Assembly: GCA_023053545.1 (NCBI GenBank)
Contig: JAKZAN010000005.1
Location: forward strand, 1,550,001-1,614,000
Direction: 5' to 3'
Source: Lepidurus packardi
Lineage: Eukaryota; Arthropoda; Branchiopoda; Notostraca; Triopsidae
DNA: 64,000 nt
The first letter of the stretch is position 1; each line of letters begins with the position of its first letter. A program made the translations under genes and the position numbers. The notes below the pieces were generated by a model. It did no database searches. It worked only from the letters and a program-made list of their open reading frames with translations, and was not told where the DNA came from. Shown here piece by piece: positions 1 through 64,000 of this stretch.

Positions 1-251
1 TTAAACGCCTATTTCAAACCTAAGAAAAACCTAGAGCTTGAGATCTTCAAATTTCGTCAAATCAAGCAAGAAAGTAAAGAAAACATTGATACTTTCGTAA
101 CCAAACTTAGGCTAGCAGCAGACAGATGCGAATTTCCGAACAAAGATCAAGAAATCAAGCAACAAGTCATACAAGGCTGTTCATCGTCCTCATTCCGGAA
201 AGTCTGCCTGAGGGAGAACATGACACTGGACCAGATACTAACTCACGCCAG
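1..251 (+). mobile_element. Ty3/Gypsy gag fragment
   Basis: This stretch matches 2844-3094 of the gag region further right, in the same orientation and with no difference noticed. It is therefore a piece of another copy of the same Ty3/Gypsy family. It runs off the left window edge and stops abruptly where an inverted LTR begins at 252. The match implies a young element. It is a fragment only. Confidence 0.85.
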
Positions 252-478
252 TGTAATACTCGGCGTGTTCAACTGAGTAATGAGATACTGGGATGTTGAG
301 TATCGACTGACTGTATTCTGCTTCTAGTACAAGTATTTATAGGAGGATAGGAAAGGTTCAAAGATAAGACTAATTGGGATCATCTAAGATTAGGTCAGGT
401 CAGGTCAGGTCAGGGTAGGTTGAGGTTAATGATGACTAACACAAGGTTAAGGTTAAGGTTAATGACTAATACATTACA
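252..478 (-). repeat. LTR of reverse-oriented Gypsy element
   Basis: A 227-bp block that is the reverse complement of 2321-2547 with only a few differences. Read on the minus strand it begins TGTAATG and ends TTACA, the usual TG..CA form of an LTR. It contains short GGTCA and TTAAGG micro-repeats. It directly follows the minus-strand pol end and so is that element's 3' LTR. Confidence 0.85.
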
Positions 479-525
479 ACACTTTCCCTTTAAAAAAACA
501 AATAAATCATGACCGATAACTTTAC

Positions 526-2320
526 TTAAAAATTCAGCTCACAGTCTTCATAACGTTTGGGTAATGTTCGGTTTCTCTGTGGTCTTGAGTGTTCTGTGGC
601 GTCGGCGTTGGTGGTTATATCTACATCATCGGTATTATTATCGGAGTTGGATGTGTTGGCGTCGTTAATGTTGGTGGTAGCTGTACTGGAGTCAGTATTA
701 AACATCGGCTGGCTGTCGTCATCCGAGTCGTCTTCTTCGGTTTCCACTTTTCTTGGAATCCTTTTTGTTTCCTTGAAATTGTCGGGTGCATTAACAATCC
801 GGAAATGTGAAGCGTTCCTGGTAAGCTGTCGATCTTGTCGGGTTGCGGTAACCATTGTGCCTTTCATATCGGATACTTGATAAGGATTCGGGTCGTAAGG
901 AGTTCTAAGCTTGCGTTGGATCCCTTCTCTTCTGGCTAGGACGGTGTCACCAATCTTGATTTTTTGGTCTACAGCTTTTCTATCTGCATATTTCTTCATT
1001 TTCGTCTTGGCTGCATAATCTTGGCTTCTTACAGGTGTATTAGTTTTCGTGAGTGGTAGCTGCGGTAGTTGGTTCCTTAGTGGCCTTCCAAAAAGGAGGT
1101 AAGCTGGGGTTTCTCCTGTGCAAGAATGCGGTGAAGATCTATAATGAAAAAGGAGTTTAGTTATTTGATTCTGCCAGGGTAAACCTTCTACGGAAGCACA
1201 TCGGAGAGATTTCTTCAGAGTTTTCATAAAACGCTCCACTCCTCCATTTGCTTGGGGCCAGACAGGCGTAATTTTCCGGTGTTTAAAATTGTACCTTTGG
1301 GAAAAATCTCTGAATTCTTGACTGTTAAACGGAGGTCCATTGTCGGATTTTAGTGTTTCTGGAATTCCAAAGATGGCGAAAAATTCCTGTAGTTTGGGAA
1401 TGACGCATCCTGCTGAGGTGCTCTTGACTCGGCTAACTAACGGGAATCGGGAGTAGTCGTCGTAGAGGACAAGTAGATATTCGTTCTGGATTTCGGCGAA
1501 ATCGACGCTGATTTCAATCCACGGGCCAGCTGGGAGACTTGACATTTGTAAGGGAGTTGATGGTGTTTTTGGTCCGCACGCTTGGCAAGGAGGGCAATTC
1601 TTGATTTTTTCCTCAACCAACTTGTCTAGATTAAAAACCCAAACTTTTTCTCTGATGAGTCCTTTGGTTTTTACGATGCCAAGGTGTCCCTGGTGTGCAA
1701 TGTCAACAATTCTTGGAGCTAGGGAATTCGGGATTACAATCTTGGTTCCTTTAAGTAGTATGTCACCATTTTCGGTATTAATTTTCGTTAGCTGCTCTTT
1801 TACCTTACTTAAAGCTGCTAGTTGATCTTCTTCTTCTGGTTTGAGGTGAAGGTGTAAGCTCGCTCCTGAGTTTTGCAAACGACCCATCATGATCTGCATT
1901 GGCTTGTCGTTTTTGGTTTCTTGCGCTATCTCTTGCAAGGTGATTGACTTCGGGACAGCGGTTGTACATGTTGAATGGACGTAGTGCTCAGCTATTACCT
2001 GCTCCCTGGATGAGGAGGTACTCTTCGGTGTCGGATGACGGGACATAAAATCTGCGGCGTTATGCTTGCCAGGCTGAAAAACGACTTTAAAATCATAAAG
2101 TTGAAGTTTAAGCAACCATCGTTCAATACGTGCTGGCGGTTGGACATGGGGCTTGTTAAAGATGCTTTCTAATGGTTTGTGATCAGTGACTACTGTGAAT
2201 TGTTTTCCGATTAGGTAAAGATGGAAGTGGAGAATGGCCCACGTTATCGCCAATGCTTCTCTCTCGATCTGTGAATATCTGGACTCGATGTCAGTAAGAA
2301 GGCGGCTAGCAAATGAAATG
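526..2320 (-). mobile_element. Ty3/Gypsy pol 3' half (RNase H, integrase)
   Basis: Minus-strand open frame of about 598 codons holding the 3' half of a Gypsy pol: the end of the RNase H/connection region (motif VTDHKPLESIF), the integrase zinc-binding region (HxxxH ... CPPCQAC), the integrase catalytic core with the DNG/PPF segment, and a basic, acidic-tailed C-terminus. The 5' half of the element is absent because a forward LTR starts at about 2321. The 3' LTR follows at 478-252. The element is broken by truncation; the visible part is open. Near-identity of the LTRs suggests recent activity of the family. Confidence 0.9.
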
Positions 2321-2547
2321 GGCAATGTATTAGTCATTAACCTTAACCTTAACCTTGTGTTAGTCATCATTAACCTCAACCTACCCTGACCTGACCTGAC
2401 CTGACCTAATCTTAGATGATCCCAATTAGTCTTATCTTTGAACCTTTCCTATCCTCCTATAAATACTTGTACTAGAAGCAGAATACAGTCAGTCGATACT
2501 CAACATCCCAGTATCTCATTACTCAGTTGAACACGCCGAGTAGTACA
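2321..2547 (+). repeat. 5' LTR of forward Gypsy element
   Basis: 227-bp LTR, near-identical to the inverted LTR at 252-478. It ends ..TAGTACA and is followed at once by a primer-binding-site-like sequence. Its outer start abuts the truncated minus-strand pol, so this element appears to have inserted into, or recombined with, a reverse-oriented relative. Confidence 0.85.
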
Positions 2548-2548
2548 T

Positions 2549-2560
2549 TGGCGACGAGGA
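2549..2560 (+). other. Putative primer-binding site
   Basis: TGGCGACGAGGA lies one or two bases after the LTR end and just before the gag start. TGGCGAC-type sites are common tRNA primer sites in Ty3/Gypsy elements. The primer tRNA was not matched. Confidence 0.5.
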
Positions 2561-2564
2561 GAGG

Positions 2565-4767
2565 ATGGCCTCTTCTCTACCACTGTTTAGTGAATTTAGC
2601 ATACAGGAGGAGCCAGAGACCGTGGGCACCCGCTGGACAAGATGGCTTCAACGTTTTGAGAATCTCCTCAAAGCCATGGACGTCCGCCTCAAGTCAACCG
2701 ATACTGCAGACACCAGGAGAGAGACAGACGAACGACGACTTGCACTCCTTCTCCACTACGCAGGATCTGAAGTAGTCGACGTGTATAACGCCCTTCCACA
2801 ACCCGAAGCGGAAAAAGACACATACACCACAGCTCAGCCACTGTTAAACGCCTATTTCAAACCTAAGAAAAACCTAGAGCTTGAGATCTTCAAATTTCGT
2901 CAAATCAAGCAAGAAAGTAAAGAAAACATTGATACTTTCGTAACCAAACTTAGGCTAGCAGCAGACAGATGCGAATTTCCGAACAAAGATCAAGAAATCA
3001 AGCAACAAGTCATACAAGGCTGTTCATCGTCCTCATTCCGGAAAGTCTGCCTGAGGGAGAACATGACACTGGACCAGATACTAACTCACGCCAGGTCCCG
3101 AGATGCTGCGAGCCTTTACAACACTCATCTTGATAATACCACGGAAGAACATAGCGCTAACATTGTCAAGAAAGACAGCCGTCCGAAAACCAACGATCGA
3201 ACAAACCCAAAGACGCCCCAGGAGTCGGACAACCGTTCAAAGTGTCGGAATTGCGGTGGAACCTGGCCCCATCCCAGTTTTTGTCCAGCTAAAGGCAAAA
3301 CATGTTATAAATGCAACAAAGCTAACCATTTTTCCAAAGTTTGCAGAAGCCAGGCGAAACGTGAGAAATCTGAAGAAGTTAAACCTGTGCAGCACTCAAC
3401 TGATACAGACAGCGAGGAAGAAGACGCCGAACCATTTGTCTTCGCTCTCAACAACGGGAAGAAAGATACCAGACCCATGACGTCAATCAACATAGAAGGT
3501 ACCACCATCCCCATGATGATTGATACTGGAGCCACCTGCAACATTATCAGCTTAAAAGCATTTGACCAAATTGTAAGCCGTCCTACGCTTAATCCAGCAT
3601 ACGCCGCTGTAAACGCATTTGGCAACAAACGAATCTCAATTTTGGGATTTTTTAAAGCTCATCTAAAGTCAAAACATGCGGAAACCAAAGCACTCGTCTA
3701 TGTTAGTCAAGAAACAAGCGCAGAATGCATCCTCGGGTATAAAACCTCTAAAACACTTAAATTAGTACAAATCATTAACTCAATTAAAAGTCGTAATGCT
3801 TACGAAAACCTGAAAGTCCAGTTTCCCAAAGTTTTTAGTGGCTTAGGAAAAATGTCAGATTACCAGGTACAACTCCACATCGACTCATCCGTACAGCCAG
3901 TCACCCAAAAACATCGCCGAGTCGGATTCCACCTACGGAAAGCAGTATCGGAAGAAATTAAAAACTTGTTATCAGCGGACATCATCGAGCCTGTAACCGA
4001 AGGACCAACACCGTGGATTTCACCATGTTTAGCCGTGCCAAAGCCCAAGCAGCCGGGGAAAATCCGAATTTGCGTCGATATGAGAGCACCAAATAAAGCA
4101 ATACTGCGTACAAGACATGTCATCCCAACAATAGAAGACCTTATCGTAGACTTAAACGAAGCAAAATTTTTTAGTAAGCTCGATTTAAACCAAGGTTACC
4201 ATCAGATGGAATTACACCCGGATTCCCGTTATATTACAACATTCGCAACACACAAAGGATTATTCCGCTACAAACGACTAAATTTCGGAGTCAATAGCGC
4301 AGCGGAGATCTTTGATAATATTATCCGACAGACGATAAGTGGAATACCTGGAGTCTGCAACCGCAGCGATGATATCCTCGTGACTGGACGCAACCAAGAG
4401 GAGCACGACCGCAACTTAATAGAAGTCATTCGTAGACTAGCGAAAAAAAATTTGACCTTAAACTTCAACAAATGTGAGTTCGGTAAGACGAATTTAACTT
4501 TTTATGGTTTACACTTCAGCCAAAATGGGTTAGCTCCAGACCAAAGCAAAATTGACGCCATCAATGCCGCCACTGAACCAACAACCCCGGAAGAAGTTTC
4601 CAGTTTTCTTGGCATGATAACTTTTTGCAGCCGGTTTATTCCCAAAGCAGCCGCCATCAGTGAACCACTCCGCAAGTTAACACACACGAAAACTACTTGG
4701 TCCTGGAACACTGAACACCAAGAAGCCTTTGACAATCTGAAAAAAGGACTTCGTGAAGCTACCACGC
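2565..4767 (+). mobile_element. Ty3/Gypsy gag-pol, cut by assembly gap
   Basis: Single continuous frame from the ATG at 2565 to the gap. In order: a capsid-like gag with charged helices, CCHC zinc-knuckle-like motifs (CYKCNKANHFSKVC), an aspartic protease with the DTGA motif, and a reverse transcriptase up to its thumb/connection. Gag and pol share one frame. The 3' half lies in or beyond the N gap, so wholeness cannot be judged; the visible part is open. The near-identity of its gag to the fragment at 1-251 points to a young copy. Confidence 0.92.
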
Positions 4768-4867
4768 NNNNNNNNNNNNNNNNNNNNNNNNNNNNNNNNN
4801 NNNNNNNNNNNNNNNNNNNNNNNNNNNNNNNNNNNNNNNNNNNNNNNNNNNNNNNNNNNNNNNNNNN
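4768..4867. other. Assembly gap (100 N)
   Basis: Exactly 100 N, a conventional scaffold-gap size, separating the LTR elements from the first array unit. True distance and content are unknown; the retrotransposon's 3' half and an unknown number of array units may be missing here. Confidence 0.99.
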
Positions 4868-5191
4868 CCACCTTCTGGGATATTGACTTCAGGACAAAAT
4901 CAAGTGTGGTCTACAATTTTTTTTTTTGCAAATCGGAGGTAAGAGATAAAATTCTGAAAAAAATTACTTTGGAACAAAGGAACGTGTCTAGTTATCCACA
5001 GTATAATCTGGTGATTTAATTTTTATTTAAACACTATACTTTTTACAAAAATGTCGTTTTAACTGTAAAATATATTGTACATTAACAGTTATTTCAGTGA
5101 AGAACATTTGGGACGGTTGCCTTGTTCAACATTCTACAAAATAGAAAAAGAACGGTTTAGTTACGTGAACGCATGGATTTGCAAAAATTAA

Positions 5192-5491
5192 AATTCTAAA
5201 AAACACCCGATTGCGAGCCGTAATGGACAAAAAGTGAAAGGTCGACCGGCCTCCCTACTTATTAACAATAGTGTTGCGTTAAAACATGCCGGTGTTGAAG
5301 AACATTTTTGGGAAAAACAAACGATCTGGCGGGGAACCAACCAACTTAAATTTACAGGCCCAACTAACGTGAAAAAGAACATCCATATATCACTCGCAAT
5401 TGAAATAGGCGAAAACCTTCAAACTTATCGGTGGTCAACGTCGAATAAGCGCGAGGCAACATTTCTGGAATTACGTGAACTTGGATTGTGA
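5192..5491 (+). CDS. Unrecognised open frame, 99 codons, no ATG
   Basis: Open from 5192 to the TGA at 5489-5491 with no in-frame ATG. The product reads as ordinary protein sequence (..KGRPASLLINNSVALKHAG.., ..FTGPTNVKKNIHISLAIE..) and ends RELGL. It may be an internal exon or a decayed remnant; no family was recognised. Copies of the GTG-to-stop part lie at 13349-13606, 21823-22080, 30505-30762, 38614-38871, 44542-44799 and 52641-52898, apparently unchanged. A donor-like GGAG/GTAAGAG lies upstream at 4935-4945. Confidence 0.3.
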   Translation, partial: NSKKHPIASRNGQKVKGRPASLLINNSVALKHAGVEEHFWEKQTIWRGTNQLKFTGPTNVKKNIHISLAIEIGENLQTYRWSTSNKREATFLELRELGL

Positions 5492-5987
5492 TCTTGCTGA
5501 CTGCTGGAAGCTGAACCGGATTCTACCTGGAAAGTTTCCCCCGCTTATGATGCAGTTATAATTCACGTTCTCTGACGGGAGTATGGCAGTTGTTAAGGTA
5601 ACCAATACATTTAATTAGCAATTAGTTGCAAGCAAAGGGAGTATACCTTAATTATAATTGTGTGACCCTAGAAAGACAATGGGAACTTGGAGCAACGCAT
5701 AGAGAAGCAAAGTAACGCAAAGCCCAGATTATCAATGACCTTACTAGACTTTGGAGCCGATTGGACATTCCTTTGCAGCACCAGACTGATTCTACAAGCA
5801 TTTAGAATGGTTTGAAAGCCTTGGACAGGAAAGCAGTAAGGTACCACCGCGTACTTGTACGAAATTGAGGCTTAATTTTGACCCGTCCGATCAAGATGTT
5901 TTAGCTTTACCAAACGACATTAACCATATGTCTTATCAAGTTCATTCACCATATGTCTTCGCAAGTTCGCTTTTCCTGTTTTTATCG

Positions 5988-6017
5988 TAAGAACAGGAAA
6001 CCATTTTCCTGTTCTTA
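5988..6017. repeat. Perfect 13-bp hairpin, loop CCAT
   Basis: TAAGAACAGGAAA and its exact reverse complement are separated by 4 bases, a strong stem-loop. It is present in every unit (for example at 14103-14132). It lies about 45 bp before the ATG of the LRR fragment. Confidence 0.85.
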
Positions 6018-6060
6018 TCATAAGAGCTTAGACGCAATACCCTGTGTAATATGATTTTTC

Positions 6061-6905
6061 ATGGCTATTTTTAATCAATTATTCAATCACAATTCACCCT
6101 TGTTCATTCGAAGCAATCCCTTTTTACTCGTGTTAGACGTTACTAGAACCAGCAAGTACGCTGTAAAGGAGACATGTTCTCTGAAAAGTCTTCATCTCGA
6201 GAACGTTTCACTGACGCTTATTGGATGGCTTCCATCAGCTGTTGAGAACAAAGAGTTCCTCCTTGCTTGGAGAAATGTGGCACGAAGCCTGGAGGAATTG
6301 ACCATCAATAGCCTCGAGTTTTCAGTCGAATTGTTCAGTTGGTTGATTATATCCATTACTTCATCCGCGGATTCTCTCCATCGGCACAAGCTATTGGAAG
6401 ACGCCAGACAGTTGCAAGGATGAGTCCTATGTTGTTTGCTCCGCTACATCGCTACTTTCCCAAAAGCCCCAAAAGCGGTCTGTTATTGACAGATCTTTAA
6501 TACTGGTTCCATTGCTTCGGGTTAAGGTCTCCAATCTAGAAATCACTTGTTGGAGAACTTAACCCGAAACAGTAGACAGTATTGCATCCGATTCGAGAAG
6601 CCCTTCAACGCTGTCCGAGGATGAAGATACTCAACCTGGGAATGTGTGGACTACCGTATCGTAGAGCCTCCACAAGTCCTAATCCTTCAACTCCATTATC
6701 CTCCACCGATATTGAAGCTTCGAAAAGCAGTAATATCTACTTGGATTTCATTAAAATAGTTTTAAGTGTTCCTAAGCTTCAAACTTTAACTTGTAAAACG
6801 TTCTTTATGGGCTGGAAAGAAATTGGTACATTTCATGCTATTGCAGACATCGCTAAAAAAAAAGGCCGGGAAAAGCAAACAACAATGAATGTAGTACTTT
6901 GTTAA
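6061..6905 (+). pseudogene. Decayed leucine-rich-repeat gene fragment (unit 1)
   Basis: Two open pieces in different frames: 6061-6423 (120 codons from ATG) and 6582-6905. Both carry LRR-like segments: LKSLHLENVSL, RSLEELTINSLEF, MKILNLGMCGL and PKLQTLTCKTFF, the pattern of cysteine-containing or F-box-type LRR proteins. A short piece between them in a third frame (..VSNLEITCW..) also fits. Stops and frame changes separate the pieces and no clean splice sites were seen, so a decayed host-gene fragment captured in the unit is the best reading; an intron-containing gene is possible. Confidence 0.45.
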
Positions 6906-7841
6906 CGCTGTGCGGCTTCTATGCGTACGTAGCAATGCATGGAATGCTTTGCAATTGTTCAGAGAACGAGGACTAAAATACCGCTTTAGACACGTAAGTG
7001 ATATGGTATACGACCTATGTAAATTGAATGTTTAATTCTCTGGAAAGATCAAATGGCAACTTAGGAAGCTTTTAATCACAAGATTTATATCCTAGTGAAT
7101 TAAAGTTAAGTACCACCTTCAACTTTCTTTTCATTAATACAACGCCAAAACATTATAGTTTCACCGGTTTTCTATTATCTCCAACTTCCTTAAAGCAAAA
7201 CCATAAACCAGCCCAAGAAAAGAATGGAGAAGAAAACCCTGTCCACAAAGTGGCTGGCCTGATCAACTTCCGTCGCCTACGCAAAGTGGCGCCAAGTGCC
7301 TAGAGAAGGCTGTAACTCCGCAAAAGACCTCAGCATTTAACAACGTGATTGGGCATGATAGAACAAGCGGTGTGTTCTAATGTACTTTATATTAACCTGT
7401 GAACTAATAAGCCACTTCACTAGTACGTATAAATATTACTATTATGCTTTATTTACTTACAGCTTCAACTGTCTTAAACATGGTGTGTTTAGAACCCGCA
7501 TTCTCGAACCGCGAACTCGGTTTCAGTTTGGTGCAGTTGCCGCGAACAGATGTTTGTTACCGGTGTTCTAGATCTTTTTAAACAAATTATATCACTCACA
7601 TAAATAGGCCATTATTGATATGATCGGCGTTGACCCTAAATTGGCAGTGATTTGATTGATTTTTTTCGGAAAATTTACAGATCTGATCCAGAACACTGCA
7701 TGTTACAGCATCTAGCAAAAATTATATAACCAAAATAAAAAAAAAAATCATCGTCAAAGATCTTTTTCATAGCATATTTTTTATTATTATTTTTTTTTTA
7801 GATTAAAAAATTAATATACAAAAAATACATCCAGCGAATAA

Positions 7842-8411
7842 ACGTTACAGGAATCGTTACAGGAATCGTTAAACGAAACGGCTCCACAAATCGTACATTA
7901 TTGCAAGTACCCCGTACCCGGACTTGCTCCAGCTGCCCCGGCTCCACCTCCAGCTGACCCGGCTCCACAAATCAAATATTATTGCAAGTACCCCGTACCC
8001 GGACTTGCTTGCAAGTACCCCGTACCCGGACTTGCTCCAGCTGCCCCGGCTCCACCTCCAGCTGCCATACAACAAAGAAATCTCGCAAGAAAAATTCGCT
8101 ATCGGGAGAACCAGCGCAAGAGACATGAAGAAAATAACAGGATAGCGTATTTATATCGCAATAATTTACTTCACATCAACTATCCACCACCAAATGTGCC
8201 TGTCCGGCCTCCTGCTGCCCCGACTTCGTATGCTGCTCGGGCTTCGTATGCTGCCCGGACTTCGTCTGCTGCCCCAGCTTCGTCTGCTGCCCCAGTTTCG
8301 CCTGCTGCCCCAACTTCGCCTGCTGCCCCAACTTCGCCTGCTGCCCAGGCTACGTCTGCTCATGAGGTTCCTCCCGCGGATCATGAGATTCCTCCCGCAG
8401 GGAATCCATGA
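7842..8411 (+). CDS. Pro/Ala-rich open frame (unit 1)
   Basis: 189 codons open between stops, with no in-frame ATG. Order: short QES repeats, three copies of KYPVPGLA, two APAAPAPPPA blocks, a basic segment (RNLARKIRYRENQRKRH), then six-residue TSxAAP-type repeats, ending IPPAGNP. The repeats are coding-like in this frame, and the 18-bp deletion in unit 6 keeps frame. A pyrimidine-rich tract ending in AG at 7800-7801, and CAG at 7850 and 7862, could be splice acceptors, so this may be a 3' exon of an unrecognised gene. The opposite strand is also open (RRSWGS repeats), which is expected from the repeat and not taken as a gene. Confidence 0.35.
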   Translation, partial: TLQESLQESLNETAPQIVHYCKYPVPGLAPAAPAPPPADPAPQIKYYCKYPVPGLACKYPVPGLAPAAPAPPPAAIQQRNLARKIRYRENQRKRHEENNRIAYLYRNNLLHINYPPPNVPVRPPAAPTSYAARASYAARTSSAAPASSAAPVSPAAPTSPAAPTSPAAQATSAHEVPPADHEIPPAGNP

Positions 8412-8693
8412 TTTACCGCTGGAAAAGGTGGAAAGTTCTTTCCCTTAATTTAATGTACTGATGAAATGATGATATGTAATGATGAAATATACAAATATTG
8501 TATTCTTTTTCGCAAAATGACATGGTAACAATATACCGTTTTAAAAAAACTACATAATTGTGTATCACAGCTCATTCTCATTCACGAAATTTCATTCTCA
8601 TCAAGAAATCATCAAGTTCATTCTCATTCAAGAAATCTGAATTTTGTACTATTTCCTTTTGGTTTTTTTTTCATAAAGAAATATTCAGTTAAG

Positions 8694-8711
8694 TGAGGGG
8701 CTGGGTATGAA
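8694..8711. repeat. 18-bp direct repeat, copy A
   Basis: TGAGGGGCTGGGTATGAA, repeated exactly at 10256-10273 in the same orientation, 1562 bp away. The two copies flank the 9.1-kb ORF region and the satellite block. On the minus strand both read as HTQPL in one frame. Confidence 0.7.
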
Positions 8712-9091
8712 CTTCCTTGATCTTGATCTTTGATGGTCTAATCTTATTATTATATTGCAAAAATCTTAAATGAAGTCTTCTTTTTTTTGTTTATCTGTAG
8801 TCTTTTTAGGGTTAGTATTAATTTATTAAGTTTTTATAGCTTATAAAGAGCGTAGCACTGAAGATGCTAAGGAAGTTTTAGAATTTGAAAACATTAAAAA
8901 ATTTAATTTTTTAACAAGAGTTAGCAGTTCTGTTTTTCCTTTTATTGTTTTCCTTTTATGTTATTAATTGATTATTAATGATCGGTTAGAATGTGTCAAG
9001 ATAATTTATTTTTACGATAATTTATTTTGTCATAAATATAACATATTGTGATTGTTGAATTTTAACGTGTATTTAAGTTTTACTACTATCA

Positions 9092-9256
9092 ATGGGGACT
9101 GGGTACAGATTTAAAAGTAAGGATACGGAAAGGTACGGTGAGGCGGCTCGGGTATCGGCTGCATATTGGCTTCGACGTCTGTATGGCTTCGGGCGGACTC
9201 GGTCCACGATGGCGGGGCGTTGTAAGCCACACATTTATTTACAACAACGAGTGTAA
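9092..9256 (+). CDS. Small ORF, 54 codons, unrecognised
   Basis: ATG at 9092 to the TAA at 9254-9256; basic product beginning MGTGYRFKSKDTERYGEAAR. A second frame across the same DNA stays open to 9332 and ends with a Cys-rich tail (YNTCHKKCGAPLLIYHC), so the true frame is uncertain. GC content is higher than in the flanks. It is repeated at 17207, 25681, 34365, 40292 and 48382, and kept even in the deleted unit 5. No family recognised. Confidence 0.3.
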   Translation: MGTGYRFKSKDTERYGEAARVSAAYWLRRLYGFGRTRSTMAGRCKPHIYLQQRV

Positions 9257-9436
9257 AGGTTCTGTTAAAGAACACCAATACAACACTTGTCATAAAAAAT
9301 GTGGGGCTCCTTTACTTATCTATCATTGTTAGACTACCTATGTAAGGATTAATTCCCAGTGCAATATTTTCCTTTTTACGGCATTATACACAGATAAAAG
9401 ATATATGCACATATAAACAGTAAAGCTACCCTCCAC

Positions 9437-10173
9437 ATTTCGACATTTGAAGAAAGCACAGTTAAGGCAATCTAATTTTGTCGTTTTTATCAATTATTAT
9501 AGTATATTATTTGCATGCAAAAAACCGAAAGGCATTTAAAGTACGCGAAACCAATACATAGATATAAACGAAATTTCGACATTTGAAGAAAGCACAGTTA
9601 AGGCAATCTAATTTTGTCGTTTTTATCAATTATTATAGTATATTATTTGCATGCAAAAAACCGAAAGGCATTTAAAGTACGCGAAATCAATACATAGATA
9701 TAAACGAAATTTCGACATTTGAAGAAAGCACAGTTAAGGCAATCTAATTTTGTCGTTTTTATCAATTATTATAGTATATTATTTGCATGCAAAAAACCGA
9801 AAGGCATTTAAAGTACGCGAAACCAATACATAGATATAAACGAAATTTCGACATTTGAAGAAAGCACAGTTAAGGCAATCCAATTTTGTCGTTTTTATCA
9901 ATTATTATAGTATATTATTTGCATGCAAAAAACCGAAAGGCATTTAAAGTACGCGAAACCAATACATAGATATAAACGAAATTTCGACATTTGAAGAAAG
10001 CACAGTTAAGGCAATCTAATTTTGTCGTTTTTATCAATTATTATAGTATATTATTTGCATGCAAAAAACCGAAAGGCATTTAAAGTACGCGAAACCAATA
10101 CATAGATATAAACGAAATTTCGACATTTGAAGAAAGCACAGTTAAGGCAATCTAATTTTGTCGTTTTTATCAA
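9437..10173. repeat. 136-bp satellite block (unit 1): 5 monomers plus partial
   Basis: Monomers starting at CGACATTTGAAG at 9441, 9577, 9713, 9849 and 9985, with a 53-bp partial from 10121. AT-rich; contains TTTGCATGCAAA, a 12-bp palindrome, in every monomer. Variants GAAACC/GAAATC and CTAATT/CCAATT mark individual monomers. The block ends at the palindrome GCTCAATTGAGC (10174-10185). Confidence 0.97.
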
Positions 10174-10255
10174 GCTCAATTGAGCAGCAGAAACGTCAAT
10201 CGAAATCGAAAGAACAGTCAATGTAGTCTAATTTTGTCATTTTTGTAAAGTTCAA

Positions 10256-10273
10256 TGAGGGGCTGGGTATGAA
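10256..10273. repeat. 18-bp direct repeat, copy B
   Basis: Exact second copy of 8694-8711. It lies inside the frame of the small minus-strand ORF next to the 283-codon ORF. Confidence 0.7.
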
Positions 10274-10372
10274 TTTTATCGTCCAGGTAATCAGAAAACC
10301 TAGGATCATTGACAATGTCTTGTTCATCGCGAAAAGCATCTTGAATATACTTAACATAGAAACGGGTATGTT

Positions 10373-10386
10373 CACCGTTCACGGTG
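10373..10386. repeat. 7-bp insertion forming CACCGT/ACGGTG inverted repeat
   Basis: Unit 1 (and unit 6 at about 49663-49676) reads CACCGTTCACGGTG where units 2-5 read CACCGTG. The extra 7 bp create an inverted repeat with a 2-base spacer and interrupt the 59-codon minus-strand ORF that is open in the other units. Confidence 0.9.
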
Positions 10387-10393
10387 TCCATAC

Positions 10394-11245
10394 CTAAGTC
10401 TCATTCTGTAATTTCCTCTCCAAAGCCCTGATTTTTTTGTGAGCTTTTATGAGTTCCGCATTCTTCCCTCTCAAAACAGCGTGTAACTGACAGGCCTTTT
10501 GCTTTTCACGATCATTGTTCTGCAAGCGTTTGCATAAAGCGAAATATTTTTTATACAAGTTGCGAAACTTTTGCCTGTAAGAGCAATTGTGATTTATACT
10601 TATTGCCTGCTTTGGAATCTGTCTATGGGAAGAGGGGTTAACAACCTGAGGCTGAGAAACCGCGTTTCTTCTCTGTGAAGAAGACTCAGCATCAGAGTCA
10701 GACAGAGCAAAATTATCCTCAATTAGCACAGCCGGCTGTGAAAGCTTACTACTACCACCATTACATGCAGATGCTTGTGGTTGTGTACAACTACTTCTAC
10801 TAGTACTATTAGTATTAGTGGTGCAGTTAAAAAATTGTAATGGCTGCCTCTTGAAAGTTTCGATTTTATCTAATTTTCCCAGACAACTGCTGTTTATCTT
10901 CATCAAGCGGAATAAATCCATCTTCAGCTTTTTAGCATGTCTAACTAATGTCAATGGCAAGTTTTCTTCACTAACGTTCAATCTAGTTCTAGAACTACCT
11001 TCCAGTGAAAAAATAGACACGATCCAAGTAAAAAAATATTTCTGCTTCGCATGCTTTGTTTTAACCTGCTCCAGAAAAAGATTATAAAGCTCCAGAACGA
11101 CTCCATTACTTAAAACAGGTTTCGGCCTGGCAATGGAAGTCCAAGTATCTAACGTCCTCAAGTGACTCTTTAATATCCCTATTTCATCACAGAACGGACC
11201 AATACGCTCATCATCATTAACATCAGAACTTGAACTTGAAGCCAT
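10394..11245 (-). CDS. 283-codon ORF of unknown family (unit 1)
   Basis: Starts at the ATG at 11245 (MASSSSSDVNDDERIG..); an in-frame extension upstream has no ATG. N-terminal half: helix-rich, with FFTWIVSIFSL at about residues 76-86. Middle: Ser/Asn-rich and acidic, low complexity (..SDSDAESSSQRR..). C-terminal 60 residues: strongly basic predicted coiled coil (YRQKFRNLYKKYFALCKRL.., ..KIRALERKLQNET). This resembles a small nuclear or DNA-associated protein, but no named domain was recognised. It is the longest open frame in the unit and is intact in five of six full copies. An AT-rich leader lies upstream. It could be a gene of the unit itself or of a captured mobile element. Confidence 0.6.
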   Translation of the reverse strand: MASSSSSDVNDDERIGPFCDEIGILKSHLRTLDTWTSIARPKPVLSNGVVLELYNLFLEQVKTKHAKQKYFFTWIVSIFSLEGSSRTRLNVSEENLPLTLVRHAKKLKMDLFRLMKINSSCLGKLDKIETFKRQPLQFFNCTTNTNSTSRSSCTQPQASACNGGSSKLSQPAVLIEDNFALSDSDAESSSQRRNAVSQPQVVNPSSHRQIPKQAISINHNCSYRQKFRNLYKKYFALCKRLQNNDREKQKACQLHAVLRGKNAELIKAHKKIRALERKLQNET

Positions 11246-11828
11246 ACCGCAATGCGATAATAAAAAATAAATAGGATTAGAATTAAGTTTTAATTTGACT
11301 TTGATGATAATTGATAAAATCAATTTCAATTAGTCAATCTTAACTTAATTTTGATACGATAATACTAGAAATATAAAATTGAGTTGAGTTTGACTCACAA
11401 TTTGGTTGTTTTTTTTGGTTGTCTTCGCTTCGTCTTCGAATTCGTTGACTGTGTCTGTGACGATCACACGTAACGTACTACGATGCCATGCGTACTTATA
11501 CGACTACGTACTACGAGGCGATGTTCACGCGTAGCGTAGGGTGCAGTTGTCACTCAAGCTCAAGCACAAACAAACACTGAACACATGGATTGGACAAAAA
11601 AATGATTTTAGCTGGGTGAAATTAAACTATATATATTAAAAAAAAAGCTCAGGCGTGAGCTAATGCTCGCTGCCGTTTCTGTACAAGTTTTCAGTCTTTT
11701 TTTTTGGTTTTTTGTCTTCGTTGTGACGTTCACACGTAGGGTGTTGTCTCAAGCAAAAACACTGACCAAATGGATTGGACCAAAAATAGTTTAGCTTCGC
11801 TTAGCAGGGTGAAATTAAACTATCTTTC
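11246..11828. other. AT-rich upstream region of the 283-codon ORF
   Basis: No ORF of substance. Contains a short GC-richer patch with CGTAC/GTACG motifs (11465-11545) and poly-T runs. It lies 5' of the minus-strand ORF, so any promoter would be here; none is identifiable by eye. One base at about 11732 (C in units 1 and 6, G in units 2-5) separates the two unit classes. Confidence 0.4.
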
Positions 11829-11866
11829 AATAGAAAGCCAGATATAAAAATATCTGGCTTTCTATT
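11829..11866. repeat. Perfect 16-bp hairpin, loop TAAAAA
   Basis: AATAGAAAGCCAGATA is followed after 6 bases by its exact reverse complement. Present in each full unit at 20303, 28985, 37094, 43022 and 51120. Strength and conservation suggest a structural role or simply recent homogenisation. Confidence 0.9.
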
Positions 11867-12296
11867 CAGTCGAGCCTTGAGGTCCAGATCAAGATTACGA
11901 ATCCCCAAGGCGCAAACGGCTTATTTCCACGATATCCAACGGTTTTCAAAACGATCACTCTCGTTTCCTTATACTGTAACTGTACCATGGGGTGACGACC
12001 AACCTCCCACCAAACCTTTTCCTAATCCTTAGATTTCAAATCCTTAGATCATAATCCTAATCCTTAGATTTTAGAATTCAATCACATACCACAACAAGTG
12101 TAAATTACCCAAAAATAAGAGAAAACATGTAAATTTACTAATTATTAGGCAATGAAACTTAGAATTTGTCGAAAATGATGGCAAGTGAATAACGAATAGT
12201 AAAGGCAACGCATAGACATTTTTATACAAATACACAATGCAAACGTGAAACGAGTCAGAGAAGGAGAAAAAAAATAATTGGCTAAATGGCCGAGAA

Positions 12297-12369
12297 GCAA
12301 TGGCCGAAAAGCCAGCTTGCAAGTGTTTCAACTTTTCCGTTTTGCAAATCGAAGATAGCGTTTATAAAT
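12297..12369. repeat. Diverged internal duplication, copy A
   Basis: About 73 bp resembling 12509-12580: both begin GCAATGGCCGA, share GCCAGCTT, TCAACTTTT and TCGAAGATAGC, and end TTATAAA. An old duplication inside the unit; the interval holds nothing else recognised. Confidence 0.6.
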
Positions 12370-12508
12370 ATAGGAAAAATACCCATAGCTAGCTCAGATA
12401 TTCTTCTTCCAGTATCAAATGTTCATTTGGTATATCGGGCTAAGAATATTTATTTTTAAAAAATCATCCGCCCTAGCTGACCAGCGCAACACGGCTGTTG
12501 AGCCTACA

Positions 12509-12580
12509 GCAATGGCCGAGAAGCCAGCTTTCAACTTTTTCAACTTTTCAGTTTAATAATTCGAAGATAGCAGTTATAAA
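12509..12580. repeat. Diverged internal duplication, copy B
   Basis: Partner of 12297-12369, about 212 bp downstream. The divergence between A and B within a unit is far larger than between units, so this duplication predates the array. Confidence 0.6.
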
Positions 12581-14175
12581 ATAGAGCTATCTACTAAGGG
12601 CCTTGGTAGATATAGCTCTGATTATTTGCTTCAATAATAAAGTGCTAGTTCGAAATCGCGAATTAATTATATTTAAAACATTCTAACATTAACAGCCGTG
12701 TATAATAACGCACAGTACAGCTGCTGGGAAACCTCTCTCAATTTTGTATTTTCGTAAGAAATGTTTTGCTAAAAAAAACAATCAACTAAAACACTTACGC
12801 CTTAGAATATAAATGCAATAAGGCAGACCATTGTAAATTATACAATAGAAGTCGCTTTTTTATGCCCACCGCTGTGCTGCTTACCATTAACATTGATTAA
12901 GCGGCACTTGTTCGGCAACGTAGGAAAGGGAAGGATAAGCTACCTGCAGGCAAAGTGGGCGAACAAGATGGCCGAACAAGCCCCACCTTCTGGGATATTG
13001 ACTTCAGGACAAAATCAAGTGTGGTCTACAATTTTTTTTTTTGCAAATCGGAGGTAAGAGATAAAATTCTGAAAAAAATTACTTTGGAACAAAGGAACGT
13101 GTCTAGTTATCCACAGTATAATCTGGTGATTTAATTTTTATTTAAACACTATACTTTTTACAAAAATGTCGTTTTAACTGTAAAATATATTGTACATTAA
13201 CAGTTATTTCAGTGAAGAACATTTGGGACGGTTGCCTTGTTCAACATTCTACAAAATAGAAAAAGAACGGTTTAGTTACGTGAACGCATGGATTTGCAAA
13301 AATTAAAATTCTAAAAAACACCCGATTGCGAGCCGTAATGGACAAAAAGTGAAAGGTCGACCGGCCTCCCTACTTATTAACAATAGTGTTGCGTTAAAAC
13401 ATGCCGGTGTTGAAGAACATTTTTGGGAAAAACAAACGATCTGGCGGGGAACCAACCAACTTAAATTTACAGGCCCAACTAACGTGAAAAAGAACATCCA
13501 TATATCACTCGCAATTGAAATAGGCGAAAACCTTCAAACTTATCGGTGGTCAACGTCGAATAAGCGCGAGGCAACATTTCTGGAATTACGTGAACTTGGA
13601 TTGTGATCTTGCTGACTGCTGGAAGCTGAACCGGATTCTACCTGGAAAGTTTCCCCCGCTTATGATGCAGTTATAATTCACGTTCTCTGACGGGAGTATG
13701 GCAGTTGTTAAGGTAACCAATACATTTAATTAGCAATTAGTTGCAAGCAAAGGGAGTATACCTTAATTATAATTGTGTGACCCTAGAAAGACAATGGGAA
13801 CTTGGAGCAACGCATAGAGAAGCAAAGTAACGCAAAGCCCAGATTATCAATGACCTTACTAGACTTTGGAGCCGATTGGACATTCCTTTGCAGCACCAGA
13901 CTGATTCTACAAGCATTTAGAATGGTTTGAAAGCCTTGGACAGGAAAGCAGTAAGGTACCACCGCGTACTTGTACGAAATTGAGGCTTAATTTTGACCCG
14001 TCCGATCAAGATGTTTTAGCTTTACCAAACGACATTAACCATATGTCTTATCAAGTTCATTCACCATATGTCTTCGCAAGTTCGCTTTTCCTGTTTTTAT
14101 CGTAAGAACAGGAAACCATTTTCCTGTTCTTATCATAAGAGCTTAGACGCAATACCCTGTGTAATATGATTTTTC

Positions 14176-15020
14176 ATGGCTATTTTTAATCAATTATTCA
14201 ATCACAATTCACCCTTGTTCATTCGAAGCAATCCCTTTTTACTCGTGTTAGACGTTACTAGAACCAGCAAGTACGCTGTAAAGGAGACATGTTCTCTGAA
14301 AAGTCTTCATCTCGAGAACGTTTCACTGACGCTTATTGGATGGCTTCCATCAGCTGTTGAGAACAAAGAGTTCCTCCTTGCTTGGAGAAATGTGGCACGA
14401 AGCCTGGAGGAATTGACCATCAATAGCCTCGAGTTTTCAGTCGAATTGTTCAGTTGGTTGATTATATCCATTACTTCATCCGCGGATTCTCTCCATCGGC
14501 ACAAGCTATTGGAAGACGCCAGACAGTTGCAAGGATGAGTCCTATGTTGTTTGCTCCGCTACATCGCTACTTTCCCAAAAGCCCCAAAAGCGGTCTGTTA
14601 TTGACAGATCTTTAATACTGGTTCCATTGCTTCGGGTTAAGGTCTCCAATCTAGAAATCACTTGTTGGAGAACTTAACCCGAAACAGTAGACAGTATTGC
14701 ATCCGATTCGAGAAGCCCTTCAACGCTGTCCGAGGATGAAGATACTCAACCTGGGAATGTGTGGACTACCGTATCGTAGAGCCTCCACAAGTCCTAATCC
14801 TTCAACTCCATTATCCTCCACCGATATTGAAGCTTCGAAAAGCAGTAATATCTACTTGGATTTCATTAAAATAGTTTTAAGTGTTCCTAAGCTTCAAACT
14901 TTAACTTGTAAAACGTTCTTTATGGGCTGGAAAGAAATTGGTACATTTCATGCTATTGCAGACATCGCTAAAAAAAAAGGCCGGGAAAAGCAAACAACAA
15001 TGAATGTAGTACTTTGTTAA
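14176..15020 (+). pseudogene. LRR gene fragment (unit 2)
   Basis: Copy of the unit-1 fragment at 6061-6905, same two open pieces (14176-14538, 14697-15020) and same stops; no difference noticed. Confidence 0.45.
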
Positions 15021-15956
15021 CGCTGTGCGGCTTCTATGCGTACGTAGCAATGCATGGAATGCTTTGCAATTGTTCAGAGAACGAGGACTAAAATACCGCT
15101 TTAGACACGTAAGTGATATGGTATACGACCTATGTAAATTGAATGTTTAATTCTCTGGAAAGATCAAATGGCAACTTAGGAAGCTTTTAATCACAAGATT
15201 TATATCCTAGTGAATTAAAGTTAAGTACCACCTTCAACTTTCTTTTCATTAATACAACGCCAAAACATTATAGTTTCACCGGTTTTCTATTATCTCCAAC
15301 TTCCTTAAAGCAAAACCATAAACCAGCCCAAGAAAAGAATGGAGAAGAAAACCCTGTCCACAAAGTGGCTGGCCTGATCAACTTCCGTCGCCTACGCAAA
15401 GTGGCGCCAAGTGCCTAGAGAAGGCTGTAACTCCGCAAAAGACCTCAGCATTTAACAACGTGATTGGGCATGATAGAACAAGCGGTGTGTTCTAATGTAC
15501 TTTATATTAACCTGTGAACTAATAAGCCACTTCACTAGTACGTATAAATATTACTATTATGCTTTATTTACTTACAGCTTCAACTGTCTTAAACATGGTG
15601 TGTTTAGAACCCGCATTCTCGAACCGCGAACTCGGTTTCAGTTTGGTGCAGTTGCCGCGAACAGATGTTTGTTACCGGTGTTCTAGATCTTTTTAAACAA
15701 ATTATATCACTCACATAAATAGGCCATTATTGATATGATCGGCGTTGACCCTAAATTGGCAGTGATTTGATTGATTTTTTTCGGAAAATTTACAGATCTG
15801 ATCCAGAACACTGCATGTTACAGCATCTAGCAAAAATTATATAACCAAAATAAAAAAAAAAATCATCGTCAAAGATCTTTTTCATAGCATATTTTTTATT
15901 ATTATTTTTTTTTTAGATTAAAAAATTAATATACAAAAAATACATCCAGCGAATAA

Positions 15957-16526
15957 ACGTTACAGGAATCGTTACAGGAATCGTTAAACGAAACGGCTCC
16001 ACAAATCGTACATTATTGCAAGTACCCCGTACCCGGACTTGCTCCAGCTGCCCCGGCTCCACCTCCAGCTGACCCGGCTCCACAAATCAAATATTATTGC
16101 AAGTACCCCGTACCCGGACTTGCTTGCAAGTACCCCGTACCCGGACTTGCTCCAGCTGCCCCGGCTCCACCTCCAGCTGCCATACAACAAAGAAATCTCG
16201 CAAGAAAAATTCGCTATCGGGAGAACCAGCGCAAGAGACATGAAGAAAATAACAGGATAGCGTATTTATATCGCAATAATTTACTTCACATCAACTATCC
16301 ACCACCAAATGTGCCTGTCCGGCCTCCTGCTGCCCCGACTTCGTATGCTGCTCGGGCTTCGTATGCTGCCCGGACTTCGTCTGCTGCCCCAGCTTCGTCT
16401 GCTGCCCCAGTTTCGCCTGCTGCCCCAACTTCGCCTGCTGCCCCAACTTCGCCTGCTGCCCAGGCTACGTCTGCTCATGAGGTTCCTCCCGCGGATCATG
16501 AGATTCCTCCCGCAGGGAATCCATGA
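15957..16526 (+). CDS. Pro/Ala-rich open frame (unit 2)
   Basis: Copy of 7842-8411, 189 codons, no ATG, same repeats. Confidence 0.35.
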   Translation, partial: TLQESLQESLNETAPQIVHYCKYPVPGLAPAAPAPPPADPAPQIKYYCKYPVPGLACKYPVPGLAPAAPAPPPAAIQQRNLARKIRYRENQRKRHEENNRIAYLYRNNLLHINYPPPNVPVRPPAAPTSYAARASYAARTSSAAPASSAAPVSPAAPTSPAAPTSPAAQATSAHEVPPADHEIPPAGNP

Positions 16527-17551
16527 TTTACCGCTGGAAAAGGTGGAAAGTTCTTTCCCTTAATTTAATGTACTGATGAAATGATGATATGTAATGATGA
16601 AATATACAAATATTGTATTCTTTTTCGCAAAATGACATGGTAACAATATACCGTTTTAAAAAAACTACATAATTGTGTATCACAGCTCATTCTCATTCAC
16701 GAAATTTCATTCTCATCAAGAAATCATCAAGTTCATTCTCATTCAAGAAATCTGAATTTTGTACTATTTCCTTTTGGTTTTTTTTTCATAAAGAAATATT
16801 CAGTTAAGTGAGGGGCTGGGTATGAACTTCCTTGATCTTGATCTTTGATGGTCTAATCTTATTATTATATTGCAAAAATCTTAAATGAAGTCTTCTTTTT
16901 TTTGTTTATCTGTAGTCTTTTTAGGGTTAGTATTAATTTATTAAGTTTTTATAGCTTATAAAGAGCGTAGCACTGAAGATGCTAAGGAAGTTTTAGAATT
17001 TGAAAACATTAAAAAATTTAATTTTTTAACAAGAGTTAGCAGTTCTGTTTTTCCTTTTATTGTTTTCCTTTTATGTTATTAATTGATTATTAATGATCGG
17101 TTAGAATGTGTCAAGATAATTTATTTTTACGATAATTTATTTTGTCATAAATATAACATATTGTGATTGTTGAATTTTAACGTGTATTTAAGTTTTACTA
17201 CTATCAATGGGGACTGGGTACAGATTTAAAAGTAAGGATACGGAAAGGTACGGTGAGGCGGCTCGGGTATCGGCTGCATATTGGCTTCGACGTCTGTATG
17301 GCTTCGGGCGGACTCGGTCCACGATGGCGGGGCGTTGTAAGCCACACATTTATTTACAACAACGAGTGTAAAGGTTCTGTTAAAGAACACCAATACAACA
17401 CTTGTCATAAAAAATGTGGGGCTCCTTTACTTATCTATCATTGTTAGACTACCTATGTAAGGATTAATTCCCAGTGCAATATTTTCCTTTTTACGGCATT
17501 ATACACAGATAAAAGATATATGCACATATAAACAGTAAAGCTACCCTCCAC

Positions 17552-18654
17552 ATTTCGACATTTGAAGAAAGCACAGTTAAGGCAATCTAATTTTGTCGTT
17601 TTTATCAATTATTATAGTATATTATTTGCATGCAAAAAACCGAAAGGCATTTAAAGTACGCGCGACATTTGAAGAAAGCACAGTTAAGGCAATCTAATTT
17701 TGTCGTTTTTATCAATTATTATAGTATATTATTTGCATGCAAAAAACCGAAAGGCATTTAAAGTACGCGAAACCAATACATAGATATAAACGAAATTTCG
17801 ACATTTGAAGAAAGCACAGTTAAGGCAATCTAATTTTGTCGTTTTTATCAATTATTATAGTATATTATTTGCATGCAAAAAACCGAAAGGCATTTAAAGT
17901 ACGCGAAATCAATACATAGATATAAACGAAATTTCGACATTTGAAGAAAGCACAGTTAAGGCAATCTAATTTTGTCGTTTTTATCAATTATTATAGTATA
18001 TTATTTGCATGCAAAAAACCGAAAGGCATTTACAATACATAGATATAAACGAAATTTCGACATTTGAAGAAAGCACAGTTAAGGCAATCTAATTTTGTCG
18101 TTTTTATCAATTATTATAGTATATTATTTGCATGCAAAAAACCGAAAGGCATTTAAAGTACGCGAAATCAATACATAGATATAAACGAAATTTCGACATT
18201 TGAAGAAAGCACAGTTAAGGCAATCTAATTTTGTCGTTTTTATCAATTATTATAGTATATTATTTGCATGCAAAAAACCGAAAGGCATTTAAAGTACGCG
18301 AAACCAATACATAGATATAAACGAAATTTCGACATTTGAAGAAAGCACAGTTAAGGCAATCCAATTTTGTCGTTTTTATCAATTATTATAGTATATTATT
18401 TGCATGCAAAAAACCGAAAGGCATTTAAAGTACGCGAAACCAATACATAGATATAAACGAAATTTCGACATTTGAAGAAAGCACAGTTAAGGCAATCTAA
18501 TTTTGTCGTTTTTATCAATTATTATAGTATATTATTTGCATGCAAAAAACCGAAAGGCATTTAAAGTACGCGAAACCAATACATAGATATAAACGAAATT
18601 TCGACATTTGAAGAAAGCACAGTTAAGGCAATCTAATTTTGTCGTTTTTATCAA
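17552..18654. repeat. 136-bp satellite block (unit 2): 8 monomers plus partial
   Basis: Monomer starts at 17556, 17663, 17799, 17935, 18058, 18194, 18330, 18466 and a partial at 18602. Two monomers are shortened (107 and 123 bp) by internal deletions. The last four positions carry the same variant order as unit 1, so growth was on the left side. Confidence 0.97.
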
Positions 18655-18698
18655 GCTCAATTGAGCAGCAGAAACGTCAATCGAAATCGAAAGAACAG

Positions 18699-18878
18699 TC
18701 AATGTAGTCTAATTTTGTCATTTTTGTAAAGTTCAATGAGGGGCTGGGTATGAATTTTATCGTCCAGGTAATCAGAAAACCTAGGATCATTGACAATGTC
18801 TTGTTCATCGCGAAAAGCATCTTGAATATACTTAACATAGAAACGGGTATGTTCACCGTGTCCATACCTAAGTCTCAT
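18699..18878 (-). CDS. 59-codon ORF overlapping the 283-codon ORF end (unit 2)
   Basis: ATG at 18878 lies 11 nt before the end of the upstream ORF in another frame; stop at 18701-18699. The product is highly charged and regular (MRLRYGHREHTRFYVKYIQD..), more protein-like than the alternative frame here, and ends KNDKIRLH. It could be a downstream exon or a frame-shifted C-terminus of the same gene. Open also at 27381-27560, 35491-35670 and 41418-41597; interrupted in units 1 and 6 by the 7-bp insertion. Confidence 0.4.
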   Translation of the reverse strand: MRLRYGHGEHTRFYVKYIQDAFRDEQDIVNDPRFSDYLDDKIHTQPLIELYKNDKIRLH

Positions 18879-19719
18879 TCTGTAATTTCCTCTCCAAAGC
18901 CCTGATTTTTTTGTGAGCTTTTATGAGTTCCGCATTCTTCCCTCTCAAAACAGCGTGTAACTGACAGGCCTTTTGCTTTTCACGATCATTGTTCTGCAAG
19001 CGTTTGCATAAAGCGAAATATTTTTTATACAAGTTGCGAAACTTTTGCCTGTAAGAGCAATTGTGATTTATACTTATTGCCTGCTTTGGAATCTGTCTAT
19101 GGGAAGAGGGGTTAACAACCTGAGGCTGAGAAACCGCGTTTCTTCTCTGTGAAGAAGACTCAGCATCAGAGTCAGACAGAGCAAAATTATCCTCAATTAG
19201 CACAGCCGGCTGTGAAAGCTTACTACTACCACCATTACATGCAGATGCTTGTGGTTGTGTACAACTACTTCTACTAGTACTATTAGTATTAGTGGTGCAG
19301 TTAAAAAATTGTAATGGCTGCCTCTTGAAAGTTTCGATTTTATCTAATTTTCCCAGACAACTGCTGTTTATCTTCATCAAGCGGAATAAATCCATCTTCA
19401 GCTTTTTAGCATGTCTAACTAATGTCAATGGCAAGTTTTCTTCACTAACGTTCAATCTAGTTCTAGAACTACCTTCCAGTGAAAAAATAGACACGATCCA
19501 AGTAAAAAAATATTTCTGCTTCGCATGCTTTGTTTTAACCTGCTCCAGAAAAAGATTATAAAGCTCCAGAACGACTCCATTACTTAAAACAGGTTTCGGC
19601 CTGGCAATGGAAGTCCAAGTATCTAACGTCCTCAAGTGACTCTTTAATATCCCTATTTCATCACAGAACGGACCAATACGCTCATCATCATTAACATCAG
19701 AACTTGAACTTGAAGCCAT
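18868..19719 (-). CDS. 283-codon ORF of unknown family (unit 2)
   Basis: Copy of 10394-11245, same length and same predicted protein (283 residues, MASSSSSD.. to ..KLQNET). Overlaps the 59-codon ORF by 11 nt. Confidence 0.6.
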   Translation of the reverse strand: MASSSSSDVNDDERIGPFCDEIGILKSHLRTLDTWTSIARPKPVLSNGVVLELYNLFLEQVKTKHAKQKYFFTWIVSIFSLEGSSRTRLNVSEENLPLTLVRHAKKLKMDLFRLMKINSSCLGKLDKIETFKRQPLQFFNCTTNTNSTSRSSCTQPQASACNGGSSKLSQPAVLIEDNFALSDSDAESSSQRRNAVSQPQVVNPSSHRQIPKQAISINHNCSYRQKFRNLYKKYFALCKRLQNNDREKQKACQLHAVLRGKNAELIKAHKKIRALERKLQNET

Positions 19720-22649
19720 ACCGCAATGCGATAATAAAAAATAAATAGGATTAGAATTAAGTTTTAATTTGACTTTGATGATAATTGATAAAATCAATTT
19801 CAATTAGTCAATCTTAACTTAATTTTGATACGATAATACTAGAAATATAAAATTGAGTTGAGTTTGACTCACAATTTGGTTGTTTTTTTTGGTTGTCTTC
19901 GCTTCGTCTTCGAATTCGTTGACTGTGTCTGTGACGATCACACGTAACGTACTACGATGCCATGCGTACTTATACGACTACGTACTACGAGGCGATGTTC
20001 ACGCGTAGCGTAGGGTGCAGTTGTCACTCAAGCTCAAGCACAAACAAACACTGAACACATGGATTGGACAAAAAAATGATTTTAGCTGGGTGAAATTAAA
20101 CTATATATATTAAAAAAAAAGCTCAGGCGTGAGCTAATGCTCGCTGCCGTTTCTGTACAAGTTTTCAGTCTTTTTTTTTGGTTTTTTGTCTTCGTTGTGA
20201 CGTTGACACGTAGGGTGTTGTCTCAAGCAAAAACACTGACCAAATGGATTGGACCAAAAATAGTTTAGCTTCGCTTAGCAGGGTGAAATTAAACTATCTT
20301 TCAATAGAAAGCCAGATATAAAAATATCTGGCTTTCTATTCAGTCGAGCCTTGAGGTCCAGATCAAGATTACGAATCCCCAAGGCGCAAACGGCTTATTT
20401 CCACGATATCCAACGGTTTTCAAAACGATCACTCTCGTTTCCTTATACTGTAACTGTACCATGGGGTGACGACCAACCTCCCACCAAACCTTTTCCTAAT
20501 CCTTAGATTTCAAATCCTTAGATCATAATCCTAATCCTTAGATTTTAGAATTCAATCACATACCACAACAAGTGTAAATTACCCAAAAATAAGAGAAAAC
20601 ATGTAAATTTACTAATTATTAGGCAATGAAACTTAGAATTTGTCGAAAATGATGGCAAGTGAATAACGAATAGTAAAGGCAACGCATAGACATTTTTATA
20701 CAAATACACAATGCAAACGTGAAACGAGTCAGAGAAGGAGAAAAAAAATAATTGGCTAAATGGCCGAGAAGCAATGGCCGAAAAGCCAGCTTGCAAGTGT
20801 TTCAACTTTTCCGTTTTGCAAATCGAAGATAGCGTTTATAAATATAGGAAAAATACCCATAGCTAGCTCAGATATTCTTCTTCCAGTATCAAATGTTCAT
20901 TTGGTATATCGGGCTAAGAATATTTATTTTTAAAAAATCATCCGCCCTAGCTGACCAGCGCAACACGGCTGTTGAGCCTACAGCAATGGCCGAGAAGCCA
21001 GCTTTCAACTTTTTCAACTTTTCAGTTTAATAATTCGAAGATAGCAGTTATAAAATAGAGCTATCTACTAAGGGCCTTGGTAGATATAGCTCTGATTATT
21101 TGCTTCAATAATAAAGTGCTAGTTCGAAATCGCGAATTAATTATATTTAAAACATTCTAACATTAACAGCCGTGTATAATAACGCACAGTACAGCTGCTG
21201 GGAAACCTCTCTCAATTTTGTATTTTCGTAAGAAATGTTTTGCTAAAAAAAACAATCAACTAAAACACTTACGCCTTAGAATATAAATGCAATAAGGCAG
21301 ACCATTGTAAATTATACAATAGAAGTCGCTTTTTTATGCCCACCGCTGTGCTGCTTACCATTAACATTGATTAAGCGGCACTTGTTCGGCAACGTAGGAA
21401 AGGGAAGGATAAGCTACCTGCAGGCAAAGTGGGCGAACAAGATGGCCGAACAAGCCCCACCTTCTGGGATATTGACTTCAGGACAAAATCAAGTGTGGTC
21501 TACAATTTTTTTTTTTGCAAATCGGAGGTAAGAGATAAAATTCTGAAAAAAATTACTTTGGAACAAAGGAACGTGTCTAGTTATCCACAGTATAATCTGG
21601 TGATTTAATTTTTATTTAAACACTATACTTTTTACAAAAATGTCGTTTTAACTGTAAAATATATTGTACATTAACAGTTATTTCAGTGAAGAACATTTGG
21701 GACGGTTGCCTTGTTCAACATTCTACAAAATAGAAAAAGAACGGTTTAGTTACGTGAACGCATGGATTTGCAAAAATTAAAATTCTAAAAAACACCCGAT
21801 TGCGAGCCGTAATGGACAAAAAGTGAAAGGTCGACCGGCCTCCCTACTTATTAACAATAGTGTTGCGTTAAAACATGCCGGTGTTGAAGAACATTTTTGG
21901 GAAAAACAAACGATCTGGCGGGGAACCAACCAACTTAAATTTACAGGCCCAACTAACGTGAAAAAGAACATCCATATATCACTCGCAATTGAAATAGGCG
22001 AAAACCTTCAAACTTATCGGTGGTCAACGTCGAATAAGCGCGAGGCAACATTTCTGGAATTACGTGAACTTGGATTGTGATCTTGCTGACTGCTGGAAGC
22101 TGAACCGGATTCTACCTGGAAAGTTTCCCCCGCTTATGATGCAGTTATAATTCACGTTCTCTGACGGGAGTATGGCAGTTGTTAAGGTAACCAATACATT
22201 TAATTAGCAATTAGTTGCAAGCAAAGGGAGTATACCTTAATTATAATTGTGTGACCCTAGAAAGACAATGGGAACTTGGAGCAACGCATAGAGAAGCAAA
22301 GTAACGCAAAGCCCAGATTATCAATGACCTTACTAGACTTTGGAGCCGATTGGACATTCCTTTGCAGCACCAGACTGATTCTACAAGCATTTAGAATGGT
22401 TTGAAAGCCTTGGACAGGAAAGCAGTAAGGTACCACCGCGTACTTGTACGAAATTGAGGCTTAATTTTGACCCGTCCGATCAAGATGTTTTAGCTTTACC
22501 AAACGACATTAACCATATGTCTTATCAAGTTCATTCACCATATGTCTTCGCAAGTTCGCTTTTCCTGTTTTTATCGTAAGAACAGGAAACCATTTTCCTG
22601 TTCTTATCATAAGAGCTTAGACGCAATACCCTGTGTAATATGATTTTTC

Positions 22650-23494
22650 ATGGCTATTTTTAATCAATTATTCAATCACAATTCACCCTTGTTCATTCGA
22701 AGCAATCCCTTTTTACTCGTGTTAGACGTTACTAGAACCAGCAAGTACGCTGTAAAGGAGACATGTTCTCTGAAAAGTCTTCATCTCGAGAACGTTTCAC
22801 TGACGCTTATTGGATGGCTTCCATCAGCTGTTGAGAACAAAGAGTTCCTCCTTGCTTGGAGAAATGTGGCACGAAGCCTGGAGGAATTGACCATCAATAG
22901 CCTCGAGTTTTCAGTCGAATTGTTCAGTTGGTTGATTATATCCATTACTTCATCCGCGGATTCTCTCCATCGGCACAAGCTATTGGAAGACGCCAGACAG
23001 TTGCAAGGATGAGTCCTATGTTGTTTGCTCCGCTACATCGCTACTTTCCCAAAAGCCCCAAAAGCGGTCTGTTATTGACAGATCTTTAATACTGGTTCCA
23101 TTGCTTCGGGTTAAGGTCTCCAATCTAGAAATCACTTGTTGGAGAACTTAACCCGAAACAGTAGACAGTATTGCATCCGATTCGAGAAGCCCTTCAACGC
23201 TGTCCGAGGATGAAGATACTCAACCTGGGAATGTGTGGACTACCGTATCGTAGAGCCTCCACAAGTCCTAATCCTTCAACTCCATTATCCTCCACCGATA
23301 TTGAAGCTTCGAAAAGCAGTAATATCTACTTGGATTTCATTAAAATAGTTTTAAGTGTTCCTAAGCTTCAAACTTTAACTTGTAAAACGTTCTTTATGGG
23401 CTGGAAAGAAATTGGTACATTTCATGCTATTGCAGACATCGCTAAAAAAAAAGGCCGGGAAAAGCAAACAACAATGAATGTAGTACTTTGTTAA
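22650..23494 (+). pseudogene. LRR gene fragment (unit 3)
   Basis: Copy of 6061-6905 with the same open pieces (22650-23012, 23171-23494). Confidence 0.45.
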
Positions 23495-24430
23495 CGCTGT
23501 GCGGCTTCTATGCGTACGTAGCAATGCATGGAATGCTTTGCAATTGTTCAGAGAACGAGGACTAAAATACCGCTTTAGACACGTAAGTGATATGGTATAC
23601 GACCTATGTAAATTGAATGTTTAATTCTCTGGAAAGATCAAATGGCAACTTAGGAAGCTTTTAATCACAAGATTTATATCCTAGTGAATTAAAGTTAAGT
23701 ACCACCTTCAACTTTCTTTTCATTAATACAACGCCAAAACATTATAGTTTCACCGGTTTTCTATTATCTCCAACTTCCTTAAAGCAAAACCATAAACCAG
23801 CCCAAGAAAAGAATGGAGAAGAAAACCCTGTCCACAAAGTGGCTGGCCTGATCAACTTCCGTCGCCTACGCAAAGTGGCGCCAAGTGCCTAGAGAAGGCT
23901 GTAACTCCGCAAAAGACCTCAGCATTTAACAACGTGATTGGGCATGATAGAACAAGCGGTGTGTTCTAATGTACTTTATATTAACCTGTGAACTAATAAG
24001 CCACTTCACTAGTACGTATAAATATTACTATTATGCTTTATTTACTTACAGCTTCAACTGTCTTAAACATGGTGTGTTTAGAACCCGCATTCTCGAACCG
24101 CGAACTCGGTTTCAGTTTGGTGCAGTTGCCGCGAACAGATGTTTGTTACCGGTGTTCTAGATCTTTTTAAACAAATTATATCACTCACATAAATAGGCCA
24201 TTATTGATATGATCGGCGTTGACCCTAAATTGGCAGTGATTTGATTGATTTTTTTCGGAAAATTTACAGATCTGATCCAGAACACTGCATGTTACAGCAT
24301 CTAGCAAAAATTATATAACCAAAATAAAAAAAAAAATCATCGTCAAAGATCTTTTTCATAGCATATTTTTTATTATTATTTTTTTTTTAGATTAAAAAAT
24401 TAATATACAAAAAATACATCCAGCGAATAA

Positions 24431-25000
24431 ACGTTACAGGAATCGTTACAGGAATCGTTAAACGAAACGGCTCCACAAATCGTACATTATTGCAAGTACC
24501 CCGTACCCGGACTTGCTCCAGCTGCCCCGGCTCCACCTCCAGCTGACCCGGCTCCACAAATCAAATATTATTGCAAGTACCCCGTACCCGGACTTGCTTG
24601 CAAGTACCCCGTACCCGGACTTGCTCCAGCTGCCCCGGCTCCACCTCCAGCTGCCATACAACAAAGAAATCTCGCAAGAAAAATTCGCTATCGGGAGAAC
24701 CAGCGCAAGAGACATGAAGAAAATAACAGGATAGCGTATTTATATCGCAATAATTTACTTCACATCAACTATCCACCACCAAATGTGCCTGTCCGGCCTC
24801 CTGCTGCCCCGACTTCGTATGCTGCTCGGGCTTCGTATGCTGCCCGGACTTCGTCTGCTGCCCCAGCTTCGTCTGCTGCCCCAGTTTCGCCTGCTGCCCC
24901 AACTTCGCCTGCTGCCCCAACTTCGCCTGCTGCCCAGGCTACGTCTGCTCATGAGGTTCCTCCCGCGGATCATGAGATTCCTCCCGCAGGGAATCCATGA
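24431..25000 (+). CDS. Pro/Ala-rich open frame (unit 3)
   Basis: Copy of 7842-8411, unchanged in length. Confidence 0.35.
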   Translation, partial: TLQESLQESLNETAPQIVHYCKYPVPGLAPAAPAPPPADPAPQIKYYCKYPVPGLACKYPVPGLAPAAPAPPPAAIQQRNLARKIRYRENQRKRHEENNRIAYLYRNNLLHINYPPPNVPVRPPAAPTSYAARASYAARTSSAAPASSAAPVSPAAPTSPAAPTSPAAQATSAHEVPPADHEIPPAGNP

Positions 25001-26025
25001 TTTACCGCTGGAAAAGGTGGAAAGTTCTTTCCCTTAATTTAATGTACTGATGAAATGATGATATGTAATGATGAAATATACAAATATTGTATTCTTTTTC
25101 GCAAAATGACATGGTAACAATATACCGTTTTAAAAAAACTACATAATTGTGTATCACAGCTCATTCTCATTCACGAAATTTCATTCTCATCAAGAAATCA
25201 TCAAGTTCATTCTCATTCAAGAAATCTGAATTTTGTACTATTTCCTTTTGGTTTTTTTTTCATAAAGAAATATTCAGTTAAGTGAGGGGCTGGGTATGAA
25301 CTTCCTTGATCTTGATCTTTGATGGTCTAATCTTATTATTATATTGCAAAAATCTTAAATGAAGTCTTCTTTTTTTTGTTTATCTGTAGTCTTTTTAGGG
25401 TTAGTATTAATTTATTAAGTTTTTATAGCTTATAAAGAGCGTAGCACTGAAGATGCTAAGGAAGTTTTAGAATTTGAAAACATTAAAAAATTTAATTTTT
25501 TAACAAGAGTTAGCAGTTCTGTTTTTCCTTTTATTGTTTTCCTTTTATGTTATTAATTGATTATTAATGATCGGTTAGAATGTGTCAAGATAATTTATTT
25601 TTACGATAATTTATTTTGTCATAAATATAACATATTGTGATTGTTGAATTTTAACGTGTATTTAAGTTTTACTACTATCAATGGGGACTGGGTACAGATT
25701 TAAAAGTAAGGATACGGAAAGGTACGGTGAGGCGGCTCGGGTATCGGCTGCATATTGGCTTCGACGTCTGTATGGCTTCGGGCGGACTCGGTCCACGATG
25801 GCGGGGCGTTGTAAGCCACACATTTATTTACAACAACGAGTGTAAAGGTTCTGTTAAAGAACACCAATACAACACTTGTCATAAAAAATGTGGGGCTCCT
25901 TTACTTATCTATCATTGTTAGACTACCTATGTAAGGATTAATTCCCAGTGCAATATTTTCCTTTTTACGGCATTATACACAGATAAAAGATATATGCACA
26001 TATAAACAGTAAAGCTACCCTCCAC

Positions 26026-27336
26026 ATTTCGACATTTGAAGAAAGCACAGTTAAGGCAATCTAATTTTGTCGTTTTTATCAATTATTATAGTATATTATT
26101 TGCATGCAAAAAACCGAAAGGCATTTAAAGTACGCGAAATCAATACATAGATATAAACGAAATTTCGACATTTGAAGAAAGCACAGTTAAGGCAATCTAA
26201 TTTTGTCGTTTTTATCAATTATTATAGTATATTATTTGCATGCAAAAAACCGAAAGGCATTTAAAGTACGCGAAACCAATACATAGATATAAACGAAATT
26301 TCGACATTTGAAGAAAGCACAGTTAAGGCAATCTAATTTTGTCGTTTTTATCAATTATTATAGTATATTATTTGCATGCAAAAAACCGAAAGGCATTTAA
26401 AGTACGCGAAATCAATACATAGATATAAACGAAATTTCGACATTTGAAGAAAGCACAGTTAAGGCAATCTAATTTTGTCGTTTTTATCAATTATTATAGT
26501 ATATTATTTGCATGCAAAAAACCGAAAGGCATTTAAAGTACGCGAAACCAATACATAGATATAAACGAAATTTCGACATTTGAAGAAAGCACAGTTAAGA
26601 TTTCGACATTTGAAGAAAGCACAGTTAAGGCAATCTAATTTTGTCGTTTTTATCAATTATTATAGTATATTATTTGCATGCAAAAAACCGAAAGGCATTT
26701 AAAGTACGCGAAACCAATACATAGATATAAACGAAATTTCGACATTTGAAGAAAGCACAGTTAAGGCAATCTAATTTTGTCGTTTTTATCAATTATTATA
26801 GTATATTATTTGCATGCAAAAAACCGAAAGGCATTTAAAGTACGCGAAATCAATACATAGATATAAACGAAATTTCGACATTTGAAGAAAGCACAGTTAA
26901 GGCAATCTAATTTTGTCGTTTTTATCAATTATTATAGTATATTATTTGCATGCAAAAAACCGAAAGGCATTTAAAGTACGCGAAACCAATACATAGATAT
27001 AAACGAAATTTCGACATTTGAAGAAAGCACAGTTAAGGCAATCCAATTTTGTCGTTTTTATCAATTATTATAGTATATTATTTGCATGCAAAAAACCGAA
27101 AGGCATTTAAAGTACGCGAAACCAATACATAGATATAAACGAAATTTCGACATTTGAAGAAAGCACAGTTAAGGCAATCTAATTTTGTCGTTTTTATCAA
27201 TTATTATAGTATATTATTTGCATGCAAAAAACCGAAAGGCATTTAAAGTACGCGAAACCAATACATAGATATAAACGAAATTTCGACATTTGAAGAAAGC
27301 ACAGTTAAGGCAATCTAATTTTGTCGTTTTTATCAA
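26026..27336. repeat. 136-bp satellite block (unit 3): 9 monomers plus partials
   Basis: Longest block, 1311 bp. From 26030 the GAAATC and GAAACC monomers alternate, giving a 272-bp higher-order pattern. A 30-bp partial monomer sits at about 26600. The right-hand end (T, C, CCAATT-C, C, partial) is the same as in all units. Confidence 0.97.
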
Positions 27337-27380
27337 GCTCAATTGAGCAGCAGAAACGTCAATCGAAATCGAAAGAACAG

Positions 27381-27560
27381 TCAATGTAGTCTAATTTTGT
27401 CATTTTTGTAAAGTTCAATGAGGGGCTGGGTATGAATTTTATCGTCCAGGTAATCAGAAAACCTAGGATCATTGACAATGTCTTGTTCATCGCGAAAAGC
27501 ATCTTGAATATACTTAACATAGAAACGGGTATGTTCACCGTGTCCATACCTAAGTCTCAT
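27381..27560 (-). CDS. 59-codon ORF (unit 3)
   Basis: Copy of 18699-18878, open. Confidence 0.4.
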   Translation of the reverse strand: MRLRYGHGEHTRFYVKYIQDAFRDEQDIVNDPRFSDYLDDKIHTQPLIELYKNDKIRLH

Positions 27561-28401
27561 TCTGTAATTTCCTCTCCAAAGCCCTGATTTTTTTGTGAGC
27601 TTTTATGAGTTCCGCATTCTTCCCTCTCAAAACAGCGTGTAACTGACAGGCCTTTTGCTTTTCACGATCATTGTTCTGCAAGCGTTTGCATAAAGCGAAA
27701 TATTTTTTATACAAGTTGCGAAACTTTTGCCTGTAAGAGCAATTGTGATTTATACTTATTGCCTGCTTTGGAATCTGTCTATGGGAAGAGGGGTTAACAA
27801 CCTGAGGCTGAGAAACCGCGTTTCTTCTCTGTGAAGAAGACTCAGCATCAGAGTCAGACAGAGCAAAATTATCCTCAATTAGCACAGCCGGCTGTGAAAG
27901 CTTACTACTACCACCATTACATGCAGATGCTTGTGGTTGTGTACAACTACTTCTACTAGTACTATTAGTATTAGTGGTGCAGTTAAAAAATTGTAATGGC
28001 TGCCTCTTGAAAGTTTCGATTTTATCTAATTTTCCCAGACAACTGCTGTTTATCTTCATCAAGCGGAATAAATCCATCTTCAGCTTTTTAGCATGTCTAA
28101 CTAATGTCAATGGCAAGTTTTCTTCACTAACGTTCAATCTAGTTCTAGAACTACCTTCCAGTGAAAAAATAGACACGATCCAAGTAAAAAAATATTTCTG
28201 CTTCGCATGCTTTGTTTTAACCTGCTCCAGAAAAAGATTATAAAGCTCCAGAACGACTCCATTACTTAAAACAGGTTTCGGCCTGGCAATGGAAGTCCAA
28301 GTATCTAACGTCCTCAAGTGACTCTTTAATATCCCTATTTCATCACAGAACGGACCAATACGCTCATCATCATTAACATCAGAACTTGAACTTGAAGCCA
28401 T
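27550..28401 (-). CDS. 283-codon ORF of unknown family (unit 3)
   Basis: Intact copy of 10394-11245; identical predicted protein. Confidence 0.6.
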   Translation of the reverse strand: MASSSSSDVNDDERIGPFCDEIGILKSHLRTLDTWTSIARPKPVLSNGVVLELYNLFLEQVKTKHAKQKYFFTWIVSIFSLEGSSRTRLNVSEENLPLTLVRHAKKLKMDLFRLMKINSSCLGKLDKIETFKRQPLQFFNCTTNTNSTSRSSCTQPQASACNGGSSKLSQPAVLIEDNFALSDSDAESSSQRRNAVSQPQVVNPSSHRQIPKQAISINHNCSYRQKFRNLYKKYFALCKRLQNNDREKQKACQLHAVLRGKNAELIKAHKKIRALERKLQNET

Positions 28402-31333
28402 ACCGCAATGCGATAATAAAAAATAAATAGGATTAGAATTAAGTTTTAATTTGACTTTGATGATAATTGATAAAATCAATTTCAATTAGTCAATCTTAAC
28501 TTAATTTTGATACGATAATACTAGAAATATAAAATTGAGTTGAGTTTGACTCACAATTTGGTTGTTTTTTTTGGTTGTCTTCGCTTCGTCTTCGAATTCG
28601 TTGACTGTGTCTGTGACGATCACACGTAACGTACTACGATGCCATGCGTACTTATACGACTACGTACTACGAGGCGATGTTCACGCGTAGCGTAGGGTGC
28701 AGTTGTCACTCAAGCTCAAGCACAAACAAACACTGAACACATGGATTGGACAAAAAAATGATTTTAGCTGGGTGAAATTAAACTATATATATTAAAAAAA
28801 AAGCTCAGGCGTGAGCTAATGCTCGCTGCCGTTTCTGTACAAGTTTTCAGTCTTTTTTTTTGGTTTTTTGTCTTCGTTGTGACGTTGACACGTAGGGTGT
28901 TGTCTCAAGCAAAAACACTGACCAAATGGATTGGACCAAAAATAGTTTAGCTTCGCTTAGCAGGGTGAAATTAAACTATCTTTCAATAGAAAGCCAGATA
29001 TAAAAATATCTGGCTTTCTATTCAGTCGAGCCTTGAGGTCCAGATCAAGATTACGAATCCCCAAGGCGCAAACGGCTTATTTCCACGATATCCAACGGTT
29101 TTCAAAACGATCACTCTCGTTTCCTTATACTGTAACTGTACCATGGGGTGACGACCAACCTCCCACCAAACCTTTTCCTAATCCTTAGATTTCAAATCCT
29201 TAGATCATAATCCTAATCCTTAGATTTTAGAATTCAATCACATACCACAACAAGTGTAAATTACCCAAAAATAAGAGAAAACATGTAAATTTACTAATTA
29301 TTAGGCAATGAAACTTAGAATTTGTCGAAAATGATGGCAAGTGAATAACGAATAGTAAAGGCAACGCATAGACATTTTTATACAAATACACAATGCAAAC
29401 GTGAAACGAGTCAGAGAAGGAGAAAAAAAATAATTGGCTAAATGGCCGAGAAGCAATGGCCGAAAAGCCAGCTTGCAAGTGTTTCAACTTTTCCGTTTTG
29501 CAAATCGAAGATAGCGTTTATAAATATAGGAAAAATACCCATAGCTAGCTCAGATATTCTTCTTCCAGTATCAAATGTTCATTTGGTATATCGGGCTAAG
29601 AATATTTATTTTTAAAAAATCATCCGCCCTAGCTGACCAGCGCAACACGGCTGTTGAGCCTACAGCAATGGCCGAGAAGCCAGCTTTCAACTTTTTCAAC
29701 TTTTCAGTTTAATAATTCGAAGATAGCAGTTATAAAATAGAGCTATCTACTAAGGGCCTTGGTAGATATAGCTCTGATTATTTGCTTCAATAATAAAGTG
29801 CTAGTTCGAAATCGCGAATTAATTATATTTAAAACATTCTAACATTAACAGCCGTGTATAATAACGCACAGTACAGCTGCTGGGAAACCTCTCTCAATTT
29901 TGTATTTTCGTAAGAAATGTTTTGCTAAAAAAAACAATCAACTAAAACACTTACGCCTTAGAATATAAATGCAATAAGGCAGACCATTGTAAATTATACA
30001 ATAGAAGTCGCTTTTTTATGCCCACCGCTGTGCTGCTTACCATTAACATTGATTAAGCGGCACTTGTTCGGCAACGTAGGAAAGGGAAGGATAAGCTACC
30101 TGCAGGCAAAGTGGGCGAACAAGATGGCCGAACAAGCCCCACCTTCTGGGATATTGACTTCAGGACAAAATCAAGTGTGGTCTACAATTTTTTTTTTTGC
30201 AAATCGGAGGTAAGAGATAAAATTCTGAAAAAAATTACTTTGGAACAAAGGAACGTGTCTAGTTATCCACAGTATAATCTGGTGATTTAATTTTTATTTA
30301 AACACTATACTTTTTACAAAAATGTCGTTTTAACTGTAAAATATATTGTACATTAACAGTTATTTCAGTGAAGAACATTTGGGACGGTTGCCTTGTTCAA
30401 CATTCTACAAAATAGAAAAAGAACGGTTTAGTTACGTGAACGCATGGATTTGCAAAAATTAAAATTCTAAAAAACACCCGATTGCGAGCCGTAATGGACA
30501 AAAAGTGAAAGGTCGACCGGCCTCCCTACTTATTAACAATAGTGTTGCGTTAAAACATGCCGGTGTTGAAGAACATTTTTGGGAAAAACAAACGATCTGG
30601 CGGGGAACCAACCAACTTAAATTTACAGGCCCAACTAACGTGAAAAAGAACATCCATATATCACTCGCAATTGAAATAGGCGAAAACCTTCAAACTTATC
30701 GGTGGTCAACGTCGAATAAGCGCGAGGCAACATTTCTGGAATTACGTGAACTTGGATTGTGATCTTGCTGACTGCTGGAAGCTGAACCGGATTCTACCTG
30801 GAAAGTTTCCCCCGCTTATGATGCAGTTGACAAATTCACGTTCTCTGACGGGAGTATGGCAGTTGTTAAGGTAACCAATACATTTAATTAGCAATTAGTT
30901 GCAAGCAAAGGGAGTATACCTTAATTATAATTGTGTGACCCTAGAAAGACAATGGGAACTTGGAGCAACGCATAGAGAAGCAAAGTAACGCAAAGCCCAG
31001 ATTATCAATGACCTTACTAGACTTTGGAGCCGATTGGACATTCCTTTGCAGCACCAGACTGATTCTACAAGCATTTAGAATGGTTTGAAAGCCTTGGACA
31101 GGAAAGCAGTAAGGTACCACCGCGTACTTGTACGAAATTGAGGCTTAATTTTGACCCGTCCGATCAAGATGTTTTAGCTTTACCAAACGACATTAACCAT
31201 ATGTCTTATCAAGTTCATTCACCATATGTCTTCGCAAGTTCGCTTTTCCTGTTTTTATCGTAAGAACAGGAAACCATTTTCCTGTTCTTATCATAAGAGC
31301 TTAGACGCAATACCCTGTGTAATATGATTTTTC

Positions 31334-32178
31334 ATGGCTATTTTTAATCAATTATTCAATCACAATTCACCCTTGTTCATTCGAAGCAATCCCTTTTTAC
31401 TCGTGTTAGACGTTACTAGAACCAGCAAGTACGCTGTAAAGGAGACATGTTCTCTGAAAAGTCTTCATCTCGAGAACGTTTCACTGACGCTTATTGGATG
31501 GCTTCCATCAGCTGTTGAGAACAAAGAGTTCCTCCTTGCTTGGAGAAATGTGGCACGAAGCCTGGAGGAATTGACCATCAATAGCCTCGAGTTTTCAGTC
31601 GAATTGTTCAGTTGGTTGATTATATCCATTACTTCATCCGCGGATTCTCTCCATCGGCACAAGCTATTGGAAGACGCCAGACAGTTGCAAGGATGAGTCC
31701 TATGTTGTTTGCTCCGCTACATCGCTACTTTCCCAAAAGCCCCAAAAGCGGTCTGTTATTGACAGATCTTTAATACTGGTTCCATTGCTTCGGGTTAAGG
31801 TCTCCAATCTAGAAATCACTTGTTGGAGAACTTAACCCGAAACAGTAGACAGTATTGCATCCGATTCGAGAAGCCCTTCAACGCTGTCCGAGGATGAAGA
31901 TACTCAACCTGGGAATGTGTGGACTACCGTATCGTAGAGCCTCCACAAGTCCTAATCCTTCAACTCCATTATCCTCCACCGATATTGAAGCTTCGAAAAG
32001 CAGTAATATCTACTTGGATTTCATTAAAATAGTTTTAAGTGTTCCTAAGCTTCAAACTTTAACTTGTAAAACGTTCTTTATGGGCTGGAAAGAAATTGGT
32101 ACATTTCATGCTATTGCAGACATCGCTAAAAAAAAAGGCCGGGAAAAGCAAACAACAATGAATGTAGTACTTTGTTAA
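31334..32178 (+). pseudogene. LRR gene fragment (unit 4)
   Basis: Copy of 6061-6905 with the same open pieces (31334-31696, 31855-32178). Confidence 0.45.
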
Positions 32179-33114
32179 CGCTGTGCGGCTTCTATGCGTA
32201 CGTAGCAATGCATGGAATGCTTTGCAATTGTTCAGAGAACGAGGACTAAAATACCGCTTTAGACACGTAAGTGATATGGTATACGACCTATGTAAATTGA
32301 ATGTTTAATTCTCTGGAAAGATCAAATGGCAACTTAGGAAGCTTTTAATCACAAGATTTATATCCTAGTGAATTAAAGTTAAGTACCACCTTCAACTTTC
32401 TTTTCATTAATACAACGCCAAAACATTATAGTTTCACCGGTTTTCTATTATCTCCAACTTCCTTAAAGCAAAACCATAAACCAGCCCAAGAAAAGAATGG
32501 AGAAGAAAACCCTGTCCACAAAGTGGCTGGCCTGATCAACTTCCGTCGCCTACGCAAAGTGGCGCCAAGTGCCTAGAGAAGGCTGTAACTCCGCAAAAGA
32601 CCTCAGCATTTAACAACGTGATTGGGCATGATAGAACAAGCGGTGTGTTCTAATGTACTTTATATTAACCTGTGAACTAATAAGCCACTTCACTAGTACG
32701 TATAAATATTACTATTATGCTTTATTTACTTACAGCTTCAACTGTCTTAAACATGGTGTGTTTAGAACCCGCATTCTCGAACCGCGAACTCGGTTTCAGT
32801 TTGGTGCAGTTGCCGCGAACAGATGTTTGTTACCGGTGTTCTAGATCTTTTTAAACAAATTATATCACTCACATAAATAGGCCATTATTGATATGATCGG
32901 CGTTGACCCTAAATTGGCAGTGATTTGATTGATTTTTTTCGGAAAATTTACAGATCTGATCCAGAACACTGCATGTTACAGCATCTAGCAAAAATTATAT
33001 AACCAAAATAAAAAAAAAAATCATCGTCAAAGATCTTTTTCATAGCATATTTTTTATTATTATTTTTTTTTTAGATTAAAAAATTAATATACAAAAAATA
33101 CATCCAGCGAATAA

Positions 33115-33684
33115 ACGTTACAGGAATCGTTACAGGAATCGTTAAACGAAACGGCTCCACAAATCGTACATTATTGCAAGTACCCCGTACCCGGACTTGC
33201 TCCAGCTGCCCCGGCTCCACCTCCAGCTGACCCGGCTCCACAAATCAAATATTATTGCAAGTACCCCGTACCCGGACTTGCTTGCAAGTACCCCGTACCC
33301 GGACTTGCTCCAGCTGCCCCGGCTCCACCTCCAGCTGCCATACAACAAAGAAATCTCGCAAGAAAAATTCGCTATCGGGAGAACCAGCGCAAGAGACATG
33401 AAGAAAATAACAGGATAGCGTATTTATATCGCAATAATTTACTTCACATCAACTATCCACCACCAAATGTGCCTGTCCGGCCTCCTGCTGCCCCGACTTC
33501 GTATGCTGCTCGGGCTTCGTATGCTGCCCGGACTTCGTCTGCTGCCCCAGCTTCGTCTGCTGCCCCAGTTTCGCCTGCTGCCCCAACTTCGCCTGCTGCC
33601 CCAACTTCGCCTGCTGCCCAGGCTACGTCTGCTCATGAGGTTCCTCCCGCGGATCATGAGATTCCTCCCGCAGGGAATCCATGA
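33115..33684 (+). CDS. Pro/Ala-rich open frame (unit 4)
   Basis: Copy of 7842-8411, unchanged in length. Confidence 0.35.
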   Translation, partial: TLQESLQESLNETAPQIVHYCKYPVPGLAPAAPAPPPADPAPQIKYYCKYPVPGLACKYPVPGLAPAAPAPPPAAIQQRNLARKIRYRENQRKRHEENNRIAYLYRNNLLHINYPPPNVPVRPPAAPTSYAARASYAARTSSAAPASSAAPVSPAAPTSPAAPTSPAAQATSAHEVPPADHEIPPAGNP

Positions 33685-34709
33685 TTTACCGCTGGAAAAG
33701 GTGGAAAGTTCTTTCCCTTAATTTAATGTACTGATGAAATGATGATATGTAATGATGAAATATACAAATATTGTATTCTTTTTCGCAAAATGACATGGTA
33801 ACAATATACCGTTTTAAAAAAACTACATAATTGTGTATCACAGCTCATTCTCATTCACGAAATTTCATTCTCATCAAGAAATCATCAAGTTCATTCTCAT
33901 TCAAGAAATCTGAATTTTGTACTATTTCCTTTTGGTTTTTTTTTCATAAAGAAATATTCAGTTAAGTGAGGGGCTGGGTATGAACTTCCTTGATCTTGAT
34001 CTTTGATGGTCTAATCTTATTATTATATTGCAAAAATCTTAAATGAAGTCTTCTTTTTTTTGTTTATCTGTAGTCTTTTTAGGGTTAGTATTAATTTATT
34101 AAGTTTTTATAGCTTATAAAGAGCGTAGCACTGAAGATGCTAAGGAAGTTTTAGAATTTGAAAACATTAAAAAATTTAATTTTTTAACAAGAGTTAGCAG
34201 TTCTGTTTTTCCTTTTATTGTTTTCCTTTTATGTTATTAATTGATTATTAATGATCGGTTAGAATGTGTCAAGATAATTTATTTTTACGATAATTTATTT
34301 TGTCATAAATATAACATATTGTGATTGTTGAATTTTAACGTGTATTTAAGTTTTACTACTATCAATGGGGACTGGGTACAGATTTAAAAGTAAGGATACG
34401 GAAAGGTACGGTGAGGCGGCTCGGGTATCGGCTGCATATTGGCTTCGACGTCTGTATGGCTTCGGGCGGACTCGGTCCACGATGGCGGGGCGTTGTAAGC
34501 CACACATTTATTTACAACAACGAGTGTAAAGGTTCTGTTAAAGAACACCAATACAACACTTGTCATAAAAAATGTGGGGCTCCTTTACTTATCTATCATT
34601 GTTAGACTACCTATGTAAGGATTAATTCCCAGTGCAATATTTTCCTTTTTACGGCATTATACACAGATAAAAGATATATGCACATATAAACAGTAAAGCT
34701 ACCCTCCAC

Positions 34710-35446
34710 ATTTCGACATTTGAAGAAAGCAAAGTTAAGGCAATCTAATTTTGTCGTTTTTATCAATTATTATAGTATATTATTTGCATGCAAAAAACCG
34801 AAAGGCATTTAAAGTACGCGAAACCAATACATAGATATAAACGAAATTTCGACATTTGAAGAAAGCACAGTTAAGGCAATCTAATTTTGTCGTTTTTATC
34901 AATTATTATAGTATATTATTTGCATGCAAAAAACCGAAAGGCATTTAAAGTACGCGAAATCAATACATAGATATAAACGAAATTTCGACATTTGAAGAAA
35001 GCACAGTTAAGGCAATCTAATTTTGTCGTTTTTATCAATTATTATAGTATATTATTTGCATGCAAAAAACCGAAAGGCATTTAAAGTACGCGAAACCAAT
35101 ACATAGATATAAACGAAATTTCGACATTTGAAGAAAGCACAGTTAAGGCAATCCAATTTTGTCGTTTTTATCAATTATTATAGTATATTATTTGCATGCA
35201 AAAAACCGAAAGGCATTTAAAGTACGCGAAACCAATACATAGATATAAACGAAATTTCGACATTTGAAGAAAGCACAGTTAAGGCAATCTAATTTTGTCG
35301 TTTTTATCAATTATTATAGTATATTATTTGCATGCAAAAAACCGAAAGGCATTTAAAGTACGCGAAACCAATACATAGATATAAACGAAATTTCGACATT
35401 TGAAGAAAGCACAGTTAAGGCAATCTAATTTTGTCGTTTTTATCAA
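34710..35446. repeat. 136-bp satellite block (unit 4): 5 monomers plus partial
   Basis: Starts at 34714, 680 bp (5 x 136) to the partial at 35394. The first monomer has a private change (GCAAAGTT for GCACAGTT at about 34733). Confidence 0.97.
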
Positions 35447-35490
35447 GCTCAATTGAGCAGCAGAAACGTCAATCGAAATCGAAAGAACAG

Positions 35491-35670
35491 TCAATGTAGT
35501 CTAATTTTGTCATTTTTGTAAAGTTCAATGAGGGGCTGGGTATGAATTTTATCGTCCAGGTAATCAGAAAACCTAGGATCATTGACAATGTCTTGTTCAT
35601 CGCGAAAAGCATCTTGAATATACTTAACATAGAAACGGGTATGTTCACCGTGTCCATACCTAAGTCTCAT
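35491..35670 (-). CDS. 59-codon ORF (unit 4)
   Basis: Copy of 18699-18878, open. Confidence 0.4.
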   Translation of the reverse strand: MRLRYGHGEHTRFYVKYIQDAFRDEQDIVNDPRFSDYLDDKIHTQPLIELYKNDKIRLH

Positions 35671-36510
35671 TCTGTAATTTCCTCTCCAAAGCCCTGATTT
35701 TTTTGTGAGCTTTTATGAGTTCCGCATTCTTCCCTCTCAAAACAGCGTGTAACTGACAGGCCTTTTGCTTTTCACGATCATTGTTCTGCAAGCGTTTGCA
35801 TAAAGCGAAATATTTTTTATACAAGTTGCGAAACTTTTGCCTGTAAGAGCAATTGTGATTTATACTTATTGCCTGCTTTGGAATCTGTCTATGGGAAGAG
35901 GGGTTAACAACCTGAGGCTGAGAAACCGCGTTTCTTCTCTGTGAAGAAGACTCAGCATCAGAGTCAGACAGAGCAAAATTATCCTCAATTAGCACAGCCG
36001 GCTGTGAAAGCTTACTACTACCACCATTACATGCAGATGCTTGTGGTTGTGTACAACTACTTCTACTAGTACTATTAGTATTAGTGGTGCAGTTAAAAAA
36101 TTGTAATGGCTGCCTCTTGAAAGTTTCGATTTTATCTAATTTTCCCAGACAACTGCTGTTTATCTTCATCAAGCGGAATAAATCCATCTTCAGCTTTTTA
36201 GCATGTCTAACTAATGTCAATGGCAAGTTTTCTTCACTAACGTTCAATCTAGTTCTAGAACTACCTTCCAGTGAAAAAATAGACACGATCCAAGTAAAAA
36301 ATATTTCTGCTTCGCATGCTTTGTTTTAACCTGCTCCAGAAAAAGATTATAAAGCTCCAGAACGACTCCATTACTTAAAACAGGTTTCGGCCTGGCAATG
36401 GAAGTCCAAGTATCTAACGTCCTCAAGTGACTCTTTAATATCCCTATTTCATCACAGAACGGACCAATACGCTCATCATCATTAACATCAGAACTTGAAC
36501 TTGAAGCCAT
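35660..36510 (-). pseudogene. 283-codon ORF, frameshifted (unit 4)
   Basis: Same as 10394-11245 except that an A run near 36296-36301 has six A instead of seven, which shifts the frame about a quarter of the way into the protein. The rest is unchanged. Either a single-copy mutation or a homopolymer sequencing error; the context (A run) makes an error plausible. Confidence 0.6.
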
Positions 36511-39440
36511 ACCGCAATGCGATAATAAAAAATAAATAGGATTAGAATTAAGTTTTAATTTGACTTTGATGATAATTGATAAAATCAATTTCAATTAGTC
36601 AATCTTAACTTAATTTTGATACGATAATACTAGAAATATAAAATTGAGTTGAGTTTGACTCACAATTTGGTTGTTTTTTTTGGTTGTCTTCGCTTCGTCT
36701 TCGAATTCGTTGACTGTGTCTGTGACGATCACACGTAACGTACTACGATGCCATGCGTACTTATACGACTACGTACTACGAGGCGATGTTCACGCGTAGC
36801 GTAGGGTGCAGTTGTCACTCAAGCTCAAGCACAAACAAACACTGAACACATGGATTGGACAAAAAAATGATTTTAGCTGGGTGAAATTAAACTATATATA
36901 TTAAAAAAAAAGCTCAGGCGTGAGCTAATGCTCGCTGCCGTTTCTGTACAAGTTTTCAGTCTTTTTTTTTGGTTTTTTGTCTTCGTTGTGACGTTGACAC
37001 GTAGGGTGTTGTCTCAAGCAAAAACACTGACCAAATGGATTGGACCAAAAATAGTTTAGCTTCGCTTAGCAGGGTGAAATTAAACTATCTTTCAATAGAA
37101 AGCCAGATATAAAAATATCTGGCTTTCTATTCAGTCGAGCCTTGAGGTCCAGATCAAGATTACGAATCCCCAAGGCGCAAACGGCTTATTTCCACGATAT
37201 CCAACGGTTTTCAAAACGATCACTCTCGTTTCCTTATACTGTAACTGTACCATGGGGTGACGACCAACCTCCCACCAAACCTTTTCCTAATCCTTAGATT
37301 TCAAATCCTTAGATCATAATCCTAATCCTTAGATTTTAGAATTCAATCACATACCACAACAAGTGTAAATTACCCAAAAATAAGAGAAAACATGTAAATT
37401 TACTAATTATTAGGCAATGAAACTTAGAATTTGTCGAAAATGATGGCAAGTGAATAACGAATAGTAAAGGCAACGCATAGACATTTTTATACAAATACAC
37501 AATGCAAACGTGAAACGAGTCAGAGAAGGAGAAAAAAAATAATTGGCTAAATGGCCGAGAAGCAATGGCCGAAAAGCCAGCTTGCAAGTGTTTCAACTTT
37601 TCCGTTTTGCAAATCGAAGATAGCGTTTATAAATATAGGAAAAATACCCATAGCTAGCTCAGATATTCTTCTTCCAGTATCAAATGTTCATTTGGTATAT
37701 CGGGCTAAGAATATTTATTTTTAAAAAATCATCCGCCCTAGCTGACCAGCGCAACACGGCTGTTGAGCCTACAGCAATGGCCGAGAAGCCAGCTTTCAAC
37801 TTTTTCAACTTTTCAGTTTAATAATTCGAAGATAGCAGTTATAAAATAGAGCTATCTACTAAGGGCCTTGGTAGATATAGCTCTGATTATTTGCTTCAAT
37901 AATAAAGTGCTAGTTCGAAATCGCGAATTAATTATATTTAAAACATTCTAACATTAACAGCCGTGTATAATAACGCACAGTACAGCTGCTGGGAAACCTC
38001 TCTCAATTTTGTATTTTCGTAAGAAATGTTTTGCTAAAAAAAACAATCAACTAAAACACTTACGCCTTAGAATATAAATGCAATAAGGCAGACCATTGTA
38101 AATTATACAATAGAAGTCGCTTTTTTATGCCCACCGCTGTGCTGCTTACCATTAACATTGATTAAGCGGCACTTGTTCGGCAACGTAGGAAAGGGAAGGA
38201 TAAGCTACCTGCAGGCAAAGTGGGCGAACAAGATGGCCGAACAAGCCCCACCTTCTGGGATATTGACTTCAGGACAAAATCAAGTGTGGTCTACAATTTT
38301 TTTTTTTGCAAATCGGAGGTAAGAGATAAAATTCTGAAAAAAATTACTTTGGAACAAAGGAACGTGTCTAGTTATCCACAGTATAATCTGGTGATTTAAT
38401 TTTTATTTAAACACTATACTTTTTACAAAAATGTCGTTTTAACTGTAAAATATATTGTACATTAACAGTTATTTCAGTGAAGAACATTTGGGACGGTTGC
38501 CTTGTTCAACATTCTACAAAATAGAAAAAGAACGGTTTAGTTACGTGAACGCATGGATTTGCAAAAATTAAAATTCTAAAAAACACCCGATTGCGAGCCG
38601 TAATGGACAAAAAGTGAAAGGTCGACCGGCCTCCCTACTTATTAACAATAGTGTTGCGTTAAAACATGCCGGTGTTGAAGAACATTTTTGGGAAAAACAA
38701 ACGATCTGGCGGGGAACCAACCAACTTAAATTTACAGGCCCAACTAACGTGAAAAAGAACATCCATATATCACTCGCAATTGAAATAGGCGAAAACCTTC
38801 AAACTTATCGGTGGTCAACGTCGAATAAGCGCGAGGCAACATTTCTGGAATTACGTGAACTTGGATTGTGATCTTGCTGACTGCTGGAAGCTGAACCGGA
38901 TTCTACCTGGAAAGTTTCCCCCGCTTATGATGCAGTTATAATTCACGTTCTCTGACGGGAGTATGGCAGTTGTTAAGGTAACCAATACATTTAATTAGCA
39001 ATTAGTTGCAAGCAAAGGGAGTATACCTTAATTATAATTGTGTGACCCTAGAAAGACAATGGGAACTTGGAGCAACGCATAGAGAAGCAAAGTAACGCAA
39101 AGCCCAGATTATCAATGACCTTACTAGACTTTGGAGCCGATTGGACATTCCTTTGCAGCACCAGACTGATTCTACAAGCATTTAGAATGGTTTGAAAGCC
39201 TTGGACAGGAAAGCAGTAAGGTACCACCGCGTACTTGTACGAAATTGAGGCTTAATTTTGACCCGTCCGATCAAGATGTTTTAGCTTTACCAAACGACAT
39301 TAACCATATGTCTTATCAAGTTCATTCACCATATGTCTTCGCAAGTTCGCTTTTCCTGTTTTTATCGTAAGAACAGGAAACCATTTTCCTGTTCTTATCA
39401 TAAGAGCTTAGACGCAATACCCTGTGTAATATGATTTTTC

Positions 39441-40222
39441 ATGGCTATTTTTAATCAATTATTCAATCACAATTCACCCTTGTTCATTCGAAGCAATCCC
39501 TTTTTACTCGTGTTAGACGTTACTAGAACCAGCAAGTACGCTGTAAAGGAGACATGTTCTCTGAAAAGTCTTCATCTCGAGAACGTTTCACTGACGCTTA
39601 TTGGATGGCTTCCATCAGCTGTTGAGAACAAAGAGTTCCTCCTTGCTTGGAGAAATGTGGCACGAAGCCTGGAGGAATTGACCATCAATAGCCTCGAGTT
39701 TTCAGTCGAATTGTTCAGTTGGTTGATTATATCCATTACTTCATCCGCGGATTCTCTCCATCGGCACAAGCTATTGGAAGACGCCAGACAGTTGCAAGGA
39801 TGAGTCCTATGTTGTTTGCTCCGCTACATCGCTACTTTCCCAAAAGCCCCAAAAGCGGTCTGTTATTGACAGATCTTTAATACTGGTTCCATTGCTTCGG
39901 GTTAAGGTCTCCAATCTAGAAATCACTTGTTGGAGAACTTAACCCGAAACAGTAGACAGTATTGCATCCGATTCGAGAAGCCCTTCAACGCTGTCCGAGG
40001 ATGAAGATACTCAACCTGGGAATGTGTGGACTACCGTATCGTAGAGCCTCCACAAGTCCTAATCCTTCAACTCCATTATCCTCCACCGATATTGAAGCTT
40101 CGAAAAGCAGTAATATCTACTTGGATTTCATTAAAATAGTTTTAAGTGTTCCTAAGCTTCAAACTTTAACTTGTAAAACGTTCTTTATGGGCTGGAAAGA
40201 AATTGGTACATTTAACATATAA
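39441..40222 (+). pseudogene. LRR gene fragment cut by deletion (unit 5)
   Basis: First piece (39441-39803) as in other units; the second (39962-40222) is cut short by the 2.2-kb deletion at 40213 and runs a few codons into the filler. Confidence 0.45.
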
Positions 40223-40235
40223 CATATATTGGTAC
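40214..40235. other. 22-bp templated filler at deletion junction
   Basis: The junction between unit positions equivalent to 6833 and 9036 holds 22 extra bases. They contain TTGGTAC, copied from the left flank, and ATAACATAT, copied from the right flank. Such flanking-templated inserts are typical of polymerase theta-mediated end joining. Confidence 0.75.
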
Positions 40236-40636
40236 ATATAACATATTGTGATTGTTGAATTTTAACGTGTATTTAAGTTTTACTACTATCAATGGGGACT
40301 GGGTACAGATTTAAAAGTAAGGATACGGAAAGGTACGGTGAGGCGGCTCGGGTATCGGCTGCATATTGGCTTCGACGTCTGTATGGCTTCGGGCGGACTC
40401 GGTCCACGATGGCGGGGCGTTGTAAGCCACACATTTATTTACAACAACGAGTGTAAAGGTTCTGTTAAAGAACACCAATACAACACTTGTCATAAAAAAT
40501 GTGGGGCTCCTTTACTTATCTATCATTGTTAGACTACCTATGTAAGGATTAATTCCCAGTGCAATATTTTCCTTTTTACGGCATTATACACAGATAAAAG
40601 ATATATGCACATATAAACAGTAAAGCTACCCTCCAC

Positions 40637-41373
40637 ATTTCGACATTTGAAGAAAGCACAGTTAAGGCAATCTAATTTTGTCGTTTTTATCAATTATTAT
40701 ATTATATTATTTGCATGCAAAAAACCGAAAGGCATTTAAAGTACGCGAAACCAATACATAGATATAAACGAAATTTCGACATTTGAAGAAAGCACAGTTA
40801 AGGCAATCTAATTTTGTCGTTTTTATCAATTATTATAGTATATTATTTGCATGCAAAAAACCGAAAGGCATTTAAAGTACGCGAAATCAATACATAGATA
40901 TAAACGAAATTTCGACATTTGAAGAAAGCACAGTTAAGGCAATCTAATTTTGTCGTTTTTATCAATTATAATAGTATATTATTTGCATGCAAAAAACCGA
41001 AAGGCATTTAAAGTACGCGAAACCAATACATAGATATAAACGAAATTTCGACATTTGAAGAAAGCACAGTTAAGGCAATCCAATTTTGTCGTTTTTATCA
41101 ATTATTATAGTATATTATTTGCATGCAAAAAACCGAAAGGCATTTAAAGTACGCGAAACCAATACATAGATATAAACGAAATTTCGACATTTGAAGAAAG
41201 CACAGTTAAGGCAATCTAATTTTGTCGTTTTTATCAATTATTATAGTATATTATTTGCATGCAAAAAACCGAAAGGCATTTAAAGTACGCGAAACCAATA
41301 CATAGATATAAACGAAATTTCGACATTTGAAGAAAGCACAGTTAAGGCAATCTAATTTTGTCGTTTTTATCAA
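40637..41373. repeat. 136-bp satellite block (unit 5): 5 monomers plus partial
   Basis: Starts at 40641. Carries two point variants, TTATATTATATT in monomer 1 and AATTATAATAG in monomer 3, found again only in unit 6. Confidence 0.97.
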
Positions 41374-41417
41374 GCTCAATTGAGCAGCAGAAACGTCAAT
41401 CGAAATCGAAAGAACAG

Positions 41418-41597
41418 TCAATGTAGTCTAATTTTGTCATTTTTGTAAAGTTCAATGAGGGGCTGGGTATGAATTTTATCGTCCAGGTAATCAGAAAACC
41501 TAGGATCATTGACAATGTCTTGTTCATCGCGAAAAGCATCTTGAATATACTTAACATAGAAACGGGTATGTTCACCGTGTCCATACCTAAGTCTCAT
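41418..41597 (-). CDS. 59-codon ORF (unit 5)
   Basis: Copy of 18699-18878, open. Confidence 0.4.
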   Translation of the reverse strand: MRLRYGHGEHTRFYVKYIQDAFRDEQDIVNDPRFSDYLDDKIHTQPLIELYKNDKIRLH

Positions 41598-42438
41598 TCT
41601 GTAATTTCCTCTCCAAAGCCCTGATTTTTTTGTGAGCTTTTATGAGTTCCGCATTCTTCCCTCTCAAAACAGCGTGTAACTGACAGGCCTTTTGCTTTTC
41701 ACGATCATTGTTCTGCAAGCGTTTGCATAAAGCGAAATATTTTTTATACAAGTTGCGAAACTTTTGCCTGTAAGAGCAATTGTGATTTATACTTATTGCC
41801 TGCTTTGGAATCTGTCTATGGGAAGAGGGGTTAACAACCTGAGGCTGAGAAACCGCGTTTCTTCTCTGTGAAGAAGACTCAGCATCAGAGTCAGACAGAG
41901 CAAAATTATCCTCAATTAGCACAGCCGGCTGTGAAAGCTTACTACTACCACCATTACATGCAGATGCTTGTGGTTGTGTACAACTACTTCTACTAGTACT
42001 ATTAGTATTAGTGGTGCAGTTAAAAAATTGTAATGGCTGCCTCTTGAAAGTTTCGATTTTATCTAATTTTCCCAGACAACTGCTGTTTATCTTCATCAAG
42101 CGGAATAAATCCATCTTCAGCTTTTTAGCATGTCTAACTAATGTCAATGGCAAGTTTTCTTCACTAACGTTCAATCTAGTTCTAGAACTACCTTCCAGTG
42201 AAAAAATAGACACGATCCAAGTAAAAAAATATTTCTGCTTCGCATGCTTTGTTTTAACCTGCTCCAGAAAAAGATTATAAAGCTCCAGAACGACTCCATT
42301 ACTTAAAACAGGTTTCGGCCTGGCAATGGAAGTCCAAGTATCTAACGTCCTCAAGTGACTCTTTAATATCCCTATTTCATCACAGAACGGACCAATACGC
42401 TCATCATCATTAACATCAGAACTTGAACTTGAAGCCAT
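41587..42438 (-). CDS. 283-codon ORF of unknown family (unit 5)
   Basis: Intact copy of 10394-11245; identical predicted protein, retained although the neighbouring 2.2 kb is deleted. Confidence 0.6.
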   Translation of the reverse strand: MASSSSSDVNDDERIGPFCDEIGILKSHLRTLDTWTSIARPKPVLSNGVVLELYNLFLEQVKTKHAKQKYFFTWIVSIFSLEGSSRTRLNVSEENLPLTLVRHAKKLKMDLFRLMKINSSCLGKLDKIETFKRQPLQFFNCTTNTNSTSRSSCTQPQASACNGGSSKLSQPAVLIEDNFALSDSDAESSSQRRNAVSQPQVVNPSSHRQIPKQAISINHNCSYRQKFRNLYKKYFALCKRLQNNDREKQKACQLHAVLRGKNAELIKAHKKIRALERKLQNET

Positions 42439-45368
42439 ACCGCAATGCGATAATAAAAAATAAATAGGATTAGAATTAAGTTTTAATTTGACTTTGATGA
42501 TAATTGATAAAATCAATTTCAATTAGTCAATCTTAACTTAATTTTGATACGATAATACTAGAAATATAAAATTGAGTTGAGTTTGACTCACAATTTGGTT
42601 GTTTTTTTTGGTTGTCTTCGCTTCGTCTTCGAATTCGTTGACTGTGTCTGTGACGATCACACGTAACGTACTACGATGCCATGCGTACTTATACGACTAC
42701 GTACTACGAGGCGATGTTCACGCGTAGCGTAGGGTGCAGTTGTCACTCAAGCTCAAGCACAAACAAACACTGAACACATGGATTGGACAAAAAAATGATT
42801 TTAGCTGGGTGAAATTAAACTATATATATTAAAAAAAAAGCTCAGGCGTGAGCTAATGCTCGCTGCCGTTTCTGTACAAGTTTTCAGTCTTTTTTTTTGG
42901 TTTTTTGTCTTCGTTGTGACGTTGACACGTAGGGTGTTGTCTCAAGCAAAAACACTGACCAAATGGATTGGACCAAAAATAGTTTAGCTTCGCTTAGCAG
43001 GGTGAAATTAAACTATCTTTCAATAGAAAGCCAGATATAAAAATATCTGGCTTTCTATTCAGTCGAGCCTTGAGGTCCAGATCAAGATTACGAATCCCCA
43101 AGGCGCAAACGGCTTATTTCCACGATATCCAACGGTTTTCAAAACGATCACTCTCGTTTCCTTATACTGTAACTGTACCATGGGGTGACGACCAACCTCC
43201 CACCAAACCTTTTCCTAATCCTTAGATTTCAAATCCTTAGATCATAATCCTAATCCTTAGATTTTAGAATTCAATCACATACCACAACAAGTGTAAATTA
43301 CCCAAAAATAAGAGAAAACATGTAAATTTACTAATTATTAGGCAATGAAACTTAGAATTTGTCGAAAATGATGGCAAGTGAATAACGAATAGTAAAGGCA
43401 ACGCATAGACATTTTTATACAAATACACAATGCAAACGTGAAACGAGTCAGAGAAGGAGAAAAAAAATAATTGGCTAAATGGCCGAGAAGCAATGGCCGA
43501 AAAGCCAGCTTGCAAGTGTTTCAACTTTTCCGTTTTGCAAATCGAAGATAGCGTTTATAAATATAGGAAAAATACCCATAGCTAGCTCAGATATTCTTCT
43601 TCCAGTATCAAATGTTCATTTGGTATATCGGGCTAAGAATATTTATTTTTAAAAAATCATCCGCCCTAGCTGACCAGCGCAACACGGCTGTTGAGCCTAC
43701 AGCAATGGCCGAGAAGCCAGCTTTCAACTTTTTCAACTTTTCAGTTTAATAATTCGAAGATAGCAGTTATAAAATAGAGCTATCTACTAAGGGCCTTGGT
43801 AGATATAGCTCTGATTATTTGCTTCAATAATAAAGTGCTAGTTCGAAATCGCGAATTAATTATATTTAAAACATTCTAACATTAACAGCCGTGTATAATA
43901 ACGCACAGTACAGCTGCTGGGAAACCTCTCTCAATTTTGTATTTTCGTAAGAAATGTTTTGCTAAAAAAAACAATCAACTAAAACACTTACGCCTTAGAA
44001 TATAAATGCAATAAGGCAGACCATTGTAAATTATACAATAGAAGTCGCTTTTTTATGCCCACCGCTGTGCTGCTTACCATTAACATTGATTAAGCGGCAC
44101 TTGTTCGGCAACGTAGGAAAGGGAAGGATAAGCTACCTGCAGGCAAAGTGGGCGAACAAGATGGCCGAACAAGCCCCACCTTCTGGGATATTGACTTCAG
44201 GACAAAATCAAGTGTGGTCTACAATTTTTTTTTTTGCAAATCGGAGGTAAGAGATAAAATTCTGAAAAAAATTACTTTGGAACAAAGGAACGTGTCTAGT
44301 TATCCACAGTATAATCTGGTGATTTAATTTTTATTTAAACACTATACTTTTTACAAAAATGTCGTTTTAACTGTAAAATATATTGTACATTAACAGTTAT
44401 TTCAGTGAAGAACATTTGGGACGGTTGCCTTGTTCAACATTCTACAAAATAGAAAAAGAACGGTTTAGTTACGTGAACGCATGGATTTGCAAAAATTAAA
44501 ATTCTAAAAAACACCCGATTGCGAGCCGTAATGGACAAAAAGTGAAAGGTCGACCGGCCTCCCTACTTATTAACAATAGTGTTGCGTTAAAACATGCCGG
44601 TGTTGAAGAACATTTTTGGGAAAAACAAACGATCTGGCGGGGAACCAACCAACTTAAATTTACAGGCCCAACTAACGTGAAAAAGAACATCCATATATCA
44701 CTCGCAATTGAAATAGGCGAAAACCTTCAAACTTATCGGTGGTCAACGTCGAATAAGCGCGAGGCAACATTTCTGGAATTACGTGAACTTGGATTGTGAT
44801 CTTGCTGACTGCTGGAAGCTGAACCGGATTCTACCTGGAAAGTTTCCCCCGCTTATGATGCAGTTATAATTCACGTTCTCTGACGGGAGTATGGCAGTTG
44901 TTAAGGTAACCAATACATTTAATTAGCAATTAGTTGCAAGCAAAGGGAGTATACCTTAATTATAATTGTGTGACCCTAGAAAGACAATGGGAACTTGGAG
45001 CAACGCATAGAGAAGCAAAGTAACGCAAAGCCCAGATTATCAATGACCTTACTAGACTTTGGAGCCGATTGGACATTCCTTTGCAGCACCAGACTGATTC
45101 TACAAGCATTTAGAATGGTTTGAAAGCCTTGGACAGGAAAGCAGTAAGGTACCACCGCGTACTTGTACGAAATTGAGGCTTAATTTTGACCCGTCCGATC
45201 AAGATGTTTTAGCTTTACCAAACGACATTAACCATATGTCTTATCAAGTTCATTCACCATATGTCTTCGCAAGTTCGCTTTTCCTGTTTTTATCGTAAGA
45301 ACAGGAAACCATTTTCCTGTTCTTATCATAAGAGCTTAGACGCAATACCCTGTGTAATATGATTTTTC

Positions 45369-46213
45369 ATGGCTATTTTTAATCAATTATTCAATCACAA
45401 TTCACCCTTGTTCATTCGAAGCAATCCCTTTTTACTCGTGTTAGACGTTACTAGAACCAGCAAGTACGCTGTAAAGGAGACATGTTCTCTGAAAAGTCTT
45501 CATCTCGAGAACGTTTCACTGACGCTTATTGGATGGCTTCCATCAGCTGTTGAGAACAAAGAGTTCCTCCTTGCTTGGAGAAATGTGGCACGAAGCCTGG
45601 AGGAATTGACCATCAATAGCCTCGAGTTTTCAGTCGAATTGTTCAGTTGGTTGATTATATCCATTACTTCATCCGCGGATTCTCTCCATCGGCACAAGCT
45701 ATTGGAAGACGCCAGACAGTTGCAAGGATGAGTCCTATGTTGTTTGCTCCGCTACATCGCTACTTTCCCAAAAGCCCCAAAAGCGGTCTGTTATTGACAG
45801 ATCTTTAATACTGGTTCCATTGCTTCGGGTTAAGGTCTCCAATCTAGAAATCACTTGTTGGAGAACTTAACCCGAAACAGTAGACAGTATTGCATCCGAT
45901 TCGAGAAGCCCTTCAACGCTGTCCGAGGATGAAGATACTCAACCTGGGAATGTGTGGACTACCGTATCGTAGAGCCTCCACAAGTCCTAATCCTTCAACT
46001 CCATTATCCTCCACCGATATTGAAGCTTCGAAAAGCAGTAATATCTACTTGGATTTCATTAAAATAGTTTTAAGTGTTCCTAAGCTTCAAACTTTAACTT
46101 GTAAAACGTTCTTTATGGGCTGGAAAGAAATTGGTACATTTCATGCTATTGCAGACATCGCTAAACAAAAAGGCCGGGAAAAGCAAACAACAATGAATGT
46201 AGTACTTTGTTAA
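45369..46213 (+). pseudogene. LRR gene fragment (unit 6)
   Basis: Copy of 6061-6905 (pieces 45369-45731, 45890-46213) with one private change that replaces a Lys by Gln near the end (AAACAAAAAGG at about 46164). Confidence 0.45.
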
Positions 46214-47149
46214 CGCTGTGCGGCTTCTATGCGTACGTAGCAATGCATGGAATGCTTTGCAATTGTTCAGAGAACGAGGACTAAAATACCGCTTTAGACA
46301 CGTAAGTGATATGGTATACGACCTATGTAAATTGAATGTTTAATTCTCTGGAAAGATCAAATGGCAACTTAGGAAGCTTTTAATCACAAGATTTATATCC
46401 TAGTGAATTAAAGTTAAGTACCACCTTCAACTTTCTTTTCATTAATACAACGCCAAAACATTATAGTTTCACCGGTTTTCTATTATCTCCAACTTCCTTA
46501 AAGCAAAACCATAAACCAGCCCAAGAAAAGAATGGAGAAGAAAACCCTGTCCACAAAGTGGCTGGCCTGATCAACTTCCGTCGCCTACGCAAAGTGGCGC
46601 CAAGTGCCTAGAGAAGGCTGTAACTCCGCAAAAGACCTCAGCATTTAACAACGTGATTGGGCATGATAGAACAAGCGGTGTGTTCTAATGTACTTTATAT
46701 TAACCTGTGAACTAATAAGCCACTTCACTAGTACGTATAAATATTACTATTATGCTTTATTTACTTACAGCTTCAACTGTCTTAAACATGGTGTGTTTAG
46801 AACCCGCATTCTCGAACCGCGAACTCGGTTTCAGTTTGGTGCAGTTGCCGCGAACAGATGTTTGTTACCGGTGTTCTAGATCTTTTTAAACAAATTATAT
46901 CACTCACATAAATAGGCCATTATTGATATGATCGGCGTTGACCCTAAATTGGCAGTGATTTGATTGATTTTTTTCGGAAAATTTACAGATCTGATCCAGA
47001 ACACTGCATGTTACAGCATCTAGCAAAAATTATATAACCAAAATAAAAAAAAAAATCATCGTCAAAGATCTTTTTCATAGCATATTTTTTATTATTATTT
47101 TTTTTTTAGATTAAAAAATTAATATACAAAAAATACATCCAGCGAATAA

Positions 47150-47701
47150 ACGTTACAGGAATCGTTACAGGAATCGTTAAACGAAACGGCTCCACAAATC
47201 GTACATTATTGCAAGTACCCCGTACCCGGACTTGCTCCAGCTGCCCCGGCTCCACCTCCAGCTGACCCGGCTCCACAAATCAAATATTATTGCAAGTACC
47301 CCGTACCCGGACTTGCTTGCAAGTACCCCGTACCCGGACTTGCTCCAGCTGCCCCGGCTCCACCTCCAGCTGCCATACAACAAAGAAATCTCGCAAGAAA
47401 AATTCGCTATCGGGAGAACCAGCGCAAGAGACATGAAGAAAATAACAGGATAGCGTATTTATATCGCAATAATTTACTTCACATCAACTATCCACCACCA
47501 AATGTGCCTGTCCGGCCTCCTGCTGCCCCGACTTCGTATGCTGCCCGGACTTCGTCTGCTGCCCCAGCTTCGTCTGCTGCCCCAGTTTCGCCTGCTGCCC
47601 CAACTTCGCCTGCTGCCCCAACTTCGCCTGCTGCCCAGGCTACGTCTGCTCATGAGGTTCCTCCCGCGGATCATGAGATTCCTCCCGCAGGGAATCCATG
47701 A
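47150..47701 (+). CDS. Pro/Ala-rich open frame, 18 bp shorter (unit 6)
   Basis: As 7842-8411 but lacking one six-residue repeat (18 bp), so 183 codons. The frame is kept. Confidence 0.35.
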   Translation, partial: TLQESLQESLNETAPQIVHYCKYPVPGLAPAAPAPPPADPAPQIKYYCKYPVPGLACKYPVPGLAPAAPAPPPAAIQQRNLARKIRYRENQRKRHEENNRIAYLYRNNLLHINYPPPNVPVRPPAAPTSYAARTSSAAPASSAAPVSPAAPTSPAAPTSPAAQATSAHEVPPADHEIPPAGNP

Positions 47702-48726
47702 TTTACCGCTGGAAAAGGTGGAAAGTTCTTTCCCTTAATTTAATGTACTGATGAAATGATGATATGTAATGATGAAATATACAAATATTGTATTCTTTTT
47801 CGCAAAATGACATGGTAACAATATACCGTTTTAAAAAAACTACATAATTGTGTATCACAGCTCATTCTTATTCACGAAATTTCATTCTCATCAAGAAATC
47901 ATCAAGTTCATTCTCATTCAAGAAATCTGAATTTTGTACTATTTCCTTTTGGGTTTTTTTTCATAAAGAAATATTCAGTTAAGTGAGGGGCTGGGTATGA
48001 ACTTCCTTGATCTTGATCTTTGATGGTCTAATCTTATTATTATATTGCAAAAATCTTAAATGAAGTCTTCTTTTTTTTGTTTATCTGTAGTCTTTTTAGG
48101 GTTAGTATTAATTTATTAAGTTTTTATAGCTTATAAAGAGCGTAGCACTGAAGATGCTAAGGAAGTTTTAGAATTTGAAAACATTAAAAAATTTAATTTT
48201 TTAACAAGAGTTAGCAGTTCTGTTTTTCCTTTTATTGTTTTCCTTTTATGTTATTAATTGATTATTAATGATCGGTTAGAATGTGTCAAGATAATTTATT
48301 TTTACGATAATTTATTTTGTCATAAATATAACATATTGTGATTGTTGAATTTTAACGTGTATTTAAGTTTTACTACTATCAATGGGGACTGGGTACAGAT
48401 TTAAAAGTAAGGATACGGAAAGGTACGGTGAGGCGGCTCGGGTATCGGCTGCATATTGGCTTCGACGTCTGTATGGCTTCGGGCGGACTCGGTCCACGAT
48501 GGCGGGGCGTTGTAAGCCACACATTTATTTACAACAACGAGTGTAAAGGTTCTGTTAAAGAACACCAATACAACACTTGTCATAAAAAATGTGGGGCTCC
48601 TTTACTTATCTATCATTGTTAGACTACCTATGTAAGGATTAATTCCCAGTGCAATATTTTCCTTTTTACGGCATTATACACAGATAAAAGATATATGCAC
48701 ATATAAACAGTAAAGCTACCCTCCAC

Positions 48727-49463
48727 ATTTCGACATTTGAAGAAAGCACAGTTAAGGCAATCTAATTTTGTCGTTTTTATCAATTATTATATTATATTAT
48801 TTGCATGCAAAAAACCGAAAGGCATTTAAAGTACGCGAAACCAATACATAGATATAAACGAAATTTCGACATTTGAAGAAAGCACAGTTAAGGCAATCTA
48901 ATTTTGTCGTTTTTATCAATTATTATAGTATATTATTTGCATGCAAAAAACCGAAAGGCATTTAAAGTACGCGAAATCAATACATAGATATAAACGAAAT
49001 TTCGACATTTGAAGAAAGCACAGTTAAGGCAATCTAATTTTGTCGTTTTTATCAATTATAATAGTATATTATTTGCATGCAAAAAACCGAAAGGCATTTA
49101 AAGTACGCGAAACCAATACATAGATATAAACGAAATTTCGACATTTGAAGAAAGCACAGTTAAGGCAATCCAATTTTGTCGTTTTTATCAATTATTATAG
49201 TATATTATTTGCATGCAAAAAACCGAAAGGCATTTAAAGTACGCGAAACCAATACATAGATATAAACGAAATTTCGACATTTGAAGAAAGCACAGTTAAG
49301 GCAATCTAATTTTGTCGTTTTTATCAATTATTATAGTATATTATTTGCATGCAAAAAACCGAAAGGCATTTAAAGTACGCGAAACCAATACATAGATATA
49401 AACGAAATTTCGACATTTGAAGAAAGCACAGTTAAGGCAATCTAATTTTGTCGTTTTTATCAA
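48727..49463. repeat. 136-bp satellite block (unit 6): 5 monomers plus partial
   Basis: Starts at 48731. Shares both unit-5 point variants; downstream of it the unit turns unit-1-like. Confidence 0.97.
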
Positions 49464-49683
49464 GCTCAATTGAGCAGCAGAAACGTCAATCGAAATCGAA
49501 AGAACAGTCAATGTAGTCTAATTTTGTCATTTTTGTAAAGTTCAATGAGGGGCTGGGTATGAATTTTATCGTCCAGGTAATCAGAAAACCTAGGATCATT
49601 GACAATGTCTTGTTCATCGCGAAAAGCATCTTGAATATACTTAACATAGAAACGGGTATGTTCACCGTTCACGGTGTCCATAC

Positions 49684-50535
49684 CTAAGTCTCATTCTGTA
49701 ATTTCCTCTCCAAAGCCCTGATTTTTTTGTGAGCTTTTATGAGTTCCGCATTCTTCCCTCTCAAAACAGCGTGTAACTGACAGGCCTTTTGCTTTTCACG
49801 ATCATTGTTCTGCAAGCGTTTGCATAAAGCGAAATATTTTTTATACAAGTTGCGAAACTTTTGCCTGTAAGAGCAATTGTGATTTATACTTATTGCCTGC
49901 TTTGGAATCTGTCTATGGGAAGAGGGGTTAACAACCTGAGGCTGAGAAACCGCGTTCCTTCTCTGTGAAGAAGACTCAGCATCAGAGTCAGACAGAGCAA
50001 AATTATCCTCAATTAGCACAGCCGGCTGTGAAAGCTTACTACTACCACCATTACATGCAGATGCTTGTGGTTGTGTACAACTACTTCTACTAGTACTATT
50101 AGTATTAGTGGTGCAGTTAAAAAATTGTAATGGCTGCCTCTTGAAAGTTTCGATTTTATCTAATTTTCCCAGACAACTGCTGTTTATCTTCATCAAGCGG
50201 AATAAATCCATCTTCAGCTTTTTAGCATGTCTAACTAATGTCAATGGCAAGTTTTCTTCACTAACGTTCAATCTAGTTCTAGAACTACCTTCCAGTGAAA
50301 AAATAGACACGATCCAAGTAAAAAAATATTTCTGCTTCGCATGCTTTGTTTTAACCTGCTCCAGAAAAAGATTATAAAGCTCCAGAACGACTCCATTACT
50401 TAAAACAGGTTTCGGCCTGGCAATGGAAGTCCAAGTATCTAACGTCCTCAAGTGACTCTTTAATATCCCTATTTCATCACAGAACGGACCAATACGCTCA
50501 TCATCATTAACATCAGAACTTGAACTTGAAGCCAT
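49684..50535 (-). CDS. 283-codon ORF of unknown family (unit 6)
   Basis: Intact copy of 10394-11245; one silent-looking base change near 49957. The adjoining 59-codon ORF is interrupted by the 7-bp insertion, as in unit 1. Confidence 0.6.
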   Translation of the reverse strand: MASSSSSDVNDDERIGPFCDEIGILKSHLRTLDTWTSIARPKPVLSNGVVLELYNLFLEQVKTKHAKQKYFFTWIVSIFSLEGSSRTRLNVSEENLPLTLVRHAKKLKMDLFRLMKINSSCLGKLDKIETFKRQPLQFFNCTTNTNSTSRSSCTQPQASACNGGSSKLSQPAVLIEDNFALSDSDAESSSQRRNAVSQPQVVNPSSHRQIPKQAISINHNCSYRQKFRNLYKKYFALCKRLQNNDREKQKACQLHAVLRGKNAELIKAHKKIRALERKLQNET

Positions 50536-52273
50536 ACCGCAATGCGATAATAAAAAATAAATAGGATTAGAATTAAGTTTTAATTTGACTTTGATGATAA
50601 TTGATAAAATCAATTTCAATTAGTCAATCTTAACTTAATTTTGATACGATAATACTAGAAATATAAAATTGAGTTGAGTTTGACTCACAATTTGGTTGTT
50701 TTTTTTGGTTGTCTTCGCTTCGTCTTCGAATTCGTTGACTGTGTCTGTGACGATCACACGTAACGTACTACGATGCCATGCGTACTTATACGACTACGTA
50801 CTACGAGGCGATGTTCACGCGTAGCGTAGGGTGCAGTTGTCACTCAAGCTCAAGCACAAACAAACACTGAACACATGGATTGGACAAAAAAATGATTTTA
50901 GCTGGGTGAAATTAAACTATATATATTAAAAAAAAAGCTCAGGCGTGAGCTAATGCTCGCTGCCGTTTCTGTACAAGTTTTCAGTCTTTTTTTTTTGGTT
51001 TTTTGTCTTCGTTGTGACGTTCACACGTAGGGTGTTGTCTCAAGCAAAAACACTGACCAAATGGATTGGACCAAAAATAGTTTAGCTTCGCTTAGCAGGG
51101 TGAAATTAAACTATCTTTCAATAGAAAGCCAGATATAAAAATATCTGGCTTTCTATTCAGTCGAGCCTTGAGGTCCAGATCAAGGTTACGAATCCCCAAG
51201 GCGCAAACGGCTTATTTCCACGATATCCAACGGTTTTCAAAACGATCACTCTCGTTTCCTTATACTGTAACTGTACCATGGGGTGACGACCAACCTCCCA
51301 CCAAACCTTTTCCTAATCCTTAGATTTCAAATCCTTAGATCATAATCCTAATCCTTAGATTTTAGAATTCAATCACATACCACAACAAGTGTAAATTACC
51401 CAAAAATAAGAGAAAACATGTAAATTTACTAATTATTAGGCAATGAAACTTAGAATTTGTCGAAAATGATGGCAAGTGAATAACGAATAGTAAAGGCAAC
51501 GCATAGACATTTTTATACAAATACACAATGCAAACGTGAAACGAGTCAGAGAAGGAGAAAAAAAATAATTGGCTAAATGGCCGAGAAGCAATGGCCGAAA
51601 AGCCAGCTTGCAAGTGTTTCAACTTTTCCGTTTTGCAAATCGAAGATAGCGTTTATAAATATAGGAAAAATACCCATAGCTAGCTCAGATATTCTTCTTC
51701 CAGTATCAAATGTTCATTTGGTATATCGGGCTAAGAATATTTATTTTTAAAAAATCATCCGCCCTAGCTGACCAGCGCAACACGGCTGTTGAGCCTACAG
51801 CAATGGCCGAGAAGCCAGCTTTCAACTTTTTCAACTTTTCAGTTTAATAATTCGAAGATAGCAGTTATAAAATAGAGCTATCTACTAAGGGCCTTGGTAG
51901 ATATAGCTCTGATTATTTGCTTCAATAATAAAGTGCTAGTTCGAAATCGCGAATTAATTATATTTAAAACATTCTAACATTAACAGCCGTGTATAATAAC
52001 GCACAGTACAGCTGCTGGGAAACCTCTCTCAATTTTGTATTTTCGTAAGAAATGTTTTGCTAAAAAAAACAATCAACTAAAACACTTACGCCTTAGAATA
52101 TAAATGCAATAAGGCAGACCATTGTAAATTATACAATAGAAGTCGCTTTTTTATGCCCACCGCTGTGCTGCTTACCATTAACATTGATTAAGCGGCACTT
52201 GTTCGGCAACGTAGGAAAGGGAAGGATAAGCTACCTGCAGGCAAAGTGGGCGAACAAGATGGCCGAACAAGCC

Positions 52274-54763
52274 CCACCTTCTGGGATATTGACTTCAGGA
52301 CAAAATCAAGTGTGGTCTACAATTTTTTTTTTTTGCAAATCGGAGGTAAGAGATAAAATTCTGAAAAAAATTACTTTGGAACAAAGGAACGTGTCTAGTT
52401 ATCCACAGTATAATCTGGTGATTTAATTTTTATTTAAACACTATACTTTTTACAAAAATGTCGTTTTAACTGTAAAATATATTGTACATTAACAGTTATT
52501 TCAGTGAAGAACATTTGTGACGGTTGCCTTGTTCAACATTCTACAAAATAGAAAAAGAACGGTTTAGTTACGTGAACGCATGGATTTGCAAAAATTAAAA
52601 TTCTAAAAAACACCCGATTGCGAGCCGTAATGGACAAAAAGTGAAAGGTCGACCGGCCTCCCTACTTATTAACAATAGTGTTGCGTTAAAACATGCCGGT
52701 GTTGAAGAACATTTTTGGGAAAAACAAACGATCTGGCGGGGAACCAACCAACTTAAATTTACAGGCCCAACTAACGTGAAAAAGAACATCCATATATCAC
52801 TCGCAATTGAAATAGGCGAAAACCTTCAAACTTATCGGTGGTCAACGTCGAATAAGCGCGAGGCAACATTTCTGGAATTACGTGAACTTGGATTGTGATC
52901 TTGCTGACTGCTGGAAGCTGAACCGGATTCTACCTGGAAAGTTTCCCCCGCTTATGATGCAGTTATAATTCACGTTCTCTGACGGGAGTATGGCAGTTGT
53001 TAAGGTAACCAATACATTTAATTAGCAATTAGTTGCAAGCAAAGGGAGTATACCTTAATTATAATTGTGTGACCCTAGAAAGACAATGGGAACTTGGAGC
53101 AACGCATAGAGAAGCAAAGTAACGCAAAGCCCAGATTATCAATGACCTTACTAGACTTTGGAGCCGATTGGACATTCCTTTGCAGCACCAGACTGATTCT
53201 ACAAGCATTTAGAATGGTTTGAAAGCCTTGGACAGGAAAGCAGTAAGGTACCACCGCGTACTTGTACGAAATTGAGGCTTAATTTTGACCCGTCCGATCA
53301 AGATGTTTTAGCTTTACCAAACGACATTAACCATATGTCTTATCAAGTTCATTCACCATATGTCTTCGCAAGTTCGCTTTTCCTGTTTTTATCGTAAGAA
53401 CAGGAAACCATTTTCCTGTTCTTATCATAAGAGCTTAGACGCAATACCCTGTGTAATATGATTTTTCATGGCTATTTTTAATCAATTATTCAATCACAAT
53501 TCACCCTTGTTCATTCGAAGCAATCCCTTTTTACTCGTGTTAGACGTTACTAGAACCAGCAAGTACGCTGTAAAGGAGACATGTTCTCTGAAAAGTCTTC
53601 ATCTCGAGAACGTTTCACTGACGCTTATTGGATGGCTTCCATCAGCTGTTGAGAACAAAGAGTTCCTCCTTGCTTGGAGAAATGTGGCACGAAGCCTGGA
53701 GGAATTGACCATCAATAGCCTCGAGTTTTCAGTCGAATTGTTCAGTTGGTTGATTATATCCATTACTTCATCCGCGGATTCTCTCCATCGGCACAAGCTA
53801 TTGGAAGACGCCAGACAGTTGCAAGGATGAGTCCTATGTTGTTTGCTCCGCTACATCGCTACTTTCCCAAAAGCCCCAAAAGCGGTCTGTTATTGACAGA
53901 TCTTTAATACTGGTTCCATTGCTTCGGGTTAAGGTCTCCAATCTAGAAATCACTTGTTGGAGAACTTAACCCGAAACAGTAGACAGTATTGCATCCGATT
54001 CGAGAAGCCCTTCAACGCTGTCCGAGGATGAAGATACTCAACCTGGGAATGTGTGGACTACCGTATCGTAGAGCCTCCACAAGTCCTAATCCTTCAACTC
54101 CATTATCCTCCACCGATATTGAAGCTTCGAAAAGCAGTAATATCTACTTGGATTTCATTAAAATAGTTTTAAGTGTTCCTAAGCTTCAAACTTTAACTTG
54201 TAAAACGTTCTTTATGGGCTGGAAAGAAATTGGTACATTTCATGCTATTGCAGACATCGCTAAAAAAAAAGGCCGGGAAAAGCAAACAACAATGAATGTA
54301 GTACTTTGTTAACGCTGTGCGGCTTCTATGCGTACGTAGCAATGCATGGAATGCTTTGCAATTGTTCAGAGAACGAGGACTAAAATACCGCTTTAGACAC
54401 GTAAGTGATATGGTATACGACCTATGTAAATTGAATGTTTAATTCTCTGGAAAGATCAAATGGCAACTTAGGAAGCTTTTAATCACAAGATTTATATCCT
54501 AGTGAATTAAAGTTAAGTACCACCTTCAACTTTCTTTTCATTAATACAAAGCCAAAACATTATAGTTTCACCGGTTTTCTATTATCTCCAACTTCCTTAA
54601 AGCAAAACCATAAACCAGCCCAAGAAAAGAATGGAGAAGAAAACCCTGTCCACAAAGTGGCTGGCCTGATCAACTTCCGTCGCCTACGCAACGTGGCGGC
54701 AAGTGCCTAGAGAAGGCTGTAACTCCGCAGAAGACCTCAGCATTTAGCAACGTGATTGGGCAT
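52274..54763. repeat. Giant tandem unit 7, partial (2490 bp)
   Basis: Partial last copy. It follows the unit for about 2.49 kb and then stops matching after ..GATTGGGCAT, where single-copy DNA begins. The last 230 bp hold several differences (for example AAAGCC for AACGCC near 54548, AACGTGGCGGCAAG near 54690), a higher density than elsewhere in the array, as expected at an array edge. Confidence 0.95.
53468..54312 (+). pseudogene. LRR gene fragment (unit 7)
   Basis: Copy of 6061-6905 (pieces 53468-53830, 53989-54312) in the partial last unit. Confidence 0.45.
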
Positions 54764-55467
54764 TGCGTTGGGTAGTTAATTTGTTCCGTGTTCTTGCACT
54801 TTCCGTTTTTACAATACCACACCCATTAACAGAAAAAATAACCATTCTTTTCGCCAATGAAATAAAGAAAAAGCATTACAAAAAATTAATATTAGTACGT
54901 AACTGGAATAAAACAAAAAATACTTTGTATAAAAGACAGTCCTACCTACTTACCTTGGAGGAAGTTTATCCAATGGCCATGTCCGTAGTGCTAGCGATTA
55001 CTGTAGTCCCTTGTCGGGGTACGGCACCCTTGTGACGTAATTTTTAATAAGTCCGAAGCCACTTTGAATCTCTTTGACGCTTAACCAATGAGCAGAAACG
55101 TTTTGAAGTCGAAATGCTATTAGTCCCTTAAAAGATTATGGACTGCGTCCTTGATTCTGTGGCCGACGTCTTCCTGTGGAGTACATCAGAGCCCTTGTGT
55201 CGAGTCGTCCTTATGTCGCGTTGGCACAAAGGCTTATACTGGATCAGAAATCCCAAGTAAATTTGTTCAATTGAGGTGAAGTTCGATGAACGCGAAATAA
55301 TTTAATAGTTTTTAGTAATTTAAAATAATCGTATTTAAAATTTTTAACATAATTAATTGCTTAATTAAAGACACTTCGAGATTAAACACTTTTTTTATAT
55401 CTGCAACCTCATTTTGAGTTCAAACACTAATTTTTGCTGTCAGTAAGACGCGATAACATCTATTTTA
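54764..55467. other. Single-copy spacer, nothing recognised
   Basis: Begins where the array stops. AT-rich with no convincing gene; the longest open frames are short and of low complexity. A possible donor on the minus strand (GTAAGTAGG at about 54955-54947) has a short open stretch before it, too little to call. Confidence 0.4.
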
Positions 55468-56155
55468 GGGTGCGTTCCAATTGGCGGCTCAACCCCGGGT
55501 TGAAGTGGGTTTTCAACCCGAGTTTCAGAACTCGCCTGTTTCAATTGGCCAAACTCGGGTTCAAAGCGGAGTTTGGGGAAGGGTTGTTCGACTCCACTTT
55601 GGATCAGGGTTGAACACAGCAGAAGAGAGTTGGGGGACGTTTCGCGTCTGGGTGCTAGGTGGAGTCGTGGTTCCATGTAAACAAAACAAAGCTTTTCAAG
55701 CATTTTCACTCTTTTCGTTTACAGTTATATTATCTTATTATATCGTCACATAAAAATTTTAGAAATATTTTAGAAATATTATCCTTTCCTTAAATTTTCA
55801 CTTTGAAGTGACAGGTGAATTTGTATAAAATTTTCTACTGGTAAGTGCGTTAATTTTAGTTATGTTTATTTTAATGCAGTTATGGCTGACCCCATAAAAA
55901 AGGTACATCTGGGGAGTAGAAAAAACGAGGTTTCTGATTAATCTATGGGGAGACCCTGCTATGCAGATACGATTTTGATGAAGTAGTATTGTATCATTGA
56001 GTGCAATACAGCGATTCATTGTCTCTGATTTCAAGTTATATCGGTTCCAACCATAACCCGATTGAATAGTCCATGTGCCTATTGGGACGCGGGTTTACTC
56101 AGACCGAGTCCGGAAAACGCAACTCCCTAGTCGAGTTCGCAATTGGAACGCACCC
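55468..56155. mobile_element. Nonautonomous DNA transposon (MITE-like), 688 bp
   Basis: Bounded by 16-bp perfect terminal inverted repeats: GGGTGCGTTCCAATTG at 55468-55483 and its reverse complement at 56140-56155. TA lies on both sides (55466-55467, 56156-56157), consistent with a TA target duplication. The interior has several CAATTGG and AACCCGAG/CTCGGGTT motifs near the ends and no transposase frame. GGGTGCGTT-type ends occur in several cut-and-paste families; a TA duplication would favour a Tc1/mariner-like or related group, but the family is not settled. Confidence 0.8.
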
Positions 56156-56157
56156 TA

Positions 56158-56662
56158 GTGTTTTTAGTCCAGCACTGCTATCAGTGAGAGAGCAATTTCA
56201 CGTTTCATCGTTTCGCATATGGCCCTTTATCCAGACCACGTGAACCGAGTCACTTGGTTCGTGGTTCAGGTCACCTTATCTCGCGCATGCTTGTCTTGTG
56301 TTTGAGTCGGAAATATTAACACAGGTCTAACGAGCCGTGCCCATTCTGTGGTATACGTAGTATTCTGCGGGAGTGTGCTTTGTCTTGGGCACGTCTGGGT
56401 AGTGGTTTTGTATATTCATGAATGTGTATTTGAGTGTCTGGAATTACCAGTAATTATTACGGTAATTTCTGTCAAAATATTTCTCAAAATGCTATAACAA
56501 ACTTTTCTTTAGTTTCGTGTGCAACTGCTGTGTTAAACAAGATCAGATGTCGTTTACCTGGAGTTGTCGGATTCGCTTTCAAGAAGAGGGCGGCTTTTAA
56601 GGGAAATGGCTAAATTGTGCTGTTCTGTGATAGGCCTGTCCATTTGAAACGAAACACTACCC
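56158..56662. promoter_or_regulatory. Receptor gene upstream region / 5' UTR
   Basis: 505 bp between the transposon and the receptor start codon. No ORF. It must hold the 5' UTR and probably the core promoter unless a further 5' exon lies beyond the transposon; no clear TATA box or initiator was identified. Confidence 0.35.
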
Positions 56663-59600
56663 ATGATGCTAAACTCCTTCTTTCAAGCAGCTCTTTTGAT
56701 GGCTATTGGGATCCTTCGTGCACAAGGTATAAATACAAGCTTCTAGCGACGTACAATATCCGTTAAAAAACTTGTATCTATCGTTTCTTATAGCAACTCC
56801 CGAGTTTCCTATTTGTGTCTACTACAGTGGGAACAATTCTCAAGAACCTGCTCTAAAGACAGATGATGAAGCCTATCCTGACTTGCTAGATTATAAAGTA
56901 AAGGACTTCATATAAAGTTTTACAAAAAACTATATACATTGTTTTCCTCATGTCGTCTTGTTCTTTAGACGGATGATGGAAAAACGTTGTCAGCTGTGCG
57001 TTGTAGAAAGCCTTCAAATTTATGCTTTGCTATTTGGAAAGAAGACAAGGCCAATAATGGAAGCAATTTTGTATTGATCGGGCAAGGTTGGAGAAGTCAC
57101 TTTTCCTTATTATATATCCTCTAGGATTTTCTTATTACAGGTTGCTGGGAAAGCTCTGGTAGCAGAGACTGTATTTCAGACTCTTGTGTCTCCGGAAAAC
57201 GCCAGTCGAGAGCCTCCAATCATGCCCGGTTTTGTTGTTGCACAGGAATGCTTTGTAATGCGAATGTGTCGACAACGAATGACTGGGAGGAAGAAATGCA
57301 ATCCGAGCAGGGTGAACAGGCTGCCTTTGCGCCTGGTAAGTCACTTAATTAGCTTTGAGTTTTCATTTCTTAATCAAATACATTACATATTATTTTCTGT
57401 TTTTTTGTGTTTTGTTTCGCAGTGCAAGGCCCTTTGCATCCTGTAAGTCAGGCCATCTTAGTAGCAGCTACAGTACTGGTTTTTGTCGGGACCGTCTTTG
57501 CCTGTTTTATATGGAAGGATCGTTGCAAAAATGGGCAGTCTAAAATGGTCTCTGCCAATCAAGATTCTGCCTTAAGCACACCACTTATTACGAGTTCAAC
57601 TAGTGACGTCAAGCTCATTGATGTCATAGGTTTGTCTTGCTTTCTCCTTCACTTATTCAACGTAAAAAAAAGATCACAACAGAACAGGCACAAGCCTATA
57701 GGTCGGTTAGTTAGTTTAAAAGAAAGGAAGAAAAAGGAATTGGAAGCTTGCCATTGTATACAACTGATCGGAATGATTATTCTCTGACTTTAGGACAAGG
57801 GCGATATGGTACGGTTTGGCGAGGCCACTCGGGCACCCAAGAAGTTGCAGTTAAAGTGTTTCCCGCGCACTATAAAAGCTACTTCTGCAACGAACGGGAC
57901 TTGTACAGTTTGCCCCATATGAGTCATGCAAATTTAGTGTCACTGTTGGGCTACGGACAAAACTTGGGAGAATGTAACCAAGTCGAGTATCGACTCGTGC
58001 TTTCCCTGGCTACACGAGGCTGTCTTCAGGAGTATCTCAAGCAGAACGTTTTGGATTGGTATTTATTCTGCAAAATGGCTCGGGGCTTGGCAAAAGGCCT
58101 GGCACACTTACATCTAGACATCCAGAAAGGAGGTAAATACTACCTTAAAGTTAAAACACAAGTACCTGATCACGTATGTAAACATTTTGGAGTTCAAGCC
58201 CTAATTGGTTGCACTTTGAATGCTTGATTTAAAGTGGCTGCTGTTTGAATCCATGTTTAGTGTCTGTTATTATTCCTTAATGGCTCTTTGTTTTACCTTT
58301 TCGCAGTTAAATTCAAGCCTTGTATTGCTCACCGTGATGTCAACAGTCGCAACGTGTTAGTAACAGATGATTTGAACCTTATGTTGTGTGATTTGGGCTT
58401 GGCCATTCAAATCTCCGGTGCGCACTATGTGTGCAATGGAGAGCATATGCATGCTGAATCCGCGTCTCTCACGGACGTGGGCACGCTTCGGTACATGGCG
58501 CCAGAAGTGTTGGAAGGAGCAGTCAATTTGCGCGAGTGTGAGGCTTCTTTGAAACAAGTCGACATCTATGCCTTGGGCTTAGTCTTATGGGAGCTGGCTT
58601 CGCGAACTGTGGACTTGTACGTCAACAAACAACCTCCAGCGTACACCATGCCTTTCCACGCGGAAGTTGGTAATTATTATTTATTTATTATTAATCGACT
58701 TCTTTTTTTTTACTTTATGAAATTTTGAAAATAAAAGTTATGTAACGAAGTTTTGTAAACTTCTTTTTGTAGGTTTGCATCCCAGTTTGGAGCAAATGCA
58801 AGTCATGGTTTGCCGGCATAAAGCGCGTCCTTTATTTCCTGACTCGTCGCAATGTCAGCACTCTTTTCCACCAGCATTCCGCCTGCTCAAGGAAACATTG
58901 GAGGATGCGTGGGATCACGACGCTGAAGCTCGTCTGACGGCCTTATGCGTCGAAGAGAGACTCGCGGAGTTGCCCGCCCTCTGGGAAAGGCATAAGGGCT
59001 TGAGTCCTAATTTGCACGTCTTTCCGAATGACACGCACACCAACAAGTGTCAGGATACTCAAACCAGTGATAATGATGATAAAGCGAAAGGTAAAACCAA
59101 TTTAATGCCATATTGATTTGTTTTCTTTTATCTTTTACTTCTATTTCGTGGTTGTTTGGAAACAGGCCTGTCTTCTATTCGAACTTCGTCTTTCAGTAAC
59201 CCTAACAAGTACCCCAACCCGGATTCGAGCCATTCTTCAGAGAAAATTGGCAATTTATCCGTTCCTTGTCAACCCTACCACGCTTTGCAGCCACACCAAG
59301 GAAGGAATCCCTGCATGGAACGAAATACCATGGTCGTGGAGCCGGTAGACGAACTTTCCGTATCCGGTAATGCGCTGGTTCGCAAATCAGACAAGCATCG
59401 TCCCAAAACAGTCCCTCCGCTGCACAGTGCGTCCACTGGAACTCTATCTAGTACCGCTGTTATGTCTCATGGAACATTAGCCATGCCCAGACCGGTTAAC
59501 CCAATCCCGTTTGTCCAAAACGCTGTCCGCGAAGCAGGAGCCATTGGTAAATGTTATTATTTTATTACCCCGCGACATTTTAATAAGCGAATTATTGGGT

Positions 59601-60224
59601 CTTGCAGCAGCACCTGTGCGTCCTAAACAACCTAACGTGGGACCAAAGACGAATCACAATTCTGCCTGGCTGTGGCTGGGTTCCGTGTTGGGCAAAAACA
59701 AGCCAAGAAGAGACGATGAATGGGGCGAGCAGCAACAACTCTGTCCGCCTTTATCTTCTCCGTCAGATGCAGCGGATTTATACGCCTTGCAAGGCAGCGG
59801 AAACGGTTGGGCCAAATCCAATTTGGAACCCAATCGGGCGACCGTTTCTACTACAGAGGCCGCTGTTGTTGTCCCAGTGTCCTACTGTCAGACTCAAGTC
59901 CGGTTTTCCGAAGCGGGGCATCATCGTGTCAGTGTCGTCCAAAGAGAACCTGTGAATGGAGAATTACCCAAGTTGAGTCGCCAGGATTCGAGCCCCACGC
60001 TGAGCAGCAGTGCTGGCAGAGAGTCCGGTTGCGTTCTGAACATGGGAGAACTGGGGACAGAGAATACGGAAACAGAGGTAGGCGTGGCCAAGCGACTTCC
60101 TGCCTCTGTCGCCGCTCGATCGCCTTCATTAGTTCGTCGAGGTCAGAGTACGCGAGGACGAAGTATGGGGGAATATACTGTAAATACTCGTCCTTCCTCT
60201 TTACTTGTAGACGTGCCTCAATAG
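56663..60224 (+). CDS. wit: BMP type II receptor Ser/Thr kinase (Wit/BMPR2 class)
   Basis: Single-pass membrane receptor kinase that binds BMP ligands with type I receptors and phosphorylates them; in Drosophila Wit acts at the neuromuscular junction. Ten exons: 56663-56726, 56794-56897, 56969-57086, 57141-57335, 57423-57629, 57794-58132, 58307-58669, 58773-59090, 59166-59546, 59608-60224; all introns GT-AG, frame closes at 901 residues. Signal peptide about 1-22. Ectodomain has the ten cysteines of the type II fold including FCCCTGMLCNAN. Membrane helix about 171-191. Kinase about 223-540: GQGRYGTV loop (230-237), Lys250, HRDVNSRN (351-358), DLG (371-373) where DFG is usual, APE (407-409). 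EGAVNLRECEASLKQVD and WDHDAEARLTALC match BMPR2/Wit rather than Punt/ActRII. A long Ser-rich tail of about 360 residues also fits this class. ATGATG at 56663; the first Met was chosen. Confidence 0.95.
59602..59610 (+). other. NAGNAG tandem splice acceptor, receptor exon 10
   Basis: The acceptor reads TTGCAGCAG followed by CACCTG. Use of the first AG gives Ala-Ala-Pro at the exon start, the second gives Ala-Pro; both keep frame. Such sites commonly give two isoforms differing by one residue. Confidence 0.7.
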
Positions 60225-61380
60225 GGGAATTTTTCTAGAATTTTTTTCGACAAGCCAGGCAATGCCATCTTGGGATCATAGTTAAAAACAACTGTTATGA
60301 TTGCTTTTTATTTCTCTTACTGTTTTCTTTTTCTTTTTACTTTGTTTTCTTTTCGTTTAGGGAAGAAAAGCTGAAGAACCGCGGTGGAGTTCAGTTAAGT
60401 TTTGAAGAAAAGTCCAGAAAGTCTTTTAATATCAAAAAACACGGGCCTCAACTGGGGAATTTTTCCACTTAGCCATTGGCCTACAGGCTTATGAAACGGC
60501 GTGTTTCCCTGGTTACACAACTCTAGAAAAACTCCCCGTGTTCGCTATATGTTAATTAGGAAGCAGTTGCGAGGAAAACCAAAGTTAGCTTTAATTTTTT
60601 GTTGTTTCCTATTGGAATTGTATGAGCAAAAAAGCGCTGTTAAGAAAGAAAAAAGAAAACTTGTGTTCAAAAAGGTTTTTGTCGGACAGCTAAAGGGAAA
60701 CTTTGATTGCTTGGCAAAAGAGTGTACGTGGGTTCAAAACCCTTTTTTAGTTGGGTCATTTTTGTATTATAAATCAAACTGTGATGACATTCAAGGCATG
60801 GATCTGGTAAAAGAAGGGCAAACACGAAAGCAACACCTGGTGTAGAAATTCCATAGTTAATTAAGGCAGATTGAATTAGGGAAAATTTGTGTGACAAAGA
60901 GAGAAAAGCGAAGCCAAAGTCTTTCGTTCATCGTTTAGCCAGCTAAACTCAGCTCTTCCCCCTGTTATTGCTTTTGTGTGCGTGTTTTGTGTAAGCGGAA
61001 TTTGATCGTTCAAGTGCTTTTTCTTTGCAAAAAAGTTGGATTTCTTTCTTGTCTGGCTGAGAAAGACCGAGTTTGAGTTCATAGAAGTAGTAGTTAATCG
61101 CTTTTAGTGTGAGTAATTGTAATTATTAGCTGCTTTTGCCCCTTCTGCCGTCACCTCGACAAGTTTTTTTCTTGATTCTTTTTTGTGGTTTTCAGTTAGC
61201 TTTACTGTTTGCTATAATCGTGGTATGAGGTGGCTGGCTAACAGTAAAAAATAATACCGTTAGTTTTTAACTAGAAAATATGGTCTTATTATAGTTTACA
61301 AAACAACAAAACATTTCCCCGGGGGTCTGACAGGAGACATTACATGGAATGGAAAATAAAAGTGATCTTGTTGAAACCTG
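60225..61380 (+). other. Likely 3' UTR and flank of the receptor gene
   Basis: No further convincing coding exon. AATAAA occurs at 61355-61360 and again at 61507-61512 on the + strand; either could serve the receptor transcript. A small stretch after an acceptor-like TTTCGTTTAG at 60360 stays open for 14 codons and could be an alternative last exon; support is weak. Confidence 0.35.
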
Positions 61381-61540
61381 TTTTGCCTAACAAACCAACT
61401 AAGCTCAGGTTGCAGCAATTTGGTGCATGGTTGCCGTTTTCAATCATTTCAGAGCGACTTTTTTTTTGTTTAAGAGCCCTTTTTGTGCCCCCACGAAGAA
61501 AAAAAAAATAAACTCTGGAAGCTCTTAACACCGGCACAAG

Positions 61541-61546
61541 TTTATT
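61541..61546 (-). terminator. Poly(A) signal of the JmjC gene
   Basis: AATAAA on the minus strand, 69 bp after the JmjC stop codon at 61615. Placement is typical for a cleavage signal. Confidence 0.6.
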
Positions 61547-61614
61547 GAGATCTTGTAAGTATAGATGGACCGACATTCCTTTTGCTTTGATCTTTTTCTC
61601 GTTCGCGTAGCAGG

Positions 61615-63112
61615 TCAATCGTATTCCGAGCCGATCGTAATGCTTAGAGAATCGGAAATGATGCTCGTCTTATGGTACCACATATTCGTGTCGACCACAA
61701 CTAGAATACACAAGAAGCGCAGAAACCTTGTTAATTCCGGAGTAAAAAGGTATTTTTGTTGCTTCGGACTAGATATAAATAAGTTACTTATGTCTCCTGG
61801 GTTCACGGTTACTTTCATGGAATTGCATTCGTGATAGCATTCGGGAGGGGGCTCCAGTGACCAAAGCTTTTGACCCATGATCTGCGCCTGCCAGGAGGGC
61901 AATTCCACATGATCTACCTATTCCCCGGGGAATAAAACGAACGAAGGTTATATCGCGTGCAGTCCTGAAGAAATTTTTTTTTTTTATTTCACACGGTGTA
62001 GTTTTCAAGAGTGCGAGCAACACTTCCTTTTGATTGTATTTATGTTTTTTGCCTCTTTGGGGTTAAGTGTTATCGATGGAAACTATAACTCGGTTAGCTT
62101 TCATTGGAATCTGGCAACTTTCATGGTAGAAATAACAGAAAGGATAGAAACAGAAATGCCAGTTGAACGCATTCATTCTCGGATTACCGTTAGTAATCAT
62201 AATCATGATTAGCTAGTTGTTTTATCCAAGGAAATAGAAACTTACGTGCATGTGAGCTCCGTGTCCGGGCGTACCCATAAATATCCAATCCGTACGGGAA
62301 GATTCTGAATTCAGTGGTAAGAAATATGGCCTTTGATAATGGTGTCGTAAAACATCCGCGGCGTACACGTCGCAATTGCTCCTAGGAATGTAGCCCAAAA
62401 ATAGCCATTTTATTATTCATTTTTAGCAATTATATTTACCTGTTTAGCAATTATATTTAACTGTTATTCAGCAGTTATATTACAATTAGATTGAGAAAGT
62501 TTTTGCTCACTGTTTTTCTTTCCTTTCTTAAATATTTTGCGGAGATATTACAAGAGTGCTACTTGTACAAGCTTTTAGGTATGATTAGGTAGAGCATTAT
62601 GGGTTTAGAACATTTTAAGCGTGTTTTGTGGAGCTTACCAACCAATGTACCAAGGCTCCAAACTTCGTTGGTGAGTCATGTTAAGGGCTTCTGCCAGGGT
62701 CTGAAATTCGGTTTCGTAGGGGAAAAATTGACATCCTTTGACAGATTGCTTGCTTATTTCATGGTTCGTGTGGTCTTCCATATAAAGCTGCCGAAAAAAG
62801 TCCAAGCTAAAATAGCTTGATGCTGTCCAATTCACCATCGCATCCGTTATGACCACCGGACGACCCGAGTAGGCGTACCTATTTTTCGGCCAGGAAATTA
62901 TTTCGTCCATGACAAGAAAGTGAATGAACCAGTTGCAGTTATACATATATATTTTGTCATTTTCTTTATTTTTTTTTTAGGCCTTACAGTTTCTCGAAGG
63001 ACGTCAGCGCCAGATTAGACCGTCTGTCCACCTCAGTGATTCCGCGACAACGATCACAGTCCACCGGAGGTCGAAAAAGCTCTTTGGCCAGCGAAGGCAT
63101 GTCAATAATACA
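61615..63112 (-). CDS. JmjC/cupin-type 2-oxoglutarate Fe(II) oxygenase (5' end incomplete)
   Basis: Five minus-strand exons, transcript order: 63112-62988, 62878-62639, 62381-62246, 61917-61788, 61700-61615; all introns GT-AG and phases agree, giving 238 residues to the TGA. Landmarks: MPSLAKELFRPP and a CxxC (CDRC) near the start; YAYSGRPVVITDAM; WIFMGTPGHGAHMH running across the junction into VDHVELPSWQAQI; WSLEPPPECYHEC; DTNMWYHKT; SITIGSEYD at the end. His167-Val168-Asp169 is the HxD iron motif and His220 (WYH) the distal ligand, as in JmjC/cupin_8 hydroxylases or demethylases. Substrate unknown. The 5' end is missing: the first exon here starts after a CAG acceptor, so upstream exons exist. 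Convergent with the receptor gene. Confidence 0.9.
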
Positions 63113-63479
63113 CTGAATCAAGTATGGAAAAGTAAAAAGAAAATACATTATGTTTTCTTAACACATTCTCATATCGCCTTTAGTTATAAAAGTACGTTTT
63201 GTACATAGAAGAAAAAAGGCACACAAAATAGTGTCCAAAGTAAAAGGTACATCATGTGAAGCCCTTTACTACAGAAGTTCGTAACTATAAGCGAAATATA
63301 GGAATTGGCTTACAGTAAGATAGTGTAAAATAAAAATGTTAAAATATTTCTATTGTAAAAGAAAAAAAAGGTCATGTAGAGAATCCGAATCTGGAGTCAC
63401 GCATCCCTTGAATAATTGAAAATCCCAAAAATTGGAGATTTGCAAACAGCAAAATGAAATAAAATTAAGCCTTTTATTG

Positions 63480-63546
63480 ATTTATCTTTGATGATCATAA
63501 GCATTTGTCTTTGATGATCACAACTAGGTGATCATCAAAGATAAAT
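63480..63546. repeat. Inverted repeat with internal direct copy
   Basis: An 18-bp arm (63480-63497) is the exact reverse complement of 63529-63546; a 13-bp partial copy of the left arm at 63508-63520 can pair with the same right arm. Two alternative hairpins are thus possible. It lies in the presumed first intron of the JmjC gene. Confidence 0.8.
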
Positions 63547-63813
63547 GTGAGTCTCGTAAAAGCACGACTTACGGTCAAGAATTGTTTCAGTATATATTTA
63601 ACCAATTTTGTTTCAAATTTTTTCTGTTAGATTAAATATCGTTACAAAGCAATGCTGAAAAGAAAGTACCTAAAAGAATGCGTACTAAATTCCAGAATAG
63701 TTCTCTTGTTGAAAGTTAAATTGTGGAAGTTTGAAGTTATATTTATATCAAATTAACTATGACAGATTATAGCCCGTGATCAGAGGGTACTTGGTGTTTT
63801 ATGACTCGATTAC

Positions 63814-63983
63814 GTGTTCAGTTTCCGCAGTGTTAGGTGGTTGAAGGCAAAAGCCCATGTCAGAAAGCTTTTGAAGCGCTTTCTCGACTCCTTTCTCTTT
63901 AAGAGTGAACGATAGAAGGGAAAAATCCATTCTCTTTCGGTCGTTTCGTCGAACCGAGCAGTCTTTAATCAACGAGAGCTCTT
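63814..63983 (-). CDS. Candidate upstream exon of the JmjC gene
   Basis: An open minus-strand stretch (..EELSLIKDCSVRRNDRKR.., ..KEKGVEKALQKLSDMGF..) that can be bounded by an acceptor (CTATAG before AAGAGC at 63983) and a donor (CAC/GTAATC at 63814). Its phase matches the start of the exon at 63112. Without the donor it would end at a stop at 63799. Sequence looks protein-like but no domain is recognised, so it is a candidate only. Confidence 0.4.
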
Positions 63984-64000
63984 CTATAGTTGACGGTAAG

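Follow-up and report, generated by a model that had tools for sequence, protein, structure and literature searches.

A stretch of 64,000 bp of the Lepidurus packardi genome (C4:1550001-1614000, hereafter the window), taken from a genome assembly of 108.6 Mb in 344 contigs, carries a tandem array of nearly identical units of several kilobases. The question raised by this locus is what such a unit consists of and how it came to be multiplied. Our reading, to which we give a probability of roughly three in four, is that the array, which is known from one assembly alone, is a tandem segmental amplification that was seeded by a DNA transposon and proceeded by recombination rather than by jumping. 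The locus illustrates how a macrosatellite can begin: one stretch of DNA preserves the native flank, the joint of the first duplication, the scar of a later deletion and an edge that is less homogenised. It also shows that finding the transposon ends in other copies can explain a giant repeat classed as "unknown".

Layout of the array

Self-repeat positions and alignment of the units place the whole array at 4868-54763 (+ strand). Direct repeats of the 8115-bp first unit (u1) start at 4868, 12983, 21457, 30139, 38248, 44176 and 52274, and the array stops at 54763; the lengths of u1 to u7 are 8115, 8474, 8682, 8109, 5928, 8098 and 2490 bp, respectively. A sequence-only reading of the window had described seven near-identical units, and its tandem array is borne out in this assembly, where seven copies lie head to tail, although these are six long units (one of which, u5, has a 2.2-kb deletion) and one partial unit rather than seven full ones. 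The arithmetic by which it had derived the unit lengths from a basic unit of 8108 bp holds as well, and its indels were all confirmed: u1 differs from the base by +7, u4 by +2 and -1, u5 by -2202 and +22, and u6 by +7, -18 and +1 bp, while u3 is longer by 574 bp (4 x 136 + 30). The excess of u2 (+366) is additional sequence of the same 136-bp satellite, including shorter variants. This satellite lies within the transposon part of the unit (9437-10173 in u1, + strand), and its length varies between units. With the satellite excluded, any two of u1 to u6 are separated by 0-8 substitutions in 5166-7347 aligned sites, in agreement with the near identity that had been claimed, and u7 differs from u1 by six substitutions in 2489 sites and a 1-base insertion. 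Macrosatellites are characterised by nearly identical direct tandem units of several kilobases, which were found here, and by copy numbers that vary between individuals.

The array lacks its left end, since position 4868 borders a 100-N gap (4768-4867) and is no repeat boundary. If the array continues into this gap, the units counted here are a minimum. The repeats do begin at 4868, which had been taken as the start of a unit, but the natural joint lies within the unit defined in this way, between 7356 and 7360, where it encloses the nucleotides GAT. To the left of the gap, positions 1-4767 contain pieces of Gypsy-like LTR retrotransposons and a 230-bp inverted repeat (246-475 and 2324-2553).

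The reliance of the array on assembly is the main doubt about it. One or two real units could have been multiplied by the assembler, or haplotypes could have been strung together, and the 100-N gap at the left side and the difficulty of assembling near-identical 8-kb repeats are both compatible with such an artefact. We regard it as unlikely, however, given that the long units are individually marked by their satellite lengths, small indels and the 2.2-kb deletion, and that the right edge of the array goes cleanly into single-copy DNA.

The unit and its transposon

A dispersed DNA transposon has contributed approximately 74% of the unit (6013 of 8115 bp) in the form of one copy, and the rest is host flank. 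We searched the window's own genome with four unit segments (6000-8000, 10174-12982, 8000-9436 and 4868-6300; the satellite at 9437-10173 was omitted), for which all match counts are lower bounds, and found that 7360-13372 belongs to a dispersed family. Comparison with other copies delimits one transposon copy of 6013 bp at 7360-13372 (+ strand), which is without its left end and left terminal inverted repeat (TIR), retains its right TIR and straddles the unit border that had been drawn at 12983. A TIR search located the right 16-bp TIR of this copy at 13357-13372 (+ strand) and the same TIR at 5242, 21831, 30513, 38622, 44550 and 52649, and detected no left TIR in the window. The host DNA that was copied together with the transposon measures 2099 bp (5258-7356, + strand; genome search and ORF comparison). 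Among the matches listed, it is near-identical solely in the array, and elsewhere the matches are partial and 74-91% identical. The repeated sequence combines a DNA transposon copy that is truncated on the left and internally deleted with the 2.1 kb of host DNA that flanks this copy on the right. The sequence-only reading had overlooked this composition, in which transposon predominates and host flank makes up the remainder, as well as the further arrays of the same family elsewhere. Its description of the unit as neither rDNA nor histone-like is upheld for rDNA by an Rfam scan of the window, which gave 0 matches at gathering thresholds, and for histones it extends to the four unit ORFs scanned by Pfam, which gave no histone match.

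The host part holds a piece of a gene family in each long unit, cut short in u5. The array copy of this gene is split into 122 + 109 codons, whereas three fetched paralogues (L035, L036 and L037), the main blocks of which are 75-82% identical to the array copy, keep open stretches of 293, 285 and 291 codons. The array copy is probably dead. The gene pieces are leucine-rich by eye, and Pfam found nothing in them. Selection could in principle lie behind the array, which would then have been multiplied for its spacer-borne host gene or to supply silencing RNAs; this would accord with the presence of a gene-family piece in every long unit (shortened in u5) and with transposon sequence that could feed such RNAs. 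A gene copy in pieces of 122 and 109 codons, as against 285-293 open codons in the three paralogues, argues to the contrary, and we consider selection of this kind very unlikely. Amplification of a host gene as the cause of the array is likewise disfavoured, because the copy in the spacer is broken.

The ORF that had been reported as unrecognised is present in the unit and corresponds to the N-terminal part of a 1229-aa transposase. This 311-aa ORF (10394-11329, - strand) shares 89% identity with residues 35-298 of a 1229-aa ORF that is stop-free in three identical tandem copies with a period of 5565 bp (C5:10490-10507 kb; L023, L024). The unit pieces match L023:1735-1925 and L023:4543-5611, and the 2617 bp between them are absent from the unit; with the middle of the gene deleted, a remnant of its 3' end (10196-10398, - strand; match to L023) is found directly beside the N-terminal part. 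In u4, the 1-bp deletion is a frameshift that breaks even the 311-aa ORF. The transposase has no Pfam match and no significant sequence match in PDB, and no relatives were confirmed in viral contigs or prokaryote genomes. The same genome contains a second transposase family with a protein that is ~30% identical and with several near-equal copies (C33, C46, C1:3216759, C5:9626213, C8, C16 and C5:10390628). The motifs SDGTTK, MSDR, CG(I/L)(H/Y) and TNVGVER are common to both families, the third of them being CGIH in L015, L025, L026 and L027 of the first family and CGIY in L023. We infer that these motifs may represent the D, D, CxxH and E of a DDE transposase from the group that comprises, in the portion of PMC3706591 available, hAT, Kolobok, P, MuDR and Dada.

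Terminal inverted repeats and a target-site duplication (TSD) of fixed length, two of the features by which DNA transposons are recognised, were both found in the family. Complete copies carry the 16-bp inverted repeat TAGGGAGGCCGGTCGA, which is perfect except in L028 and L051, each with one mismatch in its left TIR, and the fetched copies that retain the right end all stop at the same base. A 7-bp TSD is present in nine of the ten end pairs examined (L009, L010, L011, L012, L013, L014, L016/L017, L025 and C6:174679-211288), a count that took in end pairs and omitted copies with a single readable end. In the tenth pair (C3:2146191-2166282; L027, L028), the target sites do not match, and this pair may be two separate copies. 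Complete copies range from 2261 bp to 14.5 kb, or up to 36.6 kb if the C6 end pair is one copy, and they are set apart by deletions and tandem repeats within them and by nested elements. We also observed, nested in transposon copies, an ORF for a DDE_1/CENP-B-type transposase (L020:4964-6490) and an ORF that resembles a non-LTR reverse transcriptase by eye (L016:1291-4044).

Founding joint and proposed amplification

In u1, u2, u3, u4 and u6, the host part ends in GGGCAT and is followed by the 3-nt filler GAT (7357-7359 in u1, + strand; deleted in u5) and then by transposon sequence from AGAACAAGCGG. In the last, partial unit u7 (52274-54763, + strand), no transposon sequence is entered; after GGGCAT, the host part runs on as single-copy DNA, which begins at 54764. 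Seven other copies of the transposon contain both the left TIR and the point at which the window copy starts, and the distance between the two is 330 bp in six of them and 312 bp in one, which indicates that the left TIR was lost from the window copy. Together with the continuation of u7, this left-end comparison establishes the extent of the duplicated segment, which started within the left end of the element and reached 2.1 kb past its right end. At the position where u1, u2, u3, u4 and u6 cross into transposon, u7 passes into single-copy DNA, and this position marks where the founding duplication was joined.

End joining is indicated by the 3-nt filler at the joint and by the absence of homology visible there. 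The deletion of 2.2 kb in u5 (38248-44175, + strand; repeat positions and unit comparison) also has a filler, which resembles both its sides and by eye repeats words from each of them. Fillers that repeat words of both sides are known for polymerase-theta end joining. Beside the right end of the transposon, the target-site copy would be CTTATTA. When the predicted left junction was searched for with at most one mismatch allowed, no site appeared on C4 and a sole site on C1, with one mismatch, which we rejected as the left junction of the array because it is a right end. The missing left junction on C4 fits the 100-N gap, without proving it. At the right edge of the array, a promoter scan detected nothing; kinase-domain matches (Pfam) occur to the right of the array at 57748-58224, a locus that the sequence-only reading had named "wit".

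We propose that a break inside the left end of an inserted element would have been joined, via the 3-nt filler, to a break 2.1 kb past the right end, giving a first dimer. Sister chromatids could have been the partners of this join, or it could have passed through an excised circle; both routes are equally compatible with what is seen here. The 8-kb repeats would then have gained copies by unequal exchange and gene conversion, which would also have homogenised the inner units, and the length of the internal satellite would change faster than the rest of the unit. The units themselves would be passive and without gene function. For the left end of the array, in the gap, this model predicts host DNA, the target-site copy and a complete left end of the transposon.

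Such exchange and conversion would account for how alike the units are, for the changes in satellite length and for the divergent edge. Four of the six substitutions in u7 fall within 54692-54747, at the array edge (chance of such a cluster ~1e-5, for an interval chosen afterwards), and a divergent edge of u7 is as expected if exchange fades at the end of the array. The earlier suggestion of very recent amplification or strong homogenisation is consistent with the near identity, which both alternatives fit equally.

The 8.1-kb unit could instead transpose and multiply by itself, with a transposase acting on each unit, as might be supposed of a sequence that is mostly transposon and carries a right TIR. 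With neither a left TIR in the window nor the core of the transposase remaining, a single unit would not be expected to move alone; moreover, a single host joint is shared by the five units that keep it, and the host part has no near-identical copy outside the array among the matches listed. The absent left TIR and the one common host joint disfavour the unit as a transposing whole, and we consider this explanation extremely improbable.

Sister arrays and known systems

Larger copies of the transposon are arranged head to tail on C20 (249 kb), on C21 (125 kb) and at C6:706-724 kb. Among the junctions listed, all 11 right-to-left end junctions that were read have 0-1 nt between the ends (T in nine, A in one and none in one) and are without the 7-bp duplication. 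These abutting ends are located on C20 (L029, L031, L042, L043, L045-L048), C21 (L032, L049) and C6 (L044), with some copies reversed, and the transposase matches on C20 and C21 extend over the N-terminal part only. One C20 copy contains, close to its left end, a 400-aa ORF (L029:1447-2646) with a weak match to OTU proteases (E 0.036, below the Pfam cut-off). Abutting ends could result from insertion beside an existing end or from circles with joined ends, and the junctions on C20, C21 and C6 fit either amplified and re-inserted transposon circles or an element that targets its own end when it inserts. Sister arrays of this kind make the question of transposon circles testable. More tentatively, and with considerable doubt, we suggest that the family could be an unclassified lineage (16-bp TIR, 7-bp TSD, internal satellites and a DDE/CxxH-like transposase) whose copies repeatedly become giant tandem arrays, the array in the window being a second, truncated outcome.

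A segmental tandem array seeded by a transposon is of an already known kind; the transposon lineage and the abutting arrays are less ordinary. In the open-access literature searched, we recognised no description of the array or of the transposon family, and only general models of transposon-derived repeats. As far as the available text on the human DXZ4 macrosatellite goes (PMC3081327), the array resembles it in its highly alike, head-to-tail units of several kilobases, but differs in having a transposon copy and its flank as the unit and a visible founding joint. Tandem repeats derived from transposons and duplicated by unequal crossing-over are treated in a review (PMC6947457). In the part of it available, as here, a transposon copy enters a tandem repeat that then expands, whereas the unit here includes 2.1 kb of host DNA and its first joint looks like end joining, not like exchange between two transposon copies.

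The excerpts available from PMC3706591 describe Dada elements with a TSD of 6-7 bp and a DDE transposase with a D/CxxH motif; Dada-U6 and Dada-U1 are without TIRs, Dada sits in small RNA genes, which are multicopy, and a tandem Dada pair without extra nucleotides is reported. The family here is similar in its 7-bp TSD, DDE/CxxH-like motifs and abutting copies, but has 16-bp TIRs, and the tested copies lie outside RNA genes. In the 11 element loci scanned, there were 0 tRNAs and one Rfam match, a U5 gene in L010 that is ~760 bp away from the element. With these TIRs and this genomic context, we rejected an assignment to Dada.

The TIRs of hAT elements begin with TAGGG. This start and the CxxH motif are common to hAT and the family here, which differs in its 7-bp TSD and in a transposase without Pfam match. 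The excerpts of PMC3706591 give a TSD of about 8 bp for hAT and P and name hAT for the CxxH motif; identity of the target sites over 8 bp was false in seven of seven copies tested, and membership in hAT was also rejected.

Another tandem array, with a spacing of ~3721 bp and at least 10 matches, was found at C5:11141-11175 kb (L021, L022). It has the Ala/Pro-rich ORF region at 8035-8510 of the window in common, and an ORF at L021:3145-3918 matches Pfam Flavi_glycoprot (E 5e-32).
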